Positions 1-64,000 of a stretch of DNA of 64,000 nucleotides are shown piece after piece. Source of the stretch: Tetraselmis striata. Taxonomy: Eukaryota; Chlorophyta; Chlorodendrophyceae; Chlorodendrales; Chlorodendraceae. The stretch spans positions 248,001 through 312,000 of the forward strand of contig VCJN01000051.1 in NCBI GenBank assembly GCA_006384855.1, given 5' to 3'. A program made the translations under genes and the position numbers. How positions within the stretch are numbered: the first letter of the stretch is position 1; each line of letters starts with the position of its first letter. The notes beneath the pieces are model-generated. The model saw nothing but the letters and a program-made list of their open reading frames with translations. It was not told the DNA's origin and did not search any database.

Positions 1-2412
1 GGCGATGGAGGTCGAGGCGCTCCGTCGGGTAGGTCGCCGACGGCCACTCGCGCCCTCGGACTGGCGGACGCTTCCCGGCGGTGCACATCGACGCTGGCGC
101 GTCGATGACGGCCCCTGAGCCACCGCACTGCTGCGCTGTGGGATGCAGGACCTGGAGGCAGCTCACGACGCCATGGAGAGCATGAAGGAGGACCACGACA
201 GCCAGCTGGGCTACGAGTTGTACAAGGCGCGGGTGGCTCACCAGAAGGAGCTCATTGCCGCGCGGGGCAGCGTCGAGCAGGCGGCCTCAGAGGAGCTGGA
301 GGCGATGCGGCGCCGGGCGGAGCAGCTGGAGGCCGAGCTGGAGGCGGCGCAGGGGCCGGACGGGTCGCCGTCGCGGGAGGAGCTGATGGCAGCTCTGGCG
401 GAGGTGCGCAGCAGGCGGTCAATCGAGAAGCTGTGTATTGCGTCGCGGTACTGCATTTGTATATAGACGCCTTCGAGGTAGCAGCGCTCGCGGTTGGGGG
501 AGTCAGTTTGAATACAGGGGAGAGCGAATTGTGCCGCAGCCTTGGATGGATCGATAGGGAGGACGATAGACTCGGTCAGGGCTTTTCCTTGCTCGCTGCT
601 CGAGCGGCGTTATAGTGCCGAAAGCCGTTACGCGTTTCGTCTCATGCACTGTCGCGCGCGCTGCAATCAGCGGCTCTTCTTGTGCTCCTCAATCACTCGA
701 CTCGTTGATGGCCGGATGGCTTGCTTGTGTCGCAGCTGCATTCTCGGCACGACTCGGAGGTGCGCCAAGCCGCGGAAAACGTCGCGGCGGAGCGCATGGC
801 ACGTGCGGACGCGGAGTTGCTTCACATTCAGGAGCGCCACCAGGCGGAGGTCGCTACTCTCAAGGTGTGACCATGTTCTGACTGTTGTGACATCACGCCA
901 GCTACCCCCCCCCCCCCCCCCACCTTCCAATTCAATACTATGGCCTTCGATCGACATGCCAGGCCACCCGAATTATGGCATAGGTGTGGCAACGATTTAC
1001 ATGCTGTGCCATCTTAGTAGACGAGTCTCTCCACGGCAATACACTTCCGCGTACGTAATATTTGGCGTCGTTTGAGTATTCAACTTCAATGCCGCTGAAC
1101 GGCGTGGAACGCGCCCTGGGTGCCCACAACCAGGAGGAGCACCGCGCGGCTTTGGCCCAGCGCGACGCGGAGCTGGCGGCCATGCTGTCGGAGCTGATGT
1201 CGCTGCGGGAGCAGCACTTCGCGTCGAGCTCCAGCGGAATCCAGCGGCCGCCTGGTCAAAGCAGCCCCGCCACAGCCTCTGAATCGGTGCCCGGCCCGGC
1301 GGCGCCCGGGGAGCTGAGCCTTGCCCATATGGGCTCCGACTCGCTGCTCACCTTGTCGCCGTCGTCGATGTCTACCGCCCCGCGCGAGGCCGCTGGCAGC
1401 CCGCAGCGTTTATCCGTCGCGGCGGCCGCGGCACAGCCAAGCCCTGCCGAGTCGGCTGCCAGCACGGGCGGCACTTCTGCGCTGGCGGCGCGCCCGACCG
1501 CACTGGCGATGTCCTCCTTGGTAGCTGCCGTACTCGGAGGGGGTAGGGACCGCTTGCGAGAGGCCTCGCAGTCACACCCTGATCCAGGGAGCACGGAGGG
1601 CAGATCATCGGCTGTATCGAATCGGAAGAGGCCGCCATTGAGGTACGCTGACCGACGGGATGCATCCGCTTATAATATGTCGGGCATATATGAACGTGGA
1701 TCTTAGCCCCCTCGGCCCCTCTCCATGGAGCGCCGCCAACATGGGCAACCCCCACTGGTATCGTCAATCGACGACTTAACCGACTCAACGGGCTCGTCGC
1801 CTTTCCACCGCTCCGCGTACTCGCACAGTCACGCGCCCGCCGTCAGCAGACTCGGAAATTCAAACGAGTACTTCGACATTGTATGTACGCCACTGTGTAT
1901 TCGCAGAGTCTGATTGCTCGGCGCAATCAACTGCTTGTTGCCGCTGCCTCCTCCCTCTACCCTCCTCCTGCTGCTGCTCTCTCTCTCAGTCCGAATGTGT
2001 AAGTCGCAAATATTTTGACGTTCTCGACGCGACAACGTCGTTAACACTTCAACTCGATTGCGCCTTTTACTGATGCGCTGCCTACGACCAACGCAGGTGC
2101 CTGCGGTGCGGCGAGACGGAGCAGTCGTCGCCAGGGGTGTGCCGCTTCCACCCCTTCCTCGTCAAGGCGCCCAATCCCTTCCTGTACGGCCCCGAATGGC
2201 ACCTCTGCAAAGCGGCCGGCCACTCCAGCGACGACTCCGGCTGCCATACGCGCTTGGAGCACTATTATCCAACGGGGATCGCCGAGTCGCTGGCTGCGGC
2301 GGCGTGCTGTCGTCCCGAGGGTCCGCATGTCGGCGGGGACGCCGACCCACCGCCACAGCCCAGGGCGGGCAGAAACCTGCCGACGCCGACAGCATTGGCT
2401 GTGCCGACGTGA
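1..2412 (+). CDS. Coiled-coil protein with C-terminal Cys/His (CHORD-like) segment; 5' end outside window
   Basis: Exons read as about 1-28 (tentative), 149-403, 736-864, 1134-1642 and 2097-2412, with stop TGA at 2410-2412. All internal junctions from 149 onward keep phase and use AG acceptors and GT donors. Exons 149-403 and 736-864 encode an uninterrupted Glu/Ala/Arg-rich heptad-like coiled coil. Exon 1134-1642 is low-complexity Ser/Ala/Pro after a short coiled start. The last exon has C-x2-C-G, then C-R-F-H-P, W-x-x-C, G-C and H, an order that resembles the zinc-binding CHORD pattern although spacing differs. This C-terminus is the only part with a recognisable fold hint. I do not recognise the family. 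A structural or scaffold role is inference. The intron after 864 carries a C-tract at about 904-920. Confidence 0.62.
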
Positions 2413-3424
2413 CATCTCGCCACTTCGAAGAGCAGAATATACGTCGCAGCGTGGCGTCGTATAGGGCTCGCAGCGTGGCCGCAGACGCGTGAACCCTATA
2501 ATACCAGCAAGGACCTGACGCGCCGTGGCCATACTTCAGGATATGGTACATATCTGCGGGTTTGTGATGGAATTCGTGCACTTGTGGTGGCCAAAGTTGG
2601 CTCGCTTCTTCCCTGCGCCACTTTTGCCCATCCTTCGGGCTGATTAGCCAACACAACACGATGTATCCTACGTCGTGTTTTGGCTGTTGTTGCCTTGGCG
2701 GGCTGAGTCAATGTTCGGCAGGGCGGCGCGAGTTTGCTGGTGGATTGAAGTGCCAAACTTCCCGTGTAATTTTATCGCAATCTTAATGGTGAGAGCTAAC
2801 TAGTACGGATGCCAGGTCCGAAGTGGCAAATTCCGCGGCATCATCGGAGCTTTGAAGGACCTCATGGGAGTCGCACGGCAGCTGCTCGTGGCTGAATCAG
2901 TCGACCCCTGGTCGAAGTTGAGAATTATAAGTGGATTGACGGTGGCTGCTGCATTGATACACATTACTCTAATATACAGTACTATTCAGTAATGACACGT
3001 AGGGTGAACCGTAGCTGAAGCGCTGCACGATAATTCCCTGCTCTCTCTCTCTCTCTCTCAGTGTGCTGTGTTGCCGTCATGATTGCTGTGTTCCTTCATC
3101 AATACTACAGAAGTCTCTTTATGGTACATGTACATGTATTACTTATTACTTGTCAGCATGGCCCAACTCAATAGGCATGTCACAAAATAATCAATGCGCG
3201 TCAGTGCATCGCTACTACGGGTTTGCACTCGGGCCGGGCATGGGGGGGGGGGGGGGGGGGGGGGGGGATACCTGCAGGCGACGAATGCCGCATGCAGCGC
3301 AGCTCAATCCGGGCAGGTTACATGTGCCCTGAGTCTGCATGGCTTTATTGCTGATACCCGGCAGGTCCGTCTGAGGCAGCCGTGGCCCACCGTCACTGCG
3401 CCCCTCTTAAACAAGCTCACATGC
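2413..3424. other. Intergenic, no gene seen
   Basis: 3' flank of the coiled-coil gene. A TGTAA motif lies at 2765-2769, a (TC)n run at about 3043-3060 and a G-tract of about 26 at 3242-3267. Short reading frames here are GC-driven and have no recognisable domain. Confidence 0.5.
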
Positions 3425-4571
3425 AAGCCTCCCTCTGACATGCTGCGGCGTGTCCCAATGGGCTGAGCCGCCCCTTCCACTTCGGCCTGCCTTGCCATGC
3501 GGCACGAGCTGCACCACCGCAGCAGTTGCGCCGACACCTTGATGCTGGCGCGCGAACTCCGCCCCCCCCCCCCTGCAGCGCCACGGCATGCGGATGGAGA
3601 CCCCACAGATCGGTGCCCTGCGAGCGGTGCCCTGCTCCAAGTCCATCCAGGCGTGGGATGATAGGCACCCCCCCCCCCCCCTCCGGGCCTCGACACCATC
3701 CTGGCTAGCAATACTGCCTGGCGCAGCAATGGGTATGTCTGACGTCCAGCGCTGTCTCACATCAACAAGGGGCGCATACTAGGAGAACAGCAACCCGCAA
3801 GACCGCCTGATGCACTGCGTGAGCGCATTGTAGTTAACTCGGTCGGGAAGAGGTCGCCCACAGAATGGTATCTATTCGGGTGTGGGGGCTCATAATTGAC
3901 GGCAACATGCCCTTCCCTCGGATCATGTCAGGCAAGGACTGTGATTTATGATACACTGCCACGCGTTGTCAACACAATGGCGTGCATGTAGATCTAAGTA
4001 GGCAGCCCACCGATAACACTGGAAAGCACGCAAGCATTATTCCAGGAAGCCTCCCTCTGACATGCTGCGGCATGTCCCAATGGGCTGAGCCGCCCGTTCC
4101 ACTTCGGCCTGCCTTGCCCTGCGGCACGAGCTGCAACACCGCAGCAGTTGCGCCGACACCCTGATGCTGGCGCGCGAACCCCCCTTCCCCCCCCCTCCGG
4201 GCCTCGACACCATCCTGGCTAGCAATACTGCCTGGCGCAGCAATGGGTATGTCTGACGTCCAGCGCTGTCTCACATCAACAAGGGGCGCGTACTAGGAGA
4301 ACAGCAGTCCGCAAGGCCGCCTGATGCAGTGCGTGAGCGCATCGTATTTAACTCGGTCGCCCAAAGACTGGAATCTATACGGGTGTGGGGGCTTACAATT
4401 CACGGCAACATTTCAGAAAGGACTGTGATTTATTTCCCTCGGATCATTTCAGAAAGGACTGTGATTTATGATACACAGCCACGCGTTGTCAACACAATGG
4501 CGCGCGCATGTAGATCTAAACAGGCAGCCCACCAATAACACCGGCGGAAAGTACACGGGCATTATTCCAGG
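3425..4571. repeat. Tandem direct duplication of an about 620-bp unit
   Basis: Unit 1 is about 3425-4046 and unit 2 about 4047-4571. Both begin with the same CCTCCCTCTGACATGCTGCG stretch and end in ATTATTCCAGG, so the copies abut exactly. Unit 1 keeps an about 70-bp segment (about 3560-3668, flanked by C-runs) that unit 2 lacks. Unit 2 repeats the short motif TTTCAGAAAGGACTGTGATT once more. No coding sequence is recognised in either unit. Confidence 0.85.
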
Positions 4572-5181
4572 TGAAATTCGCAAAAGCGGCGGAAATAGCC
4601 GAATACCTTTCGGCAACACGCAGGTGAGTATCCTTGCGTATTCGTTCCATGCCTGCACGTCGTCTATCCGTGTTGCGGATGATATGAATATGTACGTACC
4701 CGCTGCAGTACGTCCTCAGTCCCGCGCACTCGCCCCCCCCCCTGGAAACAAGTAAGCGCAGCGCCCATCTGCATGTTTCCGAATATCATCCCCCCCCCCC
4801 CCCGCCAGCTCAACCCCCCCCCCCCCCCCCCCCACCCCACCCCACCCCCCAGTCGATCAGTCAGCCCTCCTATCGAGACGAGACGTCGCGCCTGCTGAAC
4901 TTATGGCCCAAAACCAGGGACGCAAATGGGCCGCAACGGAACTGTTGCGGATTCTCTGGGCACTGGGATATTTATCCTGATTGGTCAACTCATGCTGTAA
5001 TATACAATTCATCAGGCAAGCCAAGGGATGCAGACAAGCATGACACAAGTCTTGTGGACCTCCACGGACCTAAACCTGCTCACGGCGAAAAATCATGTCG
5101 GATGACCTCTGCCACATGGGGTTTTACAGCTTGTCAATGAACCTGAATAACAATACGGCGGGTTTTATGAGATCACACGAG
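4572..5181. other. Intergenic with C-tracts
   Basis: Contains C homopolymers at about 4731-4741, 4790-4803 and 4814-4833. I see no gene here. Confidence 0.5.
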
Positions 5182-6525
5182 TCACGGGCCACCATTATTA
5201 CGAATGACGCGCCATTGCCATGGGCCGATGATCTTGCCAGGCTCGGAACTTTCACGCTTCAAAGGAGTGTACAGATTCAGATAGGGGATGTCCTCCGCGC
5301 GCGTCGTGATCCCCCGCCTCCAGGAAGTAAGCGACCAAGCTGTTGTGCGCCAGGTTGCGCTCGCGGCTCTCGGCCCGAGGGTGGAACATCACCTGCGTCA
5401 CAACGTCTCCCTTGTTGAGAAAGACCAAGTCGCAGTCAGTGGCGCGCTCGACCATGCGGTCCCACTCCATGCCCTTCCTCGGGCCCAGCCGCTCGCGGGC
5501 GGGCGGCTCCCTGCCCTGCTCCAGGTACGCGCACCTGAGCTGCGGTGTGTTGGAGCAGTTGCCATGAACGTCGCAGGCCCTTATCTGGGACTTGGCCAGA
5601 TTGCCGAGGAGGTTAGCCTGGGCCTCTCCGATGCTGTAGCCGGCCTACTCCAGCTCCACTGTCAGATCGGTGGGCCCCCAGTTGCTCAGGTCCAGGGGGC
5701 CCGCCCCCCCGACCAATCCCAGCTGCTCGGGCGACGCAGCGAAGATCAGCAGGCTGTCAAAGAACTCGCGATGGGCGTGGCCGTGCATGTGGGCGAGGCG
5801 GGCGCTGTGCGGCACCTGCCACGCAGCCCAGCCCATGGTCGTTGACTGCTCGGACAGATGGTACGTATTGAACCGGCCGGGGCCCGCCACCCGGCTCTGC
5901 ATGTACCGCAGCGGCGCCTGGGTCTTGCGGGTCCAACGGAGGCCCAGCTCAGCGTACAACTCCATCTCCTCCGACCCCTCAGGGCGTACATCCACGGCTA
6001 CGAAGTCAAGGTCAACGCCGCCACTCCTAGGGGCTATTGGGCCCACCCCAAAGCCAGCGGGGAAGGTCTCCATGAGGCAGTCCGTCCCGCCCTCGGCGTC
6101 CCGGCACTGACTGCCGCCGACCCATTCCTTGAACACCACCAAGTTCTTCCTCTTCCATACGTCGCGTGTCACCCGTCTGTGGTTTCCTGGGTGACAGTGC
6201 AACTTGAAGACGGCTTCAACTGCGAGTGGTGGAGGTGCAGGGGCGGAGACGGGACAGGGGTCCCGTCAGGGGACATAAGCTGCATGGACGTGCCGGTGAG
6301 CCAGAAAGGCAGGCCCTCGGCCAGCTCCTGGGCGAGATCGCCGATGTCCAGCGACTGATAGGTGTGCCAGTCTCCGCCAGAGCTCTTGAGCGGCCCGACA
6401 CGGACAGCCTCCCAGGAGTTCCCCTCCAGCGCAGAGCCAACCTCATCGTTGCCGGCGCGCACTTGGCAAGTCTCAAACGCCAGCGTGTCGGCCCGGGACC
6501 TATCTGGGCCTGGGACTTATCTGGA
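5182..6525 (-). pseudogene. Decayed gene for a His-rich, possibly metal-binding protein
   Basis: Read on the minus strand, a protein-like frame runs from about 6525 to 5182 but is broken three times. First, the frame changes between about 6240 and 6190; a short intron ending at a CGCAG there is possible. Second, an in-frame TAG lies at 5645-5647, with clearly coding sequence in the same frame on both sides. Third, an apparent one-base insertion near 5292-5300 is followed by a well-formed tail containing IPYLNLYTP and a TGA at 5182-5184. Visible motifs are an LHLHH segment near 6225, DCLME near 6080, HMHGHAH near 5780, PEQLGL near 5715, then a Cys-rich segment. I do not recognise the family. 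Clustered His resemble metal sites, which is inference. No ATG start is seen; 5' exons could be missing. Confidence 0.55.
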
Positions 6526-7100
6526 AGGCGGGTGTAGCAATGACATCATGAGTGATGCCTGGCGCTGTCGGTACACTACACGTACTACGACGCTAAGCTG
6601 CTGCGGAAGAGCGCAGAGTGTGTATATTGTGCATCAGCCGAAAATCGATGAAAAACCGACCGGTTCGCGCGGCGGGAAGAACCAACTGCCGCGGGCGCGG
6701 TGTGGTCATCACTGCCGCGAGACCATCATGATGTTCGTATTCTCATTTGCATTGCAACTATATGTTGTTTTGTTTTGCTGTGAGGGCGCCTCACTTGTTC
6801 CATGTCGGTTGTTGATATATGGGTATTTATTCCTAAATACCCATATACAATTACAATTTGTTACAAGTACAGAAACAAACAGTTGATGGAATATTTAGGA
6901 AGACACCAACAAGGTTGAGGAACATATGCGGAATGGAGGCCACTGCCGCGCCCTCCATATCAACATGCATCCATGTTCAGCCTCCGGGGCTGCTGCGGTA
7001 CATTGTTCCCAACATCATGCAGCGCCCTCCATTTTCTAGGGGTTCGACTACTAATCCCTCTGGGCCTTACTGAAAGCATAAATACCGAATCTCTACCGCA
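6526..7100. other. Gap between decayed gene and CLC gene (probable CLC 3' flank)
   Basis: On the minus strand this follows the CLC stop. TTACA, i.e. TGTAA on the sense strand, occurs at 6851-6855 and 6861-6865, about 240 nt beyond the stop. That is a plausible chlorophyte-type polyadenylation signal, but weak as evidence. A palindrome-like GGGTATTTATTCCTAAATACCC lies at about 6822-6843. No further gene is seen. Confidence 0.4.
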
Positions 7101-10100
7101 TTATGTGACAAAATTGAGCGACATCTTCCGCATGATGCGGCGGGACAGCGAGACGAGCGGCACCTCGATCTTTACGTCCTGCCCATCATCGCCCACATCG
7201 AAAACATCGTCTGCCTCAGCCATGCCATCGCCACCCTCATCGCCATTGCCGTTGTTGTCATGCCCATCGCTTCCATCCTGAGTAGTATCCTGCAACCGGG
7301 CATCGGAGGGGACCCGTTGCAAACTGTGCGGCGGGTGCCCCAATGGCGAGCGTGGGCTGGTGGGCGTCGACAGATTCATCGCGGCCGTCTTATTGAGGGC
7401 CATTTTATGCGTGATGGCGTGCGGATGGAGGTCGTGGCGGGTGAGGAGAAAGGTCGGCCGCTCGCCGTCGAGGACGACGAGGTGCCGCAGACGCATCTTG
7501 GTGAATATCAGGAGCGCGTGGTCCACGGGGTCGTTCTTGCGCACCGTCACGGGCGCCGAATCCATGTCCTGAGCGCCACACGCGGACAGTCCCTTACTCA
7601 CCTGCCCGTAGCTACATGCTGTTGTCATGGCGGGTTGCGAACTCTCAGCTGTAGTAACATCGCATCAGGAGGGGATTCACGCGCGGCTTCCAGGAGCAGT
7701 TCCTGTCATAATCCTCTCGTGTGAAATCGCACATCCCTGTCAAGGCAGCCGATTCTCCGCATAGCGGACGTTTCGATGCACGCAGGCACGGTACTGCATG
7801 GCGACCCGCGGGGCGTGGCGCACCTCCACCACGCGCTCATAGACAGATGGCCAGCCCGCCGCCTCTGCCACCTGCGGCACAGGCAGCAGCCGCAAGTAAG
7901 AGTTCCGGCAGGGCACTTGCTGGCGGCGGGGAAGCGGGCGAAAGGCGGCAAAAGGAAGGGGCAGAGACGGTCGCGAGGCGGCGCGAACCTCCCCCTTTTG
8001 CACTGCCTGGGTCTGCTCCTGCAGGTGGCGCTCCAGCACCCGCCGCTGCACGACGCCGAGCATTCTGCCGTCTAAGTCGACCACAGGGAACGCTGCATTG
8101 GGAGACAGGGGAAGGGGGCGGGGGGTTTGAGGGGGAGAGGGGGGGGGGGGGGTCCGTCAGCCATACAGCATCACCCGCAGTTATGTGCAAGCAGGTGCCG
8201 GGCGGCATGCAGTTGGGGCCGATCTCAGGTCAGGCAACAAGCATGCGGCCGGTGCGGATCTAGCGGCGCACCGTTGTGCCGCACCGATTCCAGACGGCGC
8301 AACCACTGCCGGATGCTGCCGCTAGGCCTGGCGAGGATGACGGGGTGCCCCTCGCACAGGTCCTTCACCTGGGGGCGCCGCATGAGGCGCACGGGGTGAG
8401 CATCGCATGGGGTGACAGGTGGGGGGCGGGGAGGCCATGGACAAAGGGCCGGGGCTCGGGGCTCCAAGGCACAAGCAGGCGCACATGCCTGCAGCATTGC
8501 TTGGTCGATGGAGGCGTTGCGTGGGAGGTACGGCATCTTGGCGATCTGGAGCGCGGACGGGCGCTAGGTCATGTCAGATCAGGTGGATCAAGGAGAGGGG
8601 GGGGGGGGGGGGGGGGGGGGATGCTGTGGCCGCTCCAACCCCGACCGCGGTGGAATGACCCGCACCCAGAGAAGCACATGCAAATAAGAAGGGGCTATCG
8701 GGGGGTTGTGCCTTCTGCACCTGCCCCTGAGGTGGGACTGTTGTGCTGGGCATGGTTCTGGGTATGTACATAAACACTCGTGACAACTCGCATTGATGGA
8801 CTGGATTCCTGCCCTTCCACCCCCTCCTTGCACCACCCCGGTGTCCCGCCGCCAGGCCGCACCTCCATGAGGATGTGATACAGGCCATGGTTGAAAAGGT
8901 TGCCAGTCCACGTTGCGAAGATCGCGCCTGCGTGGGTCAGGGAGGAGGGGGGTAGGTGGGGGGGGGGGGGGGGGGAAGGCACATATGGACAGAGTGAAGC
9001 CTCTGAGGCGCATCGATAAAGGGGGGTCAGATGCAATGTAGGGGTGAGGTAGGAGAGCGGCAAAAGGGGAAAGGGGAAAGGGGGCGCGCCCACCGATGAA
9101 GATGGGCAGGGCGAAGGAGACGTAGCCGGTGGACTCCATCATGATGACAGTGAAGAAAAGCGACAGGCGGCCGGTGCCGGCCATGAAGGCTGCGGCGCCG
9201 GCAATGGCGTAGGCGCCCGGGTCAGGAAGGTACGGCACCACCTCGATGCCCTGCGCAGAGAAGGAGGGGCGCGGAGACGAATGAGACACTGGCGCATGGA
9301 GGCGGATGCAGGGACAGTTGGGTTTTTGATGAACCTCGAGTCGCACGAGGGGCAGCCAGCAGGAACGCAGCCGGGAAAACCCACTGTGTCCGCTGTTACA
9401 CGATGTCTTCCGTAGATCCTAGATTCATGCGTGTCTATTCCATTCCTCTGTTCTTTTATTTGGCCCGTACCACGTGTTGGGGTTATGGAATATTATGGTT
9501 TTTGAGCCCCCCCCCCCCCCCCCTACCCCCGCAGACACGAGAGAAACACAATATACAGTTTACAGGAAATGTGTTGGAAGCATAACGAACACCACATGGA
9601 TGCTCTGACTCGATGCTGGGAAACAATTCACCGTCTATTTGACCTGCCGACCCAATTAAATGGTACGGTACTCATTCGTGATCGTCTTCACTGTTTCTAA
9701 GATATTTCTTTAAGTACTGTCCAAAACAAGGTCGTCCACTTTTATAAGTAATTCACGTCAATAATCTCCGGACAGGTCGAGCATCAGTACGTACTTGACA
9801 TAATCAGCCACAGGACGACTCGGCACCGCAGTGTGACCACCAGGACTCATTGTGAGCGTGCGTCTCAGCGGCTGCGGCGCGACTACATGCGCGCAGACGA
9901 ACGGCATGACACTACCTGCCATGACACCGGCGACCACGTACAACTACAATCTAGTCATTGTGAGGGATCCGTGAGAGTACCTATCAGTACCTCTGACACC
10001 ACATGGGATGCTTTCACCATAATAAGCGACAACAGGTGAAAGCATCACCATCACCTGTTGTCGCTTATTAACAACATCAACATCAGTAACTACGGGTGCC

Positions 10101-13100
10101 GATGCGGTTATAAGAACACGGCAACAAGAACCTGCTACGCCTGTCAGAGGTCAAATGTAGACGGACTAGAGAATGTTCGTATAGCTTGCATGCGGACCTA
10201 ATTCAGTCTTATAATTAGGGTCCTTATATGTGCTTAGCCGCATAGGCACCAGTAATATAGGTACAGGTGCAATGCCAATTAACGGCTCCGCCAGCAGGAC
10301 AGGACACCCAGCACGCGCAGCCGCAACAGCAGTACGGTCTCGCCTGGAGCGATACGCCGAACTATCGACGAGGCGGAGAGGTAGCGGACCACCTGGCCCC
10401 GATGCCATCGCCGGCGCCCACTCACCATATGGGGGTGCTTGGAGGTATAAAAGTCTGACTGCACGTAGTGGAGCAGCGGGTGCCTGGCAGAGGGCGAGCA
10501 GCACCCGGTCAGCACCCCAGCGGAGCCCGTGGAGGGGCATCCTGGCCGCCTCGGCCCATGCACAGCGACGCTGCCTCCAGGCAAGGGTGCCGACAAGGGC
10601 GGGCGTGCGTACCAGACAGCGGCAAGCCAGGTGGGCGCCTCCGTCCCACCGAGCTGCATGGCCCACATGAAGAAGAGCGCCATGAGGCGGCCAATGAGGC
10701 CGCCCATGATGACAAAAGGCACAATGAGGCCGCCGGGGGTAGCGGCGCCTGCGTGGAGGGCGCGGGGTCAAAGGGAGAGAGGGAGGGTCAGCAATACTCC
10801 GACAAAGGCCGGGAAAACAAGCACGGAGAGAACACTGCAACAGCTTAGCGGCCCCATGGTGCTGTTTTCGGGTGCCCGACCAGGCCGCATTGCTGGGGCA
10901 TATTAGTGGCCAACCAAGAGAGGAGGGATATTGGCAGAAAGAGAAAAGTAATGAGGGTTGAAAGGGCGGGGGGGGGGGGGGGGGGGGGCAGCGGACCTGA
11001 GGTGAGGTTTGCAAGGATAAAGTATATCGCCAGGTACGCCAGCATCACACCAAACGGAAACAGATACGGCATCCCCTGGCGCACGTAGCAGGTCAGCGCA
11101 AGGCGAATGGAGGCGCGGTGCCCGCATCTCAATGGGGAGATGAGAGAGGGGGGGGGGGGGGGGGGTGCGCGCGACCGAGGGGGAGCTAGGAATCACCAAA
11201 AAAAGTGCTGAGGAGGAAGGGGGAGGGGGGGGGGGGGGGGGGGGGCTGCCCACCTGCTTGAAGAGCGCATGCGCCACGTTTGCGCCAAGGCCAGTGGATG
11301 CCAGCATCGCTGCGGGGCTGTACTGCGCCACGCCGTCCGAGGCGTCGCAGTAGTGGCTGCCCGAGCGCGAGGGCTGGTCCACATCCACCGTCAGGTGGGG
11401 CTCCACCACGTGGTATGTCCCACCGCCGTTGCCGCCTGTCGCGTCCTGCCGTGACAAAGAGCAGGCAGCCACAGAATAACGGCGCCAACAGCTATGGCGC
11501 TGTAAATCGAGAGTGCAGCGGCTCATGACGCAGGGGTCCGATTGCTGCGGGAGTGGTGGTATCAGGGCCCTCCGGAGCCTTACTGCGAAGGGCATTATTG
11601 GCCGGTGCGTCATTGAGCGAGAAGTGGGGGGAGCAACCGGGGCTCACCCGCCGGTAGCCGTACACGTAGCCCTCCGTCCCGTTGGTGTCAGCCCACTGCC
11701 GATACTCGGCCAGCGTGCGGAAGCCGCAGCAGTAGAGCAATGGGCGGTCCGTCCAGGTCTGTGTTGGCAAGGGGGAGAGCGGCCAGGCCAGGGGGTCGTG
11801 GCGGGAGGTGAGGCACACAGAGGGGGTAGATGGGACGAGGATGGGAGGCTCTGAGGCCCTTATCAGTAGTTGCCAGCAATTTGGGGCACTCGGCAGCTGT
11901 AGCATCGGAGATCCAAAACAACCCAAAATGAGTAATTATGCAACGCCGTAAATATGCACGATCCCGTAATGCATTGCCGTGCACTTGAACACCCTACCAG
12001 TGGATTGGGTTTACAGGCGGTCCAAACCAAACGACGATGAATTGATCGGCAACATCCAGACAAAACTCGGCGCACCATTTAGGCTGTGGGATTTACAATT
12101 CTGTTGAAAGCTGCAATATTTCAAGGTAAACATGATTTCTCCATATTCCCGGGGAAGGTAGGGGGCTTTCAATAATGGTAGTAATGCGCGAATCCAAGAT
12201 GTGCCTCCAGTCCCCCCCTCCCCCCCCCCCCCCCCCCCCCCCCCGCCCCCACGCGCTTGCCTTCCCAGCCGCATCTGCTGCGGAGCTGTGACTGACGTGT
12301 GCCCGGTTTTGTGGTATCATTCCGTTGCCTCTGTGCCCCGTCAAGTCACCAGAGGCCGTTGCCGGGGATTGTGTCAAGGGAAAGGCCTCTGCCGCGCACC
12401 TCAACCCCCGGCAGATAGCACCTGCTCTCAGTGGGTGGCCGCATGGGGATGGTGCAATTCTGGAAGGGCATGTTGCTGCCGGAGCGGCACGTGTCGTAGT
12501 CAATCGCGTAGGTGCAGTCCTGCCGGGTGGCCCAGAGCGCAGGGGTGGGAGGGTTCCAGGGGGGAGGTATCATGCTCACAGTGCTTTAGGCTCAGGGAGA
12601 ACCCGGGGGGGGGGGGGGGGGGGGCAGAATTAAGGTGCCGACGAAGAAATAAATACAAACACTGAACCTGCTCTACCTGCCAGGCTGCCACAGTTCAAAT
12701 GTAGACAAAAATATAGCAGAACGGTGAAGTTTTTCCACTATAACGATCCGTAGTGATATCGTCCTGGATGAGCAGTCGGAAAAACGAAGCGGTACCAGTA
12801 CCTGCCCTCCACATCTGAGGGCAACGAGTACGGATTACCCCGTTGACCGGTACTCCGCACATCGTGCCATTCGATAAAAATGACAGATCGAAATACTGTC
12901 CCGTACCCGTACATTTTTTCCCCGGTTCAATGGCAGACTAGTGAAAATTTGCTGTGGTGGAACAACTCTATAGCGAATTGGCATAGGTTGCACGCAGGCC
13001 CACTTTGCGGCTTGTAATAATAAGGGCTCATATAGGTGCGCCGGCACCTGTGGTGGGGAGATTCATGCTAAGAGTCAGGTATTAAGGGGTCAGGCCGACA

Positions 13101-14231
13101 GGGGCGCGGGCTGGGCTGGGCTGGGCGAGTTGCTGAGGGGGCCAGCCGTGCACCTCGCTGTACTGCAGCCCAAAGAAGCCGGGCTCCAGCGTGAAGGTCA
13201 CGTCCGAGCCGTGGTGCACCGAAGCGCGAAAGTGAGCCTTCTGCACGGTGCGGGCCTGCGGGAGCGGGGGCGGCCGGGTGGGCAGGTGGTGAGCGATGCC
13301 CACAGCTTGGGGGGGGGGCATCCCTGCTGGCCAAGGTAGGACCTGGCCGCGACAACACCAATAGAGCGCCACCCTTCCAGCATTCTTCATGACCCCTTGT
13401 CTTTGGCTCAGATTAGTTTAGCGCAACATAACGGAATGATGTTGTGCATGCAGGCACCAGGTGGCATCAATGCTCGCTTATACCCCAGAAGGAAGACGGG
13501 GCTTCAAGTGGCTGTGCACCTGCATGGCTGCGCTCATGCACCCATTGGTGTCTCGCAGCAGGGCCTGCAGGGGGGGAGGGGGGGGGCAGGAGAGCGCAGA
13601 GCGTCAGCCTCTTGCGGCGCAGGTTTGACTCACAAGATCGTGTGTTCAAGAGCCACCGTTGTCTTCCGGAGGCTTAATTCCGGGTTTAGCAGTAAGTGGG
13701 GGCGGGTAGACAGGCAGGCAGGTAGTCGGTGGAGGGAAAAGCACCTGCGCGGTGGCGTCCTGGCAGGGGTACAGCAGCGGGTAGAAGACGGCAGCCGCGG
13801 AGGTGAGCAGGCTGATGGCGAGCAGCTCCGCGATTCGCGTCAAGCGGCTGCGGTTCATGTGCGCGGCGCGCAGCTGGTTGAGCCACCGCTGCATCCAGTT
13901 GAAGGCTGCGCCCACCAGGCCACACGCAACACCCAGCATCGCGAAGAAGAAGTACTCCACCGGCAGGAAGGTGCCGCACGCATCGCCCTGCGTGATGCTA
14001 AACAGGAAGGTGCCGTGGTCCTCCAGGCCATACTCGATCGCGTACACAGTGGCAAACGCAGTGACGGATGCCACAAACGTCGCCCAGATGTTCCTGAGAA
14101 GAATAAAAGGCAGTGCGTGTGGCAGCTCAGCGCACATCAAACCACAAGCGGAGACGGTGGCCAGGCAGAGTCTACAAGGAGCGCTGCGCTCTTATAGCTT
14201 ACTTGATGAAACGTCCGTCCGCCAACATTGC

Positions 14232-14283
<52 letters not shown>

Positions 14284-15119
14284 ATTCCTTCACCTCTATG
14301 GACAATCCACAGCAAGATGCCCCCCCCCCCCCGCCCGGAGAAGCTCTCTCCATTCCACCGGGCTAACGTGCTCTGCGCGTGGACTAGAGTAGTGAGCGGC
14401 AGAGCCCCCCCCACCCCCCTCCACCCCCCCCCCCCCCTACGGGGCGCGACAGCCCGGCATGACCAGGCAGCAACTACACACGGGCAGCTGAGCGGATGCA
14501 GGAGCGGTTTCGGCTTCACCATGCATGCAGGTCATGACAGGCACAATACAAGTAGGCAGAACCTGCGATATACGTACCAGTTAAATTGGTTCTCAGGTAA
14601 GAAACCGACAATGAAGTGCTTTGTAGCATCAACAAGAAATATTGTTCCCGTGTTCGCCTTCTAAGCAGACACATTGAACACTTTCTTTGCGCGTGCACGT
14701 CAGGAGGGGGATCAAAAACAGTAATACATAGCGAAACGAAAGCGCGACGGCGGTAGCATACGGCAGTGCACGTGCCCACCTACCAGATGTGTGGTTAGGT
14801 GCTGAACAACGGCACCCTCCCCCTTCTGGGGTACAGAGTTTCAGTAAGTATGGAGGCTTCGCCGTGCCGCCGCCGGTTAAACGCCACACGCCACACGCAG
14901 CAGGGAAGACAGGGCCAGTAGGTTGTGCCCAGCCGGGCAGCGCGGTGTCATGCCCCGGCACCCACACCTGATGTTGACCTGACTGGCGGCCTCCTCGATC
15001 ACAAAGAGCGTGCCGGCCAGCGGGGCGCGGAAGACCTGGACGGTTCAAGGGGAGAGGAGGGCACAGAGGGAGCGGGGGGGGGGGGGGGGGGGGGGTAAAA
15101 GGGGTCAGGCTGGGCGCTG

Positions 15120-15155
<36 letters not shown>

Positions 15156-17145
15156 AAAAGGGGTCAGGCTGGGCGCTGCCGGGGGGGGGGGGGGGGGGGA
15201 GGGGGCGTGTGGAGGTCGGGCGTGATGCAAGCGGAGCACCCGCTGCACGAGGTCATCTTGTGTCTGCAGGATGACACAAGTGCTTTGTGTGACATCGACG
15301 ACCGGCCAGCTGCCTTGAAAGGAAGGGGGAGGGGCATAGACTAGATATCATGTATGGTTGCTGCATGCGGTGAGCGATGAGGAGCGTGGGCGGGCAACCA
15401 GGCATGGAGGTGAACTGTCAAGCTCATAGATGCGCAGGGTAGGTAGGGTATCATTAGGTTATGGAAAGGGTTTCCAGGGAGGTGCTACTTGGGTCCAGGC
15501 GTGCTGGGGATGGGCGATGATGCAACCATGCGGTCGCTGGAGGCTGGCAGAGTGCGGGCCTAGCGAGGAGAGCGCACCGCGGCAACGCCCGCGCCCGCGC
15601 CCAGTGCGGTGAAGTGCTGCCGCTTGCGCTCAAAGCCGCTGTCGGCGCCCGGCGCCGCGCGCCGCACGACGCCGTACCAGAACTGGCAGAACAGCGAGCC
15701 GAAGCAGGCGCCGATGTGGATGGCGGGCCCCTCCGGCCCGAGCGCCAGGCCGCTGCCCACCGCAAAAACTGAGCCCACGAACTTCAGCAGGAGCACTGGC
15801 CACGTCAGCAGCGTGGGGATGTTGACGCCTGCGAGGCATCTCCGGCGGGAATCGCAGCGTGAAAACTTAAACGTGACCCCTCAGAGCTCAGGTGGGGGCT
15901 CAGGCGGGCTTGTGCTCCGACGTATAGGGGTTGCAGACGGTGGTAGCAATAGGCTAGTCGACTTTGCCCATGCGCCGGAGTGCACCATGCCACCCGCTGG
16001 TTGACCGGCTACCTCCATGCGGTGTGCACGTGGCGGCTGCGTGCGCTGCATAATCGCCTTCCGGAAATGCCTTGGGAAGCTGCTGCTGTGTGTGGTTGAG
16101 CAAAGGGCGGGGGGAGGGGGGGGTACGAGGGCTGTACATGCGCACCATTCAGGAAGGCTAGGAGGCCGGGGATGCCGCTGCCGCCGACAACCGGGCGCCA
16201 GAGTGTGGCCGCACAGGGCAGGATGAGGTAGGCGATAGAGATGGCCGAGTTCACAGCAAAGGCCAGACCCCACTGCCTCTGCTCCGCAAAGTGGAAGTAG
16301 CCCTCCATGCGCAGCTTCGCTAGCTGCGCGTAGCCCAGGTGGAACGCCACGCCGAGCACGCCCAGGCACAACCCGATGAGCACCGCGGTGAAGTAGTGCA
16401 CAAACTCCTCGCCCCAGCGGGCGCGGCGCGAGTGGAGGGCGCGTGTGGCCCGGGTCGCCCTGCGCCCGACACGAGCAGCAGGCAGCGCATGCGTCGTCAG
16501 CGCAGTGCGACCTGCTCCCCGTGCTCAGCGGATGAGTGCCCACCTCGCCGTCAGCCCAGTAGCCAGTGCGGATCTGCGGAAGCTGACCCACAGCCAGCTG
16601 AGGCCCGGCCCTCCCCACCAGGAACAATCAGCATCACCAAGAGGGCGAGCGGGAGAAGGAGTCCACTCCAGTGCTGGCTGGGTGCAGCCACGCCAGAGCA
16701 GCTATTAACAGCAGTGTCAGCGTTGAGGACGGTGCGAAGGGGGTCTGGGGTTGATGGCGGAGCCGAGGTCCCCGGGGGGGGGAGGGGGGGGGGGGGGGGG
16801 GGGGGGACCGCACCGCTCCCTGGCGTTGTATGGCAGTATCAGGTCCAGACTCTCAAACTTGCTGTTGTGGCGCGGCGCGGGCACCACCTCAGGAGAGGCG
16901 CAGGTGGTGGCGGCGCTGCGCTGACTGCCGCCATCGCTGGGGGCGCCGCCGCCCGGCTCGTCGCTCTCGGCAGCCTCCGGCGAGCTCGGCAGCCCGCGCA
17001 GGCGGAGGGAGCGGCGTTCCAGGGTGCGCCCCAGCGCCGGCGACACGCGCGACACCTGCTCCGCGAGAACCTGCGCCACCCTGGCCTCCGCCTCCGGCAG
17101 CAGCCCGCCTTCATCCTTGCTATGCGAGAGCCCCAGTCCCGACAT
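7101..17145 (-). CDS. CLC-family chloride/proton antiporter-like protein with two CBS domains
   Basis: Twenty-one exons fit with continuous phase, from the start: 17145-16814, 16459-16146, 15828-15578, 15035-14968, 14093-13745, 13564-13520, 13255-13154, 12519-12422, 12277-12253 (tentative microexon), 11758-11648, 11445-11254, 11075-10997, 10748-10613, 10483-10426, 9250-9094, 8927-8863, 8545-8489, 8368-8272, 8092-7989, 7871-7824, 7568-7101. They give about 1051 residues. CLC signatures are GSGIPG (about 204-209), GPEGPAIHIG with the gating Glu at about 248, IEE at about 312-314 (proton glutamate position, absent in channels), and GLIVP at about 662-666. CBS1 starts near residue 814 and CBS2 near 897, followed by an acidic tail. 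Ser in GSGIP is the chloride-type residue; exchange activity is inferred from the two Glu. A Cys-rich loop at about 432-606 is far longer than normal. The intron after 8489 uses a GC donor. Membrane location is expected; which membrane is not shown. Confidence 0.92.
10020..10070. repeat. Perfect 20-bp inverted repeat (hairpin) inside a CLC intron
   Basis: Arms at 10020-10039 and 10051-10070 are exact reverse complements, separated by 11 nt. The outer sequence GCTTTCACC/GGTGAAAGC forms a second overlapping palindrome. It lies in the long intron between CLC exons 10483-10426 and 9250-9094. Confidence 0.9.
14234..14282. repeat. (GA)n microsatellite in a CLC intron
   Basis: About 24 uninterrupted GA units. 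On the CLC sense strand this is a (CT)n pyrimidine run. Confidence 0.97.
15075..15199. repeat. Tandem unit with three long G-tracts in a CLC intron
   Basis: The sequence TAAAAGGGGTCAGGCTGGGC plus GCTGCC occurs twice (15096-15121 and 15155-15180), each followed by a G-run, with another G-run before. The runs are at about 15075-15095, 15122-15154 and 15181-15199. On the sense strand they are C-tracts 40-165 nt upstream of the acceptor of exon 15035-14968. Confidence 0.9.
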
Positions 17146-20099
17146 GACGCGCCCGCCGTCGTGAAGTGCGGACCGCGGTGTCTATTGTGCGGTCGAACCA
17201 CGACTCGCGCCCAACCCCGATGGGGAAGTAACGTCGGGCCGAGTGCTCGAGCAGGCCACGAGGGCGACCCGTTGGCGCGCGGTGAACCTCCTTATTGATG
17301 TTTTCGGAGCGAGGGGCTGGGCGGCCACTCTCATCTGCAGCATAATCCTTGCATTATTTATATATATATAAATATAAATATGTGTGTGTGCGTGTGTAGT
17401 GTGTGATGTGGGAAGTCCCCTATATTAGGGTGTCACTGTACATCTCTCCACATAAGTCCCAGGCCCTTTCTCGCCGAATCCGAGCTTACGAATAGTAGGG
17501 CAGCGTTAGTAGGGCAGTCGTTAGTAGGGCAGCTGAATATAGGGTTTATGACCTGAAATCCTGGAATGTCGCACATCTCTGCTCAGCCTTTATCACCATA
17601 GGGTGTAAGCCCTAACAAGTGTCCTACACGAGAGGCACTTGCGACCACTGAGCGTTTCCAGTACATAGGTTGTGAATTAAGGGCTGTGGCTTGCTTGCCG
17701 GGTGGATTATAGTACTTAGCAGGACATCACAGTATATGTAGAAGCGCTTTGTTCGACGACCAATTAGTGGCAATTACCGCCCCGCCGATGCCCCGATCCT
17801 TGCGTATAATATGAAATTTAAAATTCTTACAACTTCATTCCCACTTAGTCTTTGATGCTAAACGTGCCAGCTGTCTTACGGCCCGGCGGCACGAACCCGC
17901 ATACGGTCCACTTATTTCAATAGTGTGTAGCGTGCAGCCCTCTGAAGGCCAAATCCCTCGGCTAGCGGGCATATCTCGTTTCCTTTGTATTTTGTGCGCC
18001 TCTCGGCTTTTTTGATTTTTCCTGGGCTAGATGCGGCGCAGGTGCTGGCATTGGTGCCGGCGCCGGGTCGCGAATAAAGCGGGGTGGCCAGGTTGGCCGC
18101 AAGGAGCCGAAATCGCGCTCCGACGGCGCTGCGAGTCAGTGTTTTTGGCGGAGCCGGGCGTGGCTCCGACGGGGCATCAGAATCGGCGGCACGGCGTTGA
18201 TGGCGCGAAGTGGATCGTAGCTAGAAGGTGGCCGTCGGGCGCTCCAACGAAAAATTTTAAAAATCGCGGAAAAGCAGGCGATTTGTCTGAGAGCGTTACA
18301 TGGCGTCGTGCTGGGAATGGTCTGCGCGTGGCTCTACTCGAAAGTCAGAAGTGGGTCAGGTGGTCAACGTACCGGATACAGACAATGCTCCTAAAAAGTC
18401 GTGACACGGGGTGGTGACCGGTTTTTAGCGACCGCTCCCCCACATAGTATGCCCGACGAGTCGTGTACCGTAGAACGGTCATCACACATGTTTTTTCATC
18501 ACACTTTTCCGTCACTAAACGGACGTTCAAGATCTAGCCATCTGGAGTCAATGTCGCCGGGAAGCACGGTCCGTAGATTCTTCCGAAATCCGCCAAATCC
18601 GACATCCGCCACCTTGGCTTGTATGATGTACATAACGACGAGCCCAACAGTGTATAGCGCAATACATTGTGTGATAGGGGTTCTTGCGGCAAAATGATAG
18701 ATATCAAAATGATAGATAGTCGCACCTATCATTATGGCCCGATTCCAATAGGTAGCGGTATGCGCAGATGAAACCGATAGGTGTTGTTTTGACCGGGGAT
18801 GTGAAAATAATAGGTGTGTAATGATACGGTTACAAGTATTGCAATGCTGCTAGAGTAGCGCGCGCGGCGACTACGACCACGACGATGGATGGGCGGCGAC
18901 GATGGTTGGGAGGGCGGAGGCACCAGGCATGGCACGTTCGCCTCAATTTGCTGATTGTTGACTTGGTCACGCATATTGGTATCGCCGCTCCCATCCCAGC
19001 TCCCTCCACCACCTAGCTCGCTATCATTACAATAGCTACACGAGGCATGACTAGCGACGACGAGAAACAGCGGGCGACAGCGTGGCGGCTGCTTCCGTTT
19101 CGCCACCGATACGCGGTAGAACGCATCGCTAACTCAGGCCGCCGACATCGCCGGACTAACGCCCTACTGGGAACCTGGGAATCAACACGGCGAGAAGTGC
19201 AACGATCATAAAGGTGCATGCCGTCCGGCAGGCTACGGGGGAGCTTTTCCAACCTACCCTTGAATTGCATCTCAAGAAGGTAGTCAAGATGGCAGCCAAT
19301 TACTTGACTTCCGCCGTCAATAGAGGCCTCATTGAGAAGTGCCCCCCTCCTTGCCTAGCGCTTCCGCCGCACTAATGCAAAAATATAGTATGTATTATTC
19401 TTCAATGCTGGTGTATGACAAAATATATCGCGCTGATCACTTCGTCTTTTTCGATATGATATTTATACCACATGCCACCGACGTTCCCATTTACACGTAT
19501 ACTACGCTAATCAATCCTGCAGAATATATGTATATGTAACAGAATCACGCCGATCAATGCCATTTCCGTGATACAAACATCGCAGATTACTGATGTTGTA
19601 TGATAGATAAGTGATGCATACAATGCGGAAGTCATCGCCGGTCGCGGCAATCACTATCAGTGTATCATATGCCGATGTATGACATGCCGTCGCTTGCGCA
19701 ATGGTAGGCTCGTCAATGCATCGGATGACGGATGATCTTGAAACGCGTTGCAAGAGGCATGGGAGAAGACTCGCAAGAAGTACTAGAGCAACGTGTGGCT
19801 ATCATCAATACGTAGCGGAAGCGCCGTGCTGCCGGTGCGCAACCGCGTCGCGACGAGCCCCATGATCTCCGGCGCCGGATGGAGGACTGTCATGGCATGG
19901 CAAGTGAGGCTGGGAGGGGTGAGAAGACTGTCGATTTGATGGAAGGCATAGGGAGTGAGGTGCGCAATGTGGAAGAGACTCGGGACAATCTGCATGTCGG
20001 CATGGCGCGAATGACTAATCTGCATCAATTATAAATGACTGGCGTTCTCAACAAATCGAATGGGCACCATGCTTCACATAATCGGTGGTGTGTGGTTCA
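17146..20099. other. Intergenic region upstream of CLC, no gene recognised
   Basis: Probable CLC promoter side near 17146-17400. Contains an AT/GT-rich stretch (about 17355-17405) and three short GTAGGGCAG repeats at about 17494-17532. Frames at 18031-18417 and 18732-19106 have no domain or splice logic that I recognise. Base composition becomes AT-richer toward the retrotransposon. Confidence 0.45.
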
Positions 20100-20297
20100 G
20101 TAGTGCGGTGCAGTATTGAGGCAAGGACGAGTGATTTGAGCAGACGGATTCTCGTTATATGCCGGTTGGCCGCCGGCTTGTCACTGGCATGTCGTGGCAA
20201 ATCGGGCTAGCTAGAGGTCACGGACGACCGGGCAGTAGCAATCAGATGGCACCATATGTAGTACAACAGATGTGGACCGCGGGGATTACCCTCGGGC
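20100..20297 (-). repeat. 3' LTR (minus-strand element)
   Basis: Matches 24930-25117 from TAGTGCGGTGCAGTATTGAG to GGGGATTACCCTCGGGC, with small indels. Exact LTR ends are not certain. Confidence 0.8.
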
Positions 20298-20603
20298 ACT
20301 GGGCGCATGCAAGCATACGAGTATAGTCATAAAGATGATGAGGATGGTTTACAAATATTATGCAAATGATACATATATGTAACAGTGGTGCGGGTATAGG
20401 TGCATGCATAGGTAGAGTTGGGGAACATACCCAAACATTCCTACCCATCTCACAAAATCAAGGCAGGGGTCTCAAAGGTTGAGGGGAAATCGGGCAGGGT
20501 ACTTTAGGGCAAGTTCACGGTAGTGTGGGCGGCAAAACAGAGCAGACAAGGCGGGTGTGCGGTGGGCATAGACAGTGAGCATATCAACATTTCTGAGGTT
20601 GGA

Positions 20604-21095
20604 TTAGGGCTCCCGAAAGTTATGCGAAGAGTCACAGTCTAACAATTGCACAAGGAACACAAGGGCGGGGTCGCGAGCAATATGATCGGTATCATGTTTA
20701 ATTATTCTGTGATAATGAATGTTCTCGACAATGAATCCATCTTGCGGGGGGATAAGTCGACCGGGGACAACATCCGGGGAGTATAAGGCGAATAGCAGCG
20801 GCGTAACTAGGAAATGTGAAACAAAGGGTGACACTCCATGGTCGGGGGCAATCGAATGCGGTATGCCTGGAAGACTTTTTTGGAAGATCGGAAACGAGCC
20901 GAGGAATCGCTTGTGGAGTTTGCGAACATGTTGGTTGCGTAATAATAAATTATCGGTGGACAGCCAAATTGTACCACCCTCGTTAAATTCCTCAGGCCGG
21001 GAGCGGCGAATAGCCGAAGCAATTTGGTACGCATCAGCGAGTTTTAATTCTTCGGGTATCATGGCATGCGTGTTCCGCATTTGTTGAGCAATATC
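20604..21095 (-). pseudogene. Integrase C-terminal region / chromodomain remnant
   Basis: The minus-strand frame carries IWLSTDNLLL, then RKLHKRFLG, the usual integrase C-terminal (GPY-like) region. A frame-shifted HPLFHIS-like stretch and a segment with GRLIPP and VENIHYHR follow, which corresponds to the start of a chromodomain. The catalytic DDE core that should precede this is absent. Remnant only. Confidence 0.7.
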
Positions 21096-21102
21096 GACAT
21101 GG

Positions 21103-22100
21103 TCATGATAATCCAAGGGTTGTGCCATCGGAGTCTTTTTGCAGAAGCACAGCGCCAAGGGCGTATTTGGACGCATCGGTGGATATAACAAATTCGGAGT
21201 CGGGGCCGGCTTGCGGGGACATGAGCACCGGGGCGGAGCAGAGGGCTTGTTTACAAGCATCAAACGCAACATGTTCACCCTCACCCCATACACACTTTTT
21301 GGTTTCTCGACTTGTCATAAGGTGCGGCAGCCATATGGGAATATTTGTGCGCATACCGTCGGTAGAAGATGCAGAAGCCTAAAAATCATTGTATTTGTTG
21401 TACCGTGCGGGGCGGTTCACAGTCTCTAACAGCCTTAGTTTTATTGTCAGAGGGACGGGAGCCGGAGTGGCTAACCATATGACCTCGTATGTATTCGAGT
21501 CCGTTTCGGGCAAAAAACAATACTCAGGCAGGCGAAGGCGAATGTCATGTGCAGCCAAGAGGCTTAGTGTGGTGTCGAAATGCCGTAAATGGTGGTCGAG
21601 GGAATTGCCGAAGATAAGTACACCGTCGAGATAGACAAGGATAAATGAGTTTTTTGTGCGGTTGTGAAACGTGGTTCATCCAACGTTGAAAGGCAGATGG
21701 GGCACTCGTACGGCCAAATGGCATGAAAAAATCCAAATTGACCGAATGGCATTTAAACGAAGTTGTCTGTGTATCGGAAGTATTTATCCTAAGTTGGTGG
21801 TGTCCCAAAGCAAGTCAAGGGCAGAGTAAACGGCAGCTCCAGAAAGCTTATCTAATAACATGTCCGCATGTGGGATCGGGAATTCGATGATACGCTTAAT
21901 ATATTTGATTAATTGGCGATAGTCGATGCAGAGGCGTAACCCACCATTGTCTTGCGAGCAAATAACACGGGGTATGCATAAGGGGACAACGACTCCTTGA
22001 TAAAAGCTTTATCTGAAAAAATCATTCAATTGTCGTTTTAATTTTCTCTAATAATTTAGCAGAGGAGAGGCGATATATTTCGCCGGGGGCGGCCGACAGT
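21103..22100 (-). pseudogene. Reverse transcriptase and start of RNase H, frame-broken
   Basis: RT signatures on the minus strand are LRLCIDYRQL (about 21930), GHHQLRI and FFMPFGRTSAPSAFQ (about 21800-21700), then, one frame over, VYLDG at about 21640 in place of the catalytic YLDD. RNase H begins with STDASKYALGAVLLQ (about 21190) and then stops. Frame changes and the YLDG substitution argue that it is inactive. Confidence 0.8.
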
Positions 22101-22609
22101 TGCATCAGGGACCAATGGTATTTCAAATAAGTCATACCCATGGCGGGACAACTGTTGGCATGTTTGCTTATGCTTTTTGGAGGAAAGCTCTAATTTGTCC
22201 AGTATATTCATGGGATTGGTCGGTGGTTACCGAAGCGATATCGTGATTTATGGATTCAGCAATAGTGTCGGCTGTGGCGTCGCATTCGCGAAGGACGGCG
22301 CAGAAAAAACACAGTGTCGGGATATCTTTTAAATATCTCTCTGGCCATAGCATTGGCGTGAATAACATCGACATTATGAGAGGGGGGCTCGACCGGACAA
22401 GTTATAACGTGGTCGTCAGAAAATGTCAGCACCCTACCGTCCAGTTAACGTATGTGTTGGGATGTTTCAGAAAAGAAAGTCCAAAAACACAGTCGATATT
22501 ATTTTGTAAGGATGTGAAAATAAATTCAACATCAGCAGGACACCCATCGAAATCCTTTTTCTAATGCACTATTCTGAAGCGAGGGTCATACGGTCATCTG
22601 TCAGCATAA

Positions 22610-22939
22610 TTATGCGAATTTATTTTGCACCGGATTATATTTTATTTTTCGCATTCGAACATATTTCTCAATGATAAAACACAGCAAAGTTGCACCACAA
22701 TCCAACATCATAGCGGGGGGTGGTATGTCCGGGTGGTCCAGTAATTTAGGCTTTAACATAAGCAGGTAATTATTGGACATTGCGGTTATAAACGCTTTTT
22801 CAGTTTCAAACCGTGGTTGGTGGGATTTTTTGAAAACTTTTGTTGGGCTAATATACCTTACTTTTTGATTCAAGCTCAAGAGCCTTAATGTGCTCATCAC
22901 TGCGCATGTTGTCGTTGTAGGCCGTGACTTCCCGGTCAT
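22610..22939 (-). pseudogene. Retropepsin-like aspartic protease remnant
   Basis: The frame contains MLDCGATLLCFI, matching the Ty3-type protease active-site pattern (D-S/T/C-G-A, then FI). It lies between gag and RT as expected. Only this signature supports the call. Confidence 0.55.
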
Positions 22940-23789
22940 CCACGGCGGAGTCGGCCATGTACAGATCTACAGGCCAAGCCGTAGGCGGCATGAGTAAGTT
23001 GCCAGTGGCAGAGGAGGCAGTATGAAATAAGCAAGTGCAAGCAGGGTAAGTATATATGGATTTTTTTGATCTTTTCCTAATGGCCTTCCAGGAAGAACCA
23101 AGGCAGAGTTCCGGCGGGGTGAGACAATAATAGCCCGGGTGCCAAAGGGGGAACGCTAGGCCTCAAAATGTCCGAGCATAGACCTGGTATCTTTGCCAAA
23201 AAAAGGGTTAAGCCAGACAGTGTGACCGGTTACCGTGGTGTCAGTAAAAGATTTATCTTTGAAGCAAAACTCCGAAAACATGGCATCAAATGCAGAGGCC
23301 GAAGCATCAAGGGTGACCGGGCCGTACTTGAAATTTTAATCGCGCAAATTCGTCACAATCAAACGCAGTTGAATGTGGCGGGCAAGGGTCAAGCCGGTCG
23401 GTATTGATTTTAGCATGGCGTTTGGCAGATTTGCGGCGCTTATAGAGCTGAACTACCGCGGTACGGCGTTCGATGCTAGAGAGGCTGGCAGACCAATTGT
23501 CGTCGGGCATTACTTGGCGGAAGTAAGTAGAAACCGGGCAGCCTGCGCGCACGATGGCGGCAGAAGGTGCTCCGACTCTACCGGTGATTCGTGACCGGAA
23601 GAGGTGACCACATGCTTGTGTATAGATGTCGGATGTTGCTCGACCGCACTCACATGGGATTGTTGCTCGTTCGGGGGCAAGCCGGGCACATAGCAGACAT
23701 CGGGTTCAGGGATACACAGCGAGACCGTACGAAATCGACTGGATTACAATACGAATCATCACAGGCCGCCACAAACCGTCATTTGCGTT

Positions 23790-24890
23790 CTAGGGACAAC
23801 TTATCAATCCCGGCAGTGGCAGCCTTGGCAGCCTTGGAGGCGGCCACCTTTTGGCGCCAAGCCTCCTTGTCGGCCGGCGAGGTCACGGGGCATTTCATAA
23901 TAGAATGTGGTCCCTGGCAGGTGTCGCAGGGACCTTTGCAGCGTCGTCATACCCGGACGGGGCAGTGGGAGCGGTGAAGACATGCGGGGGGGGGGGGGGG
24001 GGGGGGGAGACAATGGCCAGAGGAAATGAGCAAGCGCCGGGGCGGATGTACTTGTTCGGCGGGTCAGTCTTGGGGTCGGCAAGACTTACGCGTTTGTTGC
24101 CACCGTTGTGTTCAATGTCGACGGCCTCGAGGTGGCGCAGAACAATCTCGTAGGTGTCGAGCTGCTCGTTGGCGCGGCGGGCGGCAGCCTTGAGGGTGTT
24201 GACAACCGATAGCGGGGATAGCGGCGAGGATGACGCCGACCCTGGTGTACTCCGAGTAGCGCTGCTCGGCCGGCATGACGTCGAACGTCCGGCGCATGAG
24301 CTGAGCAAGCTCGGCGTTGGACTTGGGCATGAGAAGGTTACGGTGGGAGATGTGGAGCTTGGTGCAGTGGCGCATGACGAGGCCGGAGAGGTGGGCGTTG
24401 GTGTAGAAGTAGGCGACGAGCTTTTTGGATGTGAAGTCGTCGAGCCCGCGTTGATCCTAGCGGGATGAGCGAAGACACCAGTGGCTATCTCGTGCTCGGC
24501 CTCGGGTGTTGCGAGTAGGCCATACCAGCGTCGGACTGGGGGTCGAATTGACGGGTGAGCCATGCTCGAGGGTCCATGTCCAATACATGCCCGCGATGCT
24601 GGTCTCGCGCAGGTCGGTCACGAAGCGGACAAGCTGACGCAGGTCGCGAAGACGCTTAAGGATGCGACACGAGACGGGCAAGTTGTTGTTGGGGGGCGCG
24701 GGTCTTGCCTTTCGCCGGCTCGACAAGGATGGAATGGTTGACGGCCTGGCGGGCATCCGGCTGGTCGACGTCCATGGCTTTAGGCATGGCGGGTCCGGTC
24801 GGGGCAGACGAAGTAGGAGCAGATGAGCCGGCGGGTTTGCGGCGGGTAGTACCCGGCATGCGGCGGAAGCAAAAAGGGCTGCCGGCACGG
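23790..24890 (-). pseudogene. Gag remnant with a Cys/His knuckle
   Basis: Scattered minus-strand frames include a segment RDLRQLVRFVTDLRETSIAG and, at about 23935-23890, C-D-T-C-Q-G-P-H-S-I-M-K-C, a CX2CX3HX4C knuckle followed by a Lys/Ala-rich tail. Frame breaks and a G-tract (about 23986-24007) disrupt it. It follows the 5' LTR directly. Confidence 0.6.
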
Positions 24891-24929
24891 GCTCGAATCA
24901 GAGCTCAGCGAAACCCAGGTGAGGTGCAA

Positions 24930-25117
24930 TAGTGCGGTGCAGTATTGAGGCAAGGACAAGTAGTTTGAGCGGACGGATTCTGGTTACATGCCGGTTGGCC
25001 GCCGGCTTATAACTGGCAGGTCGTGGCAGATCGGGCTAGAGGTCACGGATGACCGGCAGTAGCAGTCATATGGCACCATATGTAGTGTGAAGTGGCCCGC
25101 GGGGATTACCCTCGGGC
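24930..25117 (-). repeat. 5' LTR (minus-strand element)
   Basis: Partner of 20100-20297; the similarity starts at TAGTGCGGTGCAGTATTGAG and ends at CCCTCGGGC. Confidence 0.8.
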
Positions 25118-25687
25118 CGCTACGGGTGACGGGTACGGGTACCGGTCGGCCGGCCGCCCGGCCGCCCGGCCGCCGCCGGTCGGGACCGTCGTCGCCGTTC
25201 GTCAGGTCTACGGGGCGGGGATGGCGCGAATCGCCGAACCCGCCGCGTGGACCGGACCCGGACGCCGGACGTCGTCGTTCGTCCGTCGCCGGAAAAACGC
25301 CGGACGACCGTCGCCCGTCCGCCTCGCCGCCCGTCCGTCGACGGACGCCGGGCCCCGGGTCGGCGGGTCGGCGGACGCGGGGCTGTACAATGTACAGGTA
25401 GCTAGTTAGCGACTTAGCGTCTACTACGAACGATCCTTGCGGCTCTCTGGATTCCTCACTCCTGCAACGGCTCTACTTATAGAACCCTGTATATATTTAT
25501 ATTTAGGTGCTGATGCGCGCGGGTACCAGGTACCTGTACCAGGTAAGGATTTACCAGTACATGTGTACTCGTAGGCAGGACTCGGACGGATACCAGTACC
25601 AGTACCAACTGTACTCCTGGCGTGCGACCCGCCGAGCGTCGCCGCCGCGCCGCCTCGTCCCGCCTGCTACGGGTATTATACTCGTAC
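25118..25687. other. Very GC-rich block followed by GGTACC-type simple repeats
   Basis: 25140-25385 is almost only G and C, built from CCGGCCGCC, CGTCG and CCGTCCGTC words with many short palindromes. 25510-25620 repeats GTACC/CCAGTACC words. Frames here are a consequence of composition. No gene is recognised. Confidence 0.5.
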
Positions 25688-25874
25688 TGATCTAAACTAG
25701 TTTATGGGGTTTCCCTCCTTGACCTAACCGCTTTTTAGCTACAAGTGCTGCTCAGTGGTACGGGAACTAGGCATATGTTGTTGCGCCCTTTTTGGGTGCA
25801 GCACGAGTAGACATAAAAGCAGCCACAACAGCTGAGCCTGCCATCTTCCAGTTTTCGCTGCGTTCCACGCAGCG
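25688..25874 (+). repeat. Family A 5' terminal repeat with end hairpin
   Basis: Starts GATCTAAACTAGTTTATGGG and ends with CGCTGCGTTCCACGCAGCG (25856-25874), an 8-bp perfect stem with a 3-nt loop. The complete unit recurs at 42287-42473. Confidence 0.85.
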
Positions 25875-25987
25875 ATGTAAAAACTGTCTCGTAACCAGTT
25901 GCGAGCAAGGTCACCCCATGTTGTTCAAGACCACACCCGGCTCACCACCCGAGTGTGATATTCTCGTCCGTACGTCCGTGCGTTACC

Positions 25988-26860
25988 ATGCAAGATGGAG
26001 AAGATCCCGTCGCCGAGCCGACGTTGGAGTCGATGAACGCAGATATGAGGGCCCAGTCTTCATTACTCCGAGAGTTGGCTACAGCTGTGGCACAATTGAC
26101 GGCTCATGATCGCGTTGTTGGTGGGGAAGGGGCACATGGCTCCGGCTCCGGGCAGCGCTTCGCGGGACAGCCGACGGGCTTCGGGGGAGCCGCAGAGCGC
26201 CCCGACTTGCTAGAGCTAGCCCAGAGCGGCCGTGTCGGAGCAAACTCCGTGAGTGCCGAGGACGACTACCTCGCGGTGCCAGAGCTACTGCAGAGAGCAG
26301 AGTCAGGTTACGAGGCCGTTCGACCGGTCAGCCGAGTGCCTGGACTTTTCCCCCTGAGCACCGACCTAACGAACGAGTACCTCAAGCAGGACGACCGGCG
26401 TCTGCCGGCCTAGGAGGAGTATTTGTGGATGTCGTGTTTCGGGGCCCACATGGCCGCGCTTTTCGTAGCTCTCGACGAGCTGCTACCTTACGTCCCTGCC
26501 GCTAACCAGGACTTCACCCCCTACCTCGCGAGAGCTCGGAATCACGCCGAGGCCATCGACAAGGCGTTTCGTTTTCGTTTGGCCTTCCTGCGGAGGCTAA
26601 ATGAGATCAAGCGTGTGCACGGTGACCAAGGTGTTTTGGACGTGCTGCGAGCCCAGCATTTTCAGCATGCTTCGGAGCATCTGGGTTCCGCGATTTTTGG
26701 GGACCTCATGAAGGACTACGAGCGTCGTATCTTCGAGGCGACCGTTGCCAGCAGCGCGAAGGCAACCGCTACTGCTCGAGTAGCAGCTGCAGCTGCAGGT
26801 CGCGGGCGTGGGCGAGGACGTGGCGGCTAGCGTGGACGTGGTCGCGAAGGTGAGCACGAG
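25988..26860 (+). pseudogene. Family A ORF1 (Gag-like), copy 1
   Basis: The frame from ATG 25988 reads through two TAG codons (26411-26413 and 26828-26830) that are CAG and GGT-GGA in the intact copy at 39948-40535. The protein has an acidic/Ser-rich start, a helical core with SRVPGLFPLSTDLTNEYLK and FGAHMAALFVALDELL, a segment FRFRLAFLRRLNEIKRVHG, then an Ala-rich linker and an Arg-Gly tail typical of nucleic-acid-binding Gag ends. It is probably a Gag-like particle or nucleic-acid binding protein, by position and composition only. Confidence 0.7.
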
Positions 26861-27179
26861 TGACGGTGTAGGGCGCCTTTCGTCGGAGCTGCTGGAGCTT
26901 TGCGAGGCCACCTTTCGGTGACCGCCGCAAGACGCACCCTTGCAGCGCAACGGCGAGATGAGCGCCCTGTGTCAGGACTTGACCCCCCCACCTTACAGAC
27001 TTCATTTAGACCTTCCTCGGTGCGGCGCTTCTTACAGCTACAGCCGAGTGCGGCTCAACCATCCGCACACCTGCACATGGCGGCTCAACCAACCACCTTC
27101 CTTACCACCTCATCTCTGCGTCCGTTGGTTGTTACACTACGTGTCACAACTGGTTCGCAACGACCAAGTTTCGCGCGGG

Positions 27180-28525
27180 TACGTTGTGCACGAGACAGGC
27201 GCTACGAGCGCGAAGGGCGCGCGGGGCGGCCCTCTTACCTGAACCTAGCCCCGCAAACCCGTACTGAAGCTACTGCAAACCCGTCCAGCAGCTACCGGCC
27301 AACCGCCGGAAACCTAACCGCTGCTGCCGAGTACTTTGCGAACAGTAGTCGTACTGGTGGAACTATGTCGGTAAAACGACGCACGTACGTAATTGACGAC
27401 CCGCAGCTGCCGCTCCGTGGGCTGCGTCACTGCGATCCCGGCTGCAGGATGCGTTCGGCTCGGACGAGCTGGGCCAACGGACGCTCGACCTGCTCTCAAG
27501 CTCCCTCAGTGCTCAGACACTCAAGAGCTACGCCGGCAGACTGTCTCAGTTCGCGGAGTTCTGCCATGACTCTGAGAACATAAGTCCGCTGGAGGCAACT
27601 ACTGCTACTGTCGTTCGGTATGCTGCTTGGATCGGGGAGCGAGGGCACATCGCAGCTAAGTCGCTGCAACCCTACCTGTCCGCAATCAACACGTTCTTCG
27701 AGCTGCACAACCTCGTCCCAATCGCCAAGGACAGTCTACACCTAACTTCAGCAAGGCGTGGGCTGATGCTGCGTCAGCGCCGGCTGGACGCTGCCCCTTT
27801 GCGTGTCCCTCTGGCTGCGGATGTAGCCTACCGCTTCGTCACAAAGGCCGAGATAACTGTGTCTGCTCCTTACCCAGAGTACCACCTCGACTTCCGAGCC
27901 CTCTTGGCCTCGGTTGTCAACTTCATGTTCTTCGCCAAGGGCCTTACTGGCGTCTCCTATCGAGTGCGAGATGTGCATGTCGACACCTACAACATCACCT
28001 TGCAAGTGTACCGCGAGAAGGGTCGCGCTAGCCGACGGGGACCCGACGACCTACGCGTACTTCTCCTTCCGGTGTCCGAGCACCCTCGAGTGGCACGTCT
28101 CTTGCACCACTTCATCGACAACGTCCAATCTGCTCCCCTGGCTGCTGTTGGCTTGGCTACATCAAACTTCTGGGCTGTCACTGCGGCCGAGCAGTCAAAA
28201 CCTTGGACTGCGGCTACAATGTCAGACTGGCTGTCTGCATCCATCAGTCTAGTCAACGCTGCCCCCCCCTGCTGGCACTTCCTGGACTTCACACAGTCTT
28301 CGCAAGGGCGCAGCCTCTGCAGCGAACGCCATCGGAGTGCCATTGTCCCACATTCGCTACCAAGGCGGTTGGGCCACTAACTCTGACGTCGTTCTGGACT
28401 ACATCGACCCCGACGTTCTTCCTTCACCTGGCGCATGGTTCTTCTTTGGACACATCGCCCCCCTACGCCACTTCCAAGTCCAACAGGACTCCGCAACGGT
28501 GGCCTTCCCAGTGCCTCCTTCATGA
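27180..28525 (+). pseudogene. Family A tyrosine recombinase, copy 1
   Basis: An N-terminal core-binding (SAM-like) domain, TLKSYAGRLSQFAEFC to LQPYLSAINTFFELH, is followed by a catalytic domain: FMFFAKGLTGVS (the likely first catalytic Arg position is Lys here), YNITLQVYREKGR, HSLRKGAASAANAIG (H-x-x-R box), YQGGWATNSD and LDYID with the presumed nucleophile Tyr. An extra C in the run at about 28261-28268 shifts the frame just before the H-x-x-R box, and the correct frame resumes to the TGA at 28523-28525. The recombinase would cut and join element ends; this copy is inactive as read. Confidence 0.8.
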
Positions 28526-28604
28526 CTTGGCGCTACCCCTTCTCCGTCAATCCACCGCTCTCTCCGTTCGCTCACGACTGGCAAAACCAGACTCAATTTT
28601 GAAA

Positions 28605-28704
28605 TGATCTAAACTAGTTTATGGGGTTTCCCTCCTTGACCTAACCGCTTTTTAGCTACAAGTGCTGCTCAGTGGTACGGGAACTAGGCATCTGTTGTTG
28701 CGCC
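28605..28704 (+). repeat. Family A 3' direct repeat (partial)
   Basis: Matches the first 100 bp of 25688-25874 almost exactly, then stops at TGTTGTTGCGCC and diverges. Confidence 0.85.
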
Positions 28705-28732
28705 ATATATTAGAGGGGCGGTACCAGTACCT

Positions 28733-28925
28733 GCCGCTTTTAGGCGCCTTGCCGTGTTGATTTTATATTTATGGGGAATTGCCTTTTTTGTAATTCACAC
28801 CAGTACCTGCAGGATGCGGGCCGCTTTTTGGCGGTGGCTTGATGTGTTGATTTTCTAGTACAGTACTACTTTTAGCAACAGGTGGATTTGTTACTGCCCT
28901 TTTTGTAATTCACACCAGTACCTGT
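28733..28925. repeat. Two tandem copies of an about 80-110-bp repeat also found at 39769-39858
   Basis: Each copy has GCCGCTTTTAGGCG-like, TGTGTTGATTTT, CTTTTTGTAATTCACACCAG and TACCTG words. A third copy sits just 5' of family A copy 2. The second copy is expanded by about 35 bp. Confidence 0.8.
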
Positions 28926-28943
28926 AAGGATTACTGTACCAGA

Positions 28944-29137
28944 TTTCAAAGTTGAGTATGATTTTGCCAAAAAGGTCGCGCAGGCTTTTTTACACGGTCA
29001 AGAGCCGAAATTGGCAGGATGGTTTAGCGAAAGCGTGGAGGGAAAACGGAGTCAGGGGGGGCGCTGCGTGGAAAGCAGCGAAAACTGGAAGATGGCAGGC
29101 TCAGCTGTTCTGGCCGCTTTTATGTCTACTCGTGCAG
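28944..29137 (-). repeat. Inverted copy of the family A terminal region
   Basis: Reverse complement of about 42395-42591 nearly throughout, including the AAACTGGAAGATGGCAGGCT segment shared with the 5' repeat. It gives copy 1 inverted ends in addition to direct repeats. Confidence 0.85.
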
Positions 29138-29260
29138 CTATAGTTAAATGAGCTAAGGATTACCGTCCCTGTATCCTCCGCCGCCGCCCAACCTGTCAGG
29201 ACGCCGGTACGACAACTCGCCCTTTCGATCGTCACTTCGAGACGACCGCCGCTGTGCGTC

Positions 29261-32056
29261 ATGATTCGCCCGGCGATCCCTCCGTGGACTTCCTCCGCAG
29301 CGAAGCTGTTGCTTCTGGGGTGCTTTTGTGGCGTATTTGTGGAAGGGCTCAGCGACTTCTTATTGGGGGGACTCCCCGGCAGCGCGCAATCTGTGCCGAA
29401 CCCGGACGGTCCAGGCTGGTGCAGCGATGTCGGACACCGGTCCTGCCAGGGCGGTGGACGGCTCAACCCTTTTGGATCTGACTTTAAATCGCAAGGGCAC
29501 AGGTGGACGACAGAGCTGTGCCGCCGAGACTCGGACGGCGACGGGCTGACCAATGGGGAGGAGGTAATGTTTCGTATCGCCCGAGGTGGTTGCGTGTGCG
29601 AGTAGTGGAGCTACCCGGTTCGTTGACCGGCTTCGAGTGATGCACGAATCGTCTCAATCATCGCTTATCGGGATGGCTGGCGGCATTGCAAGGTCATTCG
29701 TGTGCTGCAAAAGGGCTGTGGAGACTACACTTCTGGCGCCAAGGCGTCGACGTCGTGCGCTCGTTCCGCGACGTGGCGCCTCGCGCCCAGGGGCAGCAAA
29801 ATGGCGTCGGCACTGGGTGGCAAACGAGACGGAACGATAGGTACTCGTAGGGACGAAACGGCGGAGATTAATAACCGACTGCTCGACGGCCGTGGGTCTT
29901 CGCGTCGGCCTGCACGGTGGTGAATGTTGAGACCACACAGCGTCGCTCTGGTTACTTTCTTTGCCGTCATAGGCGCTGGGGAAGCAAACAGAGTGAAGCG
30001 ATGGAGTGTACCTGTAGTGACAACAGCTGCGTGCGGTATCGCGGCACTGACTTTGGTGCGGCTCGTGCGCCTCAGCTGGGCGATCCCTGCTGCACCTGGA
30101 AACCCGGAGCAGATGCGGACCTGTTATTTCAAACTGCGGCGAGCCATCCAGGCTTCCCCCAGTCGGTGCCTTCCGCGGAAGCTCAGGCCACGCTGGATAA
30201 GGTAAACCCCCTCTCACCTCCCCAAGCCACCGACAACACTCTCACAAGCATAAAATTACTGTCACATATGCGCGCCATCTACTGGATATTGTGTCTGGCT
30301 GTAAGCCGTGAACTCGCCATATCTGAACAAATGGTTTTCGAAAGCCCCCCGTTGTTGGTCGCTACCGGTACCTGCACCACGCTAAAGTAGTCGCATCCAA
30401 CACCGGTTAGGAAGGAATATGGACAATCATCCAGCAAGGGTTCACAATGCTGTGGTTTCATCGATCAGATGGATGTGTGTACGTTTGATGGAGGCGTCGA
30501 TGATGTGGTGATGATCTTGCAGTTGCTCCTTCCGTTTGTGCCTAGGTGGACTGCTGCAAGGTCCAGCGGATGCCGAGGCGCGACCATGTGCTCCTCGGGA
30601 GCACAAGCTTCTACAATGAGGGCGAGGATGTGCTGTCCAAAACGATGCTGATGACGCACACATCAGGCACAAGCGAGACGCAATATGTGTATTTCTTTAT
30701 CGATCTGGGCACGACGGACGATGGGTCTCCTTGGGAAGACCCGCTCTACATGGTGGGATGGACGGTCAACTTCGGTCTGGCGGGCTTCGTGCATCACGTG
30801 GTCCTGCACGGCTGCACCGACAAGAAACCCGCCCAAGACCCGCCGCGCTCGGGGGGATACATGCCCTCTGGGCCAACGGCCATGGCTCAGCTCAGGAAAG
30901 GGTGTGGCGCATACATTGCTACTGCCGAGCTAGGGCAGCATGAGTACGCCTTGCCACGTGATGTTGCAACGCCGCTGGGACCCGGGACGCAGATCAGGAG
31001 ACTTCTGGCACAGGTAATTCCAAGATTTGCCTGACTCTCGACCTGCACTGGAGTTGGCACACTTTGGCTTGCGCTGATGTGATGCGTTGCGAGAGGCTGG
31101 CCGAAGATTCCTGACGTATACATCTGGTGGCTTCCCAGGTGCACTACAACAATCCGCAACATACGCCTGGGTTGCTGGACCACACGTCAATCACGGTCCA
31201 CCTCACCAGCGCACCCCGCCCCCACGCTGCGGGTATCTGGCGCCTAGGTGATGGTTTGATGGAGGACAAGGTCATACCTCCTGGTGAGGCTTCGTGGCAC
31301 GTGTCCAGCAGGTGCGCCTGCCCACCCTTGCGGCTGCTATCGAGCCTCCTGGCCTGTTCTGCACCAACCTCGGCAATGTCAGCGTGTTTGGCGTGTTGCC
31401 AACTGTTGAACACGAATCGCCTCAGCGCATGCTCTGCGCTGCCTTACGCCGGCGTAGCACGGCATCACTGGCGCAGCCCTGCACAGGGATGCAGAATCAC
31501 TTGGATTATGCACTGTGCCTCCAGTTGACCTCATCCTTCTTCGGGGATGCCAATTCGCCGCAGGTGCCTGATCCTCACCAGGAATGAGCAAGAGGTCACG
31601 GTGTTTGCACACCGACCGCACATGCACCTTCATGGCAGCCGCTTGTGGTCAGAGAAGATGCACGTGAGTGGGAACCTTCGCTCGGACAGCGCCTGGCAGG
31701 ACGCGGTCTTTGCTGCGCGTAGCGGCAAGTCCCTGGAGAGGCTGGCAGGGACAGACCACTACGACTTCCGCTCGCAAGTGATATCCAACATACACCCACG
31801 GCTCGTCCTCCGCCACGGCGACGTCGTGACCACGACCTGCGTGTTCAATACTACCCACGAGAGGCGCTATGTGCGAGGTGGAACGGGAACTCAGGCGGAG
31901 ATGTGCATGCACTGGTTTTACATATATCCCGAGAGTGCAGTGAAGCTCGTGTGCTCACACGACAAGCGCTTCTCAGGGCGGTGGCCGCAGGAGCTGTCCT
32001 CTGTGGCACAGCATTCGCAGGTGCTGCAAGATCTGATGCGTCCGAGTGGATTGTGA
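29261..32056 (+). CDS. Secreted temptin-domain / copper type II monooxygenase (DBH/PHM-like)
   Basis: Five exons fit with continuous phase: 29261-29563, 30076-30201, 30546-31013, 31139-31311 and 31582-32056, giving about 514 residues. A hydrophobic leader (about residues 14-30) is followed by a temptin-type domain (GHRSCQGG, NPFGSDF, DSDGDGLTNGEELGDPCCTW, SHPG). Then come the two halves of a copper type II ascorbate-dependent monooxygenase: HH at about 226-227 (FVHHVVLHGC), VHYNNP at about 300-305, HMH at about 370-372 and EMCM with the copper Met at about 464. All the expected copper ligands I can check are present, so the enzyme looks intact. The family hydroxylates carbons of small molecules or peptides using two coppers and ascorbate; the substrate here is unknown. 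A secretory location is inferred from the leader and Cys content. The stop is TGA. Confidence 0.9.
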
Positions 32057-34301
32057 TTCAACTGGACTGAAGAATGCGGCAGCGGCTAGGTAGGGGATCC
32101 CAATGCGAAGATTTATCGCAGTCGGATCCTACTACGACGAAGGCAACATTGCCCCAACTAGTCAGAGGTCCTTCAGTGCCTCAGTGATCCTTTGAAGGAC
32201 GATTTCCCAAACTGGCGAACAGTTCAGCATAGGATGTTGCCGCTCATTCAGACACATCCCGCATAAAATCAATTGCAAATCTGATTTGGGAGCTCTGATA
32301 ATATTAACTTTATTTTTAAGGATTAATTATTACTACACCTCTCCATATAAGTATGGGGTTTTTGGATTCAATGGACATGCCCATACGCGGCTTAATTGAG
32401 TCATTGCGGCTGTGTGCGAGTATATGCATCAGGGTCATACGACTTGAAGGAAATGCTTCGATAGCGCAAAAACCCCGATGTTGCCACGCGGGAGCCGCTG
32501 CCATCCCCCCACAACACTGTCATTTAGTCAAAAACAGAGCTTCTGGCGCCTGTGCTTCAAAACCGCAAAATGCGACATCCATGTGCATACATATCCATGA
32601 GACACCACTGCCCCCTACTCGTGTACCTCGTTACCTTTGGTATAAGAGCTATCCACCATGTGTGTAGGGCTTTGACATGAGGTCATTCTGTGAATTAGGC
32701 AAGCCCTATATGTAACGATGCCGCTAGGAGCAAAATGCAGTAAACATGGAAAACATGTTGCTGTGATCGTTGCATGCGGCAGAAGGTTCTTGCCGCCTCC
32801 TGCTGTCCGCAAGGCGAAGCTTTTCTGCAGTAGAGCCTGGCCATCGTGAGCCGAGTGGCGCGGGAATTGCGGAGAGCGAATTATCGTCAACTTGGTTTTT
32901 GGGCCTTGAAATAATCTGATGAAAAATGAATTCTTTGTCCGCGGATAGGATTGACCCTAGTTTTTTAGAAGATGAAAACGTTATTGTAAGGTTATACTGA
33001 TAACTTGTTTGGTCAAGTAAAATGCTGACCTATATTTGATTAGTTTAAATAAAACGAAAAAACGGTACAAAATAACTAGTATTTTACCCGTTCCGTGCAT
33101 TTTAAGGAGTGCATGCTGGTGGCAATAATGCTAGGAAAGCGGGTATCCAGAATGGCGGACATGGGCATCGCTTTTGGAGGGGCATGTGCCAAGTCTGAGT
33201 GTTCTTCACACGAGTTCACCCAACACTACACTGTCACGCCACCGGGTATTAACTAGGGTTTGAAACCCACTTGGCGTAAAGTTCCACGCCTATGTGGTGA
33301 CTACACGACGTCACGGATATCAATTTCGACCTTTTACTTTTAACAATTCGAGCGCCTAATTTAAAACCTCGGACAGCCTTGGTGCTATCACGGGGATTGT
33401 CGCCCTTCTAGCGCAAAACCGTGTAAATTTCAGAGATGCCCCACATGGCAGCACTGCATTGGTGATGATATATCATGCCACATCGTGCACGGGCGCCCGC
33501 CACCATGGCCCCACCACACCCAACAACGCCCCAGCCTCTTTGCTGACATATTTCCTTGCCCATTCATGGCCATCCCAATGTGCAATGTTCCATACATGCA
33601 CGGCGGCAAGTGTGGGACACAACGGGTAAAGCAAGTGGGGGTACTTGAAACGTCTAATGTGGCGCCAGGACGGCCACTCTTGTGGTATGACCCTATAGGG
33701 TCATAGGGTTTAATTCAAACCCTATGATGATAAAGGCTGAACATAACTGTGCGCAACATTCCAGGATCGTACACCATATATTCAGCTACCCTGTCTATCA
33801 TTCTTGAACGGGTTTTCAATCAGATTCAGCGCAAAAGGAGGAGTGGGACGGTATGTTGAGGGGTGTGCATAACAGAGCTTCTATACCCTCGACCTGATGC
33901 AGGAAGGTTTTAAGCCAAATGCATTGACATTTCAGTACCAGCTTGTGTACACGCCGTATCAAACTACTGCTGCTGTCGCAGCATCAGGTCGATGCACAGA
34001 TGCGGTTGGATTGCTGCCAGGGGCGGGGCATCACATGCGCTCATCGTCACAACTGCAGCATCACATAATCATGGAAGTGCCGCACGTCCCCCTCCAACGA
34101 TAAGCAATGAAGAGCGAAAGCGAACCCAGGCACAGGCTCGCCAAAAGCACTCTTTTCATGGTCGGCGGTCATGGTGGGCTAGGTACTACATGAATTCACT
34201 GTCGATCCAGGTTACCAGGCCCAGCACTCCTGCTGCTCAACCTTGTAGATCACATGAGTATGCGGCTAGGCTGTCATTCCCGTGAGGAGAAGCAACCTCA
34301 T
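32057..34301. other. Intergenic between two convergent genes, no gene seen
   Basis: 3' flanks of the monooxygenase (+) and hslU (-). AT-richer patches occur at about 32280-32340 and 32930-33080. A perfect short hairpin TCATAGGGTTT/AAACCCTATGA lies at about 33702-33728. Frames in this stretch show no domains. Confidence 0.5.
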
Positions 34302-36114
34302 TCACAGCACGTACTTGCTCAGGTCCATGCGGCTCATGAGCGGGCCGACTGACTTCTGCACATCCTCCAGATCGATCACCCGCTTGGCCTCTGTGCCGTT
34401 TGCCTTGGCCTCGGCTACAATCTCTGGCGCGGTGAAGGAGATGTCCTCCAGGATGCGCTCAAGAATAGTGTGCAGACGGCGGGCCCCGATGTTGTCCACG
34501 CTCCTGTTCACCTCTTCCGCCACTCGGGAGACTTCGTTCACAGCGGCGTCGGTGAACTCTAGGGTCAGTCCCTCAGTCGCGAGCAGCGCAACCTGCTGCT
34601 TGATCATGCTATTTTGAGGCTCGGTCAGGATGCGGTAGAAGTCCTTGCTGCTGAGGCCCTGTGAATGGAGGCAACACATGCCCGGAGTGGCTGAGCTGCA
34701 GATCCGATTATCCTGGGATTAAACAGGTGACGTCCTAGGATATCCTACGACGAGTATTATCCTGCAAATATCCTATTAGGATATTCTGTCCCGCTCCCGT
34801 ACCATGACAGGATGTCAGATACTTTTGCATTCGATTCGACTTTCGCATTAGCGTGCTAACCGGTTATAATGGTCTTGAGTTAAACTGAATTCATCCTTAG
34901 ACGCAGTTACATTTCGTTGTCCCCTGCGCGAACGACGCGCCGCCGTGTCCGCCGCGCCAGGGCCGCCTTACACGAATGACGGCTGCTCAACGGTATCAAT
35001 CTGTCTCCTGGGAGTCGCCGCCCCCAACCAGTATTGCAGTTGAGCAGCATGTCCTTAGCACCTATTCCATGCGTGTATATGTTCTTTCCTCTAGTAGTCG
35101 CTTCGCGTCCATCATGGGTCGCTCTGTCCCTTGTCAGTTTAACGCTAATCTAGCGGGGGAGAAGGGGAGGGGGGGGGGGGGGGGGGGGGGGCAATGATAT
35201 GGACCCTCTCTGGACGATCGGTAGCATAAATTGGGCGTGCACGGCAATGTGAAACACATCGTCAGCATCAAATCGGTGCGTAACAGCATGCCAACGCGTA
35301 GTGACTAATCCTTATCACTATTTATTGGCGCTGCAAGGACGAGGTCAGGGCGAACCTGATAACAAGCGATGCGGCTTGTAATAGGTAGTGAAGGATATGT
35401 GAGGCAATAAGCCAGCTGTGTGCTGAGCTGTTCACAGCTACTCGAATATGTATACATAGATACATGGACACATACATATACGGGTATACATTTCACATCA
35501 CATCGCCAACACAATAAGCCAGAGGAGCTGGGACACCGCACATGGGCAGAGCGCTGAGCAGACAGCAATAGTACGTGCTGCTCTTGTGCAGGAGAGCAGG
35601 GAGGGGCACCTTGAGCTCCACACGAATGGGCAGCCGCCCCTGCAGCTCCGCCATCATGTCCGACGGCTTGCTGGAGTGGAACGCGCCAGAGCAGATGAAC
35701 AGGATGTGATCGGTCTCCACGTTGCCATGCCTGTGGCAAACACGACGATCAGCGCTCGTACTCCCGAGGCTGGATCGGGCGCAAGCAGGCAAGGCAGGGC
35801 CGCGGCAGCCGGGCAGTTGCGCACTTTGTGGACACAGTGGAGCCCTCAATGATGGGCAGCAGATCCCGCTGCACCCCCTCGCTGCTGGCATCCGACCCAT
35901 AGTTCCGCGACTCGCTGGAGACGACGATCTTGTCGATCTCGTCGATGAACACGATGCCGTCCGCCTCCGTGCTGGCGAGGGCCTCCTTCACCACAGCCTC
36001 CTGGTTGATCAGCCGCTCCGTCTGCGCCTCTTCGATCAGCGGCCGGGCCTCGCTCACCTGCGCGTCCACCCTCGCTGCCACTCAGCCCCCCCCCCCCCCC
36101 CCCCCCCCCAAACC

Positions 36115-36155
<41 letters not shown>

Positions 36156-37684
36156 CCAGATGGAGCAAATCAAGAAACCTGGGTACGTTGCCATGCTCAG
36201 GATGCCACCGCAGACAGCAGCAACTGCAAGCAAAGCGGGCGGCCTACCGTCATCTTCTTCTTCCCCTCCTTCTTGCCAGGCTGCCCCAGCGCACGGGTCA
36301 AGGCTACCTGGATCTCCTGTGATTGCAGCGTTGGGCTCAGTGATTCAGACATGTCAGCCCCCCCTCCCCGCCGCGCGTGCCCTGCGAGGTTGGAGCGCGT
36401 CAGGCAAGGCTGCACAGATGTGCCAGGGTACGGCATGCTTTGTGTCCCATGCACCTGCAGCGAAAGACAATCAGCGCGCAAACCTGCGCAGGGTTGTTGC
36501 CGCTGAGGTCGATGGCGGTGGGCATGCGGGACGCGGGCCTCTCGTACTCCACGGTGCGGTTGTCCAGCTCGCCCTGCCCCCCAGGAGCACCCCACGGAAA
36601 GCCCCCAGCACCCGGCCGCAGTCAGCCATCCGCCAAGCAAAGCACAGCAGGGTGCTTACGCGGGCGGGTGCAGCGCTCACCTCGCGCAGCAGGGTGCGGA
36701 ACGACTCGCGGGTCTGGTCGCCCGCCTCGCCGTCGCTGCCTGTCAGCAGGTCCAGCAGTTTCTCCTCCACCGCGTGGCTCAGACTGGAGGCGATCTCCCG
36801 CTTCATGCGCGCGCGCGTATGCACAATGGCGTTCTCCACCAGGTCGCGGATGATCTGGTCCACGTCTCGGCCGTGGTACCCCACCTCTGTGAACTTGGTG
36901 GCCTCGACCTGCCGCAAGCGGATGCCCTCAGGCATTGCCCCCACTGGCCATGCAAGCAGCGAATGCAGGCGGGGAAGGGAGGGTGGTTGATTTTTTTGAA
37001 AGGGGCGGAGGGCAGGAGGGTGCCTTGACAAAGGGCGCATCCGCCAGCTTGGCAAGGCGACGCGCAATCTCCGTCTTGCCGCAGCCAGTGGGGCCGATCA
37101 TCAGGATGTTCTTCGGAACCACCTCCTGGCGAAGATCCTCCTGGAGCCGCATGCGCCGCCAGCGGTTGCGCAGCGCCACCGCCACGGCCTTCTTCGCGTC
37201 CGCCTGGCCGATGATGAACTTGTCCAGCAGCTTAACCACCTGGTGAGGCAGCGCGCGCCCCGTCCACTCATCAGCATGTCCTCGTGCATGCTGACCCATC
37301 CGCACCCGCATCCCCATCCAATCCCCGGTGACCCCCTTCTCCCTCCCCAGGCGAGGCCGCTGGTCGAACCGTGGTGGGCGTCAACGCATCCAGCTGCTGC
37401 GGTTCTACATCAACCCCCGCTGCAGGCTCAGCGTCCGCGGGCTTGTCGGTGCCCTCTGTGGCCACCTCCGGTGCGCTGGCAGCAAACCCCCTGGTGCGAG
37501 CCCCGGCGAGACCTGGTGGCGCAGGAGCTGCCCGGTCTACCGGGAGCCGAGATGCAAACGATGAGGTGAGGAGGGCGCCATGTGGCCGGCACGCGAGGAC
37601 GCCAGGCCAGCTGCTGCTGGCCGCGGCTGGCCCACGTGCCAGCTGCAGCAGCAGCCGGCGCTGCCGCAGGACGGCCGCGCCCAT
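34302..37684 (-). CDS. hslU: HslU (ClpY) AAA+ unfoldase of the HslUV protease, mitochondrial-type
   Basis: Eight exons fit with continuous phase: 37684-37370, 37239-37024, 36908-36681, 36573-36484, 36316-36248, 36057-35825, 35730-35610 and 34658-34302, giving about 542 residues. Residues 1-100 are Arg/Ala/Ser-rich without acidic clusters at the start, fitting a mitochondrial presequence. Next are [19 protein letters not shown], Walker A GPTGCGKT (about 154-161), [15 protein letters not shown] (pore region), a variable I-domain (about 230-300), Walker B VFIDEID (about 342-348), [22 protein letters not shown] and a C-terminus ending MDLSKYVL, the tail that docks into HslV. HslU unfolds substrates with ATP and feeds them to the HslV peptidase. 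HslV is not in the window. The intron after 37024 must begin with GC (AAG then GCACCC) to keep the family sequence FVK-VEATKF. Confidence in identity is very high. Confidence 0.95.
36086..36153. repeat. C-tract plus (CA)n in an hslU intron
   Basis: A run of about 23 C at 36086-36109 is followed by (CA)n at about 36114-36152. On the sense strand this is (TG)n then a G-tract about 30 nt before the acceptor of exon 36057-35825. Confidence 0.95.
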
Positions 37685-38419
37685 GTGGCTTCTTCCTCGC
37701 CTCTGGGGGTAGGCACCGCGCAATGAGGTAAGGGGAGGGGGAGTTGGTAAGCGGAGCGCGGTGTGCTGCCAAAGAATCCTAGTGGCTCGGGAAGTTTCCA
37801 GGGGGGTGAAGTGGCAGGGGGGGGGGTGGGGGGGGGTGCACACAGCACTGGCAGAGTCGTTGAGCGGGCGGCAGGGCTGCAGCGGGCTGAATTAGGGAGC
37901 CGGAGCAGATGGGGCGGAGGCTGCGGGGGCGGGGGAGGGGGGGATTTGGCTGGGCACGTGGGGGATATCGTGAGAGAAGTAGGGGTGGGGGTGGGGGTGG
38001 GGATGGTGCGCACCCTCTCCCCCGAGGGATGAGACAGAGGAACTAGGCACACGACTCGGCGCGGTTCACAAACTCCGCGGCAGCAGCAGCACTGCGCTGG
38101 CGAAGTAAACGGGCCGCCGGTGCACCGCTCGGACGCGCGAGCGACCACCTAAGAATGGTGGCGGTGCTGACGCCGTGCTATTCTTTTCACTCACGATCCG
38201 TTTCAACCGGCACCTCTGAAGCAGGATCAGTGACAGCGCCACGCAGGCGCAATGGGTTGCCGCTCGTCGGCAAGGGCGCGCCACGCCGTGCCAGATCGAC
38301 GGCGATGAGCAGTTTTTTTCCCGCCCCCGGGACAGGACTGGCACCAGTGAAACCCTTGCAGAAACCCGATGAGCAGTACCAGCCGTACCAGTACCGGATA
38401 CCGGATACCGGATACCGGA
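37685..38419. other. hslU 5' flank, G-rich
   Basis: Probable hslU promoter side. G-clusters lie at about 37817-37838, 37929-37942 and 37980-38004 (GGGGTGG repeats) and could form quadruplexes. Four CCGGATA-type repeats lie at about 38393-38422. No coding sequence is recognised. Confidence 0.5.
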
Positions 38420-39794
38420 TACTAGGAACTCCGGCACCAACACCCCCACCCCTGGTTTCTTCGACCCACAGCTCGGGTCCGTACTTGGCCGAGGCAGCTT
38501 CAACGCAAATTCTTCCGCCCGCCAGTATGACCACTTCCTCAACGATGCTCATGGGTCGGACAGCTACGCCGCGGAGATGCGCGAGGCGTGGGGCCGCCTC
38601 CAAGCGGCTACTGCTGGCCATCTCGGCGACGCAGATGCACGCCAGATGGAGCGGGAAGTGGAGGCTGCGTCGGGCTCGCAAAAGGAGCTGACGGCATTTC
38701 TAGACCAGGCCAACAACTCTCGGCTTCGAAATGAGGTGTGCGCTCTCCCTGCCACATGTAGGGAACGGATCTTGTTCAACCAGCTCGACGCGGCGTCAGG
38801 CATGTGGACAGTGGCCATCCCCACCGCGCGGACAGCCATGACTCCGCATGAGCTGCGGGAGGTCGCTGCCGGGTACTTCTTTCTGCCTAGCCCGTGCTTG
38901 GCCCCGGTGGTTGGGTGCCAGATTATTCTGCCCTCGACGGAGCACAACCCCGTCATTGTTGATCTATACGGCGACGCGCTCATGAACCTCCCGGCGCCTG
39001 GAGACGCTCACTGGCGTGTACAGCACGACGCTATCGCAGATGCCTTCCGCGATCATTGTGTTCACGACCTAGGTATCGCGGTACGGCGGGAGGTGGATGA
39101 CTTGTTCCAGCAGGCAGTGCCTCTCGGCAACACCGTACCCCGGGATGAACTCAAGGACCTAGTGCCGGACGCAGAGCTCTCCCTTCCGGCGTTCAACGTC
39201 GTGACCGGGAGCTATGATCCCCGGAGCTTGAAGTCCACGCTGCTAGAGTTCAAGACTATGCGGTACGGGGTCAAGTACACTTCAGTGCCCCGGGCCACAG
39301 CTGTGGATCGGTTTGAGCGCTCCCTGTTGGGCGACATACAACGGGGGTTGGCTGCGCGGGACGCGGCGTGGCACAACACAGAGCCCGGACACAAGGGTCC
39401 TCTTCGAGACATCTTGGATATGTCGGAGTACACGGGCATGGTCTTCGGCACAGTGGGTGAGGTGAGCAAGGGGGTGCACCGCACAGTGCGTGGTATCGCA
39501 TGCTTGGCTGCGGACCGGGGTGCCCTCTCATCGCGGGGCACTCGGTGCATCACCCGAGCTCACCAGGAGGCCTTGCTCGCAAGAGATTTCCTCGGGGTCC
39601 TGAGCTTGGTAGCCGCTCGAGAGCGTGCTCGCTGCCTCATCAGACGGCGCAGATTCGTCTCCCATCCCGTTGCTGAAGCTGCACAGCACGTCCGAGGATC
39701 ACCCACACACACACGTGGTCGCGTGGCCCGGACTCTGAACCGTGTGCGCATCACTCATCCATCCCGCCTTATGCGGGATGCGGGCCGCTTTTAG
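38420..39794 (+). CDS. Retroelement-type ORF with PD-(D/E)XK-like motif; probably 5'-truncated
   Basis: An open frame with an ATG at 38577 (405 residues to the TAG at 39792-39794). The same frame stays open and protein-like upstream to about 38420 (FFDPQLGSVLGRGSF), so 38577 is probably not the true start. Conserved-looking blocks are YFFLPSPCLAPVVG, HWRVQHDAIADAF (about 145-157), VRREVDDLF, and DLVPDAELSLP with LLEFKTMRYG, which gives PD (197-198) and E-x-K (224-226), the layout of a PD-(D/E)XK nuclease core. I recall similar domains at the ends of algal reverse-transcriptase proteins, but no RT is present here. Residues after about 330 look unconserved. A fragment of the 5' part recurs at 51352-51490. 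Nuclease activity is inference. Confidence 0.55.
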
Positions 39795-39902
39795 GCGGCT
39801 TGCTGTGTTGATTTTCTAATTCTGGGGAACTGCCCTTTTTGTAATTCACACCAGTACCGGATACCTGGTACTCCGCGGGTACTGAGTGCCGATCAGAGCG
39901 GC

Positions 39903-40535
39903 CGTGTCGGAGCAAAATCCGCGAGTGCCGAGGATGATTACCTCGCGGTGCCAGAACTACTGCAGAGAGCAGAGTCTGGTTACGAGGCCGTTCGACCGGT
40001 CAGCCGAGTGCCTGGACTCTTTCCCCTGAGCACCGACCTAACGAACGAGTACCTCAAGCAGGATGACCGGCGTCTGCCGGCCCAGGAGGAGTATTTGTGG
40101 ATGTCGTGTTTCGGGGCCCACATGGCCGCGCTTTTCGTGGCTCTCGACGAGCTGCTGCCCTACGTCCCTACCACCAACCAGGACTTCACCCCCTACCTTG
40201 CGAGAGCTCGGAACCACGCCGAGGCCATCGACAAGGCGTTCCGGTTTCGTTTGGCCTTCCTGCGGAGGCTAAATGAGATCAAGCGTGTGCACGGTGACCA
40301 AGGTGGTCTGGACGTGCTGCCAGCCCAGCATTTTCAGCCTGCTTCGGAGCATCTGGGTTCTGCGATTTTTGGGGACCTCATGAGGGACTACGAGCGCCGT
40401 GTCTTCGAGGCGACCGTTGCCAGCAGCGCGAAGGCGACCGCTACTGCTCGAGTGGCGGTTGCAGCTGCAGGTCGCGGGCGTGGGCGAGGACGAGGCGGTG
40501 GACGCGGACGTGGTCGCGAAGGTGAGCACGAATGA
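39903..40535 (+). CDS. Family A ORF1 (Gag-like), copy 2, open frame lacking its 5' end
   Basis: The frame is open from about 39903 to the TGA at 40533-40535. It keeps the helical core (VPGLFPLSTDLTNEYLKQDD; FGAHMAALFVALDELL), the FRFRLAFLRRLNEIKRVHG block and an uninterrupted Arg-Gly tail. It is the best template in the window for what ORF1 looks like. Function is by analogy to Gag only. Confidence 0.65.
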   Translation, partial: RVGAKSASAEDDYLAVPELLQRAESGYEAVRPVSRVPGLFPLSTDLTNEYLKQDDRRLPAQEEYLWMSCFGAHMAALFVALDELLPYVPTTNQDFTPYLARARNHAEAIDKAFRFRLAFLRRLNEIKRVHGDQGGLDVLPAQHFQPASEHLGSAIFGDLMRDYERRVFEATVASSAKATATARVAVAAAGRGRGRGRGGGRGRGREGEHE

Positions 40536-40861
40536 CGGCGTGGGGCGCCTTTCGTCGGAGCTGCTGGAGCTTTGCGAGGCCACCTTTCGGTGACCGCCGC
40601 AAGACGCACCCTTGCAGCTCAACGGCGGGATGAGCGCGCTGTGTCAGGACCTGACCCCCCCCCCCCCACACACACACCTTACAGACTTCCTTTAGACCTT
40701 CCTCGGTACGGCGCTTCTTACAGCTACAGCCGAGTGCGGCTCAACCATCCGCACACCTGCACATGGCGGCTCAACCAGCCGCTTTCTTTACCCCTCTCTG
40801 CGTCCGTCGGTTGTTACACTACGTGCTACAACTGGTTCGCAACGACCAAGTTTCGCGCGGG

Positions 40862-42207
40862 TACGTTACGCGCGTGACAGGCGCTACGAGCGCGAAGGGC
40901 GCGCGGGGCGGCCCTCTTACCTGAACCTAGCCTCGCAAAACCGTACCGATGCTACTGCAAACCCGTCCAGCAGCTACCGGCCAACCGCCGGGAACCTAAC
41001 CGCTGCTGCCGAGTACTTTGCGAACAGTAGACGTACCGGTGGAACTCTGTCAGTAAAACGACGCACTTACGTAATTGACGAGCCCGAAGCAGTCGCTCCT
41101 TGGGCGGCTTCATTGCGATCCCGGCTGCAGGACGCGTTCGGCTCAGACGAGCTGGGCCAACGGACGCTCGATCTACTCTCCAGCTCCCTCAACGCTCAGA
41201 CACTCAAGAGCTACGCCGGCCGGCTGTCTCAATTCGCGGAGTTCTGCCATGACTCCGAGAACATTAGCCCGCTTGAGGCAACTACTGCCACTGTCGTTCG
41301 GTATGTTGCTTGGATCGGCGAGCGAGGGCACACCGCAGCTAAGTCGCTGCAACCTTATCTGTCTGCAATCAACACGTTCTTCGAGCTGCACAACCTCGAC
41401 CCAATCGCTAAGGACAGCCTACACCTAACTTTAGCGTGGGCTGATATGATGCGTCAGCGCCAACTGGACGCTGCCCCTTTGCGTGTCCCTCTGCCTGCGG
41501 ATGTAGCTTATCGCTTCGTCACAGAAGCCGAGCTGATTGTGTCTGCTCCCTACCTAGAGTACCACCACGACTTCCGAGCCCTCCTGGCCTCGGTTGTCAA
41601 CTTCATGTTTTTTGCAGGGGCCTTATTGGCGTGTCCTGTCGAGTGCAAGACGTGCATGTCGACGCCTACAACATCACCCTGCAAGTGTACCGAGAGAAGG
41701 GTCGCGCTGGTCGACGGGGACCCGACGACATGCGCGTACTTCTCCTCCCAGTGTCAAAGCACCCCCGAGTGGCACGTCTCCTGCACCACTTCATCGACCA
41801 CGCCCAGTCAGTCCCCATTGTTACTGTTGGTTTGGCTGTGTCAAACTTCTGGGCTGTCAGTTCGAATGAGCAGTCAAAACCTTGGACTGCGGCTACAATG
41901 TCAGACTGGCTGTCCACAGCCGTCCGTCTAGTCAATGCTGCCCCCCTTGCTGGCACCTCCTGGACCTCGCACAGTCTTCGCAAGGGCGCAGCCTCTGCAG
42001 CGAACGCCATCGGGGTGCCATTGTCCCACATACATTCGCTACCAAGGCGGTTGGGCCACTAACTCTGACGTCGTTCTGGACTACATCGACCCCAACGTTC
42101 TTCCTTCACCTGGCGCATGGTTCTTCTTTGGACACATCGCCCCCCTACGCCACTTCCAAGACCAACAAGACTCCGCAGCGGTGGCCTTCCCAGTGCCTCC
42201 TTCATGA
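40862..42207 (+). pseudogene. Family A tyrosine recombinase, copy 2
   Basis: The frame is continuous from about 40862 (RDRRYEREGRAG) through the core-binding domain to FMFFA at about 41617, where one base is lost at the first catalytic Arg region. Coding resumes in another frame from about 41631 (VDAYNITLQVYREKGR) through HSLRKGAASAANAIG. A 4-bp ACAT duplication at about 42028-42035 then shifts the frame again before LDYID. The lesions differ from those of copy 1, so the two copies decayed independently. Confidence 0.8.
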
Positions 42208-42286
42208 CTTGGCGCTACCCCTTCTCCGTCAATCCACCGCTCTCTCCGTTCGCTCAAGACTGGCAAAACCAGACTCAACTTTGAAA

Positions 42287-42473
42287 TGATCTAAACTAGT
42301 TTATGGGGTTTCCTCCCTTGACCTAACCGCTTTTTAGCTACAAGTGCTGCTCAGTGGTACGGGAACTAGGCATCTGTTGTTGCGCCCTTTTTGGGTGCAG
42401 CACGAGTAGACATAAAAGCAGCCAGAACAGCTGAGCCTGCCATCTTCCAGTTTTCGCTGCGTTCCACGCAACG
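42287..42473 (+). repeat. Family A 3' terminal repeat (complete)
   Basis: 187 bp matching 25688-25874, ending with the imperfect form of the terminal hairpin (CGCTGCGTTCCACGCAACG). Confidence 0.9.
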
Positions 42474-42591
42474 CCCCCCCTGACTCCGTTTTCCCTCCAC
42501 GCTTTCGCTAAACCATCCTGCCAATTTCGGCTCTTGACCGTGTAAAACAGCCTGCGCGACCTTTTTGGCAAAACCAGACTCAACTTTGAAA

Positions 42592-43111
42592 CGCCTCTAC
42601 CAACCATATATCTAGAGGAGATACAGGCAACCTCGTCTATAAGGTAGTACTGCGGCGTGGCATGTAGGATCTGACACCGCTACTCAGCGCCGTTAATGAT
42701 ACCCAGACTAGTACGTATCTACATGTACCTCGTACCGTTATCGCTGGTTGGGCCCGCCGGACGTCGCCCAAGAGCAGGTTGCGCCCCTGCGCCCCAACAC
42801 CTCCGCTCCAAGCACAATCATGCCTACATATGGGCCGATCCCGCGGAAGGGCAGTGGAGTTAACCGTGGTGTGTCCGACACTAGCTCCAATCGTGGCGCC
42901 TGGAACGTTAAGCTTAACTGCCGCAACATGGGCTTTTCGAACATATGAGAGCATAGCCGCTGCATAGGCGACACTTTATTTCCCGGCCGAGTTTTCGGAG
43001 GTTGCATGTAATTCCGCGCGCCGGCCAAACCGCGCGCCGGCCCCGCGCGCGCGTGCGCAGCGCAATATAATATTATTGTCGCAAGCAACAAGGCCAATCA
43101 TGCGACTATGT
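42592..43111. other. Spacer between two YR elements
   Basis: No gene is recognised. A CGCGCGCCGGCC-type GC patch lies at about 43013-43058. Confidence 0.45.
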
Positions 43112-43393
43112 TTAGAGCTGTGTTCTTCGGGTTTCCTTCCCCTCTCTTGAACCTAGGGTATGCGGTCGTCGACAACCGGCTGCCCGCGGCCTCTGCGCCA
43201 CGCCAAATTGACGCGGCGGCCACAAAGCAATGGACGCCCGCCATACAGTCTTGGTGCTTTAGCACTAAAATGCTAAATTACGTGATTTTGCGTGCCGAAA
43301 ACATCGGTCATCCCATCATGTACCCATCAAATCCTATAACACCATCATCGTGCGCTAGATGGGACCACTCTTATAGTTTCGTGTTGGCCTCAT
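43112..43393 (+). repeat. Family B 5' direct repeat
   Basis: Shares AACCTAGGGTATGCGGT, CGCCACGCCAAATTGACG, TTGGTGCTTTAGCACTAAAA and CTAGATGGGACCACTCT with 46066-46349, in the same order. Confidence 0.85.
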
Positions 43394-43493
43394 GTCCACA
43401 CAACACTAACTCGCGGTTTTGGACCGTGCACAGTGCTCATGCCCTTGGAAACGGCGGTGCTAACCTTCCACCCTCCGCTGTCGTTGCTACTAC

Positions 43494-44519
43494 ATGACCA
43501 TCTCAAGCCAAGGCTCTTCTCTCTCTTCTCCCAACGGCGCCCTCCCGGACGACCCCTTCGATATGTCAGGCAGCGGCTCACCCACCGGTCCCAAGATGGT
43601 CGACGACGGCAAGGCGGCGGCTGTCGAGGGTGTCGAGACGTCGGACATTGCACAAGCGCGCATCGAGGCGGGGCGTCGTTCGGCGGAAGACGCCCGAATG
43701 AGACAGCTCATCCATGAGAAGCTCCCCAAGTTCTTTGCTGCCCAAGAGACTCCTATGCCGCCGACTGCCGTCGGCGAAGAGAAACGAGTCCCGCGCCGGT
43801 GGTAACGTCCGAGCTACCTTCGCTCCCTTGAGCGAACCCCACTATACCTTGATTGGCAAACTGCCTTCGCTATATCCTATGCCATGCTTGGATAATGGGA
43901 TGCCTCCCGACAGTCGGCGACGCGCCCGGGGCTTATCCTCATGTCCCTCGACCGCGTGCTCGAGTACCGCCTGCTCGGCAACCCTCGTCTTCAGCCGGAA
44001 GCGGACGAGCACTACCACGCCGCGTGCTACGGGGCCTTCATCGCCGGCATGGCCATCGAGTTGCGCAAGTTGCTAGCTGCGGCGTGCGTCACCAACGGGG
44101 TTCCACCAGATTTCGGATAGCGGCTCGAGGCCGTCGTCCACAGCATGGAGACCGTTGACGACGGTAATCGGTTCCACTTGGCCTACCGTCGCAAGCACTG
44201 GGACACGCATATGCCCAACGGGGACACCTTCGACCTCGATGTCGTGCGGGAGCGCTACTTCCGCCATGGCACCGAGAACATGGGGTCTCCCGAGTTCGCC
44301 GAGGTGCGGGAGCTCTACAAGGACCGCGTATACGACGCGAACATCACGAGCGATGCGAAGACATCTGCTCGTCCGCGCTTCGGCGGTGGCCCCATGCGCA
44401 ACGACCGCGACTGCGATGATAAGGGCGGCGTCAGCCGCGACAACTTCAAGAACTTGCGCATGGCGGGACTCCCTCACAACCACTTACCCACATGTCGGGG
44501 TCGTCGTCCTTCCTCAAAT
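43494..44519 (+). pseudogene. Family B ORF1 (Gag-like), frame-broken
   Basis: Starts with an open frame at 43494-43805 (Ser/Gly/Asp-rich). After a frame change it continues with LGNPRLQPEADEHYHAACYG and AFIAGMAIELRKLL (about 43960-44080), aligning with the RLPAQEEYLWMSCFGAHMAA block of family A. A TAG follows at about 44118, then a tail with RYFRHGTENMG. The shared blocks, not any known domain, support the ORF1 call. Confidence 0.65.
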
Positions 44520-44639
44520 AAGTCAACGCCTCCGGCTTCATTCTGTCCTTCTACATCACAAGTCTACACCGACTTCCCCTTTTTGGCGCGCCCATCCCGT
44601 CATGCCTCGCTAACCCTCTTTGCGCGTCACTCGCACAAC

Positions 44640-46008
44640 GGCCTCTCGCGGGCGGCCCGACAGGCAAGTACTCGCGCGACGCCCGTTACGAGCGAGATTA
44701 TCGGCTACTCATGGCCCCGCCTACAAACCGCCTTGCACCAGCGAGCGCCATCGTCAAACCATGCAGCGGCGTACGGTGCGTCTCGGCGCGTCCGTCGCAC
44801 CACAAAGTCTCCTCCGCACTATATCGCAGACGCCGAGACTAAGTTCCAATGGAGCTAGCTCATGCGAGGCAGCATCGAGGCTCTGTAGACGACTGGGGCG
44901 CCAATGTGCTCGACCTCGTGACTACGCCGCTCACGGCCAGCACCAACTCGAACTACAAGGGCAAGATACGCCTCTTCGCCGATATCTGCGTCCACGAGGC
45001 GGAAGGCCTCTGCCCTCTGGACTGCACCGAGGCCACGTGCGTCCGCTACCTCGCATGGATTGCGGATGAGCGCGGCACCATCGGTGCCGGCTCCATGCAG
45101 CTCTACCTCTCCGCCATCAACATCTTCCTTCGTCACAGCGGTCGGGGCGACGCCCCGGCTACTGGTCCGGCCATTATTGACATGAAGCGCACGCATCAAA
45201 TCCGTCAGCTACTCAATACTGGCGAGAAGTTTCGGCGCGCCCCGCCCCTGCCGTGCGACGTCATCATCGACATCCTCGACGACCTTGCTACCCCTCCCAC
45301 GACCACCACCGAATACGGCAGCATCCTTCGCGACGGTGCAGCGGTGTGCTCGACGTTTATGTTCTACTCCCGTGGCGAGTCCAGCGTCTCCCCCCGATTT
45401 CGCGACATGGCCGTCGACGCCCACAACATCACCATCTTCGACAACCGCGAGAAGGCGGGACATCGAAAGCGTCGAGACGGGTTCCAGCCCCTACTCCAGA
45501 TCCTTGCCACCGCCGTGCCTACTTGGAAAAGCCTTCTAGGCCGCTTGGCTATCTACCGCGACGCGGCGTTCCGGGCATCCCCCTCCGCCAATCAGCAACC
45601 CGATCAATTTTGGGCGCTCCCCGGCGCTGGTGCTACCCCACCCCTTACGTGGAATTATGCCGCTACCTTTGGTGACTGGCCCAAGCGGGCCGTCGGCCGC
45701 ACCAATCGACCCCCCCCCCCCCCCCCCCCCCCCGCGAAGGCTTATTCGTGTGGACCTTGCACTCCGCCTTGCGGACGGGCGCGGCGTCGGGCGCAAACAC
45801 AGCTGACGTGCCCTTGGACAAAATCCACCACTTGGGCGGATGGGCCCGCAATTCTGCGGTAATCAACGACTACATCGACCCAACTACGCTTCCTATCCGC
45901 GGCGCCGCGCTCATGTTCAGTTGGCTCTCTCCCACATTAGTCCTTCGCAGCCTTCTCGGAAGCTCCCCGGCTCCGTCGGGCGCCGCCCCGCCCCCTCGAC
46001 AGCCATGA
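44640..46008 (+). pseudogene. Family B tyrosine recombinase, split by a C-tract
   Basis: The open frame at 44849-45862 carries the core-binding domain (YKGKIRLFADICVHEA to MQLYLSAINIFL) and catalytic block MFYSRGESSVSPRFRDM with the first Arg intact, then VDAHNITIFDNREKAG. A run of about 20 C at 45711-45733 shifts the frame. The missing C-terminal boxes, HSALRTGAASGANTA, GGWARNSAV and INDYIDP, follow in another frame at 45748-46008. Upstream, 44660-44845 has a frame with SRDARYERDYR matching the N-terminus of family A YR. The H-to-R spacing is one residue longer than in family A. Confidence 0.78.
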
Positions 46009-46065
46009 AGACCGAGGTGGCTAATCTCCCTTGCCTACCACCCTTTGAAAATGTGTAAGTCTTAG

Positions 46066-46349
46066 TTCTTGGGGTTTCTTTTCCCTTCCTTAAACCTAGG
46101 GTATGCGGTGTCGACAACCGGCTGCGCGTGGCCTCTGCGCCACGCCAAATTGACGTGGCGGCCACATAGCATGCAATGCACGCCCTCCGGGCAGTCTTGG
46201 TGCTTTAGCACTAAAATGCTGAAGTACGGCACTTTTGCGTGCCGACCTCAATTGGCGAAAATATCGGTCACCCCTAGTACCCGTCGAATCCTATAAACTC
46301 ATCATCGTCCGCTAGATGGGACCACTCTCTTAGTTTTTTGCTGGCCTCC
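46066..46349 (+). repeat. Family B 3' direct repeat
   Basis: Partner of 43112-43393 with about 80-85% identity by eye. Confidence 0.85.
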
Positions 46350-47586
46350 GGCCGCATAACCCGCCCGCCCTCCCTCGTTTGTGGCTCCCTTGCCTACAAT
46401 GACACTACCTCTACAATGAACATTCGGGGCCCCTCCCCCTGTTCAATGTAGGGGTTGGTTCATTATGTAGGTAAAAATTAAAGTACTAACACACACGTGT
46501 GTGCCCCCCTCGTTCTCTATAGGGATAGGTTCACTGGCAGCTTGGCGACTTCGTGGTTCCCTTGGCCCCTCCTTGGTTCTTGGCTCCGTGGCCTCCTGCT
46601 CGACCTTGGTTTCAGGCTTATGTCTCTCTTTCGCTGGCAACCTTTCATAGTTGCTGTTAGTTCTGTTTGTAGTGCGCATTTGTTATTAAAGCCCTGATGT
46701 AATAATAATTAAAATTTTCCACTTAAGGGGGCGTATTCAAATTGTAGCCAAGCGCTAATAACGAGATGGAGGTAGTATCTCCATATATAGTCGCTAACAC
46801 CTGCTCGAGACAACGCGTGGGAATAAAGCCTGCTTGCTTGCCCTATACCTGTATTGGAGCGCGCAGCGCGCTCTCATATCTGCTGCCCTGATGGGCGGCA
46901 GCGGCGGGCGCGCCCGGTGTTTCTCCGCGCGTAACGCGCGCGGCGGACTTCTGCAGGTCGCCCCCACCCCCCCCCCCCCGGCCCGCCCCCTGGCTTTCGG
47001 CGCCCCGATGAGAGCCGAGCAGGCAAGTTGCCGAAGGACCCAACACCCAATCGGTTACACTGAGCCCACCGTGCGCGCGAACTCTCCCACCACGCGGTGG
47101 TTATCGTCTGTGCACCTGGAGAAAACGTGGGTGATAAGGGTTAGACGCGGTGCTCCGACAGGTCGCGATCGGCGGTTCCGCTAGTAGCGACTACAGTACG
47201 AGCACTCTCAGCGGGAACTTAAGTACTTGTATCGCTTATAATATGAATTGCAAGCAGGCTTCGCGATCGGTACAGTTCTCCCCCTTGAGTATTTGTCGGG
47301 AGACCAGCCCGCGCGACTCCCGCGGTCAAAAGTTTGCTAGCGACTAGGAAGTGCAACTCGCCGTGCATTCAACCTTTCCCTGCGGCCGAGAGCCTTCTTC
47401 GGGCTGTTAGGCGTGAGCGGCGCTGTCGTGGGCGGGCGTTTGTCCCAGCCCTTGGCGCCTCTGGGGAGAGAGGGGGGGCGGGCCGGGGGGGGGGGGGGGG
47501 GTTCTAGAAGAGTCTGCTCCCTGCGGGCTCTGACCCTGGCTCGCCCATCGGGGGGGGCTTGCTAACGCAGGCTGGTGGTTCGCAGC
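46350..47586. other. Intergenic, upstream of the saposin-like gene
   Basis: Holds an AT-rich stretch at about 46680-46760, a C-tract at about 46968-46979 and a G-tract at about 47484-47500. No gene is recognised. The promoter of the gene at 47587 should lie here, but I see no clear element. Confidence 0.45.
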
Positions 47587-50225
47587 ATGGCGAGGCGCAG
47601 CGGTGCACCGATGACGGGCAGGCTGCTGCTTGCGGCGGCCCTATGCGCGGTCGCGGCGGGGCAGATGCCAGGCAAGAAGGAGAAGGTGCTGCCGGTGATG
47701 GCAGACGTGAAGCACATCGACTGCGCCGTCTGCGGGGAGGTGGCCAAGGTGGTTCACCGCGCCGTGAGTGCTATGCGTAAGGAGCTAGCAGCTGGCAAGA
47801 AGGTATTCGGCTATGTCTTATCTACTCCCCCCCTCTTGGTCAACGGGACACTCAGGAGGAATGCCAGGCGGGGGCTGACGCACGGCTGGTCTGGTATGCA
47901 GCTAAAGGAGGAGGCGATTATTGACAAGTTGGAGACTGTCTGCGATCCCGAGGACGAGCTGGGCGACTGGATCACGCACTTTGACATTGTGCAGGAGGAC
48001 GAAAAGCTGCTGGTGCGCATGCCCACAGGCACCACAGGCCGCCGGCCAACCCCTGAACCCCCCCTCCCCCCGGCCCGTGATGGCTGCGGGTCGCCGAGAC
48101 GCTGGATTTCGCGTCGATGACGGCTGTGTGGCTGCGTGACATTGCAGCTGAAGGACATGGGCGCCACGGGTGACTGCCACCGAGAGTGCCGCACGATTGC
48201 GAGGGCCTGCGACAACGTGTTCAATGACCATGATACCGATATTGCCGAGGCGCTGTACAAGGTGCTCTGCCCGGGACCGCACAACCCACAGGGGTGTCAT
48301 GCCATGGGCAGCAGGCAAGGCATAAGCTGAGGAGACGCATCAGGGCTCAGGGGATGTTTTTGGAAGGGCGGTGGGGGGATGTTTTTGTGGCGTGCTCGAA
48401 CCACGGCGGATGTGGCAAACAGGCCAACTGCGTGTACAGATGAGAGGATGAGCCGAGAGGTCCAGGAGTTGCAACCAGGATGTGTGCTTAAGGGAGAGGG
48501 TGGGGGCTTATCCGTCGGATACGCAGGAGGAGCACATGAAGCGCGCCGAGCTGCAGCAGTTGCTGTGCTACGACCTGCAACGCGTGTGCCCTGAGAAGAA
48601 AACGGCTATCAAGGTACGATGCCGAGCTGTCAGTGCCAACCACCTTCCCCCGCCTCCCCGCACCTGCTCCAAACGCCCTTAGGCGCAGTAATCCCTCGTC
48701 CAAGCCTGCCTGTGCGCCAGAGCTAAGCTTGGCGGCTGTGCCAGCAGGGCTCGCGCCCGCATGATGAGGTCTGGGCGGAGGTGGATCCAGAGAAGCTGAA
48801 GATCCAGAAGATGATGAAGGAGATGGAGGTGGGTGGGTGGCACAACATTACAGGAAAGGGGGGGGGGCGGGGGGGGGGGGGGGGGGGGATTCTGCGCCGC
48901 TTCTGTTTCTGCGTGCTCCACAAGCGGAGTAGAGAGCTGCCCGCCCTGTTCTGTACATTGGGTGGGGCTCCCACAGGCGGCGGGGGCGCCGGGCATGAGC
49001 ATGTACAGCCGAGACGAGATGATGCAGCAGATGGAAGCCTACCAGGACGACTACGAGGCGGATGCGGGTGCGCCCGCCACCTGTCGGTTAAACCCTCTAC
49101 CCGCCCTGGCATGGAACACATGTGTGTGTCCTCACCGTTCTGATTCATCTCTGCAGATTACGCGCCCCCTGACAGCATTCGCGATGAGGATCTACCTGGT
49201 GCGGTGCTGCCTGGCCAGCGCACTTTGAATATGATACGCCCCGTTCCCATCTCAACTGAAACCCTGGAAGTCCCAAGCGGCACAACTCGTTCAGTTTCCC
49301 CTCCCCTTTCTCCCTCTTATGACAATGCCCTGCCCTCACCACCCACCGTGTGGCCCTTGCAGACTCGGATGACTATGATGGCGGCGAAGGTACCATGAGA
49401 GCACTAGTCACGGCCCACTGCATGCATCTCCATCTCATCTTTGCCCTTGCTGCGTGCGTTCTGGGACCCGGGACTGTGTGGGGACCGGGGAAGGGATTAC
49501 GGCAGAGGGCTGCTTGGATCTATGTTGGCATGGAAGAGGGTTGGCGCGGGCATGCCGGGAAAGCGAGTGGGGGCGTGACAGCGGGATGAAGGCGCACCCT
49601 ATCAGGCTATTATGTGCGAGCGGCAGCTGTGGTTAGATCCGGGTGATGAATTTGCACAGAATATGGTGCGTCACCGAGGGGATACGGGAGGGGTACATGG
49701 GGGGGGGGGGGGGGGGGGGGAGATATGCAGCCATGGGTCAAGGATAAGGCGCAGGGGTCGTCAAAGGGATTCAGTGGTACTGTTTTGATTATAAATTCTC
49801 GTAGCATTCTAAACACAAATTGTGATGCCCTGCTCTTGCACATCCGGGGTTGCAATTGCTTGATTGCCCTACGCTCCGTTGCCTGGACAGACTACGGCGA
49901 GCCAGGCACAACATACGCTGCACACGACCTCTCTTTTGCTGACATTGCTACGGCAGCTGCGGAGGTGCGCTAGGCAGAAATAATCCGTTTACCACCTGCC
50001 GCGCAGTATGGGCTCCCCGTTCATCTATGCCCCCTTGCTCTGCCTTTTGGGTAGGTCACAAAGTGGACACGGCTTTGGCCTTCAGCCCCCTCCCTCCTTT
50101 TTCCCCTGCAGAAAGTAGCCGCGTCGGTGAGCAAGACCCTGAACACCGCTTGGGTGGGCGCCATGCACTTAACTGACAAAGTGAAGCGTATGATCACGAA
50201 GACTGATACTGATGCAGAACTTTAA
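47587..50225 (+). CDS. Saposin-like ER/secretory protein (canopy / DUF3456-like)
   Basis: Ten exons fit with continuous phase: 47587-47802, 47902-48012, 48148-48261, 48479-48613, 48748-48828, 48977-49067, 49157-49198, 49363-49389, 49891-49964 and 50112-50225 (stop TAA), giving about 334 residues. A hydrophobic leader (about 12-25) is followed by a six-Cys-type saposin fold: DCAVCGEVAKVVHRA, ETVC, GDCHRECRTIARAC, DVC, then the canopy-like DTQEEHMKRAELQQLLCYDL and RVC. The second half is charged, with PGMSMYSRDEMM, acidic DSDDYDGG and a basic end. Canopy/MSAP proteins act in the ER on receptor folding or as small chaperone-like partners; assigning that role here is inference. Exon 7 (42 nt) and exon 8 (27 nt) are microexons supported only by phase and splice consensus. 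An intron at 48829-48976 contains a long G-tract. Confidence 0.78.
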
Positions 50226-51351
50226 GCCAATGTGGCAGGATCTCCCACTTCCACATCAGCCTGGTCTACAGGCTTGTCACACGAGTAGGCAGGCACCAAC
50301 TGAGCGCTCGACTCTAGCAGCTTTGAGATGCAAATACATCTGCCGGGTCACGTCTGCTAATGCGGCACGATATTGCCGTCATAGATCGCCACACATGGGT
50401 GTTTAGATGTATGTCATGCCATGGCCCTTTGTTGACAACGATGATGTGCCTTTATCATGACTTATTTTGTCCGCTTTCCCCCGACTCTGTCACGCCACCC
50501 AAGGTATATCCCTGCATTCCATGTCGTAGCCTAACAGCCCTACCACTACCATGGAGGCCATTCGATTTACCGCAGTGATGCTTGCACCCATACACAGCAT
50601 CCGGCATTACGTCACAGTATCCATATCATCAAACTGTTGGCGAGGCATGCCAACAATGCCCACAGCTTCATACAAAAAATCGCTTTTGAAATGTCTCGAA
50701 TTTGTATCCACAGCTCAATCGCTCCCCTTTTCGAATCGGCATTTATTGGTACTGGCAAGGCAAATGAAGAGAGAGTGGCTACGCCGGTATACCGGTGCAC
50801 TCCGTACATATATACACTCGAGACACCCCCTCGGCGCAAGGGCGTGAGGTGCTGGCGAGAGGCAGCAGCAAGGCACGCGAGGGGGGTGCATATGTGCCAG
50901 CCTTCAGCAAGAGGGGGCTTGACCTACAAAAGTTGGCCGGCAGCAGCGGCAAGGCACGCCAGCATGTGAAGGAGAGGGATGTTATATACATACATAACTG
51001 TCATACATAGGCGATGGGAGGCTCTCACCGTCAGGGCGTCTGGGCTGCGAGAACGCATCTGAGAAATAAGGATTTAAATAGGGATTCACATGTGAATGGT
51101 TGCCGCCTCTGACAGACCGAAATATGACGGCGCCCCAGCAGCGGGAGCTAGTGACGCGAGACACGGGGAAGGGGACTGCTTATATATGGCAGCATGACAG
51201 CGTCAGGGCGACAAGAGCTTGCAGAGAGCACAATGGCGATGGGCGGGCGATCACCAGCATGCAGACAGGCGGAGAAGCAAATACAACCCGTACCGCTCCT
51301 GCTTAAAGCTGCAACGATAAATATACATAGTTACAGAACGACATCCTCCCC
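50226..51351. other. Intergenic, nothing recognised
   Basis: Contains a short local repeat: AGGTGCTGGCGAGAGGCAGC-like and AAGTTGGCCGGCAGCAGC-like segments around GCAAGGCACGC at about 50873 and 50948. No gene is seen. Confidence 0.4.
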
Positions 51352-51490
51352 ATGTTCCTCACTAGAAACTCCGACACCAACACCGCCACCCATGCTTTCT
51401 TTGACCCATAGCTTGACTAGTACTTACCGAGGCAGCTTCGACGCAACTTCTCCCGCCTGCCAATATGGCCAGTTCCTCATCGGATGCCGC
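51352..51490 (+). pseudogene. Fragment related to the 5' part of the 38420-39794 ORF
   Basis: Matches about 38428-38550: CTCCGACACCAACACC, TTTCTTTGACCCA, GAGGCAGCTTC-ACGCAA, TTCC-CCTGCCA-TATG. Only about 140 bp remain. Confidence 0.7.
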
Positions 51491-51700
51491 CGCGTGAGGC
51501 CCTAGCGTGAAGCCTACGGCTTCCGGGCCTCTAGCATCAGCTAAAGCCCCCACCACGAGGGGAGCTGTGACTTCACAAAAACCTAATACACCATTACTTT
51601 AGCAGGTGGATCATTGAAGGTTCTCCCTCCATCTTGCGAGTTCTTTGCTCACGCTAGAGTCCCAGAGGCCCTAGAGGCTTCACGCTCGGGCCTCACGCGG
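51491..51700. repeat. Inverted repeat, about 24-bp arms
   Basis: CGCGTGAGGCCCTAGCGTGA at 51491 is mirrored by TCACGCTCGGGCCTCACGCG at 51680-51699. A related GTGTGAGGCGGCCCTAGCAT segment is at 52240-52260. It may be a small foldback element. Confidence 0.7.
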
Positions 51701-52266
51701 CCCTAGCCCCACGTGGCGGCAAATGCTAGTATGCTACTGCGCGAGGTGCAGTGCCGTGTGTAGGGCCCGGCCGAAGCCTATCACACCCTAGCGTATATCT
51801 GCCCTAGGATTTCTGGGTGGTAGAGTCTCCATATACTGACTAATATCTGCCCCACCCACCTCGTTTGGGTACCAAATGAATTGCTCAAGGATACCATATA
51901 CTTGGACATGTCCCACTGGAATGCAAGTTGGTTAGAACGCCCGGGTTGGAACCAAGAGACCATGGTTCGGTTCCTTCGGTTATCTACTCTCTTTGTGCTA
52001 CAGCATGTCAAGTAGATGAGCATTCTTGGGCAATACATGATGTGGTACCCACTCTACGAGGACGGTAGACCAGGTGATCAGGGTATGGAGACCCTAAGAT
52101 CCTAGGGTATTTTCTGAAGATCCTAGTACATCGCGAAATAGGGCGGGATGCCCTATAATGTGCTAGGGTTCGGTCGAGCCCTAGACGCGGCACCGCAACG
52201 TACGCGGTAGCAGCCACGCCGTCGCGTCCGGCTAGGGCCGTGTGAGGCGGCCCTAGCATGAGGCTT

Positions 52267-52619
52267 ACACTGTGAATACCCCTAGTGGACTACGGACTAG
52301 CTATGGACCAACGGGAATCCTATGAACTACCTATGGACTGCGGGTGACCGAAATTTACATGTATCGCGTGATAACCCACGGCGAGGATGAGTATTACTCG
52401 CGGTACGTTTCCGCTATTAAAGTACTGCGCTCCTTTTCGCAAAGAATGATTGATGCGCCGCGTGATGAGAGTCACGCACGCCCGGCCTCCAGCCTGACGA
52501 AGTGCGAGCACCCGTGCGAGGTTGGCTCGAACATTTTTGCAGTGCGTGGGGATTGTTCATAGGAATCCCGTTAGTCCATAGCTAGCCCATAGCTAGTGCA
52601 CTCAGCCTATTCACAGTGT
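52267..52619. mobile_element. MITE-like element with about 60-bp terminal inverted repeats
   Basis: The left arm 52267-52326 (ACACTGTGAATA to CCTATGA) and right arm 52557-52619 are imperfect reverse complements over their full length. The 353-bp element encodes no recognisable protein. The end sequence CACTG and length fit a non-autonomous DNA transposon. No clear target-site duplication is seen. Confidence 0.75.
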
Positions 52620-52665
52620 CGCGTCGCACGCCCTCAATACAAGGCAATGTGTAGGCAGTGTGTAG

Positions 52666-53475
52666 GGTAGGGGGTCCGGTCCGGACACGGGGCGCTCATC
52701 CCGTTCGTTATTGAGCTGTCAAAATACGCCGTGCAACGGTTAGGGAAATGTCGCCTCGCAAAGCAGCGCCGGCAACTCCAACGGAGGGCACCCCACGCCA
52801 TAACTCGTGCTCACCTTCGCGGTCACGCCCACGAGCGCCATCACGCCCGCGTCCACGCCCTCGATCTGCGAGCGTCGCCGCCACACGAGCGCACTGGCGA
52901 CGGCCTTGGCGCAGCTGGCGACTCTCACCTCGAAGACCCGACGCCCATGTAGTCACTCATCAGATCTTTCGAAAACCGCAAAGCCACAATGATCCGCTGC
53001 GGGCTGAAAATGCTGAGCCCGCAGCACGTCTAACACTCCATGGTCGCCGTCCACACGCTTGATGTCGTTGAGCCTCCGAAGAAAGCTATACGAACACGAA
53101 ACGCTTGCCGATGGCCTCGTGCGTGGTTGCGAGCGCGCGAGGTAACAAGGGGTGAAGTCTTGACTAGTAGCTGGAACGAAGGGTAGCAGCTCGTCGAGAG
53201 CCACGACGAGACCGGATGTGTGTGTCCCAAAAGACGTCATCCAAATATACTCCTCTTGGACTGGCATACGCCGGTCAACCTGTTTGAGGTAGTCGTTTGT
53301 TAGGTCGGTATGCAAAGGGAAAAGCCCGGGCACTCGGCTTTCTAGTTGAGCGTCCTCATAACCAGGCGCTCCTCCCTGCAGTAGCTATGGCACCGCGAGG
53401 TAGTCGTCACCCCCGGATTTTGCTCCGACACGGCCGCTATGGGTTGGCTATGGCAAGTCGGGGCGCGCTGCAGCT
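52666..53475 (-). pseudogene. Family A YR-element fragment (ORF1 region), inverted
   Basis: The minus strand reads a diverged family A ORF1: VPGLFPLHTDLTNDYLKQVD, EEYIWMTSFGTH, VALDELLPFVPAT, RRLNDIKRVDGDHGVLDVLR, with frame breaks near 53160 and 52960 and an in-frame stop upstream. It continues into the ORF1-YR spacer. About 75% similar by eye to 39900-40650. Confidence 0.8.
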
Positions 53476-54490
53476 CCCCCACCGCTTCATGTCGGCTGTC
53501 ACATGACTGCTCACTTTCAAGCCGGCCCTTAACACCGGGCGAAGTACCGCCTATGTACTAAATCCGTGCGAGCCGGCGCGGCTCTACTGGTGATGATAGT
53601 GTACTCCTGTGAAACGGTGGACCGCCCGACGACCGGCCGACCCACCACCAAACAGGCCCCACAGGAGGTCATCACTACAGCCACCATGGAGATCAACAAA
53701 CCCGAGGATCAACGGAAGGCCGCGGTCGGCGCCGCTCTCGATGCGCCGCGCGGCGGCAAGACCCAACTTCCCAAGATCCGATCCGCCATCACTGCGGAAC
53801 AAATCCCAGGCACCCGACTTCCACCGGCCGCCCGCCCCAGGCTAACTGACAGCCAACGCCCTCCGCAGCGTGAAGAGCAGGCTCCGCATAATGAGAAAAA
53901 AAATATGTATAAAAATCCCCAGTTTGGGATTAATGATTGCTTAATCATGCACGGGAAACACGGAGACTACCACAACAGCCAACATGAACATCAACAGACC
54001 CGAGGAACACCATGCGGCCGAGGTCGGCGCCACTATCGACGCGCCTCGCGGCGGCTGACCCGTACCCCCCAAGAACCCAGCAACCATTACCGTGAAAAAC
54101 TTCACATACACCCGCCTCCTACCTGCTGTCCGCAGCCCCCTCCGCGTTTCGAGCCGCCAGTCCCGCCAGCCCCCAATCGATCTTCCCCTTGATACCGACT
54201 GTGCCACGCAAGTCACCCTGCTATTCGGCAATCCGGCGACGGCAACCGTGCGACCCAACCTCCCAAGATCCGAACCGCCATCCGTGCGTAACAAATCGCA
54301 GGCACCCGACTTCCACCGGCTGCCCGCCCCAGGCTAATTGACGGCCAGCGCCCCCCGCGGCGTGAAGAGCAGGCTCCGCGGGAGACTACCACAACAGCCA
54401 ACAAGAACATATCAACAGACCCGAGGAACACCATGCGGCCGAGGTTGGCGCCACCATCGATCCGCCGCGCAGCGGCAGAGCCGAACCCCC
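53476..54490. repeat. Diverged repeats of a Pro/Arg-rich coding-like unit
   Basis: Blocks at about 53678-53900, 53985-54060, 54240-54400 and 54405-54490 share CCCGAGGA-CA, GGCCG-GGTCGGCGCC, CCCAAGATCCGA-CCGCCAT, GGCACCCGACTTCCACCGGC and GCGTGAAGAGCAGGCTCCGC words. They look like internally duplicated remnants of a low-complexity gene or element gag; no family is recognised. Confidence 0.6.
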
Positions 54491-55890
54491 CAAGACACCC
54501 AAGATCGCGACTGCTCACCACCCGGCGCCGCATACAGCCGACCAGTCGGCGATGCACCACGGCAAGCTCCCCCAAGAGCTCCAGCCACCACCAACTACCA
54601 AGCTACAAGTGGCCCACGACCCGGCCGCGGCAGCTCCTCAAGCCACGGAGATAGACAGCGACAACTCGCCACCGGCAGTCGCGCAGCCGGCGACAAGCGT
54701 CGATCCAGCCCCGCACCCCGAGCCGGCTCCACCGGCCGCAGCCCAACCCCCCATCGCGACAAGAGAGACCTTGGAGGCCACCAACCCCTCGAGCATACCC
54801 CCACATCCAGCACACCAGCCCAGGCGTCCCGCCTGGCCCAGCTTGCGACAGAGGCTCATCGCCCCCGCCGCCCCCCGCGCCGGAAGCCCCCCTTGCCGCA
54901 GGTGGATCGTATGCGGAGGCTCCGCAGGCACGGCACCCAACCCCAAGCTGGACGCACGCCTGCGACTATCAGCGCCGCCACCCAAGAACTCCGGACGTAG
55001 TTTCTAGCCGGTATACCCGGAATGCATTTTTCGAATTTACCAGCACTATGCCCCTCAAGCATTACAAACAGTGTATCGCCCGACCCGCGGGCTTGGTACC
55101 GGTACATGCATGAGACGAAGTCATCATGCCATTAAACGCAGTAAGGTTTATACTGTGCCAAAAAGAAACATATATATATTTTAGAAGTGGAGAGCACTAT
55201 AGTTTTCATCCCCCCCAAGCTAGCCGGCTCAGCGGTACATAAATACTGATGAGCACCATATAGCTATTCCGATTGGCTCCCCTCCCCCATCACACCTCAG
55301 TAGCATCAGGCGGGATGCCTCTGGCTGCCTTAGCGTGCCTGCTGAGCTCTGGATGAAATGGGTCTAACTTAGGTAGGGACAGCAGGGGGGCGCTTCCGTC
55401 TTAGCTATAGCCCACTGGAAGGAGGAGGGGCTGGGAAACATTGGAGGATGGCCGGTAACTTGAGCTGTGATAACAATTCGTGTTCCCCACTGTGGTTAGA
55501 GATAGCATGTCATGAGAGCAACTCAGTCAGAGCGAGTGGATGCAACAGACTAGCTAGACGTTGTAACAAATTTCAAATTTCGGCTGTCACACGATGCGCA
55601 ACCCGGATTCACATCTATGTGCTCCGTCTCCATCGGCACTACGTCCGCAAGCCGTGAGTTGGGCCAACGTACGAGGATGTGAGCTTGAGCAGCAATGTAG
55701 ACTGGCCATGCATGCATGCTTATTGAAGCGATTCGAGCGTCGGCTCGGCGACAGGCAGGGTCTTCTCCATCCATCTAGCATGGTGACGCACATACATACG
55801 GATGAGAATTACACACACGGATGGTGAGCCGGGTGTAATCTTGAATAAACAACGTGTGACCTTGCCTGCAGCAGGTTACGTGACAGTCAA
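54491..55890. other. Low-complexity frames, then gene-free sequence
   Basis: 54552-55007 (+) is an open Pro/Ala/Gln-rich frame of 151 codons with no domain; a second frame at 54338-55000 is also open, so composition explains both. From 55010 to 55890 I see no gene. Confidence 0.4.
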
Positions 55891-55968
55891 TCGCTGTGTG
55901 TAACACAGCGAAACTGGAAGATGGCAGGCTCAGCTGTAGTTGCGGCTGCTTATTATGTCTTCTCGTGA
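55891..55968 (-). repeat. Solo fragment of the family A terminal repeat
   Basis: An inverted, diverged copy of the end of 25688-25874: a TCGCTGTGTGTAACACAGCGA hairpin-like end, then AAACTGGAAGATGGCAGGCT and the TTATTATGTCTTCTCGTG tail. Confidence 0.8.
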
Positions 55969-56635
55969 TGCATACGAACGGGCGCAGCGACGGATGAACT
56001 AGTAACCCGTACCACTTGGCAGCACATGTAGTCGAAAAAGCGGTTAGGAAAGAGCCCCGAAAGAGAAACCGCATAAACCAGTTAGTAAGTAAATAACGCG
56101 CTTACGCGCGTTAAATGAAGCTGAGAATGAATACCCGGCACCTCAGACGGGCTAAGACCTACTGTGCGTGCGGCAGGGGCCACTTCGAGCAACCACTGTA
56201 ATGTACTGTGTTTTCATCTCAGATTCTCGGCAGGTGATCGCCGTGCCTTGGTGATCACCACCTTGCCTCGGTGATCGACTGATCGCCTTTTGCAGCTAGG
56301 TCATGTAGGTCGCTAACTATTAGTATAATCCGGTTGATTGTGCTGGCCCAGCCCCTCCCAAAATTCACATCACCAACCAGTACTTGTCGCCTTATTTAGC
56401 GACTATAATGTGCGCGTGCGCCGGTCAGCACCGGTAGCGTAGCGTGTTCGGCCGACGGGCGGGCGTGCGGCGGTTAGGCCTGTACGCGTTCGTCTTCCGT
56501 GTCGGCTTGACCGCTACTCGCTCGTAAGCAAACCGCCAGCGCTGTCCGCCAAGCAGCAGTAGCACCGCGGAAGGACGACTGCTGAAAGACCTTGGGCGGT
56601 ACAACCTGTCACATCAAGTGCGAAGCTCTTTCGCG
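55969..56635. other. Upstream region of the propeller/PAN gene
   Basis: No coding sequence is seen. GGTGATC-type short repeats lie at about 56233-56286. The promoter is presumably here but no element is clear. Confidence 0.4.
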
Positions 56636-58244
56636 ATGGCACGTCCCCGTCCCGCCGCGGTGGCGGCGGCGGTGGCGGTCGTCGCTGCGCTGCTGCTCGC
56701 CGCGCCTTCGCCCGCGCGGGCGGTGAGGTGGCCGCTGGATGGTTACTCCCCCTGCGGCTCCGCCCCGCTGCCTGGACTGCCGGGAGTGGTGACAGACATG
56801 ACTTTCGCCTCCGACGCGGACATCATGTGGGTGGCAACTTCCGGGCCGGCGCAGGTGCACCGGCTGCGCCGCTCCACCGGCGAGCTGCTGCTCTCGGTCC
56901 TGTGGGACGCGGCTGCTTACCCGTCAGGTGAGTGGTAAAAAGACGCCGCTCCTTCCTGTTTTACTTGGACACCCGCACAGCGCGCTCTGCTGCGACTTGC
57001 TCACCTGCACGCTTCTACCAAGCTGAACGGTAGGGTCGGTATCGGCAGCAGCAAAGCTTTACGGCAGCCAAAGCACAGGCTCGAGGAGGCCTTGGACGTC
57101 GCTGCTGTGGCAGGGCAGGCGCCTACTGGGCCGCGGATCTGCGGGCAGAAGTCGTATAGCAGGTGGCAAATGGGATAAAGAATTAACTACTAGTCAGTCA
57201 AGTCAGTACGGCACATTACCAGGGTCGCATTGGCGGTGTCTCGCAAGCCACCGAAGCCGCGCGAAGGACTTCTTAGTTCCTGCTGGTACCCCCAGGTGTG
57301 ACCGAAACCGTTCATTTGATGGGCGCTGGCAGCTTTCAGGGCATGGGCACATCCCTGGCTAGGCGGCCTTTCTGACGTACGAGTTTCTGGTTACGCCACA
57401 CGAGCGTGCGTTACTGCGCATGTTCTCAACTGCGTACGGATATCGACACAGACATGTACAAGCTGTTAAGCCACAGCCGCCGACACCAGGGACGCAACAC
57501 CAACCCAGCATCGGTCTCACTACGCAGCAACTGCGCGGCCTAGGTTGCGGCATGCGATGCCACTGTGAAACTCTATGCGCCTCTGAGATGAATTCTCCCC
57601 GTCACACTGTCCTATGTCGGCGCTGGGTCGAACGTCGCGCGCAGAGCTCAACCGCGCAGGGCGGAAGGACATGCCGGGCTCGGCGGTGGCGCCCTCCAGC
57701 ACGCGCCTCAGCCTCGCCTTCCTGGACTATGAGACTGTCGCCGTGATCGACGGCGAGGTAAGTGGCGGCAATGGCTCCCTGAGCACTCAATAGTGTAGGA
57801 GGATGGCACACGTATGGTGGTTGGCGAACCCCGGACGCCGGCTGACGGTCTGGCCTGACCCGCTGCCCCCTGTAGTCGCCAGTGATCACGCTGCTCGACT
57901 TCGCCACGCCGGACGCTGCCACAAACCGCGACTATTTGGTGGAGACGATCCCCGTTGGCAGAGTCCTCGAGCGCATTGCGTTCGACCGCGCCCGGCGCAT
58001 TTTCTACGCTGTCCCCGCGGAGGACGCCGGGGCCCTGCTACGAATCGACCTCCACGGAGACGTGACCCGGCAGCTGGACGCCACCTCTGACGCGATGGCG
58101 CTCCTCGGCGCCGCGCCCGTCGCCAGTCTGCACTTCTCCGCGAATGCAAACCGCCTGTTTGCGCTCACCTCGGGAGAGGAGACCACTGTCGTGCAGGTAG
58201 GCGCCTGCAGCTCCAACATTTGCATCTGTCCACAGCGCACGCGC

Positions 58245-58278
<34 letters not shown>

Positions 58279-61200
58279 TTATGCATCCTGCCCCTGTCTC
58301 GTAGCTTCAACGGCGCCTGTTGTGCACGCCGTTTATCGTGCCAGGTCACGCCCAAGGGTAAGCACGTGGAGACCCTGGCTTTTCCCCAGTACGGCAAGAG
58401 CTCCGACCTAGGCCAGCTGAAGGTAGGCCCTCCTCAAGTCCTTTACTCACAACAACTGCCTCGCCCTTCCCTGATCTTTGCACGTCCACGCCGAGCTACG
58501 TATGGCGTCATGCTATTCATTCCAGCCAATTGAGCATGCCATTGGAGGGTAAAGTCAATCGCACCCACGATCAGGTTTCGGTCGCTGGTGCTATCTCCTT
58601 GATCACTAGTCATCCGCAATGCTGGGGCAGTCCCCGACCATAGCTCAAGCGCTTCCCTTGTGACTGGCCACAGGCCCTGGCGTTCAGCCGCATGGGCGAG
58701 GTGATGCTCCTCATCCGTACCGAAGCCCCTGGCAAGCACATTCTGGAGCAGATGTGCCAGAAAATTGAGCGCGAGCAGCCTGCAGTGTCCAAGGCGCCGG
58801 TGTTCTACCGCCCCCGGCCCGGCTTCTGGTATCCGCTGGAGACATACCAGCGCTGTGGGTTTGCGTCCATCGCAGGCGCTGGCAGTCAGCTGTATGACTT
58901 GGCCATCAACCCCAGCTCTCGGACCATCTGGACTGCTGCGCCTGAGGGCCTGTTCGAACATGACCTCACCGGGCGCGTCTTGCGCCACGTCAGCGCGGAG
59001 CAGCTGCGCAACGCCGCGCCGGACTTTGGGGGAATCACTTCCCTTGCGTGGCTAACTGCGCACCAGTTTGTGGTGGGCGCGAGCGACACCAACCGCATCG
59101 CGGTGCTGGACACTGACCCAGAGGTCAGCGTGGAGGAGATGCGGGCTGCTGGTGTACGCGTGGGCGGGGAGCTGCGTAGTGTAGAGGAGGATGAGGACGA
59201 CATCCGCCGCCTGAACCGGGTGGAGATGCGTGACGAGCTGGATGTGCCAGAGGGGCTACTCAAGGCGGGCCAGTTTCTGGGGTCGCTCTCCATCGACAGG
59301 GACGCACGCTTTGCGTTTTTCTCCGCCATCGGGGAGGGCCCCAGCCGCGTCCTGTACACCGCCCTGAACGGCACCGGTGAGCGCAGCAGATCCGCGCAGC
59401 CCTCGTTTGTATGCACCTCAGATGGCCCATCTGCACTCTGCTTGAAAATGACCGTTCTCCTGCTGTGGCTGCCGATGTATGATGTGCAGCGTCCGGAGTT
59501 CTGCTGAGCGAGGAGGCGACAAACACCGCTAACTTGACGGACATGCTCTACTCCCCCGCAAGGAGGAGCATGCTTCTATTTGACCGGGAAGAGCTGACCA
59601 TCAAGGAGGTACGCGACACGCCATTGCCCACCGCATACCGATGCCGCGTGCCTGCGTCACAAAACCAGGGCCGATCCTGATGCCGATGTTGGCATACGCA
59701 GGTCGGGAACTCGCTCGGCGGCATTGCCAAGGAGTGGAAGCTGGGGCAGTATATGGACTTACCAAGCGAGCAGCGCCCCCAGGCGCTGCACATCACCCCG
59801 GACGGAGGCCTCATGCTACTGGCTTCCGCCTCAGGGCAGGTTTGGATCGCTGCCCTCCCTGCACTCCCATGCGTAAATGCGCTGCCACGCCCAATGCCGC
59901 TTCAAACTGCCGTATGCACCACCTTGGTGGCATCAATTATGGCTGTGTAAGAGGTTTATTCGATGTGATACTTTCCCGGTTTCCTATCTTAAAATCCGAG
60001 CCATCAGCGGCTCATTGATCTCCACCCAGCACTGGTGAAGGATGTGCGTGTGTCCTTCCCAGATGCAGCCCATGCGTGCATGCATGCATGCCTGACCGTC
60101 TGTGATGCCTGACCGTCTGTTATGCCTGCTGGCGCATAGGTGGAGCAATTCTGCACCCCTGAGGCAGAGAAGACCGACGCCGCCGGCAACGATGACACCG
60201 GCAAGACCATCCGCTCCCTGTCCTTCCTCAGCGACCCTACCGCCTGGTGGATTTCAGTGCAGAACCGGCCCACCGGCACTGCTGTACCTACTCCTGCCTC
60301 GTCCAGACCGTCCTTCGACCCACTGGCGGACTTTGGCTTCCCGTCACCTGCTGCGTCTGTCAATGGGATCGAGCTTCCCGATTGGTTCCTCAGCCTGCCG
60401 CTGCTGGATCTGGAGACTGTGTTTGGCAGGCCCTCCCCCGCAACCTCAGCCCCTACACCCGCCCCTGGAAGCGCTTCTGGGTTTCAGGTAGTCAACGGCG
60501 CTCGATGCTTGGACGCCAACATTGACGCCTTTTCCAGCACTCCACCAGGCGCATGTGCGGCAGAATGCTCCGCAAACCCCAGCTGCACCGCCTACACCGT
60601 GAACGCCGCGAGCACCTGCTTCCTGAAGCGCACATGTCTCCAGCCCGTCGCATCACCTGGCGACATCAGCGGCTTTATCCCCGCCGCCCAGACCGGCATC
60701 CCTCCAGCACCCCCGGCACCAGCGCAAACACCGTTCAACCCGGGCCAAGGCGGCTCTGCGTACACCTTGGTGGCTGGCATTTTTTGCGCGGACCCAACCA
60801 TCGACACCCTTCCCAGCACTCCACTGGGTGCGTGTGAGGCGCAGTGCGACATAAACCCCACCTGCAACGCCTACAGCGTCAACAGCGCGAACAGCTGCTT
60901 TCTGAAGCGCACATGCGACCAGCGTTTGTCTTCACCTGGCGCTACCAGCGGCGTGCCCGCTGGTGCGCAAACGGACCCCGATGTTGGCACCGGCGGCCAG
61001 GGCGGCTCTGCGTACACCTTGGTGGCTGGCATTTTTTGCGCGGACCCAACCATCGACACCCTTCCCAGCACTCCAGTGGCAGAGTGTGAGGCAGAGTGCG
61101 ACACAAACCCCGCCTGCAATGCCTACAGCGTCAACAGCGCGAACAGCTGCTTTCTGAAGCGCACATGCGACCAGCGTTTGTCTTCACCTGGTGCTATCAG

Positions 61201-63583
61201 CGGCGTACCCGCTGGTGTGCAAACCAGTCCTAATGTCGGCACAGGCGGCAACGGGCCTGGGTCCGGAGGCCTCCCAACTCCGGCGCCCACCCCCGGGTCC
61301 GTAAGCACAGGCTTTCGGATCGTATTTGCCAAAGGCTGCAAGGACCCCAATCTGGCAGACAGCAGAGGCCAGACGCGGGAGACGTGCCAGGCGCAGTGCG
61401 AGGCGCGTTCAGACTGCCGCGCGTTCACCGTTAATATGAGTGGCCGCTGCTTCCTGAAGGCCACGTGCAACATGCTTGAGGATGAGCCGGGCGACACTAG
61501 CGGCCTGCTGGACGGCGCCATCTCGGGACCCATCCCCGCCGAGGGTTCGCCCGGCACCCCTGACACGCCCGGCACACCCCCCGCCGCACCCGCCCCCGCC
61601 CCCGGCCCCGACATTGACACCGGTGACTGCTGCCCTGCCACTGGGGACGGTGGCGAGCTGGTGGGTGGCTTCGATCAGGACGAGGATGACGACAGCGAGG
61701 TGTGGCCCTGTCAGAACTCCACCACGCGCAATGATTTCCTTATGTGTATTGTCATGGACATTCACTGGCGCTTGTCCAGGCAAGCCAGTGGTTCCTTGCT
61801 AAAACCCGCTTCCCTGCCATGTTCCCCACAGGACTGCCAGCCCTGGACCACGGATCCTGGCGAGTGCGGCACGAGCGAAAACCCCGGCATCAGGGTCGGA
61901 GGCATCACCTGGTGCGCTCCTGTGCAACCGCAGACACACCGTCCGTGTCTGTTATCGGTCCACCTGCGGCGGGCTTGGCTGATTATGCGTTTGCGCCCAG
62001 GTACCGCATGCTTGCGCACAAAGCCAATCCCGCCAAGGACGCCGGCAACGGCATTGTGGAGTGGCAGCCTTTCCGCGACCGCAAAGTGTACGCCAGGATG
62101 TACTGGAAGGTATGCAATCCTGCGCCTGGGGAGGAAGGGGGGGGGGGGGGGGCACCGGTAACCTGGCGCAATCTATCATGCTCCCACATTGCGCCGTGCG
62201 CTCTGTCTTTGCTAGTCTTTCCCCTCCTTAGCTGACCGCTCTGGTGACACTGCGGTGCTGCAGGGCTCGGAGCTGCTGGGCTACTTTGACCAGCCGGTGC
62301 AAGTCAAGAAGAATGGCCAGACGCGTATCTCCTTCCTGTGGGCCAGCGAGGGCGAGCAAGTGGACGTCTGCAATTACAGGTGCGCTGCACGCCTGCTGGG
62401 CCGGCATGCGCTAGAGCAGTCACCCATGCGCGCAGCACCTCTGGTTGGCGTTTGAGGACGGCGCTGACTGCGGCATCTGACGCAGGGATGCCAAGTCGAT
62501 GGACTGCGACGAGTGCGAGGAGGCCTTTGGCGAGGAGTATGGCGATGAGAAGAACGCGTACCGCTACATGTATCGTGAGGTGGGGCGCTCTTCGGGCCGG
62601 TGGCGCCCCTGCGTATGGGTGACATGCTGGGTTGGGGCTGCTACTTGCGTCTCTGACCTCTGCCTGCGCTCTGTTCTGATCTCCTTGTGGACTCTCTGCT
62701 GAGCGACGTGGTGCTTGCGGCCTCCAGGTCCGCTGCTACTCCGGCACTGGCGACTTCCGAGTCTCTCTCCTGGACTCGGGCGGTAAGAAGATTGACAAGG
62801 ACGGGTACGGGTACTGGAACCAGAACTTTGTGGACTACAAGGGCCTGCAGTGGCGCTTCCACCCGCAGGCCTGCCCCAAGGAGCCGCGCGCTTTCCACGG
62901 CCCCAGCCGCTACGTCGCCACCTCAGGATCGAGCTGGATCCGCAGCAACCGCGGCGACGATAGCTACAGGAACCAGTGGGCCCTGGGCTGCGACTATGTC
63001 GAAGACTCCAAGCTGGGCCGTCGCTCCTTCAAGACACGCATGTATGGGCCGGATGATGGGGTAAGTGCCCCCCCCCCCCCCCCCCCCCCCTCCCCGCCCC
63101 TAATGGGCCCAATACCATTAACATTTGCCTGGGAGAGCACAGCAGCGCCTGCCACAGCGTGCAACGTAGTTTGTGCTGCTGTGCGTTCAACCCTGACTTT
63201 GTTCCCGTCCCCTGCTGCAGCCCATGTGCCTCAATCTTCCCAACGGCGAGCTAACCAGCTCGGAGCAGCCTATGACCATGATCATCGACCACAAGGGAGA
63301 GGATGACGGGGAGGTGGGCATGCATTGGCGGATTTATCTACACTTGGGGCTGCTTTCTTTGCTGTGTTCAATGAGTCCGACGCGTTCGCTCGCCCGCTTG
63401 CCACTGAGCTGCCGCTGGTGCCACCAGGTGGAGTTCAATTTCAAGATGGAGTTCAACGGTGCGTCGTTTGACATGACAGAGAAATGGGAGAAGGAGCTGT
63501 TCCCAGAGACCATTGACGCTGTCTCAATCAGCTACACCAACAGCCGCTCGTTCTTCAAGATGAAGATGAGGCGCATTGAGTAG
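56636..63583 (+). CDS. Secreted multidomain protein: beta-propeller-like N-half, four PAN/apple-like repeats, novel C-domain
   Basis: Fifteen exons fit with continuous phase: 56636-56927, 57660-57757, 57876-58196, 58345-58422, 58674-59376, 59499-59608, 59702-59839, 60140-61699, 61832-61911, 62001-62109, 62264-62379, 62486-62579, 62728-63060, 63221-63313 and 63428-63583 (stop TAG), giving about 1426 residues. A strong signal peptide (residues 1-29) comes first. Residues about 30-640 have repeated strand-rich segments such as LYDLAINPSSRTIWTAAPEG and ALHITPDGGLMLLASASGQ, typical of NHL/YWTD-type propellers. Residues about 693-1035 hold four Cys-patterned repeats (C-x-AxC, C-x-AYTVN, CFLKRTC) like PAN/apple domains; repeats 2 and 3 are nearly identical. 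Pro-rich linkers separate the parts. The about 380-residue C-terminus (VYARMYWKG, FLWASEGEQVDVCNY, GYGYWNQNFVDYKG) is Cys-rich and unrecognised. An adhesion or extracellular-matrix role is inference. Introns contain C- and G-tracts at about 58247-58278, 62138-62152 and 63068-63090. Confidence 0.85.
60751..61254 (+). repeat. Recent 252-bp in-frame tandem duplication of a PAN-like repeat
   Basis: 60751 onward and 61003 onward are almost identical at DNA level for most of a 252-bp (84-codon) unit, with only a few substitutions after the first 75 bp. Confidence 0.92.
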
Positions 63584-64000
63584 GCTGCAGCAGCTCAATC
63601 TATCCAGCTCCGGACATTGCCACAGGGGCAATGGCACCCAGCCTTTACCATTCCAACACGATATCCATCCAGTAGTGATCTGCAGAAGGCCATGCCTGTG
63701 TCTACCGTTGCGTCAGTGGTGATGTGGGCAGTGAATTCAGTTATTCTGATGCTGCGCCTTTGCAATAGCACAGGTTATGCCATTGAAAGCCGCCTGCGCG
63801 CTGCATCTGGCTTCTCAACTCCCATTCCTTCTCGTGTCATTTGCTGCAGAGGTATTGTATATATGTGGTGTGTAACAGTTGCAGCGACACGGCTCATGGC
63901 GTGGCGTTTGTTGCGTCAACTGCATGTCGCAATTTGGTGCCTCTGGCCATAGCGGCACAGGTATGAGAAACGGCGATATGTATTGCAAACTTTCTCAAGA
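63584..64000. other. 3' flank of the propeller/PAN gene
   Basis: A TGTAA motif lies at 63871-63875, about 290 nt past the stop. No further gene is seen. Confidence 0.45.

Follow-up and report, generated by a model that had tools for sequence, protein, structure and literature searches.

Two diverged families of tyrosine recombinase elements in Tetraselmis striata with split direct repeats, a Gag-like ORF1 and no detected reverse transcriptase

The window, by which we mean the whole 64,000-nucleotide stretch of DNA analysed here, contains copies of two diverged element families, A and B, each of which combines an ORF1 with a tyrosine recombinase (YR) and long direct repeats and lacks a reverse transcriptase (RT), as originally predicted. 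They probably represent a single old YR lineage with split direct repeats, which persists without an RT or RNase H of its own as a two-gene element using RT in trans. Having no RT of their own, the A/B elements would probably borrow one. The family A features in the window are:

25688..25874, plus strand: A1 of copy 1, the left split direct repeat, 187 nt, with the element left end TGATCTAAAC; end set by family A copies
25988..26863, plus strand: ORF1 of copy 1, Gag-like, broken by in-frame stops; coordinates by eye
26861-26863, plus strand: conserved TGA ending ORF1 of copy 1
26864..28525, plus strand: ORF2 of copy 1, tyrosine recombinase with N-terminal extension, degenerate
28579..28604, plus strand: B1 of copy 1, 26 nt
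28605..28704, plus strand: A2 of copy 1, interrupted after about 100 nt
28944..29138, minus strand: displaced inverted A2-spacer-B2 tail of copy 1, 96% to 42397-42591
39752..39857, minus strand: uninterrupted repeat copy, the empty site for the family A insertion L002
39894..40535, plus strand: 3' part of ORF1 of copy 2, a left-truncated copy, with RG-rich tail and TGA stop
40536..42207, plus strand: ORF2 of copy 2, tyrosine recombinase, frameshifted
42261..42286, plus strand: B1 of copy 2
42287..42473, plus strand: A2 of copy 2
42566..42591, plus strand: B2 of copy 2, element right end ...TTTGAAA
52700..53475, minus strand: family-A-like ORF1 fragment, decayed

Family B is represented by one copy:

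43109..43391 (right limit approximate), plus strand: A1, whose left end agrees by eye with the B1A2 junctions of other loci
43494..44520 (end approximate), plus strand: decayed ORF1 region with homology to the ORF1 of family A
44849..45930 (end approximate), plus strand: tyrosine recombinase core
46020..46051, plus strand: B1 (...CCCTTTGAAAA), joined to A2
46052..46348, plus strand: A2
46383..46399 (approximate), plus strand: possible remnant of B2, by eye

Several details of the original prediction need correction: the right end of copy 1 is rearranged, with A2 breaking near 28704 and the tail of copy 2 recurring inverted at 28944-29138, and copy 2 lacks its left part, beginning within ORF1 at about 39894. 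The fragment first given as 52666-53475 is a decayed minus-strand remnant of ORF1, now delimited at 52700-53475. The predicted direct repeats are likewise present, but they are split (A1...B1A2...B2) rather than plainly flanking.

The elements follow the plan A1 - ORF1 - YR - B1A2 - spacer - B2, seen in 19 family A copies and in L099; for family B it was seen in the copy of the window and at 7 of 30 loci. The split repeat pattern itself (A1 - B1A2 - B2) was found in the 19 family A copies and, by eye, in the family B window copy; its internal B1A2 junction is the right end of the element joined to the left end. In family A copies with both ends, repeat A measures 187 nt and repeat B 26 nt. The left end reads TGATCTAAAC in 14 of these 19, deviates by one base in two, reads TGTTTTAAA in two and is rearranged in one (L005), whereas GAAA is terminal at the right end of 18, with up to a few mismatches preceding it; the sole exception, L010, stops before reaching it. 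Among 30 B-type loci, a stringent pattern derived from the window copy (L031) located a B1A2 junction beyond the 3' end of the YR in 7, against 0.03 expected from resampled sequence, the remaining 23 being without it or decayed. Inverted terminal repeats with an internal complementary region, as in DIRS1-like elements, are absent, the A/B repeats being direct. With a 187-nt A and a 26-nt B, the ends also differ from the Crypton pattern of short terminal direct repeats and no long ones. One locus, L011, carries tandem A2-spacer-B2 units of 348-349 nt.

The YR shows the motif R...HxxR...W...Y, with residues read by eye, and matches the Pfam families SAM_1 (4.6e-7) and Phage_integrase (6.6e-4, under its cut-off), as well as Cre (0.0012). 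In the family B window copy the Pfam SAM-like match reaches only 0.081, and the catalytic C terminus is out of frame past a C-tract near 45713-45733. For ORF1, searches of Pfam, NCBIfam and PDB gave no match beyond an EBNA2-type low-complexity one under its cut-off; it is conserved and under selection, yet has no family or fold match. Its position, predicted helices and RG-rich tail suggest that it is Gag-like. Predicted structures were poor for both proteins (ORF1, A3, pLDDT 43; YR, A4, pLDDT 39), and the viral contigs scanned contained no relatives of either.

The spacer of about 600 bp originally described between the two genes proved to be an artefact of decayed copies. In better copies it is largely open YR frame, reaching back to the ORF1 stop in the frame of ORF1, so that a conserved in-frame UGA separates the two. 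The ORF1-stop junction was recognisable in 19 of 45 B-type loci, with 17 TGA, one TAA and one GGA, in a scan that was not blind because its filter demanded a flanking motif; for family A, one ORF1-YR frame analysis did not include L003, L006, L015, L016, L020 and L024. We infer that the YR is produced as a Gag-YR fusion by UGA read-through. In B-type elements an ATG overlaps the stop of ORF1 (GAATGATGG), which makes re-initiation there conceivable; we rejected it, as this ATG is in a different frame from the YR and is missing from most family A copies.

In the 224-Mb host genome, which is also home to RT-bearing YR elements, A and B are no chance occurrence: a family A query gave 2113 first-look candidates, of which the best 40 were scored, and a family B YR query gave 9200, of which the best 119 were scored. 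Of the 30 family A loci examined, 29 have ORF1 and YR in the arrangement of copy 1, collinear with it, the exception (L016) being cut short, and 22 of the 30 align with copy 1 in a single alignment of at least 2.6 kb. A same-strand ORF1 was listed within 12 kb for 43 of 119 B-type YR places, in a pairing that used 119 of 126 YR matches (seven secondary pieces omitted) and 149 of 151 ORF1 matches (of the other two, one was a secondary piece and one was not listed). The projected ORF1-YR gap was 681-1117 nt in 33 of these 43 pairs; the other ten are long-gap outliers. Median pairwise dN/dS was 0.45 for the YR (434 of 435 pairs below 1) and 0.44 for ORF1 (402 of 404) in family A, and 0.53 (528 of 528) and 0.55 (691 of 698), respectively, in family B. 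Both genes are thus under purifying selection across two deep branches. Collinearity, short gaps and selection together bear out the view that the RT-less plan is stable and common to both families, not a one-copy deletion.

The original prediction had considered, as one option, that A and B are two lineages, which our comparisons do not support. The families are homologous in both ORF1 and YR proteins, and the alignment of their B1A2 junctions beats 1994 of 2000 Markov-resampled controls; they are therefore not independent. Judged by their sequences, A and B are branches of one RT-less clade. Two independent losses of RT were rejected on account of the shared proteins and junction, and the common RT-less ancestor leaves room for a single ancient loss at the root of the clade.

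RT, RNase H and methyltransferase were absent from the A/B sequences tested, as was Dam from the family A ORFs searched against Pfam. The A/B loci examined gave no RT match. Of two further elements of the genome, L061 and L062, the RT of the former recovers that of the latter at 23% identity, which shows that the comparison can pick up even distant RTs of this type. Among the RT places listed for these two DIRS/PAT-like types, none lay within reach of a listed A/B element; the best 75 of 844 and 78 of 3212 RT candidates were scored, and rows belonging to one RT locus were combined manually (102 rows into 61 places and 89 into 74). A search with PF00078, for which 150 of 3001 candidates were listed, yielded mostly gypsy-like matches by shape and was of no direct help, so that the L061 and L062 RTs served as queries in its place. 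Relatives with RT-RH between ORF1 and YR, which the original prediction had named as the finding that would refute it, were seen neither among the listed A/B places nor in those long-gap outliers, three out of ten, that were examined.

L061 and L062 resemble A/B in having split repeats with a joined-end junction and, by position and a motif read by eye, a YR, but unlike A/B they have RT and Dam. Comparisons of ends with A and B were not significant, as 154 and 610 of 2000 controls were equally good for L062, and 808 and 1742 for L061. An end motif common to L062 and A/B, suggestive by eye, failed the resampling control and was dropped. The YR and Gag of L061/L062 showed no significant relation to those of A/B, including in hhalign comparisons of single sequences, which aligned the YR motif region with a probability <1%. 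With no significant match in YR, Gag or ends, A/B do not look like deletion derivatives of L061/L062-type elements. No helper RT for A/B was found.

More generally, RT-bearing members of the YR/ORF1 clade itself, unsampled or recently lost, might supply everything, both ORFs of A/B then being leftovers. We regard this as rather unlikely, given the purifying selection on ORF1 and YR in two deep branches and the lack of RT in, or within reach of, the A/B loci covered. A rare parent could nevertheless escape among candidates of which the best 40 of 2113 and 119 of 9200 were scored and long-gap pairs of which three in ten were examined for RT, and non-autonomous copies may outnumber their parents, as a passage of PMC3212892 describes for Cryptons.

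The lineage is large, old and recently mobile. The family A insertion L002 is precise and without target-site duplication (empty site GCAGTTC|CCCAG); this site, a related repeat copy and not an allele, was the sole match for 19 joined flanks among the loci examined. DIRS1-like elements also lack target-site duplications, according to a passage of PMC3266345. In the young copy L099 the 3.2-kb structure is complete and the YR frame open, although ORF1 has a premature stop; a single position out of 187 distinguishes its A1 from its A2. That A/B are merely decayed repeats recombining with one another, with no recently functional element, is very improbable: this copy, with its 99% identical repeats, the one precise empty site and six copies that tie in score in one search all speak against it, even though most copies seen, including those in the window, are decayed and the ORF1 of L099 is interrupted.

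Within family A copies, A1 and A2 diverge by 2.7%, against 4.1% for A1-A1 between copies, and none of 2000 random pairings was as low. Variants common to A1 and A2 of a copy number 18 against 4.75 expected, and in L099 the two agree at 10 columns against the family majority, one of these being an edge artefact. On the opposing side, the A2-A2 divergence, 2.8%, is almost down to the within-copy level, and in L007 A1 and A2 begin with different first bases. The concerted evolution of A1 with A2 favours template copying in each cycle, that is retrotransposition, presumably with RT in trans, and is, as far as sequence comparison reaches, consistent with an RNA intermediate. It lends weight to the trans option of the original prediction, for which the helper was not found.

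An RNA step would be dispensable if A/B were Crypton-like DNA elements that move as a DNA circle, cut out and inserted by the YR, with ORF1 binding DNA or RNA in an accessory role and the repeats acting as recombination sites. No enzyme other than the YR is recognised, B1A2 offers a ready-made joined-end site, and the tandem units of L011 may reflect DNA-level recombination at repeat sites; cut-and-paste, however, leaves the concerted evolution of A1 and A2 and the amplification unexplained, and PMC3212892, in a passage on their ends, describes Cryptons without TIRs or long direct repeats. We consider this origin improbable.

Under the preferred reading, a two-gene lineage using RT in trans, ORF1 protein would package the element RNA, a helper RT would copy it into a circle, with B1A2 serving to restore the junction of the ends, and the element's own YR would integrate this circle. 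A bolder formulation, possible but doubtful, is that A/B form a distinct YR class without its own RT throughout its radiation, in which split direct repeats enclose Gag-UGA-YR as one frame. Such a class would spread either with the help of a heterologous RT or through circles formed independently of RT, the ends being restored from the internal B1A2.

Among known systems, PAT, Kangaroo and TOC of the DIRS order share with A/B the split direct repeats (A1-ORFs-B1A2-B2), the YR and the leading ORF1, but have RT, RNase H and methyltransferase, according to passages of PMC4157794 and PMC3266345, none of which was found in A/B. Ngaro and VIPER likewise share the split direct repeats and the order from Gag-like ORF1 to YR, but encode RT-RH, also not found in A/B; solo AB repeats are reported for Cafeteria Ngaros in a passage of PMC8547959. 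Cryptons resemble A/B in having a YR without RT but, as far as a passage of PMC3212892 goes, have short terminal direct repeats or none and the YR as main gene, whereas in A/B the split repeats are long and an ORF1 is conserved. SIRE, a non-autonomous VIPER derivative, is RT-less with its ends kept, like A/B, but retains little besides these ends (PMC6681497, in a passage on SIRE), whereas A/B retain two genes under selection.

YR retrotransposons have been proposed to originate from a Crypton-like YR element and an LTR-type RT (cited in passages of PMC4157794 and PMC6681497). A diversified RT-less lineage with a Gag-like ORF1, a YR and retroelement ends would point to stable trans-dependence or to an intermediate between Crypton-like and retro-type elements, and the A/B lineage makes it testable whether split direct repeats alone require reverse transcription.

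The window (G000:C40:248001-312000) belongs to a genome of 224 Mb in 2903 contigs that has a eukaryotic look in its size, its repeats and its broken ORFs. In 29 of the 30 fetched family-A loci, ORF1 and the tyrosine recombinase (YR, ORF2) are collinear with copy 1 of the window, some of these loci carrying a duplication, gaps or minor insertions; the exception, L016, holds the YR part only. Copy 1 and copy 2 (L001) of the window are 92% identical across 26222-28704. The full plan is seen in L099, a young complete copy of ~3.2 kb.

Plan of family A and positions of the in-frame UGA
Family-A plan: A1 (187 nt), ORF1, ORF2, B1 (26 nt), A2 (187 nt), 92 nt, B2 (26 nt)
26861-26863: in-frame UGA between ORF1 and YR
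40533-40535: in-frame UGA between ORF1 and YR
L099, 1427-1429: in-frame UGA between ORF1 and YR

Among the 19 copies with both ends, 14 begin with TGATCTAAAC and two more with a sequence one base off; L028 and L029 begin with TGTTTTAAA, and the left end of L005 is rearranged. The right ends are TGGCAAAACCAGACTCAACTTTGAAA or near to it, the next base being C or T in 18 of the 19, and L010 is exceptional in terminating before GAAA. Since the 26-nt B also precedes A2, the internal junction TTTGAAA/TGATCTAAAC corresponds to joined element ends. The right end of copy 1 is broken by GGTACC-rich repeats (28705-28943) and its tail is inverted (28944-29138). Immediately left of copy 2 lies a 405-residue ORF without a Pfam match (38577-39794).

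The family-B copy of the window, L031, has split repeats as in family A, with B2 as a possible remnant only. The flanking direct repeats of the original prediction are present in both families, but their form is split (A1...B1A2...B2). A B1A2-type junction, TTGAAA-TG...GGGGTTTC, is found 3' of the YR in 7 of 30 B-type loci, L031 included, against a chance mean of 0.03 in resampled sequence, and the alignment of the A and B junctions beats 1994 of 2000 controls. In the B-type loci other than L031, the fetched sequence ends too far right to cover A1. Identity between the families is 31-35% overall for ORF2 (13-16% in two frameshifted rows) and 22-33% for ORF1.

ORF1, ~315 codons long and open, ends in an RG-rich tail. 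ORF2, of at most 553 codons, matches the integrase SAM-like and catalytic Pfam models as well as Cre, and the R, HxxR, W and Y of the YR motif were found in it by eye. The ~600-bp spacer proposed between the two genes is, in the better copies, open in the ORF2 frame, which is also that of ORF1. Wherever family A retains the intervening stop, in 29 distinct copies (two loci lack it), it is TGA, as it is in 17 of the 19 B-type junctions found in 45 scanned loci; the continuous frame across this conserved UGA suggests that it could be read through to make an ORF1-YR product. The dN/dS signal of the spacer region is weaker, at 0.60 (ORF2 residues 1-60) and 0.72 (61-130), compared to 0.21-0.47 downstream, and third-position excess is absent at 1111-1260 of the reference copy. 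These values raise the possibility of a loose linker or an intron in part of the spacer. The third-position measure is noisy, however, since the excess is also absent within ORF1 (151-350) and the YR (1961-2160). Median pairwise dN/dS was 0.44-0.55 in all four sets, decayed copies included, and the non-coding A2 stretch showed no third-position excess. Recent mobility is indicated by six copies with one identical match score, among them L099, whose A1 and A2 differ at 1 of 187 positions and whose ORF1 carries a premature stop.

As originally predicted, reverse transcriptase (RT) is missing from this plan in the sequences tested by Pfam, by tblastn and by comparing places among the best-scored candidates. 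Pfam models for RT, RNase H and the methyltransferase Dam had no match in the A and B ORFs submitted to Pfam. As a positive control, RT-bearing YR-type elements with split repeats, L061 and L062, occur in the same genome. L062 encodes a Gag with a zinc knuckle and matches RVT_1 (1.9e-15), RNase H (3.5e-6) and Dam (1.2e-6); L061 matches RVT_1 (1.6e-6, slightly under the cut-off) and Dam (1e-11), but not RNase H, and its Gag-position ORF has no counterpart in Pfam. Their YRs were called from position and from the motif by eye (best Pfam value 0.078), and no significant relation of these elements to families A and B was found. In tblastn searches with their RT, Gag and YR against L001-L084 and the window, only L061 and L062 themselves matched at E<0.01, and no match in L099 passed 0.1.

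We also compared the places of 61 L061-type and 74 L062-type RTs, drawn from the best 75 of 844 and the best 78 of 3212 RT candidates, with those of 119 B-type YRs, 149 B-type ORF1s and 40 A-type YRs. Among the listed places, three pairs of an RT and an A or B gene lie less than 12 kb apart (5960, 9698 and 10025 bp), and the nearest of these RT elements, sized on L062, would stop ~2.3 kb before the YR. Three of the ten long-gap ORF1-YR pairs (1218-9051 nt) were fetched and contained no L061/L062-type RT. A decayed L061-type RT is located on the window's contig ~4-6 kb past the window end (G000:C40:316239-317816). Dam-like sequences ~2.5 kb or less from RVT_1 (G000:C230:77895 and 80242; G000:C2480:38755 and 36857) perhaps represent a methyltransferase in an LTR-type element.

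The family-A insertion L002 interrupts a repeat with an uninterrupted relative at 39752-39857; its flanks join exactly, without duplication or loss (90%, 110 nt), which fits YR integration. A search with 19 joined flanks, confined to the fetched loci, gave no second empty site of this kind. A dispersed repeat at 28733-28807 and 39784-39858 is of the type targeted by L002 elsewhere.

Divergence between A1 and A2 is 0.0268 within a copy, compared to 0.0346 between copies (A1-A1 0.0413, A2-A2 0.0276), part of this contrast arising because A1 is more variable; unshared variants number 58 in A1 and 35 in A2. None of 2000 random re-pairings of A1 and A2 was as low as the within-copy value, and 18 variants occur in both the A1 and the A2 of a copy, where 4.75 would be expected without linkage. 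It is the re-pairing test, together with L099, that carries the argument for concerted evolution of A1 and A2. In L065/L007, A1 starts with TGATC and A2 with TGTTT in one copy, which counts against simple templating. Tandem A2-spacer-B2 units with a 348-349-nt period, located beside a full element in L011 (reverse complement, 2702-3862), indicate that DNA-level recombination or tandem copying takes place at these sites as well.

The split-direct-repeat plan of family A is that of Ngaro and PAT elements, as described in PMC8547959 and PMC4157794. The literature searched, which took in passages of PMC8547959, PMC4157794, PMC3537659, PMC3783388, PMC3212892, PMC6681497 and PMC3266345 but not Repbase or most subscription papers, showed no lineage that keeps Gag and YR while lacking RT. 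Families A and B are a variant of the split-repeat YR retrotransposons, which by anatomy works like one and departs from them in the RT/RNase H feature; reverse transcriptase would most likely be supplied to them in trans.
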